A DNA stretch of 64,000 nucleotides from Linderina pennispora (Eukaryota; Kickxellomycota; Kickxellomycetes; Kickxellales; Kickxellaceae). The notes beneath the pieces were generated by a model, which was given only the letters and a program-made list of their open reading frames with translations, searched no databases and was not told the origin of the DNA. Below are positions 1 through 64,000 of the stretch, one piece after another. Within the stretch, counting starts at the first letter, position 1, and each line of letters starts with the position of its first letter. The position numbers and the translations under genes are program-made. The DNA is taken from positions 186,001 through 250,000 of the forward strand of contig NW_024468261.1 in NCBI RefSeq assembly GCF_002104995.1. The letters run 5' to 3'.

Positions 1-610
1 AGAGAAAGACACCGGCCAAGTCCAAGGCCCGGAAGTGAACGTAGCGCTGACTAGATAGTTGAAGCATGCTTGTCGCACTTTGTCGCATTTTTAATTTTAG
101 CGTCTCTGCAACCCTGTCGGCGACACGCTGCTATTGACGGACTCGGCGATTGTCGGCTAGGCGCGGTTCCCAAATCGGCCAAGAACCGCAGGTTTTTTGG
201 TCGGAGAAAGGCAAGTCGCCTACTTTTTTTTGTCCGCACCAGCGCCAGTGCCAACCGCACGCGTTTTGTGCTTGACCCCAGAAAGGAGCGAGGAATGGTG
301 GACCGGGTTCCCTGCCTCTTGTTCTTCTTTGTGGTTTCTCTATTTCAATTAAATTCAGCTCTCTTTTTTCGACACCAGCGTAGCAAAACTCTCGTGTGGT
401 TTCCTACCTTTCCCCTTGATTTACGACACCCACTCTCTTTCTTCACGAATCGGATATCCTCTCGTTTTCTGTGCCAACAACCTCCTCCTTTCTCCCCCGT
501 TCGAGAGGGCACCGACACTTTCACTTCATACTCACTTTTCCCTCTTTCTTCCGCCCACAGCTATTTCAACCACTTTATTATAACGAGCACCGCACACGAG
601 CCTTAACCTT
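1..610. other. No supported gene; upstream region of the 611 gene
   Basis: Pyrimidine-rich sequence leads up to the start codon at 611. An open frame covers 70-606 on the + strand, but its translation is low-complexity Phe/Ser/Arg-rich text with no recognisable domain, so I do not call it. The stretch is best read as promoter and 5' leader of the gene that follows. Confidence 0.5.
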
Positions 611-2472
611 ATGATGATGATGATGATGGAAGCACCGTCGTCGACACTCATCGTGTGCGTGTCCCTGGGCGTCATTGCGATCGTGACGCTGCTGATTACT
701 GGCGTATTGCTGCTGCTCCGGCGTAGCCAGCACAAGAGCCCGCAGGGTAAGTTCTAGCTTGCGAGTACAGATAGGGCCTTCAATTAGTTGCTGTTGCCGC
801 ATGGCATAATGGAGGCAAGCCCACGCCTAAGCCACAGCGGGCATGAATGGTCTCCTCCCTCGCCTCGTTGCCCCCTCCCCAGACGCTGTTAAACTGAGAT
901 CCTTGCATAGTTGCCACTATGCCCTGGGGAAGAGGCATTGCGGGCTGGGGGACCATGCCTTAATTCGCGTGCCGGCCCTACTGCGCTATTGCAGACAGTA
1001 TTCTGCGCAAATGCTTTTCAGCAACGCGGGCGGTGTCGTCAAAACAGGCTACTGCTGTCATTGAAAGGAAAAGCTGGGGGAGGAGCACGGCTGGCACTAA
1101 AAAATTTCACTGCTGTAGACGACCTGGAGCAGGGCACGGAGAATAGCAGCGAGCGGCAGCCGCTGCTGAATGACGCGTCGATTCGGACGCGGTACGCACA
1201 GGACTCGAACGAGTTTGCGAGGCCGTTCATTGTGCGCGAGGGCGGACTGTCGCCGAACGCCGGGTCGACAGCCATTGGCAGCGCAATGGGGTTCAGTCCC
1301 GTCGAGAATGTAGTGACGATTGTGCCCAGCGACTCGTCGGATTCAGAGTCGAGCGCTGACTCGTGCTCAACCGCGCCAAACTCTGGCAATGGTAAGTTGC
1401 CAAAAAAAAAAAAAACGATTTTCCAGTGCTCCTTTGGGGGAGCTGGCCGTGGATCGGGATACATCCAGACACTTTGCATTGAAATGCGACTTTGTTGTAG
1501 CAGCAGAGGATGCACACGCTGGGATCGCCACGAAGCCAGCTGAGACACCCAGCGTCGTCGTGGACGAGGTTGCCGAGCCCATGCAGGAGGCAAAGAGGGA
1601 CGAGAATGTGTCTGCGCAGGACTCTGGCAGCGAGGCGGTGGCGAGTGAAAGCGTGGTCCTACCCCGCAGCACCGCCATCGGCGAGCCCAGAGCGGCGCCC
1701 ATGCCAGTACACACACGGTTTTCATTTACGCAGCTGTCCGAGTCCGAGGACACCGACATGACCACCGATGATGACGAGGAGAAGCCAGCAACGAGGACGT
1801 TTGCTGATGTGACCGCGAAGCGGCTGGGCAGGCGCGAGCCGTCGCAGAGCTCGGGCGACACTGCGGTGATGTCAGGTAAGGCTGGTCCGCAGAGCACGGC
1901 GCAGGGCCCACGGCAGCGGGGATTCACGCTGAACGCACAGGCCAAGGCATTTCGTGCCGAACAAGCTGCGGCACAGCTCGGGATCGGTCAGCCGGGTGAC
2001 GACGCAATCTCGCGCGTCATTCGGCAACAGCCTTACCTACAGCAACGTCGTCAAGCAGCTGAGCGCGCCGCAGATGCAGGCACTGGGCCGGTCGGTCTCA
2101 GGGCAGCTCTGCAGCGCGGGCCGAAACTGGGATCGCGTACGAGCTTCTCGGAGAGGGCGGCTGCGAATGGTGGCAGGGAGCAGCAGCAGGCGTCGCAGCC
2201 AGGCGGGCGGACGGTCGACGGCGGCAGTGTCGAACAAGCGGTGCCGGTTCTGGCCGAGCTGCAACAACAAGAACTGCAAATACGTGCACCCGTCGCAGAC
2301 GTGCAGGATGTACCCGGACTGCAGCTACAGCAACCACTGCATCTACATCCACCCGAGCGACACCCACAAGATCAACATCATGCTGTCGCGCGGCAACAGC
2401 CGCCGCTCCAAGCGCAGCCAGCAGGACATTCTGCGCCTCAACAACCTCGAGGCCTATGTTGCCGACAACTGA
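611..2472 (+). CDS. Membrane-anchored protein with C-terminal Nab2/ZC3H14-type CCCH zinc fingers
   Basis: Exon 1 (611-746) encodes six Met codons, then a strong hydrophobic segment at residues ~12-36 followed by Arg-Arg, which looks like a signal anchor. Introns at 747-1118 and 1392-1500 both have GTAAGT-like donors and TAG acceptors, and both join in phase 1. The middle is acidic and Ser-rich. The last ~75 residues hold two zinc fingers: CRFWPSCNNKNCKYVH (C-x5-C-x4-C-x3-H) and CRMYPDCSYSNHCIYIH (C-x5-C-x5-C-x3-H), spacings typical of the poly(A)-binding Nab2/ZC3H14 family. A +1 break near 1990-2010 can be read as atc/att. No stop or credible new start separates the membrane part from the fingers, but two adjacent genes cannot be excluded. 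Function is unassigned; RNA binding is inferred from the fingers. Confidence 0.55.
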
Positions 2473-2565
2473 GCCCCCTGTGTCGCTCGTATATTTCCAA
2501 ACCAGCTTCCTGTTTTATTCCCATATTACAAAAATGCTCCAAAAAAGACAGGGATCCTGTGTGGC

Positions 2566-3256
2566 CTAATCCCGACGGTACCGGTCACTGCGGTATGCCG
2601 GTGACGGCGTGCGCGAGTCCGATCTGGCGGCCTGCGGCGGCCGATCTTCAAATTCGCGTCTCCGACGCTCCTCGCGCTCCACGCGGCGCATCTCGCGCAG
2701 GGTCAGATCCTGGCCGTCAAACAGCGACTTGACCAGCGAGCGCGACGGCTTCCTGATGTGCATAAAGTTGCAGTATCCGCCACGGTTGCACTCGCCATTG
2801 TCGTATTGCCGGCAGCACGCTTCGCGGAAATCCGTCACCGGCGACAGCTCCGCCCACACCGGCAGCCCGCCGTAGTACCGGTTGTTGAGCGAGTCGACGG
2901 CCTTTTGCGCGTCGTCTTCGCGTCCGGTACTTGACGTACACGTTGCCCAGAAGGTGGTCGCCGACGTTGTCGCACACCTTCAGCTCCTCGATCTCGCCGT
3001 ACTTTGCCAGCTCCAGAAACATGTCCTCATAAAAGTCCTCGAAATGCTGCTGGATTTCGTCGTCCTTCAATTGGCAGTCGGGCTTCAGCGACGGGTTCTT
3101 GTACATGTTCGATACCAGAATTGTCTGCGAGTATGTCGGCTTCACGTGCCGCCGCGAGCACCGGTCGCCGTGCCTGCACGACCCGATCTTGTGGTAGAAC
3201 GAGCAGTGCACCTTGTCCTTCTCTGTGCCGAAAATTGACGCCAAATGCTCAGCCAT
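2566..3256 (-). CDS. U2AF1: U2AF small subunit (splicing factor U2AF35)
   Basis: The small subunit of the U2 auxiliary factor recognises the 3' splice-site AG as a heterodimer with U2AF65 in the nucleus. The protein starts [20 protein letters not shown] and has a first CCCH finger ([20 protein letters not shown]), a central UHM/RRM-like domain with the [16 protein letters not shown] helix region, then a second CCCH finger ([24 protein letters not shown]). The C terminus is Arg/Ser-rich and shorter than in animals. The UHM is interrupted by one extra base at 2920-2921; reading acg/acc once restores [19 protein letters not shown]. Its stop lies 93 bp from the stop of the convergent gene at 611-2472. 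Confidence 0.93.
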
Positions 3257-4321
3257 GCTGCCAGTACTACTAGTGTAAAAAAAGTCGAGTGAGGGTGAAA
3301 TGGCGTGCACTCGGAGTCGAAGCTGCCAGCACCTTTGCCCCTTGTGGCTCAGCTCGGCTCGCAGAGCGGGCATTGATCCATCGCCAGCCGCGGCACGTGA
3401 AGCCGGACCAATGAATGTGCGTCACAAGCGGGAAGCGTTGGGGCGAGGCGGCAGAAAGAAGGCCAGAAAGCTTTTTCTTCGTAGCTGGCCCGCGAGGCGG
3501 AAAAATTAGTCGTGGCTTTTTGCCTTTTGGCCAGACCCACAGCCCGCCAAGTCTCAGAAAATAGGAGAAAAAAAATTTTTTTTTTCGTTCTATCAACGGG
3601 CGCCGGCGTGGTTCTGGCGCGCTCCTCAAATAAAAACCGTCCACCTCCGTCCCGCTCCCTCAACCCCCAGCTCGTTTTATTCGTGTCCGACGCGTCTTTC
3701 TGCCCCCTGTGTCGCCTGGCCCTCACCTAACCCAGCTTGCCCGACGCAATCTGCCCAATACCGCCCAGGACAAATCCACGCGTCCCCTGTTCCCATATCC
3801 AATCTGTCGGAGCGCAAAAATCGTTCCACCTCTATATCTACGACCCGATTTTTGTCGCCCGTTTCAGCAATATTTTCGACTTTTTCTCTTTTTCCTCCAT
3901 CTCCCCCCTCTATTTCATACGCGTGTTTGCGAGCATTTTTATCGCGGCTATAGCGCTGGATTTGTCTGTCCCGGATATTTCGCCTCGCTATTAAGTGGTA
4001 GGTTGTCCAAAAAACATGTTTTTCTTGCTGCGTCCGGCGCCATATGGCGCGCGTCCCTAATCCCCTGGTGCACATACACCCGTCGCTCCTCCCCCATCTG
4101 CAGAGAGGTTGGAGGGGAAGCGAGATAGGGAGGTTTGTTTCTGGCGTAGTGGTTTTATTCTTATCATTAATTTTTGTAACTAAATACACTTTCAAACGTG
4201 CGCTTCCATCTCCTTAGCTCCAACCCTATCTGGAAACTCCATCTCTTTCTCTTTCTCTTCTTTTTCCTACTCCAACGGCAGCAGCAGCACCACACAAAAA
4301 CCTTCGAATCAAAGGCAGGGC
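3257..4321. promoter_or_regulatory. Divergent intergenic region between U2AF1 and the BET gene
   Basis: About 1.06 kb separates two divergent start codons. It holds A- and T-runs near 3566-3588 and long C/T-rich tracts from ~3640 to 3930 and ~4230 to 4300, directly upstream of the BET start. Open frames here have no recognisable product. I infer it carries both promoters and a pyrimidine-rich 5' leader for the + strand gene; no discrete factor site can be defended by eye. Confidence 0.4.
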
Positions 4322-6843
4322 ATGATGGCGAGTGAAGGCAATACCTCGAATGGAGATATTCCAATTAGCATCGATATCGCGTCGCCGGAGCAGATCGCAA
4401 CAGCAGCGCTCGCCCCTAGCGGCGATGTTGCCACAACACAGAAGCGGCCCGTCGACGACGGAACCACGGACATAGACATGGGCAGTTCGCAGCCATCTCA
4501 GCAACCGGCAGCACCTGTGGAGACAAAACCTAACGGGCACACAGCAGCAGCGTCCGATATGGACGTCGACCAGGACAGTTTGGAACCAGCAGCCAAGCGA
4601 GTGCGGGTAGAGTCGCCAAAGCCTGAGGATACTGCTGGCCTTGTTTCGACGCCTGAGAACAAGGAGAGTTTTGCGCCGGTCGCGTCAGAACCTGTCCCGG
4701 CCAAGACTGAAGCCCCTGTTCCTGCCGCCGTGGCTGCACCTGCCCCAGACGCTGTGGCAGCCCCTGCTCCTGCTCCCGCGTCGGCCTCCACCCCAGCTCC
4801 GGCCCCGGCACCAGCCCCGGCACAACTACACCGGACTGAGATTCTGATGACAAAGGAACAGCACAAGTATTGCACGGCGATGCTTAGGGCACTAAAAAAG
4901 CACCGCGACGCCGGACCGTTCCTGAAGCCAGTTGACGTGGTCGCGCTGAATATCCCCGACTACGTGAACATCATCAAGTACCCAATGGATCTGAGCACGA
5001 TCGAGAACAAGCTCAAGGGCCGTCTGTACGCAGACACGCAAGGATTCACGGACGACCTGCGGCTGATGTTCAACAACGCCTATATTTACAACGGGACGCG
5101 AGTCAGTGGTTGGGAACATGGCAGGTAATCTCGAGGCGATGTTTGATACGCAGATAAAGAAGATGCCGACAGGGCTTGATACCGCGCTTGCGGAGCACAA
5201 CCGGCATTCCTCTGACACCAGCGGCGGCCGGCGGTCCAGCTCGGTGTCGCGGCCCAAGCGTGAGGCCCATCCGCCCCCCAGCCGCGACGTGCCCAGCTCT
5301 GGGCGGAAAAAGTCGATGCCATCGGACCCGCAGCTGCGCTTCTGCCTGAATGTGGCCAAGGACTTTATGAAGAAGAGCAACTTCAACATTGCGTATCCGT
5401 TCTTGGAGCCCGTCGACCCGGTGGCCATGAACTGCCCCGACTACTTTGACATTATCAAGCAGCCGATGGATCTGACGACGATGAAGAAGAAGCTGGAGCG
5501 CGGTGCGTACCAGAACGCGCTCGACTTTGATTCTGATATGCGCCTTATGTTCCGCAACTGCTACACATACAACCCGCCCGGACACCCCGTGCATGAGGCA
5601 GGACGGGCACTGGAGGCTCGGTTCGACCAAAAGTGGACCGAGCTGCCGGTAGCAAGCTCGGCCCGTGCTAGCCAGTCACCGGCGCCGCACCCGTCGGCAG
5701 GCGCACCACCGCCTCTCCCGCCCTCGTTCTCTGTCAGTGGCGGCACGGCCATTGCACATTCGCAGTCCTTTCTCGCGGTCACACTCGCCTCCAGTCGGCG
5801 GCGAGGACGAGTTTGACAAGCATGTGTACACTCTCGACGACGAGATCGACATTGATGCGCGTAGCCAGTCGTCGCAGACAGACGAGATCCGCAGCCTGGA
5901 GCTCAAGGTGCAGAGCATGGCGCGGCAGCTGGAGGAGCTGAAGCGGTCTGAAGGCACAAAGCGGCGGCCGTCGTACGGCGGCGTCAGCGGCGGCACCCCG
6001 CGGCGTCCCAGTGTCGGCTCAGCGCGGTCGGCAACCCGATCTCCGCCGCCGCCTCTGTCGGCACCGCCTACCTCGATGTCGCATCGGCGAGTCGGCTCGA
6101 ATGCGACGTCACCAATCTCATCGACTGCTCCCATGGGCGTTGCTGGCTCGGGCCGTGGACGCGGCACGCCTGGCAGGCGCCGTGGATCGCGTGGGCGCGG
6201 AGCGCGCGGAGCAGCGGCAGGCATGACCCGCGAGGAGTTTGCAGGAATGGAGGACGCTCTGTACAGCGCGCCTCCAACTGGTGGTTCGGGACGCGGGCGC
6301 GGGCGCCGCCGTCGTGGCAGCATTGAGTCGCTGGAGCTGACGCTGGACCAGAAGCGGGCGCTGAGCGGGCGGATCGAGGAGCTGGACCCGAACCGTCTGC
6401 GGGTAGCGCTGATGATTATCAAGTCGGCGTACCCGGATCTGAACGAAGACGAGGAGGAGATTGAGCTGGACATTGACACGCTGGACCACTTCACGCTGCG
6501 CAAGCTGTACGAGTACGTGGTGCTGAGCCGCGAGGAGGCGGCGCGCGAAGCAATCCAGCGCAACAACGCGCAGCATGCGGAGCGGCGAGCTGGCAACAAT
6601 GGCACCAGCAGCAGCAACCAGTCGGCGCTGGCGGCACCGGTGCAGCCATCGGCGCACCCGCGGCCGGACGAGGCGGTGCAACGGCGTATCAACCAGCTGG
6701 ACGAGAAGCTGAAGCGGCTGGACTCGACCCGGCAGTACGACCGGAGCGGCTCTGGGCGCGCCAAGGGCATGGGATTCGATTCGAGCTCGAGCGGCGAGAG
6801 CGGGTCGTCGGACTCTGAAGATTCAGGTGATCATTCTGACTAA
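4322..6843 (+). CDS. BDF1: BET family double-bromodomain protein (BDF1-like)
   Basis: A chromatin reader that binds acetylated histone tails and links them to transcription. Domain order: a low-complexity Pro/Ala-rich N terminus (~170 residues); bromodomain 1 (from LMTKEQHKYCTAMLRAL, with PMDLSTIENKL and NAYIYN, the Asn that contacts acetyl-lysine); a linker; bromodomain 2 (LRFCLNVAKDFMKK, PMDLTTMKKKLE, NCYTYN); a basic Arg/Gly-rich stretch; the NET domain (LTLDQKRALSGRIEELDP to TLDHFTLRKLYEYV); and an acidic Ser-rich tail. Two +1 breaks occur: acg/acc at 5098-5099 in bromodomain 1 and tcg/tcc at 5762-5763 after bromodomain 2. Reading each as one base gives one continuous protein of ~840 residues, normal for fungal BET proteins. 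Confidence 0.93.
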
Positions 6844-8094
6844 GCATTTGTCGCATTCCCATGTTGCTGTTGCTGTTGCTATTGCTGGCTGTGTTTGTTC
6901 CTTTGCTTCTGGACCTGTTCCTTTTTGGAGCATTTTTCTCACCATTTGCGGCTTTTGTTGCGTCTTCACTTGTGTTTCTGCCGAACCTTGGACCGTGCTC
7001 AGGTGCGGACTCTGGGGGGAGGCGGGTTTGCTGTCTTCTTCTGTCTCTGTTTGCAACATGCAATCCGATCTTCTCCTTGTCACTGCTCAGTATTCTCTCT
7101 CTCTCTCTCTCTCTCGCCTCCCTCCGATCATCTCCCCTTTACCTTCGCATACACAGACACGCACACAGACTTGACCCGTACACACACTCTCGCATATCAC
7201 CTTCCGTTTCTGGAATGGAGACCCTCCATCCGACACTCTTTGCGCCTACTCTACATTGCGATGCGCTTTTTCTCACTTCTTGCGGCCGATCCTTTTTCAG
7301 TGGGCTTTTGGGCTTGCTCGGACATTGCGGTTCTCCGAGCGATGGGCTGGGTTGGGTTGGATTTGTTTCAGTTTTATGGCTGGATCTTTATCTGAGGACC
7401 CCTGTTTTTGGAGTTTCGGACTGATCATCGGTTTCTGCGGCGGTTCGTGAGAGAGGGGAGAGAGAATATTGAGCGGTGATACACAATGGAGGTGCGGCTG
7501 GAGCTCCCACTGTTGCCTCACTCATGTGTGGTGGTGGCTGGCTCGGCTGCATATATGATCTGGGGGCTGTTGCAGGTGGAGGGAGGGAGAAGGTGGTGGA
7601 CATACAGAAATGCTGGGTGGTGGACTTGCAGAAACGCTGGGTGGGGGACTGCTCTGTGGGGACAGGCTGGGCGCAATTGCAAAGAGCCGGCGGTGGCAGC
7701 GGCAGGCACTTGGCTAGCATGGCATGGCAATGTGCATGGGAACGACATGTGTGCTTGTGTCGGTTTTGATGCTGCCTGGATATCCAGCCCCCTGCTATGT
7801 TGTGGCACGGAGGAGGTGGTGGCTGTCATTCGCACTAGTTAAAAATAATACAGACCCTTCCCGCGGGCTATTTTTCAATACGTTTCTCTATTTTGTTCCA
7901 ACGCGAATGTACTATATCCGCCCCGTATGCTCACCACGGCCTCCCATCCACCCACCTGGCCCTGGCAATGACAAATCTTTAGCAGGATCAAACTCTGATA
8001 CATCAACATCGTTGCTGAAGTCGGCTGATATGCGTTGTTCCATTCTTGCTAACACCACCACATGGTCCTATTCTGCTCTTTCTTGTCACACGCG
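6844..8094. other. Intergenic region without a supported gene
   Basis: The stretch is T-, C- and CT-rich with several overlapping open frames, none giving a recognisable or compositionally normal protein. A GC-poor patch near 7840-7900 precedes the next gene. A good-looking splice acceptor (cacatatag) ends at 8114, so an upstream exon of the next gene may hide here, but I cannot identify one. Confidence 0.4.
7094..7116. repeat. (CT)n dinucleotide microsatellite
   Basis: About eleven CT units in tandem within the pyrimidine-rich region downstream of the BET gene. Confidence 0.85.
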
Positions 8095-8784
8095 ATGGCA
8101 CCGATTTCACATATAGCTCTAAAGCGGGCGATGAAGCAGAAGCTGCAGCAAAAGGCGCGTGGCGGCGGACGCGGGTCGGCGACTGGGGGCGGTGGAGTGC
8201 GACGTGCGGGAGGATCGGGCGGGGCCGGGGACATCAGCCGGCGGTCAAGCACGTCGCGGGCCGGGACGGACATCCTGGCGCACCTGCAGGAGCTGAAGGC
8301 CAAGGAGAAGCAGGTGCTGGGACGCAGCAGCGGAACGGAGGAAGTGGCTCGGCAGGTGAAGCGGGACTCGCAGCAGGCGAGCGAGCACCGGGCGCAGGTA
8401 GGGCAGATGATGGCGCGCGTGCGGGCGACGGCGATTGACCTGGGCGTGCAGAAGCAGACGATGATGGCGTTTGAGCAGAAGCTGGCGGCTGGGTCGGCGC
8501 GCGAGCAGGATATGCTGGAGCTGGAGCGCGTCAACGGCGTAAGGGCGCTGGTTGGGCTGCCGGCGCTGCCCCCGCCGCCGGTGGCTACGCACGGGGTCAG
8601 GCAGGCGTCGTCGCGGCCCGGCACGCCCATGTATGCCGGATCGCCGGTCAATCTGCCGCCGGCGGGCGTGCATCACCGGCGGGCGGTGGCTAGTAGTCGC
8701 GCAGATGACGGAGATGATGATGAGGTGCAGGACATGGATCTGGAGGATGGCGAATTGTCCGAGGACGGCGAGCTGGCCGAGTAG
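8095..8784 (+). CDS. Hypothetical basic coiled-coil protein with acidic tail
   Basis: About 229 residues from the ATG at 8095; an in-frame ATG at 8062 would add eleven hydrophobic residues. The N terminus is Gly/Arg-rich and the middle (~60-145) is charged and Gln-rich with heptad character. A short motif GLPALPPPP follows, and the protein ends in an acidic run (EVQDMDLEDGELSEDGELAE). The coiled coil followed by a Leu/Pro motif and a DMDL-type acidic end loosely recalls the C-terminal half of RPRD/Rtt103 proteins, but no CID domain is visible upstream, so that is only a guess. Codon use resembles neighbouring genes. Function unknown. Confidence 0.6.
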   Translation: MAPISHIALKRAMKQKLQQKARGGGRGSATGGGGVRRAGGSGGAGDISRRSSTSRAGTDILAHLQELKAKEKQVLGRSSGTEEVARQVKRDSQQASEHRAQVGQMMARVRATAIDLGVQKQTMMAFEQKLAAGSAREQDMLELERVNGVRALVGLPALPPPPVATHGVRQASSRPGTPMYAGSPVNLPPAGVHHRRAVASSRADDGDDDEVQDMDLEDGELSEDGELAE

Positions 8785-8881
8785 ACGAAAAGCAAGAGCC
8801 GTTTTTTTTGGCTGTGTGTGCCTCATATACGTTTTTGTTTTCATTCACAGTCGCAAAAGTCTAGAAATTTGAGCATAAAGT

Positions 8882-11608
8882 CTATCTGCCGGTCTGCAGC
8901 CCGCGCTGCGACAGGTCAATGGTGAACGAGCGGCCGGTGCCCGGCGGTCGCGCCAGCGCCGGATGCATCTGCACGGCTACAGTGCATGACAGCGTCTGTG
9001 TGTGTACGGCTGGGACAATGTCGAAGCGGCGCCGCATCGACCGCTTCGGCGCGTGGGTCGGCAGCGGCGCCGTCTGCGGCAGCGAGCTGGCCTCGATGAT
9101 CGGCGACAATTTGCCTGGTGTTTTTGGCACCTGGTCGGTCAGCGGCAATGGCGCCGACCTCAGCGCAGGCGACCCGGGCACTACGCCGTTTGAAGTCGGC
9201 GGGCGGCTCGCGCCATTGCGTGACACCAGCAGCGGCGACGGCAGCGCATGGGCGGTGTTGTCGCTGAATGTTGACGATCGCGTGCGTCCGGACGAACCCG
9301 TGCGAGCCATCGGGTGGCCGGTGGTCTCCACCTCCCCTGCGGTGTGCGGGGGCCTCGGGGGCCTTTCGCTGGCTGTATCGCTGGGCCTCGCGGGTGCGGT
9401 CAGCGGCGTCGCCAATGCTATGGGCGAAATAGACACGGTGTATCGGCGATCAGCCTTCAGACCATTGGGCCGGCCCACGGTCTGCGGATGCGGCGATGCC
9501 GGCGACATGGGCAGTGTGCGCGAGGCGGATGCGCGGGAGCCCAGGTGCTTGGCTGGCGGGAACACGGTCGAGTTGCTGAGGCGGAGGTCGCATATGGACG
9601 CACCAGGCATGCCGATGATCAGCTCGATCCGCAACTGCCAGGCATTGGAGACGATGGCCGACTGGAAGCTGGCCTGGGCGGCCGGCAGTGTGGTCAGCGC
9701 AAAGCCCGTGGTCTGCGTGCTGCGGCAGAACTCGTGGTGCTCGCCGTGGACGCGGCGCGTCAGCTCCTCGGTCCGCTGGTCCGAGTGCAGGGAAAACCGC
9801 TCGCCAATGTGCTCGACGCTCTCGAGCCAGATGCTGACCTGGTAGACATGTACGTTGGCCACATGCACCTCGATCCTGCCTGACACCATGTCGCCCAGCT
9901 GGTAGCTGCGCTTGGGCAGCCACACGGAGGCCACCGCGCGCCCGCCCTGCGATAACGAGAAGGCCACCGGCGCCCGTCGCCGGCACTCGTCGCGGATGTG
10001 CTGCTTGGAGAGCTCCCCGCTGTCGCTGCTGGCGGGCGGCCCGCTAATGTCGATTGCAGGCACTGTTCCGTCGCTGCTTCGGCTGGCCGCGTCCAGCTCG
10101 ACGTGCTGCAGCATTGCCTTTAGGAACGCCGACTGCGCTAGCTGCGCACACAGGGCGTCAGATGAAAGCGCGTCGCTTGTCGGCACCACAGCCTCGCTGG
10201 CCGCGCATGCGCTGGGCTCCGCCGTGTCTGTGACCAGCGACGGCGAGTGGTTGCGTGGCGTAGCTCCTGGCTGCGACTCCTGGAACGCGACACGTGACTG
10301 GTCCGGTGCCAAGCGCACGGGCCTCGCCAGCCCATACTCGCGCAGCTTGCCATTGGCATCGACAAACGCCTGCACACGGAACGGGATCCGCACCACGTAT
10401 GCGCTGGACTCGAGCATGCTGCGCTTGGCCACTACCACCAGCTCGTAGCTGACCCGCGCTGACCGCCCGCGGAACGACGGCGGCAGCGTCGTCGGCAGCT
10501 GGATCTTTAGCGAAAACGTCTGCGACTCGCCCGTGCCCAGCGCCAGCTCGCTGAACAGCACCGTCGGCGACGAGATCAGCAGCGGGATCGCCTTGCCGGC
10601 CGACGGCGTCGTCGGCGTGCTGCTGCCCATGCCGCCGCCCATGAGCGTCGGGCTGGCTGCCCCGTTGGCGTCTGTAGCCGTGCCGCTGTTCTGCAGCAGA
10701 AGGTCCATCTGCTCGGGCTTGATATACGACGGGCTCAGCATCAGGCTGCCCGAGGCCTCAGCAAACCCAATCGCCAGCCGCTCCATGCCCTCGTCGGCTG
10801 CTACGCTGCCCGCACGTGTGGCTGGACGCGACGGCGGATTTGACCCCGAGATGTTCCGCCACAGACTGCCTAGCAGCCCGCCGCTATCGCTAGCCGTGCC
10901 ATCGTTGGGCACCCTGCGCGCCGATTCTTGCGCTGCTGCACGGTTTCCCAGCGAGAACCACGACGCCAGGCTGCCTGACGGGTTGCTGAGCACCGATGAT
11001 GTGCTGAGCCGCGGGAACTGGCTGGGTTCGGCTGCGCGGTTTTGAGGCCCACCGCCCAGCATCGGCGACTTGGCGAGCCGCAGGTCCCCGTCCCGCACCG
11101 TGCTCGGCTTTCTGTCGCTCCACCCGTCCAGCCCCAGCCCCAGCCCGTTGCGTCCGCTGGCGCGTCTGCTAACCGCCCCCAGTCGCGGCGAATGCTCCGT
11201 CGACGCCACCGACCCCTCACCCAGCGCCGGAAACACCGACAGCCCGCCAGTCTTCGCGCCAGCCGTGGTCCTCCTGCCAGTCCATGCGCTGCTGCGTCGC
11301 GGCCCCCTACTATTTCCGGGAATTGTCGAATGCTCTGGCCCGCCATCTAAATTCGCTCCCCCTGCCAGGCCATTCTGCACGCGCCCGCCAGTATCTGTGT
11401 GCCCGGCGCTGGTCGCAAAGCTCAGTGCAGCCTGCTGTCGTGGCGCCAGAACCTGTGTCCGCGCTGGGCCGCTGGGAGCATTTGCTGCTCGTATTGCCGA
11501 TAGTGTCTGCGTCGACCGCTCGTTGGCGAACCGGACGTGGCACTCGAGCGTGTCGCCTGCAAAGTATATGCCCTGCTTCTCGAACGTTGCTGTTATTGTC
11601 AACCCCAT
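8882..11608 (-). CDS. RGP1: RGP1 subunit of the RIC1-RGP1 Golgi GEF complex
   Basis: Rgp1 with Ric1 activates the Rab6/Ypt6 GTPase for retrograde traffic to the Golgi. The ATG at 11608 gives MGLTITATFEKQGIYFAGDT, the arrestin-like first strand of the family; a TTG three codons upstream is not a likely start. A long Ser/Gly/Arg-rich insertion follows (~35-290), then the conserved core (LPTTLPPSFRGRSARVSYEL, VRIPFRVQAFVD) and a second sandwich with YQLGDMVSGRIEV and SIWLESVEHIGERF. The end is VAVQMHPALARPPGTGRSF. At ~908 residues it is longer than yeast Rgp1, the excess lying in disordered inserts. No frameshift breaks it. Confidence 0.88.
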   Translation of the reverse strand: MGLTITATFEKQGIYFAGDTLECHVRFANERSTQTLSAIRAANAPSGPARTQVLAPRQQAALSFATSAGHTDTGGRVQNGLAGGANLDGGPEHSTIPGNSRGPRRSSAWTGRRTTAGAKTGGLSVFPALGEGSVASTEHSPRLGAVSRRASGRNGLGLGLDGWSDRKPSTVRDGDLRLAKSPMLGGGPQNRAAEPSQFPRLSTSSVLSNPSGSLASWFSLGNRAAAQESARRVPNDGTASDSGGLLGSLWRNISGSNPPSRPATRAGSVAADEGMERLAIGFAEASGSLMLSPSYIKPEQMDLLLQNSGTATDANGAASPTLMGGGMGSSTPTTPSAGKAIPLLISSPTVLFSELALGTGESQTFSLKIQLPTTLPPSFRGRSARVSYELVVVAKRSMLESSAYVVRIPFRVQAFVDANGKLREYGLARPVRLAPDQSRVAFQESQPGATPRNHSPSLVTDTAEPSACAASEAVVPTSDALSSDALCAQLAQSAFLKAMLQHVELDAASRSSDGTVPAIDISGPPASSDSGELSKQHIRDECRRRAPVAFSLSQGGRAVASVWLPKRSYQLGDMVSGRIEVHVANVHVYQVSIWLESVEHIGERFSLHSDQRTEELTRRVHGEHHEFCRSTQTTGFALTTLPAAQASFQSAIVSNAWQLRIELIIGMPGASICDLRLSNSTVFPPAKHLGSRASASRTLPMSPASPHPQTVGRPNGLKADRRYTVSISPIALATPLTAPARPSDTASERPPRPPHTAGEVETTGHPMARTGSSGRTRSSTFSDNTAHALPSPLLVSRNGASRPPTSNGVVPGSPALRSAPLPLTDQVPKTPGKLSPIIEASSLPQTAPLPTHAPKRSMRRRFDIVPAVHTQTLSCTVAVQMHPALARPPGTGRSFTIDLSQRGLQTGR

Positions 11609-11948
11609 TGCTGCCAACGCCTGTGGGTCGTCTAGTAATGCGTCAATGAGACAAGCAGAGAGAGCAGAAGAGGACTGGGATAATTACTAACAGGCAGTAG
11701 TAAACAAACTAGCTAACAAAAAATACAGGCAATTTCCAATGGCCAAGAGCAAAGGTCTGAAGAAGAGAGTGATGAAATCGAGACCAGAACTGGCTTGCTT
11801 CTCGTGGGCAAGACCTGATATTGGCCGCCCCATGCCATCGTCCCTGCTGGCGCCTTTTCTTTTTTCTTGGCTTTGATCCAAGAGGGAGCCTGTTGCTCGC
11901 GGGTCCGGTTTCAGGTTCGATTGTCCATTCAGCAACGCAAGAAAAAAA
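11609..11948. promoter_or_regulatory. Upstream region of RGP1
   Basis: This 340 bp gap lies between the RGP1 start and the stop of the next minus-strand gene. No gene is visible. It presumably holds the RGP1 promoter and the 3' end of the C9orf85 homologue. Confidence 0.4.
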
Positions 11949-12479
11949 CTACTCCTCATCCTCCTCATCCTCACTATCCGAAAAGTCAAAGTCGCTGTCC
12001 TCCTCGCCCATGTCCGGCACGTCCTCTGCCTGGATATCCCCGCGCTCCAGCTTCCTCATGTACGACCTTCTCTCGCGCTCCCGCATATTCCCCAGCCTGC
12101 GCTCCAGATCCTGCTCCTCCTTGAGCACCTGCTCGCTGGTCTTCGGGTTGTGCGTATCCACAATGCTGTTGCTCTCGAGGCACTTTGCACACACGCCCTT
12201 TTTTTGCGCGCAGTCGTCACAGATTACATGGTAGGCCTTTTTGACCTTCTTTAGTTCGCACGACACGCACTTCTTGGGCGCCGTCAGCGGCTTGTACTTG
12301 CGGTACTGCTTGCGCCAGACTACCATGTCCGTGCAGTGCTGGCACAGCCCGTCCACTGGCAGAGACAGGATCTTCTTTGTTGTCTTTGAGCCCTTGTTGT
12401 GCGAGTACGCAAATGTGTTCTGGTACTTTTGCCCGCCCTTCTTGGCGCCCGACCCGCGCGACGACACTTTCTGTACCAT
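11949..12479 (-). CDS. C9orf85-like zinc-ribbon protein (DUF2039)
   Basis: A 176-residue intact frame. It has the family hallmarks in order: a basic N terminus with KYQNTFAYSHNK; then C-Q-H-C and DMVVWRKQYRKYKPLTAPKKC with VSC; then YHVICDDCAQKKGVCAKC. These give four CxxC-type pairs that probably bind zinc. The C-terminal third is a charged helix ending in a very acidic tail. Human C9orf85 and relatives share the cysteine pattern and the YKPL-PKKC core; the molecular role of the family is not established. The start ATG at 12479 faces the IMP4 start across 256 bp. Confidence 0.88.
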   Translation of the reverse strand: MVQKVSSRGSGAKKGGQKYQNTFAYSHNKGSKTTKKILSLPVDGLCQHCTDMVVWRKQYRKYKPLTAPKKCVSCELKKVKKAYHVICDDCAQKKGVCAKCLESNSIVDTHNPKTSEQVLKEEQDLERRLGNMRERERRSYMRKLERGDIQAEDVPDMGEEDSDFDFSDSEDEEDEE

Positions 12480-12735
12480 TGCAGTATAGGCTTATGTGTA
12501 TGGAGCTTTTTCTGTTGTGGTAGAAACGAGTAGAGACAGGAGAGCGCCTCCGGTGCGCTGCCGAAACTGGCAGTAGACTTTTTTTGCGCTAGTTTTCGCC
12601 TTGATCCCTTGAGCGATCACCGCCGCCAAAATTTTAGCCCAGTTTTTTCTCTCTCGGCGAATGCTGGACACACACAACCTCTCCCCGCCTTTCTGTCCAG
12701 CACCTTCAATTCCACACAACTAAACCATTTTAAAA
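12480..12735. promoter_or_regulatory. Divergent promoter, C9orf85-like / IMP4
   Basis: A 256 bp gap between two start codons on opposite strands. C- and T-rich stretches lie just upstream of the IMP4 ATG. A shared bidirectional promoter is inferred from the spacing. Confidence 0.45.
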
Positions 12736-13596
12736 ATGCTTCGGAGACAAGCCCGCCAGCGCCGCGAGTACCTGTACAAAAAATCGCTCGAGATCCAGGA
12801 GCGCCAGACGTTTGAGAAGAAGCAGAAGCTCAAGGAGGCCCTGCGCGACGGCAAGCCGATCCCGACCGAGCTCCAGGACGAGGCCGAGCAACTGAACCAG
12901 CAGCTCAAATTCGACGAGGCCGCCGAGTCCCTGACGTCAACGCAAGACGACGAGTATGCCAGAGCCGGAATCTACGACCCAAAGGTAGTGGTGACGACGT
13001 CGCGCGACCCGAGCACGCGCCTGCAGCAGTTCGCCAAGGAGCTGCGTCTGGTGTTCCCGAACGCGCAGCGCATCAACCGCGGAAACTACATTGTCAGCGA
13101 AATCGTCGAGACCTGCAAGGCCAACGAGGTCACGGATCTGGTCATTGTGCACGAGACGCGCGGCCAGCCCGACGGCCTGATCATCAGCCACTTCCCCTAC
13201 GGCCCCACCGTGCACTTCACCCTGTACAATGTCGTGCTGAGACACGATATCAAGGACCAGGGCAACATCTCCGAGGCCTACCCGCATTTGATCTTTGAGA
13301 ACTTCAACTCGGCCCTCGGCAGCCGTATCAGGAGCGTGCTCAAGTACCTGTTCCCGGTGCCAAAGGTCGACTCGAAGCGCGTCATGACGTTCTACAACGA
13401 CAGCGACTTTATCTCGTTCCGCCACCACGTCTACGCAAAGGTCGCACACAACGAGGTGCAGCTGGCGGAGGTTGGCCCGCGCTTCGAGATGCGCCCGTAC
13501 GAAATCCGTCTTGGCACCGTCGACATGCCTGATGCCGACAAGGAATGGGTTCTGCGGACATACCAGCGGACATCTCGCAAGCGCGATCTGCTGTGA
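12736..13596 (+). CDS. IMP4: IMP4, U3 small nucleolar ribonucleoprotein
   Basis: A nucleolar component of the U3 snoRNP/SSU processome that helps pair U3 with pre-rRNA during 18S maturation. An intact frame of 286 residues (human about 291). A basic coiled N terminus (MLRRQARQRREYLYKKSLE) precedes a Brix domain (~85-265) with VTTSRDPSTRLQQFAKELR, FPNAQRINRG, DLVIVHETRGQPDGLIISH, GPTVHFTL and the LKYLFPVPK segment. The C terminus (GPRFEMRPYEIRLG) is the conserved Brix end. The ATG at 12736 aligns with the family start. Confidence 0.97.
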   Translation: MLRRQARQRREYLYKKSLEIQERQTFEKKQKLKEALRDGKPIPTELQDEAEQLNQQLKFDEAAESLTSTQDDEYARAGIYDPKVVVTTSRDPSTRLQQFAKELRLVFPNAQRINRGNYIVSEIVETCKANEVTDLVIVHETRGQPDGLIISHFPYGPTVHFTLYNVVLRHDIKDQGNISEAYPHLIFENFNSALGSRIRSVLKYLFPVPKVDSKRVMTFYNDSDFISFRHHVYAKVAHNEVQLAEVGPRFEMRPYEIRLGTVDMPDADKEWVLRTYQRTSRKRDLL

Positions 13597-13663
13597 AAAA
13601 AGAACCACATTCACCTTGCCTTTTCTCTCCCTTCACCGTACATTTCTATTAAAACCTGCTGCT

Positions 13664-14212
13664 TTACTTCATGCCAACAATCTCCTCCGGGTTCGTCACC
13701 CACTTTGGCAGCTGGTTGCCCTTGGGCATGCCCAGCTGCAGGACCCGGTCCAGCACCGCCTTGAATGCCAGGCCGCCCAGAATAAACACAAACGTCGCCG
13801 AGCAGTCGGTCGCCGGGCTGTCGTCGGGCAGTCCGCGGTGCGTCAGGCTGCGGAACACGCTGATCGGCTCGAACGGCAGCGTGGCCACCGACCGGCCGCC
13901 AAACATCGAGTTCACCTGGTAGATAACCACCACCTGTATCACCGCCACTATCAGCGTGTTGCGGATCTGCAGCCCCTGCGCGTCCCGCCGCGTCGCCTTC
14001 AGCCCGGCCTCCAGGTTCTCGATCCGCTTCTGCCGCTTGTTCGAATTCCCCGCCGTCGCGCTCTGCTCCTCGGCAAGCTTCGCCTCATTTGCTATCAGCT
14101 TCTGCTTCAGCTGCTGGAACCGCTCCGTCCGGTACACCACAAAGTACGAGATTGCCTCGGACGCCGCGCTGGTCAGGAAGCTGAGAATGACAAGTTGCGC
14201 AAAGTCAGACAT
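13664..14212 (-). CDS. TMCO1: TMCO1-like ER calcium-load-activated channel / translocon factor
   Basis: 182 residues, an intact single exon. An N-terminal membrane segment (FAQLVILSFLTSAASEAISYFVVYRT) is followed by a charged coiled coil (ERFQQLKQKLIANEAKL), then two hydrophobic segments flanking VNSMFGGRSVATLPFEPI and SLTHRGLPDDSPATDCS. The FxGRxVAxLPFxP and SHR-x-DCS signatures are those of TMCO1 rather than its relative EMC3. TMCO1 acts at the ER in calcium release and multipass membrane protein insertion. S. cerevisiae has no TMCO1. Its stop lies 67 bp from that of IMP4, facing it. Confidence 0.9.
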   Translation of the reverse strand: MSDFAQLVILSFLTSAASEAISYFVVYRTERFQQLKQKLIANEAKLAEEQSATAGNSNKRQKRIENLEAGLKATRRDAQGLQIRNTLIVAVIQVVVIYQVNSMFGGRSVATLPFEPISVFRSLTHRGLPDDSPATDCSATFVFILGGLAFKAVLDRVLQLGMPKGNQLPKWVTNPEEIVGMK

Positions 14213-14468
14213 TACGGAATTATAGCGCCAAGTGTTTGTTTGCTCAAATGGAAATCAAGATGAGAGAGCCCCGGAAGCAGCTGGAACCAAAAACTACGCG
14301 TACTAGCTGTGGCGGCAAATCACGTGGCTGGCATAACGCCTTCCAAAGGGTACTGGAGCCCCATGCAAACCTCCAAATGCTTAAAGCAGGCACGAGACAT
14401 TATGTGTAATTAAAATCGACAAACCAGTGTCATATATAGAACGGGTGCTGCTTTTTTTCCTTCTTGTT

Positions 14469-16503
14469 TCATTTCTGAGGCTGCACAGGCATAAAGTTGC
14501 CGGCAATAGCTAGCGGGATCTTGTACTTGTCCCTCCTCAGCGTGAACGAGAAGCAGCAGTGGATCAGTTTGCCCGGCAGCGTCGGCTCGTCGCCCACACC
14601 GACATTCCTCGCCGCGTTCGCCCGCGCCGACCGCATGTCGCCGAGCGCAGGCTCCGGGTTATTGTGAACCATCGAGCGCACCGATGCAGCCGTCTGCAGC
14701 ATACACGACGTCAGGACGGCCTTCTGGGTCGCGTCAAACGCAATCTCGCCGTACTTCTCCCAGTAGTTGACCGTCGAGCTCTCCGTCATCAGCTCGTAGA
14801 TGCACACCTTGCCCTCGTGGAAATACGACAGCGGCACGCCCACCAGGTCGGCAAACTCACCGTTCGCCTTGTAAATCTCGCCGGTACGCCGCCACAGGCA
14901 CGCCGGCACCCCAAACGAATTAAACACATTGTCGTAGTCCAGCAGCAGCCGCTCGAAGCCCTCCTCCACCAGCAGCAGGTCGATGTCTGTCAGCGACTGC
15001 GCGATCGTACGGAACGTCGGGCGGAACGTGTTCAGCACCTCCAGTATGCGGATGATGTTGTGTCGGTTCATGTGCGTCTCCATGAACCGCTGCATCCGCG
15101 TGTATCCGCTCACGTAGTTGTATGGCTTCAGGAACCCGGCCTCATACTTTGCGTTGATGATCTGCCGCAGCTTGTCCTCGGATGTACCGTCGTTCGGATC
15201 TGCCGCCGTCAGGAAGAAACCGCTCGGTCTGTGTCACGTTCTCGCCCGAGCTGTTGATCAGCTGCGAGATCGTCGGCAGGCTATGCATCCGCGCCCTGGC
15301 GCACTGGCGGAGCCGACTGCGCATGCTGCACTGCTGCCATCGGCGGCGCCTGCTGCGTCTGATTCAGCTGCATGCCGTTCAGGCCGTTGGTATGTGGTAT
15401 TGCCATTACTGGCTGGTGTTGCTGTGCCGAGCTGGCCGGCGGCAGCATTGGTTGGAACGAGTCGACCAATGGCGAGCCCATGTTCTGATTGCTTGGATGC
15501 GCAATCGGCGACACGCTGGCCTGTTGGCTGCTGCGCCGATCGCCCGCCAGGATATCCGGACCGCGGACGCCTCGCTGCAGGCTGTTCAGGAACTCGTTAA
15601 TTGCGGTGAACTCATTGCTGGCCACATCGTTCCCGAACAGCATCAAAGGGTTGTCGTAGATCTTCATGTTATTTCGCCGCAGCGCTGCGCCCGCCTTCCG
15701 TCGACGGAGCCACGCCAGCCGCGCCCTGCGATGCTGCTGTAAACGCGCTCAGCACGCCGTTTCTGCTGCCCGCAAACCCCCTGGGGCCCAGCACTGGCGT
15801 GCCTTCCACGTCGCCCAGCAGCCCATGCGCCATGCCGATCCCCGGAAGACTAGCAGATCTGTCGCTGGGGTACGGCACAGCCATTGGCGTGACTGATGGC
15901 CCGCCCTGCACTGCCATCGATGGTGCCTGAGCCTGCTGCCGCCTTCTGCCTCGTGACTGCCCTCCGCTGCCGCTGCCACCACTGGCGCGCTGTTGGCTGG
16001 TGCTATCGAAACCATCGCCATCTCGCCTGTCCGCCGTAGATTCCGATGCCGGCTGCGTGGGCTTTTGCTTCTTGGTCTCGCCGGGCAAGCTGTCGGTCGA
16101 GGGGTCCTTATCGCGGCACAGATGGGCAATGTTTCGCTTGATACATCGCTGGCAGGGCCTTTCATCATCGCACGACATGTGCGATCGCTGGCAAAACACA
16201 CATGCTACACAGCAAGTAGCCGATGTCTCGATATCAGTCAAGAATGCTTCGCTCCACAGGCGCTCCAAGCCTGTTGCAGGGGCTCACGCCATCCCTCCTC
16301 TCCCTCAATACTGCTTACAAATATTGTCCCGTGTTGTTCATGAACAAGACCCACGTGAGAGGCCCCTTCACCCGCGCCTTCTTACCTTTGGAAACCTTTT
16401 GTCGTTTGGTGCGGTTGCCCGACTTCTTTTTGCGGCCTGCATCCTGCACCTGCTGTGGTTGCTGGACGCTGCTCGGCATGCCTCCGCCAGCCTCGCTTGA
16501 CAT
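14469..16503 (-). CDS. ERT1: ERT1/acuK-type Zn2Cys6 transcription activator of gluconeogenesis
   Basis: A nuclear regulator of the ERT1/acuK family, which controls non-fermentable carbon use. Exon 1 (16386-16503) is basic. An intron (16205-16385, GTAAG...TAG) splits the DNA-binding domain; splicing joins it to [22 protein letters not shown], a complete C-x2-C-x6-C-x5-C-x2-C-x8-C cluster. A Gln/Ser/Pro-rich linker follows, then the conserved block [38 protein letters not shown] and a PAS-like region with [20 protein letters not shown]. Three +1 breaks occur (near 15680, ~15300 and at 15216-15217, ttt/ttc); each can be read as two synonymous alleles. Ends [17 protein letters not shown]. Confidence 0.9.
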
Positions 16504-18742
<2,239 letters not shown>

Positions 18743-18810
18743 TATGCGAAAGTATTGATTTTTAACTGAAACTTTTATAAAGACAGCGCATTAAACAAAA
18801 TAGTACCGAC

Positions 18811-21800
18811 CTAGTCGTGCTTGATCTTTCCAGAGCCCATCACGACATCCTCGCTCTTGCGCGGCTTCTCGTTTGATGCTGGTGCAATCTCGTCGTCCTC
18901 AAACACCTCACCGTCCTCAGGCTCTTCGCCCTCCTCCATCTCCACGTCTCTCTGCGGCACCTGCGCGGCGGCCACCGGTGCCGACCCCACCGTAGGTGTC
19001 TTGGAGCTGGCGTTAGAGCCGAGACCCTGGCTCGGTGCTGCGTCAGACGACAGTGACCGAACCGCATCGTCTGCAGCCGGCGACATGCTCGCACGTCCAC
19101 GTTTCCGGGGACCACTGGCATCGGCGCTGCCCTTTGGCACGCCATCATCCATACCGGCGGTATGCCCCGCTACCGATGCACCGTTGCTGTCGGCGCCGTC
19201 ATCTGAGTTCGACTTTGACCCATTCGCATCTGCGTCAGAAACCTGCTCTGCACCAGGGGACAGCGGCCGCTTGGCAGGCACAACAGACACCGGGTCATGC
19301 TGCAAATCGCCCACCGCGGCTGTAGCTGCCTTGGCAGACGGCGGCGGCGATGCGGTGTGAGCAGAGCTGATTGACCGGCGGCCGTTGATCTCGGCTGCAG
19401 GAGCTGCTGCGCCAGAAGGCACGGCATCCTCTCCAGGTGCCGGGGCTGGGCCAGTGCCGTTGGCGTTGGACTCAGCGGTAGGGATCTCGGTGGTAATTGC
19501 CAGGCCTTCCCGCGCCTTGGAGTCCAGCTGTGTCGACAGGGTGCTCCATTGCGCCAGCGCTCGGGCCGACAGAGACAGCATCCTGGGGGCGGGGAGACAC
19601 AGAGCCTTGCTGGGCCGGCGTGCTCTGCGGCCGCGATGTCATCGTCGTAGCAACGTTGCTTAGGCTCATAAGCGAGTTGATCGCCGAGCCCTCGTGATCA
19701 TCGTCGGCCGACATCGCCGAGGCGAGACTGAGCGGCCCAGAACCGCCCTTCAACGCATCGTCTGTCGCTGGCTGCTGGCTCGCGCTGCTCACAGAGTTGA
19801 GCGGAGACCGGTTGCTGGGGCTGCTAAAATTTCCGCTTCCACCAAACTGGACCGGCGGCAGCCGAATGGGGGCGGCTGTGGGGCCAGACAGCGCATTTCC
19901 ATGTCCATCAGAGCTGGTGCTGGCCGATGTCGGGGTCGGCATTGCAACCTGCGGCAGGCTGATTGGAGCAGCCGACATCGATGCCGATGCGATCTCGCTT
20001 GACGACTGGGGCGCAGATGCATCAGCAGACAATGGCGACTTTGATGGCGACGCCTTTTTAGGGCTGGCAGGCTTGTGGACAGGCGCATCAGTCGGCTGAG
20101 CGTCGCCGCTTCTGTCAGTGGTGCCGACCGGAGTCCGCAGCTCGCTGCGGGGCACGTCCTGGCTGAAGGGCGGGAGGCTGGTGGGTGGCGGCATGCTGGT
20201 GTTTTCAGGGAACCGGTTTCCATAGATGGATGGCTTCTCGTCAGTCTGCCTGTGCTGCTGCCGGTACCCCGCATTTTGCGGCTGCGACGGGCTGCGGCTG
20301 TGTCGCCGAGTATCAGAGAGGGCTGGCTGACCCGGGTACGGGGCATAGCCGTTCACTGGCCCGGAATGAAATGTACCAGACGTCGGAGTTGGCTCAGTAG
20401 ACGACGTGACCTGCTGGGGCGGCTGCTGGACGCTGGTATTGCTGCTGCTGCTGCTGCTGCTGTGTCACCATCGGGGATCCGGTACGCGAGGAACCACGCC
20501 GCTCATCGCCAGGGCGGTAGGGCCCACCCTGCTGCTGCGGCTGGGGTCCATACACACCGGCAGACGGAGGCTGGCTAGAGGCCGAGTATGGCCGCGAGGT
20601 GGGAGGCTGGGAATAGGGCGCACTGGTGTATGGCGCTGACGCGGGCTGGTACGGCCCAGCCCCCGCCTGCGAGCCCTTGCTGCATAGAATAGTGCGGCGA
20701 AGGAACCGGTGCGCCACCACTGGCAGCAACCTCAGACCTGGGAGGACCGTCATAGCGATTACCATATGGGGTGGCGGAGCCAGGTCCCTCATCAATATAG
20801 CCGGGGCGCCCGCTAGGCATAGGGGCGCCGCCCTGCTGGTGTTGGGGCGGCATCTTTTGTTGCTGCTGCTGAGGTTGCTGCTGATGCATGGGCCTGCATA
20901 CTACCCTGGCCCGGATGCTGCTGCTGCATTCCCGGAGGCGGCGGGCCACCACGCTGCGGCTCGCTGGGATGGCGCATATGCTGCTCAGGAGGCTGAGGCA
21001 CGCCGCTGCCTGCCGGACCGGCCATAGGCGGTGCTCCGAGACTGCCGGGAACGCTGCCGTGCGGTCCAGACTCGCCAGCTGGGCCACCGGGAGCATTGGG
21101 CTGTCCGGCAGTTGTCGGGCCAGTCGGGGGATCGATAGGCGCCGGGCCTTGGCTGGCACCAGTGGGCACCGGCTGACCAGCCTGCATGCGGCGCAGGACA
21201 TCAAGGCGCTGCTCGATGATCGAGTTGGTGCGGTCGAGCTCGGCAGCACGCGTGTACGCGTCAATAGGCATCGTTGACCTGGTTGTTGCACGCTTCGTAG
21301 AGAGCGCCAAGGTCAAACCAGACCTCGCTGAGATACGGGTTGATGCGAATTGCACGGCTGTAGGCATCGAGCGCGTCGCGGTACTGGTTTATCTGGTAGT
21401 ACAGAACACCAATCGAACACCAGTACGTCGCATTGTTGCCATCCCGGTAGACTGCCTGCTGGTACGCCTCGTAGGCCTTGTTGTACAGACGCTGTGCCAT
21501 GTAACACCGACCGAGAAGGTACCACGTGTGGGCCTCGACCTTGTCCTTGTCGATCTCGATGGCGCGCGAGAGGAGCTGGATAGCCGCATCAACGTTGGTC
21601 AAGTTGGTGTTTGGCTGGAAGAACAGTGCGCCCAGCTGCTGCAGCACCCTGCCGTGCTCGGGGTTCTCCTGCAGCACGCGCTCGTACGCGTCGCGTGCAT
21701 GCGCGTAGTCCTTCTGCAGCTCATACACATTGCCGATCTGGAACCAGATGTCTATCTCGGTCAGCGGCTTGGGCGGGTCCTTGAGGATGAAGTTGAAGCA

Positions 21801-22920
21801 CTGCAGACTCTGCTCGTAGCGCCCCTGGCACTTGTGTATGATGCCCAGGCGGAAATAGATCTCCGTCGCCTTGTCAAAGTGCGGATCCATACGCATGACA
21901 GCGCCGAAGGCTTCCTCGGCGTGGTCATACGAGCCGTACCGGTCATACAGGATGCCGATGCCGTACCAGAGCTTTGGCTCCTTCGGGTCGGGCAGGTGAT
22001 AGATTGCCTGCTGGTACGCCTGGTACGCCTTTGGCAGCTCGTCGAGCATCAGGTAGCAGTTGCCGATAGCGCCCCAGATTTCGCCATTCGACCCGTCCAG
22101 GTTCACGATACGGTGGAAGTACTCGACAGCCTTGGCAAAGTCCTCGTTGCTGCGGATAGATATTTGCGATTTGCGTCAGCGCGGTCTGCGAGTACGGGTT
22201 GTGGCGCAAAGCATTCTCGTAGGACGCCATCGCGCGGTCGGTGTCGTTGAGGTACTCGGCAAGGTTACCTATCGGCTCGAGAAAAGAGGGAGGACGTGAT
22301 GGAGGACGTCACGGAGCGCAGTAATGGCAATTAGTAGAAAAGGACTCTTCCAATGGTTCGACAAACGTGCACGGGATATAAACACGACGATAGTAGTCAC
22401 AAAAATGCAGGTCATCAACCCAGGGGTACGGATAATAAAGCCGCTGCGTACTTACCCATCTGCAGCCAAGATTTTTCGTTGATAGCGCTGAGACGCTGGG
22501 TCGCAGTGAGCGGTTGTTGTTGCTGCTGCTGCGCTGGCGGCGGCGGCGGCTGTTGTTGCGGCTGAGGCTGCTGCTGTTGCGGGAGGCCCCTGGGGCTGCT
22601 GGCTGTTGCGGCGGCTGCTGCTGGTGCGGAGGCATAGGTCCCTGAGGACCGCCGTGCGGAGGAGGAGGAGCCTGCTGGGGCAAGTGCTGCTGCTGTTGCG
22701 GCGGGGGCATCTGCTGCCGCTGGGGAGGCGGTTGCTGGCCCTGTGGAGGCATACCCTGCTGCATTGGGCCGCCCGGCTGGCCGTTCATGTTTGGCTGGGG
22801 TCCCATCTGTCCCGACATGTGCATTCCCGGAGGCACCATTGACGCGTTCATTTGCTGATGCGGCGGTCTAATCTGACTGGGCGTCATAGGGCGCTGCGAC
22901 TGCTGGTGGTGCGCCTGCAT
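18811..22920 (-). CDS. SSN6: CYC8/SSN6 general transcriptional corepressor (TPR protein)
   Basis: Partner of TUP1 in global repression. Exon 1 (22456-22920) is Gln/Pro-rich and ends PLTATQRLSAINEKSWLQMG. An intron at 22269-22455 joins in phase 1 to GNLAEYLNDTDRAMASYENA. About ten TPR units follow, closely matching Cyc8 (CYLMLDELPKAYQAYQQAIY, KLWYGIGILYDRYGSYDHAE, IYFRLGIIHK, YWCSIGVLYYQINQYRDALD, YLSEVWFDLGALYEACNNQ). The C-terminal ~750 residues are Pro/Gln/Ser-rich and end in an acidic tail with DVEMEEGEEPEDGEVFED. TPR breaks at 22155-22156 (tat/tac) and 21266-21267 (gcc/gct), a double one in exon 1 (cca/ccg, ggg/ggc near 22590), and several in the disordered tail fit the paired-allele pattern. 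Confidence 0.92.
20434..20462. repeat. CTG/CAG trinucleotide run (polyglutamine in CYC8)
   Basis: Near-perfect CTG triplets on the + strand encode a run of about eight Gln residues on the minus-strand CYC8 product. Smaller CAG/CAA runs occur at 20850-20885 and 22510-22575. Confidence 0.75.
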
Positions 22921-23667
22921 TCAGGGTGATAAAAGTGTCTGCCGAAGCCAATCTAACGCGTCAGAGTATAAAATGGGCGAGAAACGAATCTAAAAATTAG
23001 CAAGGGCAAATCTGGCCAATTTCGCAGGAGGGGCGCTGCTGAGTTTAACGCGACAGTGTGGTGGCTATTCCACGCGTACCTTTGTTCCCACTAGTCTGAA
23101 CAAGGAGTTCCAGGTGTGTGCGAGCGCGTGCGCAAGAACTCGGTGGACGAGGAGCCGATTGCGAGGGGGACAAAAATAATAAAAAAAGATGAGCCGTGCT
23201 AATTGGGTTGGCTCAATTTAAAATCTCTAACACTAGCAGGACAAAAATATCCTGCAAGATAAAGGTGGGGGAGAGAAATAAGGGAGCTGCTCGGAAGCGG
23301 TGAAAAACTGGTGGAAAGGGGGAAAGAGAAAAAAGAAAGCAGAGTTGGAACAAAACGATTGCGCGACCGGGAAAGCAAGATTGCACGGAGGGAGGGACGC
23401 AGGCTATTTAAACGGACGGAAATCTGCGGGAGGCTTTCTGACGTGTGGTGCGCTGAGAAAAAAATTTTATTTTATTTGGGGGTCGGGTTTGCACAACCCG
23501 GAATTATCGGTGACGAACCCAAGGTCAATTCCAGAAATTCATCGCGTAATCATTTCACTCTGGAATGCGCACAGCACGCTTGCCTGCGCCTGCCGAGCTG
23601 CCATCGGGCGTGGAAATTGGGCGGATGATGATTGATTGCGGCGGGCTATTTATTAAGCGCGTTCTGC
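22921..23667. promoter_or_regulatory. Upstream region of CYC8
   Basis: About 750 bp from the CYC8 start to the stop of VMA10, both on the minus strand. It is purine-rich on the + strand (23260-23460), which is the pyrimidine-rich leader pattern seen before other genes here when read on the transcribed strand. No gene is visible. Confidence 0.4.
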
Positions 23668-24162
23668 TCACGCCTCGACAGTAGAAACAGCCTCGACAAG
23701 CTTGCTAACCGCCTCGGCCTTGTTCTTCTCGAACTGCTGGCGGACCGCCTCCAGCTTCTGGTTGGTTTCCTGCTGGATCTTGGCCTCGAGCGCCGACTGG
23801 TCGGTGTGCTGCTTCTGGATCTCGGCCAGCTCGGCGTTCTTGCGCGCCTGCAGCTCGGCGATGTCCTTGGCCGCCTCGGTGCGTGCGTCCTTCAGCCTCT
23901 TGACACGGTCTACAACAGAAAATGGGGTCTTTAGACAGCCAGGCGCTGCGTGCGTTCACCGCTTGTTGCGAAATTCAGCACTTACACTCGCGCGCCTGGG
24001 AGACAATCTTCGACGCCTCCTTCTCGGCCTCAAGCAGCGTGTGGATTCCTTGGGAGCTCGACTACATAGGGCGGACGTGGTTCGGTTAGCGCTGCAGTCC
24101 GGCAGCACGCGGGCTCGGGCAGTGCCACCTGCTCATCTGCACAGGTCAAACAAACGTACCAT
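23668..24162 (-). CDS. VMA10: V-type proton ATPase subunit G
   Basis: A peripheral-stalk subunit of the vacuolar H+-ATPase that pairs with subunit E. It has three exons: 24160-24162 (the ATG alone), 23986-24061 and 23668-23909. Introns are 24062-24159 (GTACGT...TAG) and 23910-23985 (GTAAGT...TAG). The product begins M-SSSQGIHTLLEAEKEASK, continues IVSQAREYRVKRLKDART and runs as one long helix (EIQKQHTDQSALEAKIQQ) to EAVSTVEA. About 106 residues, close to the family length of ~114-118. The GIHTLLxAExEA start and REYRxxRLKxA block identify it. Confidence 0.93.
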
Positions 24163-24463
24163 GATAGTTTTACAGAATTGCGGGTGTAGGGAAATGGTGG
24201 AAAATAGTGCTGCCGCGCTTGGCGTGTTGTGCGCGGGTCTTGGGGACACAGCCGCCAGCCGCCCCTGATCGATCAGCCAGGATGGCAGGCCAATCACCGG
24301 CGCAGTATCAGCGAATCAGCGGCAGCCTAAAACCCAGCTTTTTTTCCTATTTTCAATGCCCAGCGATTCTGAGAGCTGGACAATAAAGCAACTCGGAAAG
24401 CTGCCGCGTAGCGCCTGAACCTTCTCTTTTTTTCGAATTCTCCTTTTTGCAAGAAGATAAACG
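24163..24463. promoter_or_regulatory. Divergent promoter, VMA10 / RPL3
   Basis: A 301 bp gap between the ATGs of two divergent genes. A C/T-rich stretch (24415-24450) sits just before the RPL3 ATG, as expected for a ribosomal protein gene start. Shared promoter use is inferred. Confidence 0.5.
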
Positions 24464-25793
24464 ATGGTACGGAACCGATGTCCAGAACGTTGGATGCGAC
24501 GGGGGCGTTAAGCCGTCCGGGCTGATTTCTGATGGATGCGCGCAAACCGCAGCAGCAAACCGGACATATGGCTAATCTGCATAACTGCAATTCTCTGTGA
24601 AATTTGGAAAATGTAGTCGCACTGCAAGTTCGAGCAACCCCGCCACGGATCTCTGGCCTTCCTCCCGCGCAAGCGCGCTGCCCGCCACCGCGGTCGCTGC
24701 AAGTCGTTCCCCAAGGACAACGCTGCCAACGCGCCCCACCTGACCGCCTTCCTGGCGTACAAGGCTGGTATGACCCACGTCGTGCGCGACCTGGACCGCC
24801 CTGGATCCAAGGTGCACAAGAAGGAGATCGTCGAGGCCGTTACCGTCATCGAGGCTCCCGCCATGGTTGTCGTCGGTGTTGTCGGCTACATCCAGACCCC
24901 GCGTGGCCAGCGTGCCCTCACCACCGTCTGGGCCGAGCACCTTTCGGACGAGGTCAAGCGCCGCTTCTACAAGAACTGGTACCGCTCCAAGCGCAAGGCT
25001 TTCACCAAGTACGCCAGCAAGTACTCTGCTGACAACGGCAAGGAGATCGCCCGCGACCTCGAGCGCATCAAGAAGTACGCGTCGAGCGTCCGTGTCATCG
25101 CCCACACCCAGATGTCCAAGGTGCACCTCGGCCAGAAGAAGGCCCACATCATGGAGATCCAGGTCAACGGTGGCTCGATCGCCGACAAGGTCGACTGGGC
25201 TCGCGAGCACTTCGAGAAGACCGTCTCCGTTGGCGACGTCTTCGAGAAGGACGAGATGATCGACGTCATCGGTGTCACCAAGGGTCACGGATTCGAGGGT
25301 GTCACTGCCCGCTGGGGTACCAAGAAGCTTCCCCGCAAGACCCACAAGGGTCTGCGCAAGGTCGCCTGTATCGGTGCCTGGCATCCGTCGCGTGTCATGT
25401 ACTCCGTGGCGCGTCGCCGGTCAGAACGGTTACCACCACCGTACTGAGGCCAACAAGAAGATCTACCGCATTGGCAGCGGCGAGGACAAGGCCAACGCCT
25501 CGACCGAGTTCGATCTGACCGCCAAGCGCATCACTCCTCTTGGTGGCTTCCCCCACTACGGTGAGGTCAACGAGGACTTTGTCATCATCAAGGGCTCGTG
25601 CGTCGGTGTCAAGAAGCGCGTCCTGACCCTCCGCAAGTCGCTGCGCGTCCACACCAAGCGCTCGGCTCTGGAGAACGTCAGCCTCAAGTTCATCGATACC
25701 TCCTCCAAGTTCGGCCACGGTCGCTTCCAGACCAAGGAGGAGAAGAAGGCTTTCATGGGTACCCTCAAGAAGGACCTGGTCGAGGAGGCCTAA
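24464..25793 (+). CDS. RPL3: 60S ribosomal protein L3 (uL3)
   Basis: A core large-subunit protein next to the peptidyl-transferase centre. Exon 1 is the ATG alone (24464-24466). The intron at 24467-24616 (GTACGG...GTAG) is followed by [20 protein letters not shown], the universal L3 start. Other anchors are [40 protein letters not shown] (the basic loop near the catalytic centre) and [19 protein letters not shown]. One extra base at 25414-25415 (cgt/cgc) breaks the frame before [20 protein letters not shown]. The end is [11 protein letters not shown]. Read through, the protein is ~390 residues, normal for eukaryotic L3. Such a break in an essential gene argues for a consensus fault. Confidence 0.97.
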
Positions 25794-28700
25794 GCACCCG
25801 TCTGCACCCCCTGACCCCACCCGGTATCCAATGCTCTTGTTTAGTTGTTGCTCTCTTTCGAGTGGAAATGAAGCCATGGATTTTGGACTGCCGAAATATC
25901 TTGAACAGTGTCGTGTGTCAGTGTTAGCGACCGCCATATTGCCGATATGGATACTGGTTGCTGATCCTACTGCAGCCGTTGGTCACGATATGAGACATTG
26001 CCAGGTACAGATAGCCAGTAGCACTCTGTGTGGTTTCCTTGTGGAGAAGATTGTGGAGTGCTGCTGCTGCTGCTCTTGTGATGTCCAGTGTCCACTGGCC
26101 CGCACATATACCCACCAGTAGCAGCTGCCGGCCGGCTAGTTTTATTCTTTGCCTGTGGGGAGAAATAAGGAACAGCCTCTCCCCTTGCTCTCTGCCTAAT
26201 GTCTTGTTCCAGTTTGAGGTTCCACCGCCTACAGCTTTTTTGCACTAGGAATTTTCTATCCGATGACGGCGACTATCAATGAACAGCCGCATTTGCTGTC
26301 TACTTTGCTCCCAGCGACTAGCCCCATCTTCTCCGCAACTCCCCCCGGACTGGCTGAGTGAATGCGCGTGAGCAGAAAAAGTAAAAACTCGCCTTTTCTG
26401 GGATGGGCACATTGCGCACGCGAGCTGCTCTGATCCACTTCTTCTCTCCCTCCTTTACATATCGCACACCAATATCTGCTCTTTCGCAGAAAAATCTGGA
26501 CGCACACCCACTGATTCCACACTACAGCTATTGCTTTTTCAGCCTTTGTGCTTGGTGCCGACATCAACATCTCTGCTCAGTCCCGACTGCTCCATTTCGC
26601 CCTTCTATGCTATCGTGGATAAAGGTAGGGATTGGCCTGTGCTTCCTTCCCTGCAATGGATCTGTGAAACGCCCTTCTTCTGGGACTGCCATTGCTGATC
26701 TCTATGGTTTCGCTGCATGCTAGGACACCTCGGGTTCCAAGGACACGTTTCCGATCTGGCGCAGTACCAGTCGCTGTGTGGTCTCTCAAACAGCATCGCC
26801 CTTGGTAAGTACCGACAGATTTTGTGCTATTTGCATATTCTGCTGCTGCGCCACCTCTATTGCCCTTTCTTTGTATTTTGTTGTTGCTACCGCTGCTGCT
26901 GGTCCTTGGCGAGTTACCTCCCAGCCCAATGCCCCTGGCACATTGCATTCTTTTCCGACAATGTGACTGCAGCAACCCGATTCACCCCGTTACCACATGC
27001 TGCCTCAGCATATTTTCCATTGCGCCAGTGTCTGTCCCAATGTGAGCGGCTCTATCTACCGCCCTTGTTTAGAGCCGGCGCCTCTATGGCTGCTGCTGCT
27101 GGCGCTGCTGTCGAGACAGCCGTGGTGGTCCTTTCTTTTTGCTGCCTGGCGGGAATTATATGCTCCTTGTTCCAAGAGCGCGCTGTCACATGCGTTCTTG
27201 TTGCCAAAAGCGTCCAAACAGCCTGCAAATCCTTTCCAGCGCGCTTGCTTTCTGATATTTGGAGCGTCGTCGTCATCGCAATGGACAAAAAATATTCGCT
27301 GTCTATCCACCAATGCAGATTTGCCCTGAGCCTTGGCGCCTTGCATCAACCTCCCCCTCTTTTGCCCCTCTCTGTGGTCAGTCGACTGCGACGGACTTTA
27401 CACCAGTGGGCGCCTTCGCCCAATAGGCAAACTACTTTGTAATAACACAGGCTGCCCCTTTTGGGCATGGCCGTGCTGTGCTGCACAATGGCCAGTGAGG
27501 CGAAGTGCGCCAAAGTGCGCCAGTGACTCAAATGACCACCACTCCGCCTGCTCTTTGCCCAGAGGCTATGCCACCGCTGGGGGAATTGTTCGCTAGGCCC
27601 AGCGCGGATATGCTGCTCCGGCCTTGGGCCTACTTGCACATTGCCGATGCACACCTCTTTTTCCCTCGACAGGCAGGCCATGCTAGCACCCTCATGCATA
27701 TGTGTCCTGGATTGGGCACGGTGATGGACAAAAACCACAGGGGAAGGAATAGGAAGCACATGAGCAGCGTGTGTTCCCGCTTGTATGCAAAGATCCACAT
27801 CCCAGACCCCCATGTTGCTTTGGCGCATCATGCTTGCTTCCTGCTTGCCCGCTTGCCTGCTGATCGCGCCTCCGGGCTTCTCTTCGCTTCCACGCTCTCG
27901 TCGGGAGTCGATTTAACCTGATTTTGCCCCCTGCCTGGCTGCCATTCGCTTTGCCACACTGTTCATATTGCTGCTGGCCAGAGTCCGACCTGCCCTCAAC
28001 ACCAGTGCAAATCGCCTTTCCCTTCCCTGCCGCGGCCTTGGCTGCCGAGGAGGCAACAAAAGCAGGCTGGCAAAATGCAGCTTTAGCGTCACTCGCCAAA
28101 CAGCCCTCCCCATTTCCTCTCTCGCTGCACTAGGAAACACTCGAGCATTAGCAAAAATCCTTAGCTTTTTTCTTGCATTGAAAGGGGGGGCTTCTTCGTC
28201 GGCTGCCCACCTACAATGTGCATCGGCCAAAAGGCCGAGCAGCTCTTGGCTGCGAGCAGAGGGGATGTCTTGCTGTTTCTACCTCCCTTTCCTCGTTGCT
28301 ATTTTACTCGCCCCCTCTTTCTGGTCCGCATCAGCTCTTGCATTTACTTCTTGCCACTACTTATTGGCGCAAGCAGAACCTACTGCACTTCTGTATCGGC
28401 CACCACCCAGCTCACATAGCGAGCACTCGTCCATTCGACAGATTCTTGTTTTCATCTAGAAGCGACCCACCCACCACACCATATACCCCTCCCCCATTCC
28501 TCGTGCCAGCCAGAGTGCAAAAGAGTATAGACCGGCTCTGGCTTGCGACGCGCGCTTCCTTGCTACTGCATCCAGCTTTTTTGGCCCAGCAGCCTCCCTA
28601 TTATTTATTATTCTCCCTCGCAGCCTTGTTCCCTCTGGGCCACTCGACACTCGCGCAAAAAAGCTCCGAGTACCTGGAATTTATCCAGCGCCAAAACAAC

Positions 28701-29386
28701 ACAACCCTCTGACCACAAAAATTTCCACAAAAATAAATCGGGCCCACCACCAGCTGCACATTCGCCTTTTGCCTTCGCTTTGCAGCACTTTTCGACAAAA
28801 AACAATCCATTTACTCTCTATTATTACCAACAATCCTCTGCCGTCGTTCTTTTTCTTGCTGCCACGCATACACGCTCCTCTCTGGATCCCCTTTCTGTGT
28901 GCATCCTTTTGTTGTGCATGTGCCAACGCCTGCCGAACTTTTTGGCTTGCAAACCCGCACTCCCACCACCGGCCCACCTCTGAAGCTCAGGCTGACACCA
29001 CCGCTGGAGCTTCTTGTTGGCGCCTTTTTCCTACTGGCAGCAGCAGCAGCAGCAAATCTGGCAACCTGCAGCGCTCTTGTCTCCTCATCTCAGAAACTCT
29101 GACCGCCAGATTTTTTTCTTCCTACCTTATACCAGCAGCAGCGCGTGTGCGCCTGTTTTGCAGTACACGCAGGTACCGCCTACCAGCATCTAACCTTACT
29201 AAACATACCTTGATTTCTTTCTCCTTTCGACCTTTTTCGCCCTCGCTCCATTCGCTTGTATATACGAAACGTACACGGCCCCGGTCTCAATTATATATTT
29301 TCTTTCTCTTCTAAACGTTTGCTTCCATCCACCACTCGCGCGTTCCTTTTCTCTATTTCCCCCTCTATTGTTTTCCTTGCGTCCGC
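25794..29386. other. 3.6 kb stretch without a supported gene
   Basis: The longest gene-poor interval in the window. Open frames on both strands are short, overlapping and of odd composition (Cys-, Trp- and Phe-rich). One short frame at 26718-26800 starts with ATG and runs into a GTAAGT, resembling an exon, but I find no partner exon or homology. The last ~1 kb (28300-29380) is strongly C/T-rich and looks like a long promoter and 5' leader of the PSP1-domain gene. No tRNA or rRNA was recognised. Confidence 0.4.
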
Positions 29387-32300
29387 ATGCATACTCGCAA
29401 CCAACGCACAAATAACAAACACCCGACATCTACTGGCTCCGCATCGGCCGTACACGCACTGGCCAATTCCATGTCGTCCGTGTCTTTGGCTGGCAACATT
29501 AAACGCGCCGATCTCGGGGTGTCCGCCAAACCAACTAATTCGCAACAGCAGAAATCGCCCCGGATGTACGATGGTGCCCGGAAGACGTCCCAGGACACAT
29601 GCACCTCGTCCCTGTCCCCAGCGTCATCGCCTGTCACACCGGTCATGAGCTCACCGCCTATGCAGCACCTGGTTGCTGATTTGTCAAAGCAGTCGGCCCC
29701 GCTCGACAGCATCGATGCTTGGTCTGCTGTGCACCAAGAGCCCACCATAGCTGCGGCTGCGGCCAAACTTGATATACATATGCTGGGCCAGAGGTACGAC
29801 TCACTAGCCATCGACAGGCGCACTGCCGACGGTAGCGCTGCCCCAGAGAGTGCGCTGGCTGGTGGAACGCTAGAGTATGCAATGATTGACGAGGCTATTT
29901 TACGTGGTCGCTCCACTACCCTGCCCAATATTTTTGCTGCTCCCAATCCCCTTCGCCGCATTTCAACTATGACCTCGCTGGACAGCGCAGGCATCAATGG
30001 TCCCGTGAGCCCAACCCCATCTGCAGGCTACAGTGGCATGCTATCTCAGCAGCAGCAACCTCCGCAAGCACCAGCACCAGCAACAACCTCCGCAGCACCA
30101 GCAGCACCAGCACCAACAGCAGCAGCAACAGACCCAGTCACAGAAGCAGCAGCGGCATGGCTTGCACCGCTCTTACAGTCTCCGGGACAACCACCGCGCA
30201 GGCGCCATTGGCAGTAATGCTGGCGTCGATGGCAGCAACCCGATTAGCCCGTTGGGACTGTCCATATCCATGCAAAATATCCACCAGATCGCCAGCATGG
30301 ACAATCAGCTCATTTCACCTCTCGACCAGCTGCACCCGTCTGCAAGTAGCGCGGGGCTCTTTGGCATTCCCAGCACCTCCACCAGCGGCGGACCCTCGTC
30401 GGGCGCTGTTCCTGTGCGCCGTATGTCCGAGTACTCCATCGACTCATCCAGTGCGCGTCGTGCCCTTTCATCTTACCAGTTTGGACAGCTTGGCAGCGGT
30501 GTCGTGCAGATGGGCCCGACAGCAGCAGCCAGCAGCCAGCAGGCAGCGGTGGCAATCTACAGACAAACGGCATTGTTGACACCTTGAGTGAAGGTGGCGT
30601 CCATGCACATGGCATCTCTGGGGGTAGGAATATTGGTGGTGTCCCTGTGATGCCCGGCATGAATGCCAGCGAATCGGCCAATAGCAGAATGAATAGCGGT
30701 AGCACTATCAATGGCTACAGTCTACAGCTGCCTTCGATGCGTGAGGAAGACCACTATTTGGCTGCTGGCGACACGCTGACCATTGCAGCGACAACGGCCG
30801 CGCTGCTGAGCGGCTCGGCGATTCAGGCTGCTACGCAAGGTCATGCTTCCGCCGCCACTCCAGCCACCGACTCCGTCCGCAGCATCGTCATATGGAAACC
30901 AAGGCCTCCTGTCAGCCAATTCGTACACTTCTGTGTCCCCAGTGCGCCATGACACAATATCGGAGGCGTGCAAGCAGCAACCAGGCATACAGGCGGTAGG
31001 CAGCACTGGTCCTGACAACACAGCCACCGGCCCAACGCCATTTTTGCAGATGCATGTTCGCCCGTCGCTTGACACGCGCCGCCCGTCTTTGGACAACTTT
31101 GGCAGTCGTTCTATCAACGGCTACCTTGACCAGCCCGTGGCCACAGCGGTATACCCACCTACTCCTGCCCAGCCGCTCAATATGTCAGTACTCCACCGCC
31201 GGCACTCGCTGGCCAGCACCGGACTGCACATGTCTGGGCGCCATCCCGCACCCGAGGTCAGCCAGTTTACGTGCACAGGGTTTGAGAACGGGCGGTCTGG
31301 ATCAATACCATCCGATGGCGGTACCAATTGTGGCGGTGGTCCCCAGTTGCTCATGGCAAACGCCTCCAGCGACTTCCAGCGCTACCAGTTCTTTGGTCAG
31401 ACAGCCAGCATGAATCCTGGACCGCCAGTGCCGCCATTACCGATCTCAAATGCAAGCCTCACAGTCTGCACTTGGTGGTGGCGGGATGCCATTCACGACA
31501 GAACACTATGCTCAACACGGCCCCCAATGCACCTCTGTCACCCCTGGAGCAGCAGCAACAGCAGCAACAAATGCTCCAGCAGCAACAGCATATGCACCAG
31601 CTTATGCTCCAGCAGCAGATGGGTGTGCGCTCGATGTTCCCTGGCCCGATGTCCTATGACTCGCATGCCGAATGCTGGGAGCACTGCAACCACGCCTGGT
31701 CAGCCCGGTGCACTACCTCGCCCAAGCTTTATCGGCAATGCGCCCTTGATGCCGCAGCCCATGCCGCAATCAGCGTCGGCTCAGAAGCCGATGGCACAAC
31801 CGGCTCAGCAGCACACCACCCAGCCGACCCCTCCACCGCCGCATATGCGTCGCGCCAGCCACCCAGCGCTGAACCACCTGGCTGCTGGCTTTGCCCCTGG
31901 TGGCATGTCGGTGCCGCCGTCTTCTATGCCTGGCGGCTCTAGCACAACGCAGCACACGATGATGCCCAACCCGGCAACCACGATCACGCCCAACATGCCG
32001 TTTGCTGACATGGGCAAAGGCATTGCGTACCAGTCGCTGCCCAAGGAAGCACGCATTTACATTGTGCAGTTCAAAGGCAGGAGGTGCGACCTGTACTTTA
32101 CAGCTGGCGCCAACATCGAGGTCAAAATATTCCCGGTTGCCACTGGCGGATCAGCAATACCCGTCCCTGCCTCAAGCGCTGCATCTGCATCCGATGGAAC
32201 CGCCAAGCCAGCCAAGGGCAGCGGCGACGTTGTCAAGCCCGGCACCAAGCTGGAGTCTGGTACATGTGTCCTGGTCGAGGCTGACCGCGGCTGTTGATCT

Positions 32301-32814
32301 GGGCGTGATCAAGGAGGAGCTGACGACGCTCGACGAGGTCAAGAAGTTCATCGGCCAGCAGGCAGCAGCAATCGCAGCAGGCGGTTGGCAACAGCGGAAT
32401 GGACAGCCACAGCAGCGAGTCCAGAGCACAAGCCCCAGCCAGCAGCTGCAGGACAGGCGGCAAGGAGGCGCGCGTCTCGGCTATGCCAGTGCCGTCGCTG
32501 TCGGTGGGTGCGCAGCCAGTGAGCGTCAAAGACATCTTACATCAAGCGCATCTTCCGCGAGGCTGACCAGCGCGAAATCGCCGATGTCAAAGAGAACAAG
32601 GCGATGGACGAGCAGAAGGCGCTGGCGATGTGCCAGAGCAAGGTGCTGATGCGGCGCCTGTCGATGCGTGTTGTTGACGCAGAGTTCCAGTTTGACCGAC
32701 GCAAGCTGACATTCTACTTTCACCGCCGATCGGCGCGTGGACTTTAGAGAGCTGGTTCGCGAGCTGTTCAAGCATTTCAAGACGCGCATTTGGATGTGTC
32801 AGCAGACGAACTGA
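29387..32814 (+). CDS. PSP1 C-terminal-domain protein
   Basis: Fungal PSP1 was found as a suppressor of DNA polymerase alpha mutants in yeast; its biochemical role is unclear. The N-terminal ~900 residues are Ser/Gln/Pro-rich with many short conserved-looking islands (RRPSLDNFGSRSINGYL, RRASHPALNHLA). The C-terminal ~200 residues are the PSP1 domain: ARIYIVQFKGRRCDLYF, CVLVEADRG then VDLGVIKEELTTLDEVKKFI, VKDI then YIKRIFREADQREI, MCQSKVLMRRLSMRVVDAEF, QFDRRKLTFYF, and ADRRVDFRELVRELFKHFKT. Breaks at 32291-32292 (ggc/ggt), 32536-32537 (atc/att) and 32720-32721 (ttt/ttc) all fit the allele-pair pattern, and others lie in the disordered part. An in-frame ATG at 29471 is an alternative start. 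Confidence 0.85.
31549..31620. repeat. CAG/CAA-rich tract (polyglutamine in the PSP1-domain protein)
   Basis: Clustered CAG and CAA triplets encode a Gln-rich stretch interrupted by Met, Leu and His. A similar tract lies at 30046-30160. Confidence 0.7.
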
Positions 32815-33486
32815 CGACCACATGATGCCACCTTACACGCATATTACATACCAATTGGCACTGCCGTCATCCATATACTAGACCTGTACTTCCACACATC
32901 TCTTAATTATCTACCTGGCAGCAGCACGTCTCTTCCTCGCGCACGCCTCTACACAACTGATACCAACCTGCACTCTCCCCCAGCCCCCTCACTTTTATTT
33001 CTCTTCCCCGTCGAGGCAGCGGCGTTTCCCTTTAGCTTTACTTTTCTCACCACGTCAGTACTTGCCCAAAAAATTGCTTTTTCTTTGTGCTATTAGTTGG
33101 GAGTGGAGTTAGGGTGTAGTCGCAGCAGCGGCGAAATATGAACCTGCACCTAGAAGCCCTGGGCGACGCTGGAGGAGCAGTGGCGGACGATCAAGGAGCA
33201 GAGCGCGATATAAAAAAGGTCGGCCGCGGGTAATTTCCCCAGAGATGACACGGTGGAAGGGGTGTTAGTTACCAGATAAGCGTGTGCAAAATTGCGATGG
33301 GAATTCGCACCGGCTCTGCGACCATCGCAGATAAAAGGCGCGGCGGCCGGCCTGCCTCCTGTGCCTGCCTGGTAGTAAAAATCCAACTCGTTTCCATTCC
33401 TCCGTTTCTCCTCTTGACACTAGTCGTAGTCGTCGCCACCCACTTTTTCGCTCTCCCAATTTCTTTCCCACCAATACAAGCACACA
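32815..33486. promoter_or_regulatory. Intergenic region upstream of GCV1
   Basis: About 670 bp between the PSP1 stop and the GCV1 start, both on the + strand. C/T-rich tracts occur at 32960-33060 and 33380-33475, the latter immediately before the ATG. No gene seen. Confidence 0.4.
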
Positions 33487-34684
33487 ATGGCCTCGACTAG
33501 TCACCCGCGTCTTCCAGCGCACCACCGGGCTCACCGGCATGCGGTTCATGAGCACCGGCGCGACCCAGCGCAGTGCGCTGTACGATCTGCACAAGAAGCA
33601 CGGCGCCACCTTCGGCCCGTTCGCTGGCTGGGACATGCCCCTGCTGTACGCCGACCAGGGCGCCCTGGACTCGCACCTGCACACCCGCAAGCACGCCTCG
33701 ATCTTCGATGTGTCGCACATGCTGCAGACTCGTGTTGTTGGTAAGGACCGCCACAAGTTCCTGGAGCACCTCGTGGTCGCGGACCTGAAGGAGCTGCCTG
33801 TCGGCGGCTCGACCCTGTCGCTGTTCACCAACGAAAACGGAGGTATTGAGGACGACACGATCATCACCCAGCAGAAGGACTCGCTGTACGTCGTGTCCAA
33901 CGCCGGCTGTGCCGACAAGGACTGGGCGCACCTGCAGAAGTACGCCAAGATCTTCCAGGACAAGGGCGCCGACGTCGAGGTTCTGAAGATCGAGGACCAC
34001 TCGCTGATTGCGCTGCAGGGCCCTGCCTCGCAGAAGGCGCTCGAGCAGCTTGCCGGCGTCAGCCTGAGCCAGATGCCGTTCATGACGGGCCAGTTCCTGG
34101 AGCTCAACGGCGTTCCGTGCCACGTCGCGCGCTCGGGCTACACCGGCGAGGACGGCTTCGAGCTGTCGATCCCCACAGGCGAGATCACCTGCGATCACCG
34201 AGGCGCTGCTGAAGAACCCCGAGATCAAGCTCGCTGGTCCTCGGTGCCCGCGACTCGCTGCGGCTCGAGGCTGGTCTGTGCCTGTACGGCTCCGACATCG
34301 ACTCGACCACCACCCCGATGGAGGCTAACCTGGTGTGGACCTGTCGGTAAGCGTCGCCGTGCCGAGGGCGGCTTCATTGGCTCCGACGTCATTCTGGACC
34401 AGATCGCCAAGAAGGGCAGGCGTGCGTCGCCGTGTCGGTCCTGATCGTCGAGGGTGCCCCGGCTCGCAGCCACTCCAAGGTCCTGTCGGTTGAGGGCGAG
34501 GAGATCGGCGAGATCACCTCGGGTGTCCCTGCCCCCTCGCTGGGCAAGAACATCGCCATGGCCTACGTCAAGAAGGGCTTCAACAAGAAGGACACCGAGC
34601 TCAAGGTCAAGGTCCGCAACCGCATCCAGAACGCCAAGGTTGTCAAGATGCCGTTTGTCCCGGCCTGGCTACCACAAGATCTAA
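33487..34684 (+). CDS. GCV1: Aminomethyltransferase, T-protein of the glycine cleavage system, mitochondrial
   Basis: Transfers the methylene group of aminomethyl-lipoyl H-protein to tetrahydrofolate and releases ammonia, in the mitochondrial matrix. The N terminus (MAST, then [19 protein letters not shown]) is a basic, hydroxylated targeting peptide. The GcvT core follows: [95 protein letters not shown] and the C-terminal [16 protein letters not shown] barrel. Seven +1 breaks (33498, 34189, 34238, 34341, 34417, 34439, 34669) are all readable as paired alleles; one (c/t before AC, His or Tyr) changes an amino acid. Read through, the length is ~395 residues, normal for the family. Confidence 0.94.
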
Positions 34685-34889
34685 AAAATCTTTACATAGC
34701 CCATGTCCTTTGGCCACCATACTTTACATAAACTGCGTGCATTACATACGAGTGCCATATCTCTGTGTGCTGGTGAGTTTGGTAGTTGCATTAGCCAGCG
34801 CGATGTGGAGGCATCGTAGTTGCTGAATACATTAGAATGGTTGATTGAGAAAAGAAAAATGGAAAATGGGTGGGAAGGGCACCTAGTGC

Positions 34890-36374
34890 TTAGACAGTGA
34901 CATCGGTGATGATAGTCTTGACCTCCAGGTATCCCTCAAAGGACTCCTCGCCCAGCTCGCGGCCAAAGCCCGAGTTGCGGAAACCACCAAAGGGCAGCGA
35001 GGCAAACAGGATGTTGTAGGTATTGACCCAGATTGTGCCGTTGCGCAAGGCACGGGTGAACTTTGCGATCTCGCGCGGGTTGTGGCTGAAGATAGCCGCA
35101 GGCCAGACCAAAGTCGTTCTTGCGCTCGATCTCAATGACCTCATCGAGGGTGTCAAAGGGCTTGAGCACCGACAGCACCGGGCCAAAGATCTCCTCGGTG
35201 GCAATGCGGGCCTTGGGGTCGACGTTGACAAACACCGTGGGCTGGACCCAGTGGCCGTGGTCAAAGGCGCGCTCGCCGCCCGTCAGCAGCTCAGCCTTGT
35301 CCTCCTCCTTGCCAATGCGGATGTAGTCCATGACGCGCTCGAACTGGCGTCTGTCGATCAGCGGGCCCATGACCGTAGACTCCTCCTGCGGGACGCCCAG
35401 CGCGATACGCTCGGCAGCAGCCTTTAGTTTGGGCAGCATCTGGTCGTAGATGTCGCGGATGGATCCAGGCGCGCGATCCGCAGTTGCAGTTCATGCCTGT
35501 GTTGGAGGTGACAGCGGCAATGACGGTCTCGGCGGCAGTGTCCAGGTCAAAGTCCTGGCATGATAACCACAGGCGACTTGCCACCCAGCTCAACCGACAC
35601 CTTGCGCACATCGCGCGTCGAGGCTGTTGACTTGATGACGTGCTTGCCAGTCGCCACCGAGCCGGTGAACCCGACCTTGTCAACCTTGTCGTTGTCGACC
35701 AGTGCCTGGCCAACATCAACACCACCAACCACGACATTGTAGACACCAGGCGGGAACAGGCCAGTCTGCTTGATCAGATGGCCAAAGTACAAAGTGGTCA
35801 GCGGCGTCTGGGGACCGGGCTTGAACACGATAGTGCAGCCAGCAGCCAGGGCAGGGGCAACCTTCCATGCCCATAGCATGGCAGGGTAGTTGAACGAGTT
35901 GATATGGGCGACCACACCGACCGGCACCTTGGCTGTGTATCCCTCAAAGGTCGGGTTTGCCTGCGGGGAGATGTGGCGGCCGTGGACCTTGTCGGCATAG
36001 CCGGCGTAGAAGCGCAGGATGTCGATGGCGTCGTCCATCTCGAGGCGGGCATCGGTGATGGGCTTGCCAGTGTTAATGGACTCGATCAGCTCGATTTCCT
36101 CGCGGTTCTGCTCGATGAGCGTCGCAAGGGCATTGATAGCGTCGCGGCGCTGGCTTCCTGTGTACTCGTTGACCCAGGGGCCGTGGTGGAAGGCCTCGTA
36201 GGCGGCATCCACGGCGCTCGAGACATCCTCGGCGGTGCCAGCGGGAACCGTGGCGATGATGTCGCCAGTGTCGGGGTTCTCGATAGTGGTGGTGGCCGAT
36301 CCGGTCGACTCAACCCACTCGTTGTTGATGAAGAGATGGCTCTGGTTGAACGGAAGCTGGGGAAGAGAGACCAT
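34890..36374 (-). CDS. Aldehyde dehydrogenase (ALDH superfamily)
   Basis: NAD(P)-dependent oxidation of an aldehyde to the acid. It starts MVSLPQLPFNQSHLFINNEW and has no targeting peptide, so it is probably cytosolic. Cofactor site: VVAHINSFNYPAMLWAWKVA, KPGPQTPLTTL, GFTGSVATGK. General base Glu in KVSVELGGKSPVV. Catalytic Cys region TGMNCNCGSR. The C-terminal half has EEIFGPVLSVLKPFDTLDE and ASLPFGGFRNSGFGRELGEE. Breaks at 35558 (atg/atc, Met or Ile), 35458 (cat/cac) and 35094 (ggc/ggt) separate four frames. Read through it is ~495 residues, typical of class 1/2 ALDHs. Substrate cannot be told from sequence. It is convergent with GCV1, 205 bp away. Confidence 0.92.
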
Positions 36375-36922
36375 TGCTGAATAGATCTAGTGCTGAAGCG
36401 TTTGACTAAGGGTTGTTCTGAAATAGAGGTTGTACCGTTTCCACTGCGGACAGGCTGAACACAGCATGCTATTTATATGCTCCAAAAACTGGATGCTCGG
36501 ACAAGGGCCGCATGTGCTGGGTGCTGTGTGTTTGTAGGGCAGGGGCGGTGTGAGAACGTCCTGCCCTCCTTCGATTATTCCCCTTCTCGAAGCAGCACTT
36601 GACCAGGGCAGGGCATGAAGTGCGAGAGCATGCCAATCCCCCGTCTAGTATCCTATCTGCCTAATTGCGCCGTGCAGGCCGGGCTGTTTTAGGGAGGGAG
36701 TTGATGCACGAGGGCACGAAACGAAAAAAAAAAAGGGCGAGCGCCGCTTGCTGTCTGCACAATGGCTTTACTGAGCGCAAGGGCACCTATCGGCATGCGC
36801 GTGGGTAGAATGGCGGTTTGCAAGCAATGGGGGCTCCGCTCTTGCTCTCTATGACGTATAGAGTGCGGTTTTGACGCAGGCTAGAGAGTACATGTATTGG
36901 GTTCTATCGAGGTTCACTGTTT
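36375..36922. promoter_or_regulatory. Upstream region of the aldehyde dehydrogenase gene
   Basis: 548 bp between the ALDH start and the PEX4 stop, both on the minus strand. It contains an A-run at 36725-36736. No protein-like frame other than the PEX4 end. Confidence 0.4.
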
Positions 36923-37384
36923 CTACATGGAATACATCTGGGTGTACAACGCGACCAGCGAATTGTACCCAATGCTGTCGCCGCACCGGAGCAGGTTTGC
37001 TGCATCGCAGTTGAGCGGGCTCGAAGGCTCCGGGTTTGCCAGCAGCACGTGGATAGCCAGACACGTTGACTTTAGCGTCCATGCCGGCGACCACTGTGTC
37101 TTCAGGATATCCAGACAGATCTCGCCGCTCTCGAAATGCACGTTCGGGTGGCACACAGGGGTCACAAAGGTCAGCGTTGGCGGGTGGATCGGGTACTGCT
37201 CCGGGATATCGATATACAGCTCAAACAGGCCGTTCTCGTAGGCTGTGTCTTTGGGCCCGCGCAGTACTGCGCGCCATTGCAGGATATCGTCCTCGTCTAT
37301 GGGCTCCAGGGACACAATCTCCTCGCTGAGCTCGCGCTGGATGTCCTGCAGCTCCTTGAGCAGACGCCGAGTAACCGTAGACAT
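36923..37384 (-). CDS. PEX4: PEX4-like peroxisomal ubiquitin-conjugating enzyme E2
   Basis: The E2 that mono-ubiquitinates the import receptor PEX5 for recycling from the peroxisome membrane, normally anchored by PEX22. 153 residues, intact. UBC fold: MSTVTRRLLKELQDIQREL, GPKDTAYENGLFELYIDIPE, YPIHPPTLTFVTPVCHPNVH, active-site Cys in GEICLDILKTQWSPAWTL. The block NPEPSSPLNCDAANLLRCGD is diagnostic of PEX4 rather than other E2s. The HPN motif before the catalytic Cys is intact. Confidence 0.9.
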   Translation of the reverse strand: MSTVTRRLLKELQDIQRELSEEIVSLEPIDEDDILQWRAVLRGPKDTAYENGLFELYIDIPEQYPIHPPTLTFVTPVCHPNVHFESGEICLDILKTQWSPAWTLKSTCLAIHVLLANPEPSSPLNCDAANLLRCGDSIGYNSLVALYTQMYSM

Positions 37385-37719
37385 GCTTCGTATTTTTGTG
37401 AATTGGGTGCTGAAAGGGAAGCGGAAATGTACTCCTGGAAAAGCAGCAGAGTAGAGGTGAAATAGAGGGCAGATGGAGATGCTGGAGTTCTGGTCACATG
37501 AGCGCCTAGCGGACTGGAGTATTCGCCGCTGTTGGTGATTGATTTACGCACCCATAATCACCGGCTGGCTGCTTTGTTTTGCTGGACCGGTATGGCCGGG
37601 CCCGTCCCGGTGGTGCGGGTTTTGGGCCACCTGCCACCAAAGGATCACCCCAAATCGCACAGCTCACCAACATCCCATTTATTTAGTACCACAAGCACAA
37701 AAAAGGCACAACGGCAAGC
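37385..37719. promoter_or_regulatory. Divergent promoter, PEX4 / EEF1A methyltransferase
   Basis: 335 bp between two divergent ATGs. Nothing protein-like is seen in it. A bidirectional promoter is inferred. Confidence 0.4.
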
Positions 37720-38352
37720 ATGAGCACGGACCTGACTGTTCTTCCCGACGACAACACAGAGTACGGCACGCAGGAGTACTGGCAAAAGCGGTACGCCCAG
37801 GAGCCCGACGAGTCGTTCGACTGGTTCAAGACGTACAAGGACCTGCAGCCGCTGTTCGACAAGCATATCCCCGAGCGCTCGAGCAAGATCGTCATGCTCG
37901 GATGCGGGAACTCGACGCTCTCCGGCGACATGTACGACGCCGGCTATGAGAACATTGTCAACGTCGACTACAGCGACATCGTGATTGGGCAGATGCGGGA
38001 GCGCACATCGCACCAGCCGAAGATGACGTGGGAGGTGATGGATGTGACGGACCTGGAGCTCGACAGCGGCTCGGTTGATGTGGCACTGGACAAGGGCACA
38101 CTGGACGCGCTCATGTGCGAGAAGGGCGATGTGTGGGAGCCGTCGCAGGAGCTGTGCGAGCGAGTGAGGGGCGAGGTCGACGAGGTGGTGCGAGTGCTGG
38201 CGTCCGGCGGCAAATTCATCTGGATCACGTTCGGGCAGCCGCATTTCCGCAAGCGGCACCTGGTGCGTGACTGCTGGGACGTGCAGGTCGAGACGCTGAA
38301 CGACGGCGGATTCGACTACTTTGTGTATGTGTGCTCGAAGCGGATGCAATGA
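37720..38352 (+). CDS. EEF1A lysine methyltransferase 4-like
   Basis: A class I SAM-dependent methyltransferase; the human relative EEF1AKMT4 methylates a lysine of elongation factor 1A. 210 residues, intact. Motifs: YGTQEYWQKRYAQ and SFDWFKTYKDLQPLF (family N terminus), motif I KIVMLGCGNSTLSGDMYDAG, the acidic residue in NIVNVDYSDIVIGQM, then MTWEVMDVTDLELDSGSVD, VALDKGTLDALMC and GGKFIWITFGQPHFRKRH. Order and spacing match EEF1AKMT4 and the first domain of METTL13. The target in this fungus is inferred. Confidence 0.88.
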   Translation: MSTDLTVLPDDNTEYGTQEYWQKRYAQEPDESFDWFKTYKDLQPLFDKHIPERSSKIVMLGCGNSTLSGDMYDAGYENIVNVDYSDIVIGQMRERTSHQPKMTWEVMDVTDLELDSGSVDVALDKGTLDALMCEKGDVWEPSQELCERVRGEVDEVVRVLASGGKFIWITFGQPHFRKRHLVRDCWDVQVETLNDGGFDYFVYVCSKRMQ

Positions 38353-38742
38353 GTGCATCCCGCCGCGCGCTGTCCTGTTTGTGGTGCGCTCGTTTAGGGG
38401 ACACAGCAGTGATTTTTCCCGCCTAGGTGAAACATTAGATTTTTTTTAAAAAAAAAAACTATCAAGCAGAGGAACACAATCTCCCCCCTTTTCCCTACAA
38501 AAGCAAAAATCACTAGGGCACTTCTTTTGTGCAGAGCAGTTTTATAGCCGAGGGCTGGCTGAGCAGCTGTTTTTGTCCAGCTCCACACCCAGCCTTAGAC
38601 GGCAACTTTATTTTTTCCTTTCTTCAGTCCGTCCCTCTTTCCGTTTCGCTGTCCTCGCCCTAGTGCTTCTGTTTTCCTTCCTCTGTTCCTCTGTTCCTCT
38701 GTACTATTTTCTTCCCCTCTATTTCCCCGTCTTTCTTCACAA
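38353..38742. promoter_or_regulatory. Intergenic region upstream of the NT-C2 gene
   Basis: 390 bp with adjoining T- and A-runs (38442-38459) shortly after the methyltransferase stop, possibly a polyadenylation/terminator zone. A C/T-rich leader with repeated CCTCTGTT units (38670-38735) directly precedes the next ATG. Confidence 0.45.
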
Positions 38743-40206
38743 ATGACCATTCAGCACCTGTTTGTCCCGCGGAATCGGCTGGTGTCGTTCAACGTGCGAG
38801 TGCGTATCGACGATGTCAACAACGTCCCGCCGCTCAACGGCATGTTCTACGTCAAATGGCGATGCCAGGACCACACGGGGTCTACGTCCAGGTAAGCGGC
38901 AGAGAGTTCGGAGATTGATCGGGAAATGGTATTTCTGCCTCTTGCTCAAAGAACCCCCTCGCCGTATGTAGAATACCAGTCACTAATCGGGAAGTACGGT
39001 GGTCGCATACCATCGAGCGGCAGATGTACGTGCCGATGACCAAGGAGCTGGTGCTGTCGCCGTGCGAGATAAAGCTGGCAGTCAAACAGGCAAGTGTGGA
39101 CCCGGAAACGGGGCTATCTAGAACCTTGTAATGTGCCTTCTAGGCCTTGCCTCCTCTCCCCGCTGTTTCTGGGGACAGTTACTCGGGTACTTGGGATTGC
39201 ATAATCAGTGGGCTGCCAGACGGCCATCCTGCGTTTGCTGGGCATGCGGGCTTTTTGTCTTGGCTGGGTCCTTGGAAGATAGAAACTAGCCCTAGGGATT
39301 TCATCTGCAGCGTGTGCAGCACGAGTGTGCGCGCATGTCCGTCCCTCGCCCCTGTTTGGATTGTTTTTCCACTCTTTCCGGGTTGTCTAATGGGAGTGGC
39401 AGGATCGGCGCATCGCGGAGTGGATATCGGCGCATCTAGCCCAGATGTTCCAGCTTGCGCGTGATAATGCTAATCGCACCACTACGTAGGAAGTGTACCC
39501 TCATATGCGCAACAAAATCGGCACGCTGTCGGTGAACCTGGCCGAGTACGCGCGGATGCCGGTGTCATCCAGACGGTATTTCCTGCAAGAATCGAAGCTC
39601 AACTGCACCCTGAAGGTAAGAGATCTGGATGGAAAATGCTGGCAGGGGGACACATATGCTGTGGCAACAATACACGTCGTTTTTGTCCTCCCTGCGAAAC
39701 ATGGCCACAATGTGCGCTGCATTGCAGCTTTATGCGCCTCCGTGCATTCAGGGATCCCGGAATAATCACCAGCGACACCTGGCAGTTTCCTACTGACCCT
39801 ATTCGTTTTTGTCTTGCTTGGTAGCTGACGATATTCCTGGAGCAGGTGTCAGGGCCGCCTGACTACGTGGTGCCGCAGCTCGACCGGTCAATGCTGCTGA
39901 CAGGACCTGAACGACATGCTGGTGAATGAGGGCGTGGCACGCGGGCACCGCGAGAACTCGACAAACGGCAACTCGTTTTCGTCACGACAGCCGTCGGTGC
40001 TCCGTGGTGCCAATATCAACTCTGCGTCGACAATCCGGACGACAACAACACGGAGCAACACCACCGAGACGTCGCAGTCGCGGGCACTGCTGCCTATTGA
40101 CGACACAAATGTCCGCGACCTCGCGCCCTTCCAGCGGTCGTCGAAGAAAAACCAGCAGATTATCGACGACATCTTTTTCTCCTCGCCCCAGACTCTGCCG
40201 ACATGA
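38743..40206 (+). CDS. NT-C2 domain protein (EEIG1/EHBP1 N-terminal type)
   Basis: Four exons: 38743-38891, 38972-39089, 39490-39615 and 39825-40206. The first three exons encode an N-terminal C2-like domain: HLFVPRNRLVSFNVRVRIDD, MFYVKWRCQDH, VRWSHTIERQMYVPMTKE, LVLSPCEIKLAVKQ, IGTLSVNLAEYA, YFLQESKLNCTLKLTIFLEQ. The LxVxWxR and xGxVxVNLAEY patterns are those of FAM102/EEIG1-type NT-C2 domains, thought to mediate membrane association. The remaining ~125 residues are Ser/Thr/Asn-rich and end with KKNQQIIDDIFFSSPQTLPT. Intron 2 uses a GC donor (CAG|GCAAGT). One +1 break at 39902-39903 (aca/acg) lies in exon 4. Confidence 0.82.
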
Positions 40207-40404
40207 GCCGGGATGCAGGCAAGGGTGGTTGGCAAACCTTGTGAATATTTCTTTAGCCCCCTTGAGGCCACCTCCAATTGCCGTATCCTCGTATCCTCTT
40301 ATCCCTCCCTCCTCTCAAACTTGAGCAACCTCCATGCAAAACCTATTCCTCTTCCCATTTCCCTCCAATGCTATGTGTATTTTTAATGCGTGGCATTAGC
40401 CTTG

Positions 40405-41045
40405 TCAGGCCAAGAAGCGGATGATTTGGCGAACCAGCTCGGCTAGTTCGCAGGTCGCTGTACGGATCCTCGGTCTTGGGGGGAACATGCACGAAGAGGG
40501 TCTTTGGCGGTGCCAGCCCGCGCCCCTCGTACGTGGACCGGGCTTCCGCCAGCGATGTGTAGTATGTAAAGTCGCACAGGTACCTGCCTGGATCCAAGCT
40601 GACCTCCGTTTTGTCCCAGCCTCTCTCGATCAGGTGGTCCCTCAGCCCATCCACATCAATCTCTGTCTCCAGCGTCTCGGGCAGGTCCGCAGCCACTGGC
40701 ACATGTCCGTCAGCGGATACATCCGCTGACCCACCATTTCCAGGATTGGTGTACCCGGACTTGTGCGCCTGCTTTTCGAGTCTCACCACGCCTGGCACGC
40801 CCGCTCCGCAGTGGATGACGATAGCTGTAGGGGTGCTCGAGGTGCAGCTTGGGGACCAGCTCCGAGACTGGGCCGTAGCTGACAGGAATCTCGTAGCAGT
40901 GGCAGAGGATGGTCGTAGAGTCGGTCTCGATGCACTCGTTGCTGAGCTGCTTGATCGTCTCCCAGCTGCGGTTATCGTCGGGCACCGGATTCCCAAAGGG
41001 CTCGAAGCCAGTGAGCAGAGCATGCTTTAGCGCCTTAATCGCCAT
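40405..41045 (-). CDS. Pyroglutamyl-peptidase I (peptidase family C15)
   Basis: Removes N-terminal pyroglutamate from peptides; cytosolic cysteine peptidase. Starts MAIKALKHALLTGFEPFGNP, the C15 hallmark. Then CYEIPVSYGPVSELVPK, TAIVIHCGAGVPGVVRLEKQ with the catalytic Glu region, the active-site Cys in SLDPGRYLCDFTYYTSL and the catalytic His in TLFVHVPP. The true end is ELAELVRQIIRFLA, reached after a +1 break at 40450-40451 (ctg/ctc); another lies at 40829-40830 (ccc/cct). About 212 residues, near human PGPEP1 (209). Confidence 0.9.
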
Positions 41046-41350
41046 TCTTTTTCGTGTGTGGAGCGGTATGTTGGGAAGGTGACCTGTCAATGGATGTAAA
41101 GGGATGAAGAAAAGAAGACAAGCGGCGCTCACAGCATCTCGTTCAGAAAGCGACCAAGCGTGCGAACATTTCGTGGCTACCTGCTCCCCACTTCCTATAA
41201 TTGGCTGTTTCCATGGCAACGGGTGGTACCGGGGATAATGGTGATCCGACACTCCCTGGTTCCTTCGCTTCCACGATCTGGCTCAGGCAGCGCAAGAAGA
41301 TTCCTGGCACTATTTGTATCTCAATTGTTATTAGTAAATCCCTTGCCAAT
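41046..41350. promoter_or_regulatory. Divergent promoter, pyroglutamyl peptidase / MraW
   Basis: 305 bp between two divergent start codons. Open frames extend into it from the MraW side, but the presequence starting at 41351 is the better start. No other gene seen. Confidence 0.4.
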
Positions 41351-42333
41351 ATGCTATCGATACTCCCCCGACTGTCCCGATCGGTCCGGTCCATTTCGAC
41401 ATCATCGCAGCTCCGAACCTCACCGCCCCCATTCCCGTACGAGCGCATCCACACGCCTGTGATGCTCAACGAAGTCATCCAGCACCTGAGCCCGCAGGAC
41501 GGCAAGACGTATCTGGACGGCACAGTTCGGCGAAGGTGGCTATACGAAGAAGCTATTAGACACCGCCAACTGCAGTGTAACGGCGCTTGATCAGGACCCG
41601 ACGGCGATTGACAAGGCAGAGAGGCTGGCCGCCTTGTACCCTGGCCGTCTGTCGGCACGCTGGATGCAGTTTGGCGATCTCGGTAATCTGCAAAGCCAAG
41701 TTTGACGGCATCGTTCTTGACATTGGCGTGAGCTCGAGCCAGATCGCGTCCGAGGACCGCGGGTTCTCGTTCCAGCTCGCCGACTCGCCCCTCGACATGC
41801 GCATGTCGTACTCGCAGGAACACGGCGCTCTGACCCGACTCCTGCCGGCACATGCGATAGTGAACCAGTTTTCCGTCGAAAAGCTGACGCACATATTCCG
41901 CACATACGGCCAAGAACGACACGCCCGGGCAATTGCCAAGGAGATTGACAGGAGACGGGCCACAGGCCCCTATCACCACTACCGGCGAGCTCGTCGAGGC
42001 GGTGCTGGCAGCCGTGCCCAAGAGCTACAAGTGGCAGATCCACCCGGCCACGCGCGTATTCCAGAGCCTGCGAATTGAGGTCAACGACGAGCTAGGGCAG
42101 CTGGACAGGGCGCTGGACGCAGCAGTGGAGGCGCTGAACCCTGGGGGCAGGCTGGTGGTGGTGTCGTTCCATTCGCTGGAGGATGCTGTGGTGAAGAAGC
42201 GGTTCAGGGCGTGGACCGATTCGGAGGCGGTCCAGAGCCTGGACGCGCAAGGTGGTCACGCCCAGCTGAAGCAGAGGTCTCTGAGAACCCGCGGGCACGG
42301 TCGGCCAAGCTTCGGGCCATCGAGGTTTTGTGA
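41351..42333 (+). CDS. METTL15: Mitochondrial 12S/16S-type rRNA m4C methyltransferase (RsmH/MraW, METTL15)
   Basis: N4-methylation of a cytidine in the small-subunit rRNA of the mitochondrial ribosome. The ATG at 41351 gives [19 protein letters not shown], a mitochondrial presequence. MraW motifs: [18 protein letters not shown] then [12 protein letters not shown] (SAM loop), [39 protein letters not shown], the [19 protein letters not shown] block, [29 protein letters not shown] and [20 protein letters not shown]. The end is [16 protein letters not shown]. Five +1 breaks (41524, 41684, 41970, 42247, 42266) fit paired alleles. Read through it is ~326 residues, as in the family. Yeast lacks this enzyme. 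Confidence 0.92.
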
Positions 42334-42489
42334 TTCCCAAGGGGCCGCCCTGCTTTCCACAAAAGCGCTGCCACGTCACAGCAGGCAGGTGTGATGCCGC
42401 CTATTTCTCTTTTCCGCTCTGTCGTTTTTTCGTACAATTCGCAGCACTTTTATATTCATATCTTTTGTATGAGCCCTTTGTGAAGCAAA

Positions 42490-44436
42490 ATGGCAGACTA
42501 CATGCAAAGCAATGTGCCACGGCTGGCAGTGTACGGCATAGCAACCACGGTGCTGACAGCTGGCGTCATTGTATCGGCGTTTATGCAGCACCAGTACTTT
42601 TACACGGCCTGTGTGCAGCTGGCGCAATCGAGTGCTTCAATGATGGTGCTGGCGAACATGGGGATTCTCCTGACAATTCTTCTGGGCAAGCTGCTGGTGC
42701 GGATATTCTTTGGGCAGCTGCGCACGATCGAGGTCGAGCACCTGTACGAGCAGGGGTGGTTCGCTGTGACCGAGACGTGTCTGGCGCTGACGATATTCCG
42801 GGACGAGTTCGATGCAGCGACCTTGACGCTCTTTGTGTTCCTGCTGTTCTGCAAGGTATTCCACTGGATCATGGAGGACCGCGTGAGCTTCATGGAGCAA
42901 CAGCCGCGGCTGTCGAAGCTGTTTATTGCGCGCATGGGCAGTCTGGCAATGCTGCTGGCGTTTGTGGACATGTTCATGCTGGCATATGCGGTGCGGGTGA
43001 CGCGCATGTACGGGGCGACAATGATGATCGTGTTTGGGTTCGAGTACGCGCTGCTGCTGGTGCATTTCCATAGCACATCGGTCAAGTTTGTCCTGAATGC
43101 GATAGACATGCGCCGCGACGGCGAGTGGGAGGAGAAGGCGTCGTATGTGTTTTACCTGGAGATGCTGACGGATCTGGCCAAGCTGATCGTGTACGTTGGC
43201 TTCATTGTGGTGCTGATGACATTCTACGGCCTGCCGCTGCATATTCTGCGCGATGTATACATGACCACCCGCTCGTTTGTCAACAAGTGCCGCGACTGGG
43301 TTCGGTACCGCCGTGCCATGCAGAACATGCACCTGCGGTATCCGACCGTCAGCGAGGAGGAGCTGGAGCAGATGAGCGACCGCACATGCATCATCTGCCG
43401 TGAAGACATGAATGGGCCAGCGCGCCAGGTAGTTGAGCCAGTGGAATCGGGAGCGTGCAGAGGGTAGGGCGCCAGCTGTCAGTGGCGACACGCCGAAAGA
43501 AACTGCCATGTGGACATGTTTTCCATTTCAACTGCTTGAGGAGCTGGCTGGAGCGCCAGCAGAGTTGCCCGACGTGCCGGCATACGGTACTAGAAGATGA
43601 GGCGCAGCCAGCAGCGACCTCTGGTGTGGAGCGCGGCAGGAATGGACGAGCAGATTCGTGGTACTGACCCGGTGAAACCAGGGCCAAGAGGGCCGGCAGA
43701 ATGACAGCCAGGATAATGGAAACAACAGTAGTTCGCCATCGCCGTCGTCGTCGTCGGCGGCGCGGCGGCGGCAGCGGCAGTCCAGATCATCGTCAGGCAG
43801 TGGCGGTATCCACGTCCAGTCCCAGTCGTCCCCGGCCGCCATCATCCCGTACCAGTACCGTTGCACCAGGCAACGCAGGGACTAACCCGGTCTTACCGTT
43901 CCTTCCAGGCGTCCTTTCGCCATCCGATCCGCGCATTCACCGCATACACGCGGCAGACCGCGCAGCATTCGCTGGGTGGAAATCTGCCAGCAGGCAACCT
44001 GATGCATGTGTTTCCGCAGTCCCAGGCAGGCACTACTGGGTCATATATCCCATCCCTGCGCGAGTTCCCCATGCCTGATCTGGCAATGCTGAGCGACGAA
44101 CAGATCAGGAATCTGGAGTCGGATTCGCGGGCAGCAGTTGCAGAGCGGATCCGGATCTTGTCGGCACTGCAGGTGCAGCTGTCACACATGGTGGTGGCAC
44201 TTACCCAGGTGCAGTCGATTCCAGCACAGGCGGCAAATGAACAGAGCACGGTAGAAAAGGAGCATGCACAGGAGGCCAAGGCAAAGGATAAGGAGGCGGA
44301 GACCTCGGCGCCTGCTCCTGTGCACGATTCTGGTAGCGACTATGACGTTGTGGGCAAGGATGAGGATGAGGATGAGGAAGAGCCGCTATTGCCGATCAGA
44401 GCGTCAGGCAAGGGAAAGGAGCCCGATATTTACTAA
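42490..44436 (+). CDS. HRD1: HRD1/synoviolin-type ER-membrane RING-H2 E3 ubiquitin ligase
   Basis: Core E3 and retrotranslocation channel of ER-associated degradation. The N-terminal ~260 residues have six to eight hydrophobic segments (YGIATTVLTAGVIVSAFM, GILLTILLGKLLVRIFFG, IEVEHLYEQGWFAVTETCLA, and others). The RING-H2 follows: DRTCIICREDM ... KKLPCGHVFHFNCLRSWLER ... SCPTCRHTV. After a Ser/Arg/Gln-rich linker a conserved C-terminal helix appears (MLSDEQIRNLESDSRAAVAE, RIRILSALQVQLSHMV), as in other Hrd1 proteins, then an acidic end. Frame changes inside the RING insert (two, aga/agg and ggt/gga near 43460), after the RING (two) and in the linker (two) all fit paired alleles. Stops 40 bp from the convergent RecQ4 stop. 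Confidence 0.93.
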
Positions 44437-44475
44437 ACCCGTAGTGCAATGCAATATATTGCTAGAGAACCTAGC

Positions 44476-47400
44476 TCACAACTGAGAAGCACATGAGGTA
44501 TCGGCCACTGTCTGGCAGTGGATGCGGATGAGCTCTGTCTGGGCACATTGGCGGATGGCGTCGAAATCCACATGCGCCATGCATCCCCATTCGACGCACC
44601 ACGACCACTGTGCCGCTGGACATGTTGGGCTAGAGAGCCCGTGGAAAATGCGTGCCACAGCACGACCCGTCGCCACCTCATGACCGTGCTGCGCAATGAA
44701 GCGGCAGATGCGGCTCCTGGCTTCATCCGAAACCGGCTCCGATCCAGTCACAGATGTGCTGCCAGCCGGATCGTCAGCTAGACATGCAGGCACATCTCCA
44801 GCTATCTCTTGGATGCGCTGGACCGCGATATCACGGTCCGACTGCGTGGCGGCGAAATACGCCTCAGTGGCAGCCTGTAGGAAGGAGTTCTGTGCGCCCC
44901 CATTGTCTAGCACGGCGGCAGCACCCATGGTTTCCGCCAGTGCGTCGACCTTGCGCACATTCCCGCGCACCATCGCCTCGTTCTGGGACGCCAGAGCAGA
45001 GGCCAAGTCGGCAATGTGCTTTTCGATATGCATGGCTAGCTGCTCAACCCACCATTCCTCTGGATCGCAGTCCTTGGGCAACTTGCCTGGCTCGCCAACC
45101 ATCTCCGCGAACCGGCCGGTATCCAGGGTCACATTGACGACGGCTGAGGGCTCGAGCCATGTTAGCATGATCTCGCGCTTGGCCCTCCACCTGTACAGTT
45201 CAGAGATAGCATCGGTGGGAGTGGTGCCCAAGGCCGTGGCCAAGTCCAGGATATCGACAGTCAGTGTGGACGTGCGTTTGCTGGCGCTAGGCGTGCGGAC
45301 CAGCGATGTGCGCCGGGACCTGCGAGCACCTGCAGTAGGTCTGCGGGGCAGCAAAGTCGGCCAGCTTTGCAAACAGCTCATGGGATTCCGCTAACGTGCC
45401 TAGCTCGGTACGGACGAACCTCACCTGTGCATTTGCGGTGGATATTGGGCTCGGACGACGAACATCTGCTGGCTCGCGGAGCGCCAGGTAGCTGATGAAG
45501 GTCTGGGCAACCGCCTGCTCGGCATCCAGATCTGCCTCCAGCGACTTCAGACAGAGCACAGCCAGATTGGTTGCATGCCACGCCGCGCCGGGCGGGGTGC
45601 TGGATGAGCGCATTTGCTTGGCCTTGGCGATGGCCGAGCGCATGAACTCAGGCGGGAAGAGCCTGTGCAAAAGCCGGCGGACGGCTGCCAGATCGACCCC
45701 GTCAGAATTTGCCCAGCTGCGTGTGCGTGTCGCATCAATGCTGGTGCGGCTGCACGGCATGCCGTCGTCTGCTCCTACAGGCCAGCAGCAGAATGCCCTT
45801 GGCCGGCTGGCCATCGCGACCAGCGCGGCCGACCTCCTGCACATACGCCTCTGTGCTTCTGGGCAGATTGAAGTGGATGACTGCGCGAAGATCGCGCTTA
45901 TCCAGGCCCATTCCGAATGCCACCGTGGCCACCAGCACGCGGATGGCTGCTTTCTTCCTGCGGGATGTCTCTTGCATGAAGGCGGTTTGGATGCGTGTGC
46001 GCTCAGCCGCCGACTTTGCCCGCATGGTAGGATTGCGCGGGAATGGAGCGGCTGGTCAGGTACTCGGCCACTCGATTGGCCGTTGTCTGGGTTGCAACAT
46101 AGACAAGGATCGATTCCAAAGCAGCCATCTCTGGCTGGCGCAGGATCCCAAGCAGGGCTTCCTCGCGAGCACAGGACTTTTTGTACATCTTTGCGTTGGT
46201 GCCCATGTAGACTGGCACGACGCTCAGGGAGATGTTGCTGCGGACTATGTCGCCGCGGATAACACCTTCGGAAGCATCGATATCAAACATTTTACATACC
46301 TGTGTAGCCAGTGCGCTGGTGGCAGTGCCGGTCATGGCTAGCACGCAGGGGACATTGAGCAGGCCGCAGAACACGGGGGACCTGGAAGTATGCGGGGCGG
46401 AAGTTGTGTGACCACTCGCTGACACAATGAGGCCTCGTCGACGACCGCCAGCTGCACCTGCGGCGTGCGCTCAGACATCATCAGGTCATGGAACCGTGGA
46501 CTCGCTAGCCGCTCCGGTGACACAAACATAAGCTGGACCTGACCCGACGCCAGCCGCTGCAGAACGCTGCTGTAGCTAGAGGCATCAGCAGACTCGAGCG
46601 ACATGCAGATTGCCTTGGAACTCCTTTGGCAGATGCTTGATCTGGTCGCGCATCAGCGAGATCAGTGGGGTGACAACCAAAGTCAGCCCGTTGCAGAGCG
46701 AGGAGAGAAGCAGGGAGGGGAGCTGGTAGGCAAGCGATTTTCCAGAGCCAGTGGCAAGGAGGAGAAGCGTGGAGCGGCAGCCGAGGATCCGCCTGATAGG
46801 CCTCTGCCTGGCCGAACCGGAACTGGTCGTGGCCCCAGACATGCTTCAGGACCTTCAGTGTATCGACCGTGACATCATGGCCATCGATGAACTTTTCGCT
46901 GACTGTGCAGGAATTCTTGTCCGCTGAAGAATCATCGGCTACAAAGAACGACAGCGGTTTGCCCGCAACCATCCTGGCTGCCCAATGGTCTTGGGACTCA
47001 CTCTCTCCCACCGGCACTGGATCAGCATTTTCCGCTTCACTGCTCAGCTCCTCGTCAAATGCGCCGTCGAATTCATCCTTCCTCCGGATGCTCAGCATCA
47101 TCATCCTGCCGCTGCCTTCTCCTTTGCCGCCGCAGCACGCTCTCGGCGGTTCTTGCCTGCCACCATACGCTTGTACATGGCCGTGCGCCGTTCATCAGCA
47201 GATGGCGCCCCGCGCCTGCCTTTGCGCAGCCGCAATTTGTAAAAGTTGCTGCTGACAAGCCCGGACGTGTCCTCTTTGGGTTTTCGCATCTTCGCGTTGC
47301 CGTCATGGTCCACTGGTCTAAGCTTGACGCGGACGCGTGCTGCGCTTCTGGGTGGTCTTCTTCCTTGTTTTCATCTGCGACGTCTCAGCGTCACTGTCCC

Positions 47401-48399
47401 CAGACTTTCCTGCCGGGCTGTTGTTGCTAGCGTCTTCGACTAGATCGGCGTCTCCAAGCTCAGCTGTAAGGCCCGACATGGCCAATATCAAGATTGTCGC
47501 CACCGTCGCTCAAATGCCCGCCTTGCGATAATTCCAGCAACTGCTGAGGCTCCGCGGAACTGCGCTCCAAAGGCACTCAGCGGGATAGATGTGGTTTTGA
47601 CCAGCTTTCCAGCACGCGCCTGGAACGACTGCACTCCCAGGATCCAATGTGCGCATCGAGCCGATCAGCGTTCTGCGCCGGCTCTTCGGATCCTCTGGTT
47701 CGCCCAGCGACGACAATGAGCTGGTGCTCGATACTGAAGAAAATGGCCCAGCACTAGCACGGCGTGCAGCCATCATTGCTGACCGACTCACCGATGGCGT
47801 CTGCCTCTGGAACAGCGAGGGCACCGGCGGCACATCTTCAACCGCCATCTCTGTATTTTGATCAAGTGGCAATATATCTGCAAACAACGGCCCGCTGCAC
47901 GCTTGGGGTCTCCATCCTCAGTAACCGTCGTGTCCGACTCTGCTGCCTGCGTAATTGGCGAGAAAACCATCGCCGTAGTGCGTCGGCGCTTGGGCGTCGC
48001 CTCAATTTCGTCTGCATGGTCGCCGGACTCCTCAGCAATAGCCGATATGCTTATTGACTGCAACAGCGTGCTCGCTCTTCTGGATCTGCCGCTCCTTCTG
48101 CTCATCGATCAGCCTGCGCTGGGGCTCTGCCGACTTGCGCTTTGGTGGGGCCGGCGGCTTGCCTGGGAAATCCGTGTGCCGCCGCTGCAGCCGCTTTTTC
48201 TGCGCCGAATTGCCACCCAGGGCCTTTAGCTTGCTGTAGTTGCGGTACTTTGCGCACAATGTCGGGCTGCAGCGACACGTCGTCGCGGGTGGGCGCTCGG
48301 CCATGGGCCTTCTGGAAGGCGCCCTCCCAGTCTTTCAATTCATGCTTGAGTCTGTGCAGCTCGGCGTCGGGGACTGCTGTCGGCGAGAGCTTCTGACAT
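44476..48399 (-). CDS. RECQL4: RECQL4-type DNA helicase with fused Sld2-like N terminus
   Basis: N terminus MSEALA then [19 protein letters not shown] and [11 protein letters not shown], the Sld2/RECQL4 N-terminal domain that acts in replication initiation. Further on is [16 protein letters not shown], matching the linker motif of animal RECQL4 upstream of the helicase. RecQ motifs: [27 protein letters not shown] (Walker A, near 46740), [32 protein letters not shown] (motif II, near 46430), [20 protein letters not shown] and [17 protein letters not shown] (motif VI, near 45830). The C terminus has [14 protein letters not shown], as in human RECQL4; the DUF1998 domain of yeast Hrq1 is absent. 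At least eleven +1 breaks (for example 48248 aaa/aag, 47335 acg/acc, 46798 gcc/gct, 46614 caa/cag, 46430 gcc/gct) fit paired alleles. About 1,300 residues. Confidence 0.88.
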
Positions 48400-48791
48400 T
48401 TTGGAATACTTATGCACAAAGCAATTGCAGAAAAAGACTATTCGAGAGCAGCAAGAAGCAGACACCAGGCAAGAAACCAACAGTGCAAGCGCTAGAAATA
48501 AGCAATCGCGGCGAGCGCGCGCAGTCGCGTTCTCTCGCGGGACGAGTCGCGATCCACAGCGGTTCGGCTCGACCACCAGAAAAAAATGCTGGGGCTTTGG
48601 CTTTTTTTTTTTTTTTTTGGCCAGTCCGCCCAACATCGCTGGCTTTGAACCATCCCAGAAGATCAGCCAGGAATACAAACCGCATTCTTCACCTCTCTCA
48701 CTTCTACATTTTTCTCTTTTTTTGCTCATCAGCAAGTCAGATTTGACACCTTTTTTTCTTCACTCTACTAGAAGAAGCCAAATAATCAACC
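48400..48791. promoter_or_regulatory. Divergent promoter, RECQL4 / SES1, with a long T tract
   Basis: 392 bp between two divergent ATGs. It contains a ~20 bp uninterrupted T run (about 48602-48620) and a C/T-rich leader with several T-runs before the SES1 ATG. Poly(dA:dT) tracts commonly exclude nucleosomes; that role is inferred. Confidence 0.5.
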
Positions 48792-50318
48792 ATGCTCGAT
48801 ATCAACATGTTCCAGATTGAGAAGGGTGGCAACCCCGAGGCCATCCGCGAGTCGCAGCGCCGCCGCGGTGCCGACCCCAAGATCGTCGACGAGATCATTG
48901 CCGACTACCAGGAGTGGACCAAGGGTAAGTTGGGTGCCATTGCCAAATCCCGCCGTAGGAACTCGAAATTCCAGCTCCCCAAATTGCCCGCTGTGCAGGG
49001 ACTGTTTTTTTTTTTTGCATCGACTTCGCGCTGCGGCATGACAGGTGCTAGATGTGAGGTGTTAGACATTGTGACGCACTAACAAAAAATCACAACTGCG
49101 TTTATAGTCAACTTTGAGCTCAACGCCGTCAACCGCAGCATCAACGCCGTGCAGAAGGACATTGGCAAGAAGTTCAAGGCCAAGGAGGACGCCTCGGAGC
49201 TGCTGGCGAAGAAGGCGGAGCTGGAGCAGCTGAAGAAGGATCTGTCCGAGACCGAGCAGGCCAAGGACAAGGCCCTGCGCGCCAAGGTCAACACTGTCGG
49301 CAACATTGTGCACGACTCGGTCACTGTCAGCAACACCGAGGACGACAACGACGTTGTGCGCACGCATTTCGTCGATGGCGTCGAGCCCAAGCACCAGCCG
49401 GAGCTGCGCTCGCACCACGAGGTCCTGTATCTGCTCGGCGGCTATGACCAGGAGCGCGGCGCCAAGGTCGCCGGTCACCGCGGCTATTTCCTGACCGGTG
49501 TTGGTGTCGATCTGAACCTGGCGCTGATCAACTACGGTCTGCAGTTCCTGGGTAAGAAGGGATACACCAAGATTCAGACCCCGTTCTTCATGCGGCGCGA
49601 GATTATGGCCAAGACCGCCCAGCTGTCGCAGTATGACGAGGAGCTGTACAAGGTTACCGGCGAGGGCGAGGACAAGTACCTGATCGCCACTTCGGAGCAG
49701 CCGATCTCTGCTTTCCACTCGGGTGAGTGGTTCGAGCAGCCCGCCGAGCAGCTCCCGGCCAAGTACGCCGGCTACTCGACCTGCTTCCGCAAGGAGGCTG
49801 GCGCTCACGGCAAGGACACCTGGGGAATCTTCCGCGTGCACCAGTTCGAGAAGATCGAGCAGTTTGTCTTGACAGAACCCGAGAAGTCGTGGGCTATGTT
49901 TGACGAGATGATCGCCACCTCGGAAGAGTTCTTCCAGTCCCTCGGTATCTCGTACCGGGTTGTCGGCATTGTTTCCTCGGCGCTCAATGACGCCGCTGCC
50001 AAGAAGTTCGATCTGGAGGCCTGGTTCCCTCACCAGGGCGAGTACAAGGAGCTTGTGTCGTGCTCGAACTGCACTGACTACCAGTCCCGCAACCTCGAGA
50101 TCCGCTGCGGCACCAAGAAGATGGGCGACCGCGAGAAGAAGTACGTGCACTGCCTCAACTCCACTCTGTGCGCCACTGAGCGTGCCCTGTGCTGTCTGCT
50201 GGAGAACCACCAGACCCCCGAGGGTCTGAGGATCCCCAAGCCCCTGGTTCCGTACATGGGTGGTGTCGAGTTTGTGCCGTTTGTCAGGGACACTCTGCCC
50301 AAGAACATGAAGAACTAA
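48792..50318 (+). CDS. SES1: Seryl-tRNA synthetase, cytosolic
   Basis: Charges tRNA-Ser. Two exons: 48792-48924 ([20 protein letters not shown]) and 49108-50318, joined in phase 1 across a 183 bp intron with a GTAAGT donor, an internal T-run and a TTATAG acceptor. The N-terminal tRNA-binding coiled coil spans ~30-115. The class II core has [20 protein letters not shown] (motif 1 region), [34 protein letters not shown] and [14 protein letters not shown] (motif 2), and [18 protein letters not shown] (motif 3, active-site Arg). About 447 residues, near yeast Ses1 (462). No frame break. Confidence 0.97.
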
Positions 50319-50444
50319 GGTTCGCGAAAAGTTCATTAACAGACTTCAATATATCATTTAACGATATTGGAGCATATCAGCCGTGCATGCGATTCATTCC
50401 AGATAATTGATGGTTACATACACATATTGAAAAGCTGATACAGA

Positions 50445-52143
50445 CTATTCGCAATAATACTTGTCCCTCGCCTTGTCCACCTCGTCGATGTGTACAGTGA
50501 ACTCGCGAATCCGAATCCTGGGGTTGCTACTCCTCATGGACACAGCCTCAATCGACTCCTCGTTTACACCAAGCTCCTGCAGGTTCGGCATGATTGCAGT
50601 GAGACGCAAAACCGAGTCGACACATAGAGCCTTGCGCGACCGGATATCCAAGCGAGTGAGCTTTGATCCAACTTCGTCGGAGATATTGCTGACTGCTTCA
50701 TCAATACTGTAGAACATGCTGGTCTGGTCGGCAAAATGCTCACCTCTCTCGGGCACCGTTAGATGGCTGCGCTTCATCGAGAAGCAGTCGATGATGAGCG
50801 CTTCCAGATCCTTCAGCTGTGAGACCACATTTATGATGCTGTTGATGTCGGCAATGCTAGCTTCGATGTGCATCCAGCGCAAGCCCTTCCAGTTGATTTT
50901 CACTGGCATCGGGTAGTTGATACCAGTGAGCCGAAGACCGCGAACCCACTTGTTCCTGTGTCTGTACAGCTTGTGCATGCAGTGTGATGTATACGCTGTC
51001 TGCTCGTCGTTGTGTCTATAAAGGTACATGATGTGGACATATGTTGCGCAATAAAGAACATTGAGACTCCGAGTCGCGAAAGTGAAGGGATCTTCCACGA
51101 GCATTAGCGGTCTACACTGTCCTTTCTTCAGGTAGTTCTGAATCGCCACGCTGGTATCTAACAGACCAATTGTTTTGACACATGTCGTCACAGGAAATGC
51201 CACATTGCACTTGTCGGTCACAAAATACCCACTGTTGGCATGCCCATTAGCAAATTGCAGAACAATCTCCTCGAGATGCCCGAACGTCATCTCTCCATCT
51301 GGTTCTACCTCGAACACGTCCCAGTCGATTTGGCGCCTGATAGCATATAGTGCAAGTTTGCGCAGGTGCTTGATGGGGATTTTCGGCAATGATGTGAGCT
51401 CTGAGAGCAAATCGAGATCAATGTCCAAAATTTCGAGATTGGAAGCAAACGGCTTGCCGAGGGCTTTAGGGAAAGGGCGTGCTATCTGAAGCTGTGTGAG
51501 CTGTGAATGAAGCTCGGTGCGAAGAAGTAGCATGATCTCACTCCCAACACCAGGGATACCATATAGCAGCCCTTTAATCGTACACCAGTCTCGCAGATGG
51601 TGAAACCATAGCCCAGTCGCATGAGGGCAGAGGTCGACAATTAGCCTGGCAGTGCGTGCGGCTTCCACCCTAGCTAGATGTATCTCCTGCTTGTCTCCAG
51701 CCGAGAAGAGGCCTGTCCCAAGAAACATGATCAGCTTGGTGCTGGCGATTGCCCCTGGGGAATGCAGAGATCCTCAAGCGCCTGGTCAAGATTGAGTACC
51801 TCAGCGCTGTCGTTGTACAGGACAATACGTAGCTCCTTGACCTGGCCCAGGAGATTGTGTGTGCGGAGGAGCGTGTAGTTCGAGACCCACCTCCGAGAGT
51901 GCTTTTTGGGGCAGTCTGTGAGATTGCACCAGCAGTCCATGAGGCACTCCAGAATCAGTGCAGGAGTCTTCATGAACGGCGGTATGAGCGCGTGGTACTC
52001 GGGAAAGCTGTCGTAAAAGTCAATGAACTGCTCGTAGTCCGACACTGTCGATGTACAGGTGGAAAGCTTTCTTGCAGGCTGCCAAGTATCTTTGGCGACA
52101 CAGCATCTGGTGCATCGCCATGGGATATGTCTTGGAAGTGCAT
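50445..52143 (-). CDS. F-box/LRR-like protein of unknown specificity
   Basis: From the ATG at 52143 (MHFQDI then PMAMHQMLCRQRYLAACKK) the start resembles a divergent F-box-type helix bundle. A large body follows whose last 427 residues are an intact frame (50445-51728) with irregular leucine-rich segments such as LEILDIDLDLLSELTSLP, LRKLALYAIRRQI, LEEIVLQF, LRWMHIEASIADINSI, LKDLEALIIDCFSM, LTRLDIRSRKAL and MPNLQELGVNEESIEAVSMR. This fits LRR-like substrate-recognition subunits, which are expanded in many early-diverging fungi, but no exact family is recognised. Breaks near 52128 (ata/att), ~52055 and ~51750 fit the paired-allele pattern or are double. Confidence 0.6.
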
Positions 52144-54110
52144 GGTTGTGACAGGGAAACAAAGTGAATAATAGCTATATGCTGTTTGTGTTCGTGTTGA
52201 GGATGGCGAGCAAGGCCAGGTCGAGTGCAGAGAACGGAAGCGCCTGGCGTCGTTCCCATGTCTTTTAGCCTGTCGCAAAGGCATGGAATGCTTCCGGAAG
52301 CCACCTTTGGCTGCCCCCCACCACTCTGCCCTCTGCAAAAGAGCAAGCGATGCGCATTTATTCCTTTCACTCTCTTCCGCTGCTTGCTGTCCGCCTGACT
52401 GTCCCAACACTATATTTATTGATTTGTGGGCAGGGCAAGGTAATAGACAGAGGCTGTTTTCTCACACTTGGCCAGTTCGAACTATATGCATCTCGTGCAT
52501 GCACAGTGTTGAGTGTCATGTGGAGGAATGGAGCGGATGACAGACAGCATGCCGGAGCGAAGCATAGGTGCAGCCGAGAGCAGGAGTCGTATTCTAATTT
52601 GTAGAAGCCCCTTTGTACCAGAGACATCAGCAGAAATGTTGGTTTTATCCAACACAGGTCTCTAGCAACTCACTACTCTACAGCTAAGACACCAATGCAA
52701 ATTGCATGTCCGGCCTCACGCATGGCACAATGATTGCCGACTATACATCTGCACTTTGGACATGGCGAAAATTGATCGCAGACAGCGGTGTACTTGCAGA
52801 TATTGCGGGAGGTGCTGATATGTACCGCTGAGTCCTGCTATGCGCCCCTCTCGCCCCCTACAGTTTTGTAGTCAAAAGCTGCTCTCCTTTTCTCAAAAAT
52901 CGTGTGTGTAGATTGACATGCATTTGGACTCAGACTACACGACGATACTATTATTGTTGGACAGCCGAGAACTAAACAGATACAGAGATATGTGACAGTT
53001 GTCGCTTTTAGCAACCCCAGCCGCCTCTGCTGGTGGCATCCTCTCTGTTGACCATGTGGAGATCGACTACAGACATGCGATTCGCTGAAACCCCTTCACT
53101 GGACCGATTCGCATATGCTTAAATTTGCATATGGGTTGCGTCTGCACTGGCACCGCCAACAGCGAAAAACACCAAATGCCAGAGGAAAACAAGGAACTGT
53201 GAGGGCGGTGCGGATGGTTGTCAAACACAGACGTGTGCACCTATTTTCCGTGCTGGAGTGTCTGGCTCAGAGATATGCGGAAGTGCATGAAAGTCGAGTC
53301 AGTCAGTCAACTGAACCCACCCAAACAGCTGCAAGGCAGAGAATGATCTGTGCATCTGTGATGCGCGCAGACGACGGATTTGAGGGTTCAAGCGGCATGG
53401 CTGTTGTATCCATTTAGTGATTTTTGGATTCTGGCTCTTGCCCTACCTCTTGTGTATGTACTCAGACATGGACACGACTGACTGTCCACAAATTATACAT
53501 TGGGTGGACATGAGCTTGCTTTGAGGTATGCAGAACAACAGCCTTGGGCTGTATCAGATAATACCCACACCATTTCTTTGCTGGTCACCCTGTGGTTATA
53601 CCTTGTATGGACGCTGCTTCCATTCCATTTGAAGCAAAACTGCTGCCTCGCATTTATTTTCCAAGGATATCTCGACTGTACCAGCTAAGAAATGTTCTGC
53701 TAGTATAATAATGTCCTGGCATAATGCAAGCACGGCTCATCAGCTGGGTATCAGCAGCAGGACAGTATGTGGAAGAGTATGGTTTCCACTCTATCTCAAG
53801 GCTTCTATTGCAGGTTGTCTTTTGTCATTGTCGATTTCTAATGCCTGACATTCGGGGTCCTGGAGTCCCCCCTGCGCCAGCATAGACAAGGTCGAAACGC
53901 ATACGTGCAAAGGCCCAGACAGACGACCAGCCTTCCTTCTTCCCCTCAGTCACTTTTTGAGAACTTATTTTTCCCATATACTCGACTAACCACTCATTCC
54001 CTAGGTTAACACAGCCAAATAAATTCACATTCTCATGTAGTTTCCACCGCCATCGCCATATATAGGCAAGTGACATGAAGTAGTATGGATTGAGTATAAA
54101 TATAGGGAGA
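52144..54110. other. Gene-poor interval
   Basis: About 2 kb between two minus-strand genes. Base composition is nearer to 50% AT than in the genes, and stop codons are frequent in all frames. Open frames at 53115-53417 and 53500-53688 are short and unconvincing. Nothing is recognised; the first few hundred bases presumably hold the promoter of the 50445-52143 gene. Confidence 0.45.
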
Positions 54111-56905
54111 CTAAGATTCGTCATCGTCATCGTCGTCGCCGTTCTTTGTTTTGGAACCACCAGGAGTGACATTGAACGCTGTTAATGATGAATTTTGGCG
54201 ACACCCAGGTTTGGAACCCCTCAGGGTCGCTGGGATCGCGCAGTGGCCTCAGAGCATCGATACGCACACGGTATTCTCCGGGCTCAGCTGTGAACGCTTG
54301 AGTGAGCTCTTGATCCCGGAATAATGTGCCGTTTATGGTGGCGTTGGAGAAACGGCCTTTGATGCCCTGGTAGTTGCGGCCCATGTACTCGAGATATCCG
54401 TATGGCAGGTAGCCAACCGACTGGTTGCGGCTATCGATCAGCTGCAGCTTCAGCCTGGCTGTTGGGTGTTCTAGGCGGTAGTGTACTGCGAGTTTGTGCG
54501 TGTCGTCAATATTGAAGTCATCACCATCTGCAATCGGGTCGGTTGAGCCCTTGACGCTCACGTACGGCAAGCCCTGCTCGGGCGGCGACAAAATATCTTG
54601 CGCTGAGTAGTCACCCAGGAATCCAGTGTACGGAATATGCAGGCTCTGAGCCGTTCCTGCCGGATCGTCCCATAAGAAGTTGAAGCGCAAGTAGCCACCA
54701 AAGAACCAGCGATCGGTCAAGCTGAGTCCCGTGGGAGGGGTGATACGAACCCGTACACGCTGTACACTATTAGGACCAATTCGGATTGGCAAGGACTGGC
54801 CATCAATGACAGCCTGGGGCTGCATGTCGGGTGAAACGCTGCTAGTAGCATCCTCGGGCCAAGTGCGCGGTACAGCGGCAAAGCTGCCGTTGGCAAGGAA
54901 CGAGGATACTGAAGATGCCGGCAGATTGGTCATTGTGCATGTTAGGTGGTGAGCCGTGTTGTGGTTGTAGAGCTTCAGCGTGCGGTACACTTCGCCAGAG
55001 GATGAGCGACCCGGACCACTGCTGATCTGCGGAGGGACACTGCGCATGGCAAGCGTATCGTCGATCCGTCGCTTTGCTACACTTGCATCGTCATCAGTCA
55101 CCGTCGAGTTGATCGAGATTTGCGGGGGGTCAATGGTGGCCAGGGCACTAAGCGAATCAAAAATATTGGTGAGACCAGACCCCTGGCGTAGCGGGGATAG
55201 AAGCTCAGTCTTATTCCCGTCGTTGATCGGGTGCGCGCTCTCCAGAATCAGCCGCTTCACTTCACCAGTACTGACACGCATCTTCTTGGACTGCAGGATC
55301 AATGCAGCCATGCCAGTCACATACGGCGTTGCCATCGAGGTGCCTGACAGCGATGTGTACCCGCCAAGGGCCAGAGGGAACGTCGAAAAGATGTTACCGC
55401 CAGGGGCACCAACTGCAGGTGATATATACAGCTCGGGATCGGGTCCCCACGAGGAAAAGTGCGAGATCTGGCCTCCTGACGGATTGACCTCGCTAACTGT
55501 ATGGTTGGTTGCAGTCAAGGTGACAGTACCGCGCTTGAGTTCACCCTGGATAGTCTCACCGTCAGCCAGCTTGATGACCACGAGCGGGATTGTGACATTA
55601 AGCGAGACAGATGTCGGCGACATAAGCTCATTTTCGAAGTTGTACACAACCACACCGATGGCACCAGCTTGCTGGGCATAGAGGGCCTTGTCGACAAACG
55701 TGCAGTTGCCACGCTTAACAAACGCAATCTTGTTGGTCAGATTGGCATTGTTGTAGGGTGCACAGCCCTCGTTGGAACCAGTGCTGTCGGTGGCGCCGGA
55801 TATCTCGACTGGCGAAGCGAAAGAAAAGCCGAATTTGCTGTTTCCAGGCGACGAATGCACAATCGACATGTTGATGTTAGGGCCGACAATGTCAATACTC
55901 AGGCTGGTTAGCATCCAGTTGTCAAACGATGCGACAGAGATAACGCCGTCGCCCAGGCTAGGGGATCCGGATGTGTACAGGCCGTTAGCGCCATCATTGC
56001 CAGCAGACGCTACAACGATGACTCCGGCACTCACCAGCCGCGAGGCAGCTACAGCCAGCGCGTCCTCTTTCCAGCTCGGGCCGCTGCCAAAACTCATGTT
56101 GAGTACGTCCATGCCGGTCCCTGTGTGCAGCCTCCATGGCCTTCAGAATGACATCGTCTGCAGCCTGGCCAGTGCCGTTTCCGGGGCAGCCAAAGATGCG
56201 GTAGATACCGAGGGTGACGCCTGGAGCCACGCCTTTGACCCTCGATCCATGGGCAGCAATAATACCCGTGACATGCGTACCGTGGCCATCGCAGGTATCG
56301 CGCGGGTCGGGTCCTGGCTTTGGGTGCGGCGAGCTCGACGAGTCATATTTGTCGCCGACAAAATCCTCGCCGTACTGGAACGGACACCCGGGCGTCTTGA
56401 AGCAACCGCCCAGATCCGGGTGCATGTAGTCGACGCCTGTATCAATCACGCCGACCTTTACTCCCGTGCCATCGAGACCGAGCTCCCTTTGCACTTTGTC
56501 GACACCGGTGTGCGAGTGTGCGTACATGAGGTTTGGTGTGGCATTATCTGTGTGGATTGCAGTCAGGCGCGTGCGCATCTGCATTGGCCATGAGCGCTTT
56601 ACCCCTGGCATGGATGTCAGGGTCTCCAGATCACGCTTGTCAGGAAGGTCGATGGAAACACCGTTGAAAAGGCGCCGGAATGAATTGCGGGTGCGGACCT
56701 TGATGCCGGAGGCCGAGACCAAGCGGGCAAACTGGATGTGCTCGAGCTGACTCTGCAGGGTTGCCGGTTCGCTCATAAACTCTATAAAGTATGACCCAGC
56801 CTGGACCTCCGATGGGCCACTGGGCAGCGGCAGCGCTTGCCGCATAGGAATAGCACAGCCGAGCGCACCAAGCGCTAAGTATGTCACCAATCGTAATATT
56901 TGCAT
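54111..56905 (-). CDS. Secreted subtilisin-like serine protease with PA domain (S8 family)
   Basis: A signal peptide (MQILRLVTYLALGALGCAI) is followed by an inhibitor-I9-like propeptide (AGSYFIEFMSEPATLQSQLE to ~130). Catalytic domain: Asp in VGVIDTGVDYMHPDL, His in GHGTHVTGIIAAHGSRVKG, oxyanion-hole Asn in VVASAGNDGANG, Ser in LSGTSMATPYVTGMAALIL. A PA domain is inserted between His and Ser (CAPYNNANLTNKIAFVKRGN, AGAIGVVVYNFE). An Fn3/C5a-peptidase-like C-terminal region follows. The arrangement is that of minor extracellular protease/Vpr-like fungal subtilases. Breaks: ~56131 (gca/gcc), and one ~54178 (att/ata) after which the frame ends with a short acidic Asp-rich tail at 54111 instead of an Arg-rich end at 54127. 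About 920 residues. Confidence 0.92.
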
Positions 56906-57823
56906 GGCAGGGCAGTTATGTCACCAAGGAAAACCCCGTTGCGGAAGGGTAGAGGGAAACAGAAGAGTGTCTGGTACAAGGATGCGAAGAGGAGGGAGGG
57001 GGAAGACGGGTGGTTCAATGAAAGGAGCGCTGTTGCCAAGGTGCGAGGGATATAAGAATAATCGGCAAGAAAACAATTGGGCGGTCTAATGTGCACAGCT
57101 AGAGGCAGGCTGTGCTAGGTGATTGTTGCTAAAAATAATAGAACGGTCCGACGTATTCTTTTTTAGCAAATGAAGCCCCCCTTGTCTGGATACGTAACGA
57201 GCGTGGCGGAGTGGGAAATTGAAAATGATTCGCAATAGTATACACACGGAATAGCGACGAGAACTGAATATATTGAGCAGTTGGAGGATGATCGGCGGAG
57301 GATGCAAGGTGAAGGAAGGGGTGGCGGTAGCGAACAGCGGAGTGGAAAGTAGAGGGAGAGAAAGGAGGACGCACATTTGCTCCATTTGCCAGCGTGCCAT
57401 TGCTCACACATATATATGAAAGTATGTGCACTGTGCAAGTCAAGCAATCGGGAAACGTTATCGTTCAGGAGTGCAGCAGTAGCGATGAGCCTACTGCAAT
57501 ATGATCAGGTCGAGAGTATTCGCATATATGTTTCATGCTCTAAAGACAGGGGTCCTAGTGAAGGAATATTCAGGCAGCACGAAAATGCTCGCAACTGCTA
57601 CTGGCAGCATTTTCCATCTTTTGTAATATCGCCAACGTTTAGTCGCCGCACATCAAAAGAACCGTAGCCACATATGTTAGCAAAACAGCAATTGCCGACA
57701 ACATTCTCCAGATTGACTTGTTAAGAATGTTTATAGTCACGATCGCATTGTCGTCTTGAAAAAGGAATGAAGAAATATGATGCTGGGGGTTAATGAGGCA
57801 GCATTTTGTGCAGGGTAGCAAAC
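56906..57823. other. Intergenic region without a supported gene
   Basis: About 920 bp upstream of the subtilase start and downstream of the SH3 gene. Several short frames overlap here, none recognisable. Purine-rich + strand sequence at 56950-57020 corresponds to a pyrimidine-rich leader for the minus-strand protease gene. Confidence 0.4.
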
Positions 57824-59893
57824 TCAATGTCGGCAAGATCCTGTGTCAAGACACACAGCAGGCACTGCGCCGATGGCGCCGTCGTCCATTCTCTGCACGA
57901 ACGTCCAGCCGTCCAGGAAAAGCCGTAGCACGCGCACTATCTCGCCAGGCCGGACTGACAGCTCATCGCTCTCGACAGGTGTGTACGGGTATAGCACTGT
58001 AAACAAATCGGGCTCAGCAGCAGTTTCGTCAGCAGCAGGGACTTGCTGGGGGCTCCTGCTGCTTCCACCTGCCATAGATGTCGATGCTGAATGCCTGGTC
58101 GATACTTGGCCGCCACGTAATGACTGGGTGCGCTTGCCGATGGTAATATTGGGTGGTGGGTAGCGCAGGACCTTGGGCGGGCTTGCGTCTCCTAGTACCG
58201 GTGAACTGGTAGCAATGCTCATCTCTGGTGTTGTCCAGAACGGCAGATATCACCAGGGGTGTTGAGGAGGGACGGGTGGGGTGTTAGCTGCGGCGGCAGT
58301 GAAGGTACCCGCGAATTTTTTGGTGTAGATGGTAGCGGCTTTGTGGGGTCTGCCTGGAGCGGCTGTTCAGCCTGCCCCTTTCTGCGCCCGATTTTAGGCA
58401 GGGCGCTTGCTGCGGTCTTGTGCGCCTTGGTTGCAAGTGTCTGCAGCTTGTTGCTGACTGAGGTGCCCAGGAATGCCACTAGCTGTTGCGCCACAGTGCG
58501 GCGCCCGTTTTTGATTGTGTTGAGGTGTGGGTGGCTCAGGGCATCTGGATTCGGGCGCGGTCCCTTGCACATGGCCCTGCGTTGGTGTGGATGGTGCCGA
58601 GACGAACACGCTGACGCTGTCACACCAATCATCAGGCATCTTGGCCGGCTGCATGTTGCGTTTATTAGGCCAGTAGCCGGCCTTCAGGGGACCGGGCATC
58701 TCAGTGCTTGCTTGGGAGACGGGGCTCGACGAGGGCTCCATGCGCTTAGCCCGTCGGATGGAAGAACCAGACGGCGGCGACCCCGATGAGGATCAGCAGG
58801 AGCGCCATGGATGCGATGATCGCCATGTAGAACTTGTGCGATGGAACTGCATCGCAGAGTTGTAAGGCTTCACGGCTGGTGCAGCACGCGTCGTTGCTTT
58901 GCTTGCAGAAATCGCATACTGCGTTTCTTTGGTTTTTTGTCGCGTGCGCAAGGATAGTAAACCCTACAGTAGTAGAAAGCAAAGCAGGCGGTTGAGCAGG
59001 AGAAATAGACAGTGTCGCTACTGCGCGAGCAGTGTCTAAACAAGCTTACCACAAATCTCGGCACCGCTCTCGATGCCTGGAATGCATCCGATCGATCCAT
59101 TGTACGGCGCCGAATCGCAGCTCTGGGCAAGCGACAGTCGATGGAATTCGGCCAAACCGGTGTTCTTGACACAGCATTGCATTGCTGGTCATCTCGGCCC
59201 ACTGGTTCACGTACTACGCTGCAACTGTCCTTGCATAGAGGCGGCGGCTGGTGCAGCTTGTTGCACAGCTTGGCCTCAGCACTCTCGAGCAGGCTGCGGC
59301 ATGTGTAAGCGATGCGGTACCGTGGTGTCGGGTACCCGGACCATGACTCGCAGCCAAAGAAACTGTTGATGTACTCGAACTCGCTGGACGTGTTGAAGTA
59401 TCCGTCGAGGACAGAGTCGAAGCCGCGGGTGTCCAGGACGTGCTGGCCGTTGACTTTGGAGCGGCTTGACATGAAGTAGTCGCCAAAGGTGCCGCCGCAA
59501 TACCGCGATGTTCGTAGCGAGAAGCAGTTGCTGCCTACCACGCTGTCTCTCGGGTGCGGCGTGGCAGCCGGGTCTTCCATTTCCATAGCGTGGATCAGCG
59601 ACACCGCTGAGGCGCTTGGCTCGGCTAATGGCGCGGTGCGTAGCCGGTGGTGCGAATATGCCGTGTAGCCGGGCTTTTTGCTCATCCGCAGACAGAGATG
59701 CATCTGACAGCCCGCCTGCTTGCAGTTGCATAGGGATATCGTGCAGACCCAGGGCGTCGTAGAGCTCGTGACCAGGATGCAGGTAGCGATTATCTCTGCC
59801 GAGCTGCGCATGCGATACAGATATGATCAAGGTAGAAGCCGCAAGAGCATGCATGATCTGCATCGGCGCTCCAAGTCCCAGCGATGTTTGCAT
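57824..59893 (-). CDS. Cys-rich single-pass membrane protein with cytoplasmic SH3 domain
   Basis: A signal peptide (from the ATG at 59893 or, better, 59863: MQIMHALAASTLIISVSHAQ) leads a Cys-rich ectodomain with NCFSLRTSRYCGGTFGDYFM, FFGCESWSGYPTPRYRIAYT, QCCVKNTGLAEFHRLSLAQS and SAPYNGSIGCIPGIESGAEI. An intron near 58980-59050 (GTAAGC...TAG) joins to FTILAHATKNQRNAVCDFCK. A transmembrane helix (FYMAIIASMALLLILIGVAA) is followed by a basic stop-transfer RRAKR, a Pro/Ser-rich tail and an SH3 domain (LFTVLYPYTPVESDELSVRP, GWTFVQRMDDGAIGAVPAVC). At least five +1 breaks fit paired alleles (for example cat/cac near 58752, atc/att and gtt/gtc near 58245). The layout recalls yeast Fus1-type surface proteins. 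Role unknown; surface signalling or polarity is inferred. Confidence 0.72.
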
Positions 59894-60452
59894 TTTCCAA
59901 TGTACTTTGTAAATTGTCGATAGGCTGAGGTAATAGCAGTGGTATTGCGTGTGGGGAAGAGGAAGAAGGAGAGCGAGAGATGCAAGCGGTCCAGCGCAAC
60001 GCGGTCTAGACGGTCTACTTCAGGAACTTGCGCCATGCACAAACTTGGACTAGCATAGGATAATAACAAGAGGGCCGTAGCATCTGCATCATGCTATCCC
60101 CGCCACTGCTGTTTGCTAGACATCTGGCACAAAACGTTGATTGAATGTCTCTGCACTCCACATGTGCTGGGCTTCGGTGGGGGGAAGATGGTCAAGTGGA
60201 AAAAGCAAAGTGCTAAAAATAATCGCACTCGCCCGTTTGAAAGCGGCAGGTGGCCATTGGCCAGGCGATGGGCGACTGGTGTGGGGAGCCAAAAATCCAG
60301 CCAGCTCCAGCTTGCCCTCTGCAAACGTTTCCTCGATTTTTGCACACTTTCTGCTGTTTTATTTTGCCGTCTATCGCACATAATTCCCTCCCCTCTCCCT
60401 ACAGTCCCTACAAATTCCAACCCGCACACCCGTTTCGTGGACTCTAGAGAAA
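59894..60452. promoter_or_regulatory. Divergent promoter, SH3 membrane protein / MIL1
   Basis: 559 bp between divergent genes. A C/T-rich leader at 60320-60440 precedes the MIL1 ATG. Short open frames on both strands show no recognisable product. Confidence 0.4.
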
Positions 60453-63400
60453 ATGTCCAGCGATGCATTTAGACACCAGCAGATGCGCGCCAGCATAAGC
60501 GGACGGGGCAGCCCCTCTGTGCACAGCGTCGGCACTCCGCGAATGCGCGAGTATTCCGGGCCACTGCCGAACCACCCAGCGCGCGGGCACTCCGAGACAT
60601 CGCTGTCTGTGGTTGTTCCCGATATGCCTGTGCCGCTAGGCTCTGTGCCCACAGCGCTGGCACACCGGGTGGACCGGCGGCGCGACTACTATACCGACAG
60701 CCAGACGCTGGGCGCAGCCATGGGTGCAGCAGCACCAACCAACACGGGAATCAGATACAGCACCTCGGAGCGGCCTGACTCGACAACAATGTCGCTGGCG
60801 CCAAAAAGCAAAAGCTGCAGCACCAGCGATTCACCATATCAGCGAACCAGGCAAACGGTCGCCGGCATTCAGACGGGCACCGGGCAAGTCCCCGGGTGGG
60901 TACGGCGCAGAGTCGCATCTGCCGAGGTTTATGGTCGACAGGATGCTGCGTGAGAGCGAGAAGCCAGAGTCAATGAGCGGACGGACAAGTGTGGCCAGCG
61001 CCCGGAGTCAGAGCTCGGCAGGGTCGCCTAAACCCAACCAGCAGGCATCTATGAGGAGCATCCTGGAGATCGAGGAGGCAAAGCTATTGGCGGCTGAGCG
61101 GCAGAACCAGCTACATGCCAGCGACGGCATTCTGTCGGAGGAGCAAAAGGTTGCATATGTCGGGCTGGTGTATCTGCTGCTGGTGGACATGCAGGACCGG
61201 CTCAATGTGCAGTTCAAGGAGTCCCAGTCATCGACAGCCAGCTTCATGAATTTTTCGCGTCGGGTCATGCGCAAGATGTACAGGCATGTCAGCATCTCGC
61301 TTGAGGAGCAGCGCATGATCGATATGCTGCCGCGCCACAAGATCCAGATAGAAGACATGGCGGCCTCGCTGGCGGCCCAGGGCGACACAATCATTGTTGA
61401 GGCAGACCAGGAGCTGGCGGTTGCGCACCTAGCAACTGACGACCTCGTGCATGATCTGAAACCAACTAGAGACAGCGCTGAGGAGGAGCGCGAGGATAAG
61501 AAGAAAAGGAAGAACAAGCTGGGGCTCAGTTGGATGGGCAGCGGGTCGCTGGAGAACACGGATGACGAGGACAGCGACATGTACTCGCAGTACTCGATGC
61601 TGCCGACGGATGCACCGGATAGACAGTCGTTAGATGGCGCCGAGAAGCAGAAGCGCTCGTTTGACAGCGATGTTTCTGAGAAGCAGCTCCCAGAACCTGC
61701 GAATACCTCTTCGGAGCAGCCGGCGGCTCGGATATCAGTTGGCAGTGATAGCGCTGGACTGTCTGGGCGCGAGACAAGCGGTGAGACGGTGCAGACAGAT
61801 ACAGACGATGCCGTACCGCCATACGTCAGCATGTTCTGCTCAGAACCGCAGACGCCTATATCACCAATGCCTCCATCCATCAACGACCTAGACGACGAGA
61901 CGCTGACCAAGGTTGATGTCGACCAGACGCTTGTAATCGACGTGCGTGCGACCCTAATTCTCGACCTATTCCTGCTCCTGCTGACTGACGATGTGTATGA
62001 CAGCCGCAGCCGCTACCTGCTGCGTCGCATGGCTGAAGCCATCGGCTACCCGTGGGTCGAGGTGATGAAGTGCGAGCGACGCGTAACGCGCCAGCTGTGT
62101 CTGCATGAATATGCTACTGACGTGCGGGTGGCGACCAAGGACTCGTCCAAGAGCGTGCTAAAAGAGCATGCCTCCAAGGGCAAGAAGAAGCGTCTGATGA
62201 TTATCGGTTTGGCCACAGTGGGCGGCGGGCTCGTGATCGGTCTCAGCGCCGGGCTCTTGGCGCCAGCCATTGGTGCAGGCATTGGTGCAACCCTAGGTGC
62301 TATTGGCGTGGCTAACACCGGTGCGTTCTTTGGCAGCATTGGAGGCACTGCGCTGATCACTGGCGCAGCGACGCTGACGGGCAGTGGGCTGGCGGGGCGG
62401 CAAATTACCAGGCGCACGCGGTTTGCCGAGCAGTTCGAGTTTATCCCATGCATTAGTGAGCAGCAGACGAACCTGATTCTGACTGTGCCTGGATGGCTGG
62501 GCAAGGCCGATAATGGCGTGTTTTCGTTCTCGACGCTTGACCCGCTGAACGGCGACCACTGCAGTCTGCTGTGGGAGTCAGAGGCGCTGGGGCGGCTTGG
62601 CAGCTCGCTGCGCATGATTGTCGGTGAAGTGTTTTCAATTACGTTGACCCAGACCCTGCAGCACACAGTTTTGCCGAGCCTGCTTGGACCACTGTCGATT
62701 CCAATGTGGCTGGCCAAGCTCGGGTACGTGCTCGACAACCCGTGGTCCACCGGCTGCGACATGGCGGAAAAGGCAGGGCCAGTACTGGCTGATCTTTTGC
62801 TGCAGCGCGTGCAGGGCCAGCGGCCGGTGACACTGGTTGGATACTCGATCGGCGCACGCCTGATATTTTATGCCCTGCTGGAGCTGGCACGCATGAACGC
62901 CTTTGGGCTTGTAGAGGACGTGTACTTGTTTGGCGCGCCTGTAGTGGAGTCGTCCGAGGAGTGGCGGCGTGCAGCCAGCGTCATCGGCGGGCGGTTTGTC
63001 AATGCGCACAGCGGCAAGGACTGGATTCTCAGCTTCTTCTACCGCACCACCAGCCTTGGACGCAACTCCATCGCTGGCCTGCATCCGATCACCGGCGTCA
63101 ATGGGCTGGAGAACATGGACATCTCGGAGCTTGTGCCTGGCCACGCAGCGTACCGCGAGCTGATGCCGCGGCTGATGAGCAAGCAGGGGATCCGGGTTAC
63201 CAGCACCGAGCTGCACGACCCGAATGAGACGGTGTCTGGCGACTCGACGCACGACCGCGAGATGATCGAGGAGCTGGAGAAGGCGGCCGAGCTGCTAGAA
63301 GCCCACGATAAGAAGAAGAAGAAGTGGATCCAGAAGCTGACGTTCTGGGACTCGGGGTCGTCGAGCTCGACGAGGAGGGGGTCGGTCAGCAGCTCAGACT

Positions 63401-63555
63401 CGCCCCCTGCCAGTTCGTCAGGCGCGAATGGCGCAGCAGAGGTAGATGCTGCTGCGCGCGACCTGGCCGAGCTCGGGATACAGGTCAAGGAGGTCGAGGC
63501 GACCTTGCCGGCGCTGGTTGTTGGCAACAAGGAAGAGTCGAAGAATGTGGAGTAG
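60453..63555 (+). CDS. MIL1: MIL1/TMCO4-like DUF726 alpha/beta-hydrolase membrane protein
   Basis: Homologue of yeast Mil1 (YFL034W), an adaptin-interacting putative lipase, and of animal TMCO4. A disordered N terminus (~250 residues) precedes the conserved region ILSEEQKVAYVGLVYLLLVD, SFMNFSRRVMRKMYRHVSIS, then YLLRRMAEAIGYPWVEVMKC. A Gly-rich double hydrophobic hairpin (GLATVGGGLVIGLSAGLLAP, GSIGGTALITGAATLTGSGL) is followed by the hydrolase domain: LILTVPGWLGKADN, nucleophile elbow Ser in VTLVGYSIGARLIFYAL, VEDVYLFGAPV, GRFVNAHSGKDWILSFFYRT, IAGLHPITGVNGLENMDISE. Charged and Ser-rich C terminus. One +1 break near 60820 (acc/aca) lies in the N terminus; the 60724-63555 frame is otherwise intact. 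About 1,030 residues. Confidence 0.92.
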
Positions 63556-64000
63556 ACTCTTTGTATTATCATACTATATATGTAGCTTTTGCAGACTCCA
63601 TATCTTTACCTATATATAAGATTTTATAGTCCAAAAGTGTCCGACTGTCTGCTAGAACCTATATATCTCTTTTAAGCCTCAAAGCGAGCTTGGATGGCTT
63701 TCTCTGTAAACTCCTTTTTGATCCTGTGCGGGATCTGACCTCATCGGTGAAACCAGGGTGACAAGCTGGTATTGCAGTGGTCACAGGTCTCCACTATATA
63801 TCTCCATTGGTTCAGCGCAAGAGCTGCTCTCATTGTCGGTCGGCCTGATAACTTCCATAGAGTCATCATGGTGGTCATCACCAGCTGCGCAACACTCAGA
63901 ATATTTATTTATGAGCATCTATTGAATAAGGCCATATAGCTCTTCTAGCGGTCATGCAATATTTGTGGGTTTATTTTACAAATTAATTTGTCTTATGAAC
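63556..64000. other. AT-rich 3' flank, no gene seen
   Basis: Downstream of MIL1 the sequence is AT-rich with TATATA-type stretches (63570-63625), consistent with a 3' UTR and polyadenylation zone. No coding frame is recognisable before the window ends. Confidence 0.45.

Follow-up and report, generated by a model that had tools for sequence, protein, structure and literature searches.

Frame breaks in conserved genes

Why should conserved genes, one after another along a fungal contig, be interrupted by single extra bases? The window considered here is the whole analysed stretch of 64,000 nt from Linderina pennispora (GCF_002104995.1, contig NW_024468261.1, forward strand 186,001-250,000). We consider it highly likely that the 53 one-base breaks counted in it are an assembly artefact, in which both alleles of heterozygous SNPs were written side by side. 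The genes and their breaks ('+1', one extra base; '-1', one missing base) are as follows.

2600..3256, minus strand: U2AF small-subunit-like gene; two '+1' (alignment to P0004)
4325..6826, plus strand: bromodomain (BDF1-like) gene; two '+1' (alignment to P0130, an L. pennispora EC988 record)
8888..11632, minus strand: Rgp1-domain gene; zero breaks called
14471..16178, minus strand: ERT1/acuK-type transcription factor gene; six '+1' (alignment to P0131, L. pennispora)
20905..22272, minus strand: TPR part of a CYC8-like gene (glucose repression mediator); two '+1' (alignment to P0121)
25136..25770, plus strand: part of a ribosomal protein L3 gene; one '+1' (alignment to P0045)
30689..32812, plus strand: PSP1-domain gene; 11 '+1' (alignment to P0167, an L. 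pennispora EC988 record)
33500..34665, plus strand: gene that we take to be aminomethyltransferase-like; three '+1' and one '-1' (codon model only, without a reference protein)
34895..36368, minus strand: aldehyde-dehydrogenase-like gene, as named in the sequence-only reading of this DNA; three '+1' (alignment to the L003 paralogue protein)
41351..42331, plus strand: MraW/RsmH-type methyltransferase gene; five '+1' (alignment to P0002)
44514..48399, minus strand: RECQL4-like helicase gene; 21 '+1' (16 against P0242 and 5 further downstream against P0243)
49107..50315, plus strand: long gene, presumably seryl-tRNA-synthetase-like; zero breaks called
54119..56835, minus strand: subtilase gene; two '+1' (codon model only)
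60474..63552, plus strand: DUF726 gene; one '+1' (codon model only)

Breaks do not affect every gene of the window, the Rgp1-domain gene being an example. The aldehyde-dehydrogenase-like gene has intact paralogues in the same genome. Searches of the window for tRNAs and Rfam families gave zero matches.

Alignment of nine genes to their closest proteins gave 53 '+1' and no '-1' breaks, in a step that tilts slightly toward '+1' (it may take the best of four codons); this count comes from ten gene-reference alignments, with one overlapping RECQL4 event left out. A reference-free codon HMM, which has equal penalties for both directions and no such tilt, called 46 '+1' and 8 '-1' breaks over 41.8 kb of called coding sequence; its training set was 12 of the original 20 paired loci. 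Both counts bear out the observation of the sequence-only reading, which had reported more than 45 single extra bases. Across all 16 alignments there were two '-1' breaks, both against the more distant RECQL4 reference P0241, and P0242 and P0243 resolve both places as two nearby '+1' events, as had been proposed for the '+2' shifts. Twelve of the 14 break sites named in that reading agree with the best alignment set to within 1 base, and with a closer reference the sites at 5098 (BDF1) and 41970 (MraW) shift by 2 and 4 bases, both still as synonymous pairs.

Codon usage, as judged by the codon HMM, remains of coding type on either side of the breaks, which argues against real extra bases. The same-species protein records P0130, P0131, P0002 and P0167 run uninterrupted across the breaks, a further point against them, although these are predicted proteins and themselves unable to show a break.

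Base composition of the breaks and of haplotype SNPs

We defined a well-anchored break as one flanked on each side by at least six codons with at least 70% identity, which kept 31 of the 53 and dropped 22. A synonymous pair X|Y, in which the extra base Y following codon base X would encode the same amino acid, is present at 26 of these 31 breaks (the other five lack a synonymous reading) and at 40 of 53 when all sites are counted, so that the earlier wording 'at almost every site' is slightly strong. When bases were inserted at random into unbroken parts of these alignments, synonymous pairs resulted in 1054 of 2340 cases (45%), 439 of them (42%) transitions. Transitions account for 24 of the 26 observed pairs when the first pair is taken where two exist. 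A synonymous transition thus occurs at 24/31 anchored breaks versus 18.8% by random insertion (p about 2e-12). It was also claimed that the extra base never equals the wobble base, which is true, but by construction. Codons with two-, three- and four-fold degeneracy are all represented among the break sites, and which of X and Y comes first on the plus strand follows no clear rule. Another tally, 30 of 31 anchored breaks touching a transition pair, was left unused: it has no matched null (about 55% for a single random base) and, unlike the 24/26, prefers the transition where two synonymous pairs exist.

The Falcon assembly of L. pennispora is described in passages of PMC6757388 as likely diploid, with more than 20% associate bases and 24.72% allelic models; the paper gives the same verdict on the assemblies of Catenaria anguillulae PL171 and Rhizoclosmatium globosum JEL800. 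Within this one 26.2 Mb assembly we found both haplotypes present in places, as ten contig pairs; nine align at 95.7-98.5% identity, and four long gaps bring the tenth (L029/L030) down to 89.1%. SNPs between the separated haplotypes of nine pairs are transitions in 1348 of 1663 cases. Among coding SNPs, 545 of 753 are synonymous, and 496 of those 545 (91%) are transitions; the make-up of the break pairs is that of real haplotype SNPs. One-base extras adjoin their transition partner in 83 of 124 cases over all nine pairs (chance about 55%, p 0.003). The 30 of 34 seen in L015 plus L018, against the same chance level, was set aside, these two loci having been picked after the table was seen. Close to the C165 haplotig end, the distances from two L015 breaks to the nearby extras are 2 and 22 bases, and at these extras L016 has one base of a transition pair. 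Many one-base differences between haplotigs fall in homopolymers.

A second contig over a broken stretch

Locus L040 had been taken as single-copy, a status overturned by contig C93 (L042), which covers its bases 1-6046 at 99% match. Within about 45 bases of each of its seven '+1' breaks, L040 has one base more than L042; at all seven L042 has a single base where L040 has the extra base adjoining its transition partner. A synonymous reading is available at five of the seven and at none of the remaining two. Over the whole shared stretch, one-base extras adjoin a transition partner in 17 of 20 cases in L040 and 5 of 13 in L042. Because L040 is broken despite the second contig, the label 'single-copy' indicates merged sequence only roughly.

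Break density and presence of a second copy

Where no second copy was found (the window and L037-L039), 64 '+1' and 10 '-1' breaks occur in 58.7 kb of coding sequence, and 22 loci with a second copy have 32 and 23 in 127.0 kb. This amounts to 10.9 versus 2.5 '+1' per 10 kb coding, with copies assigned by a search that missed a known one: in a control, the L014 query returned neither its known haplotig L013 nor its own place, perhaps because stretches already included are skipped. One copy search scored 39 of 319 candidates. This search, which missed the known haplotig of L014, found no second contig for the window; the same weak DNA search found no long second copy of L037-L039, returning paralogue-like stretches and 371 bases of C124 on L039, a locus whose selection followed the finding that its carrier repeats do not share one frame.

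An earlier contrast, with L040 still counted as single-copy, gave 71 '+1' and 10 '-1' in 65.1 kb versus 21 and 16 in 115.9 kb; transferring L040 and L042 to the paired loci reduced it to the figures above. L025 alone accounts for seven '+1' and eight '-1' of this first paired set, which without it has 1.3 '+1' and 0.7 '-1' per 10 kb, so that '-1' breaks are not simply equal on both sides. We do not rely on a further contrast, mitochondrial-carrier repeats lying in a single frame in 16/16 paired and 15/32 unpaired genes (150 of 151 matches), because the pairing rule favours intact copies; by-eye regrouping gave 19/24 versus 12/24. The checks on the copy search weaken the density argument, and the L040/L042 comparison adds direct evidence.

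Consensus model and nature of the source

According to passages of Korlach et al. 2017 (PMC5632298), early Falcon assemblies gained indels where the merged haplotypes have different nucleotides. The present breaks would likewise fall at haplotype-differing nucleotides in merged sequence from a heterozygous source. The form of the indel, which those passages do not give, was measured here: nearly all are '+1', with X beside Y, and mostly synonymous coding transitions. Our search of the open-licence literature by title or abstract found no description of this synonymous X|Y form. The breaks are most likely a known kind of assembly artefact, here with an unusually clean signature. The proposal of the sequence-only reading, a heterozygous source whose alleles were concatenated by the consensus, is supported by the SNP-like make-up, the single bases in L042, the uninterrupted same-species proteins, a public gene model that omits short stretches near breaks, and the literature. 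The five anchored breaks that lack a synonymous pair, and a density contrast based on a copy search with a failed control, fit it less cleanly.

In the process that we envisage, a likely diploid L. pennispora was sequenced with long reads and its haplotypes were merged in stretches. Individual reads would carry X or Y, not XY, and at a heterozygous SNP in a merged stretch the consensus software would write X and then Y. The source would be a balanced diploid (or dikaryon), and the faulty step may be a consensus whose error model penalises a lost base less than a mismatch.

We simulated such a consensus with real SNP contexts, 60-fold depth and three error settings, the error rates being assumed from general knowledge. 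At 50:50 SNPs, the likeliest single sequence was XY in 0.8, 3.5 and 13.8% of cases under the three settings, and a dropped base in 0/600 at each (1/60 in a small simulation at 24-fold depth). Assuming equal heterozygosity in merged and separated parts, the observed XY share would be about 7.5%. XY appeared in 0/600 cases at 30:70 alleles, at homozygous sites or with short-read-like errors; as modelled, the simulation favours an allele dosage near 50:50. Simulated XY sites adjoin an equal base in 80/83, 20/21 and 5/5 cases. The observed breaks do so in 17/26, above the 39% baseline and below the simulation, which indicates that the real caller differs from the modelled one.

The same artefact could have come from a dikaryon, a heterokaryon or a mixed culture and not from a diploid nucleus, a variant that we regard as rather unlikely. 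Diploid, dikaryotic and mixed sources would look alike in sequence alone, and mismatches between haplotigs range from 0.9 to 2.4% over the ten pairs. Against this variant, the assembly is called likely diploid in the passages of PMC6757388 cited above, and the near-equal alleles that the simulated artefact needs would be rare in a chance mixture.

Residual errors and real insertions

Residual insertions of one base, an ordinary kind of error in long-read assemblies and independent of alleles, likewise shift the frame by one base and break up gene models. They do occur in this assembly, as seen in homopolymer differences between haplotigs and in paired loci broken both ways ('+1'/'-1': L025 7/8, L031 5/2, L042 4/7); these loci resemble poor contig ends. 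L025, at the start of C105, is a poor contig start; the idea that L025/L026 represents a mixed consensus, suggested by the 34 one-base extras of L026, was withdrawn, given L025's seven '+1' and eight '-1' breaks. Unlike the breaks in the window, however, such errors run in both directions and lack an allele-like make-up, with extras adjoining a transition partner in 25/44 cases in L025/L026 versus about 55% by chance, and in the 5/13 already given for L042. Random indel error would predict neither a preferred direction nor a transition bias, and the window departs from both (53:0 and 46:8; 24/26 transitions versus 42%). We therefore hold it very improbable that residual errors explain the breaks.

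Programmed +1 frameshifting is known in Euplotes and Ty elements, where, as here, reading requires a +1 step. That the extra bases are real, through such frameshifting or in pseudogenes, is hardly credible even though the deposited assembly has them within otherwise conserved genes: L042 shows one base only at 7/7 L040 breaks and relatives' proteins are uninterrupted, so no programmed shift site is kept; loci with both haplotypes are far less broken (by the copy search that missed a known copy); and there is no evident biological reason for inserting a synonymous transition partner.

Consequences for annotation

With the breaks read as alleles written side by side, the broken genes are very probably intact in the organism. 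Protein sets and the numbers of introns and pseudogenes derived from this assembly would be wrong wherever haplotypes were merged. Whether alleles written side by side generally record heterozygosity in finished long-read assemblies, as a fossil that can be studied without reads, is, in our view, an evenly balanced question. If so, a scan for '+1' synonymous transitions would reveal balanced diploids (or dikaryons) among deposited early-diverging fungi, map part of their SNPs and flag false mini-introns, all without raw data. The X|Y signature could then serve as a cheap ploidy test for fungi, for which a diploid ancestor has been inferred (passages of PMC6784888).

Gene finders had been expected to invent mini-introns here, and the public model of the MraW/RsmH-type gene (P0022) does skip four stretches of 37-91 nt around breaks, which are most simply explained as false introns. 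This deposited methyltransferase model falls short of its relative by 69 residues.

Frame breaks in the window

Single-base frame breaks in the window are biased towards extra bases. A three-periodic codon HMM, used without reference proteins and penalizing extra (+1) and lost (-1) bases equally, called 46 +1 and 8 -1 breaks across the 41.8 kb that it read as coding; these fall on or close to the positions given in the sequence-only reading. When nine genes were aligned in a frame-aware manner to close relatives (same-species proteins P0130, P0131, P0002 and P0167; Linderina macrospora, Coemansia and others), the closest references required 53 +1 and 0 -1 breaks; 31 are well anchored, and some of the 53 lie in weakly conserved or gapped stretches. 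In the MraW methyltransferase gene (window 41351-42331, forward strand), alignment replaced an HMM -1 call with two nearby +1 breaks, at 42239 and 42264. Very probably, the breaks are artefacts in intact genes.

Pieces of the public methyltransferase model P0022 ("bacterial methyltransferase [Linderina pennispora]", 256 aa) match window 41351-42330 exactly. The model leaves out four segments (37 to 91 nt) around breaks, whereas the EC988 methyltransferase protein (325 aa) is continuous across them. The prediction that gene finders would invent mini-introns here therefore holds in the one gene tested.

Composition of the extra bases

For each break, all positions fitting the reference equally well were taken as one set. 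A synonymous pair of adjacent, unequal bases (X and Y, the putative alleles side by side) was present in 26 of the 31 well-anchored sets, and in 1054 of 2340 trials when bases were inserted at random where those alignments are unbroken. Transitions make up 24 of the 26 synonymous window pairs (92%) versus 439 of the 1054 random ones. The synonymous pattern previously proposed for almost every site thus describes most anchored breaks but not the other five, four of which adjoin a transition pair whose two readings would differ in amino acid and one of which adjoins none.

Both haplotypes are present in places in the assembly that contains the window (222 contigs, 26,172,285 bases; the window is C35 186001-250000), where ten contig pairs were aligned. 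Across nine of these (L025/L026 was omitted as poor), transitions account for 1348 of 1663 mismatches; 545 of 753 coding mismatches are synonymous, 496 of them transitions (91%). The make-up of the window pairs agrees with that of haplotype SNPs (92% and 91% transitions), unlike that of random insertions. In one locus, L018, the stretch at about 8100-9960, aligned with L017 and outside called genes, has many one- or two-base extras, most beside a transition partner, and may be a partly merged zone.

The window breaks are most likely a clear case of the already known haplotype-merging artefact of early Falcon long-read assemblies, in which indels arose at bases differing between haplotypes (PMC5632298). 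Passages of PMC6757388 place L. pennispora ATCC12442, the probable source strain, among likely diploid assemblies: Falcon associate bases exceed 20%, and 24.72% of models are allelic.

Comparison with second contigs

A direct comparison is offered by L040 (C157 299001-309000), which has 7 +1 and 0 -1 breaks by the codon HMM, and whose first 6,046 bases match C93 at 99% identity up to the end of that contig. At all seven breaks the matching C93 stretch (L042) has a single base and L040 one more, no farther than about 45 bases from the HMM place; every extra adjoins its own transition partner, five of the seven can be read as synonymous, and two fall where the HMM reads L042 as break-free. Over the whole shared stretch, one-base extras adjoin a transition partner in 17 of 20 cases in L040 versus 5 of 13 in L042 (p 0.009). 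The breaks of L042 itself (4 +1, 7 -1) look like contig-end errors. At the C165 haplotig end, L015 has two breaks close to extras (2 and 22 bases away) at which its haplotype partner L016 has one base of the transition pair. Since L042 and L016 show a single base, the extra base is absent from the other contig at these places.

Searches for a long second copy listed none for window 1-53800, and less surely none to 64000; they are weak evidence, as a control search with L014 missed its known haplotig. The window matches that were listed comprise aldehyde-dehydrogenase paralogues (76%), 276 bases at another place on C35, and repeats; the window helicase domain (45810-46013) occurs once among all 93 scored family candidates. 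Where no copy was found (the window and L037-L039), 58.7 kb of coding sequence has 64 +1 and 10 -1 breaks; for the 22 loci that have a copy, the counts are 32 and 23 over 127.0 kb. Taken at face value, given the weak copy search, this is 10.9 versus 2.5 +1 breaks and 1.7 versus 1.8 -1 breaks per 10 kb.

Beside two of the sampled loci, a duplicate lies on the same contig: L037 126-1655 with C146:454946-456486 (93% identity) and L038 8422-9917 with C112:918571-920074 (89%). These are apparently paralogues, not alleles.

Simulated consensus

Haplotig SNP contexts were simulated with insertion- and deletion-rich errors at assumed rates, and a maximum-likelihood consensus was called at 60-fold depth. 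With 50:50 reads, X or Y was called at most sites and XY at 0.8, 3.5 or 13.8%, depending on the error setting, and a base was dropped in 0 of 600 per setting; at 24-fold depth, one was dropped in 1 of 60. Neither 30:70 reads nor homozygous sites nor short-read-like errors gave an XY call (0 of 600). An indel-rich consensus of 50:50 reads would double some SNPs with losses absent, and if such a model operated, the partial doubling and lack of losses would be accounted for. Simulated XY calls adjoined an equal base in 80 of 83 cases versus 17 of 26 observed, and because the modelled caller overpredicts this adjacency, it is not the real one, although the mechanism is of the right kind. The signature flags merged heterozygous sequence without any reads and, according to the simulation, would also flag near-equal allele dosage.

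Other observations

On C201 (about 833-905 kb; L003, L004), two aldehyde-dehydrogenase paralogues and two helicase genes are mirrored around 868.77 kb. Between the two paralogue loci there are 62 mismatches over 4371 columns (1.4%, haplotype-like), with a third copy on C213 (L005); the mirror is either two haplotypes joined head-to-head or a real palindrome. A 576-aa open frame at L003 1345-3075 lies antisense to an intact aldehyde-dehydrogenase gene; long frames alone are poor gene evidence here because GC-rich third positions readily yield antisense frames. The window has no Rfam match, and window 63601-64000 belongs to a repeat (400 bases or longer) found at 86-92% identity in at least 39 genomic places.
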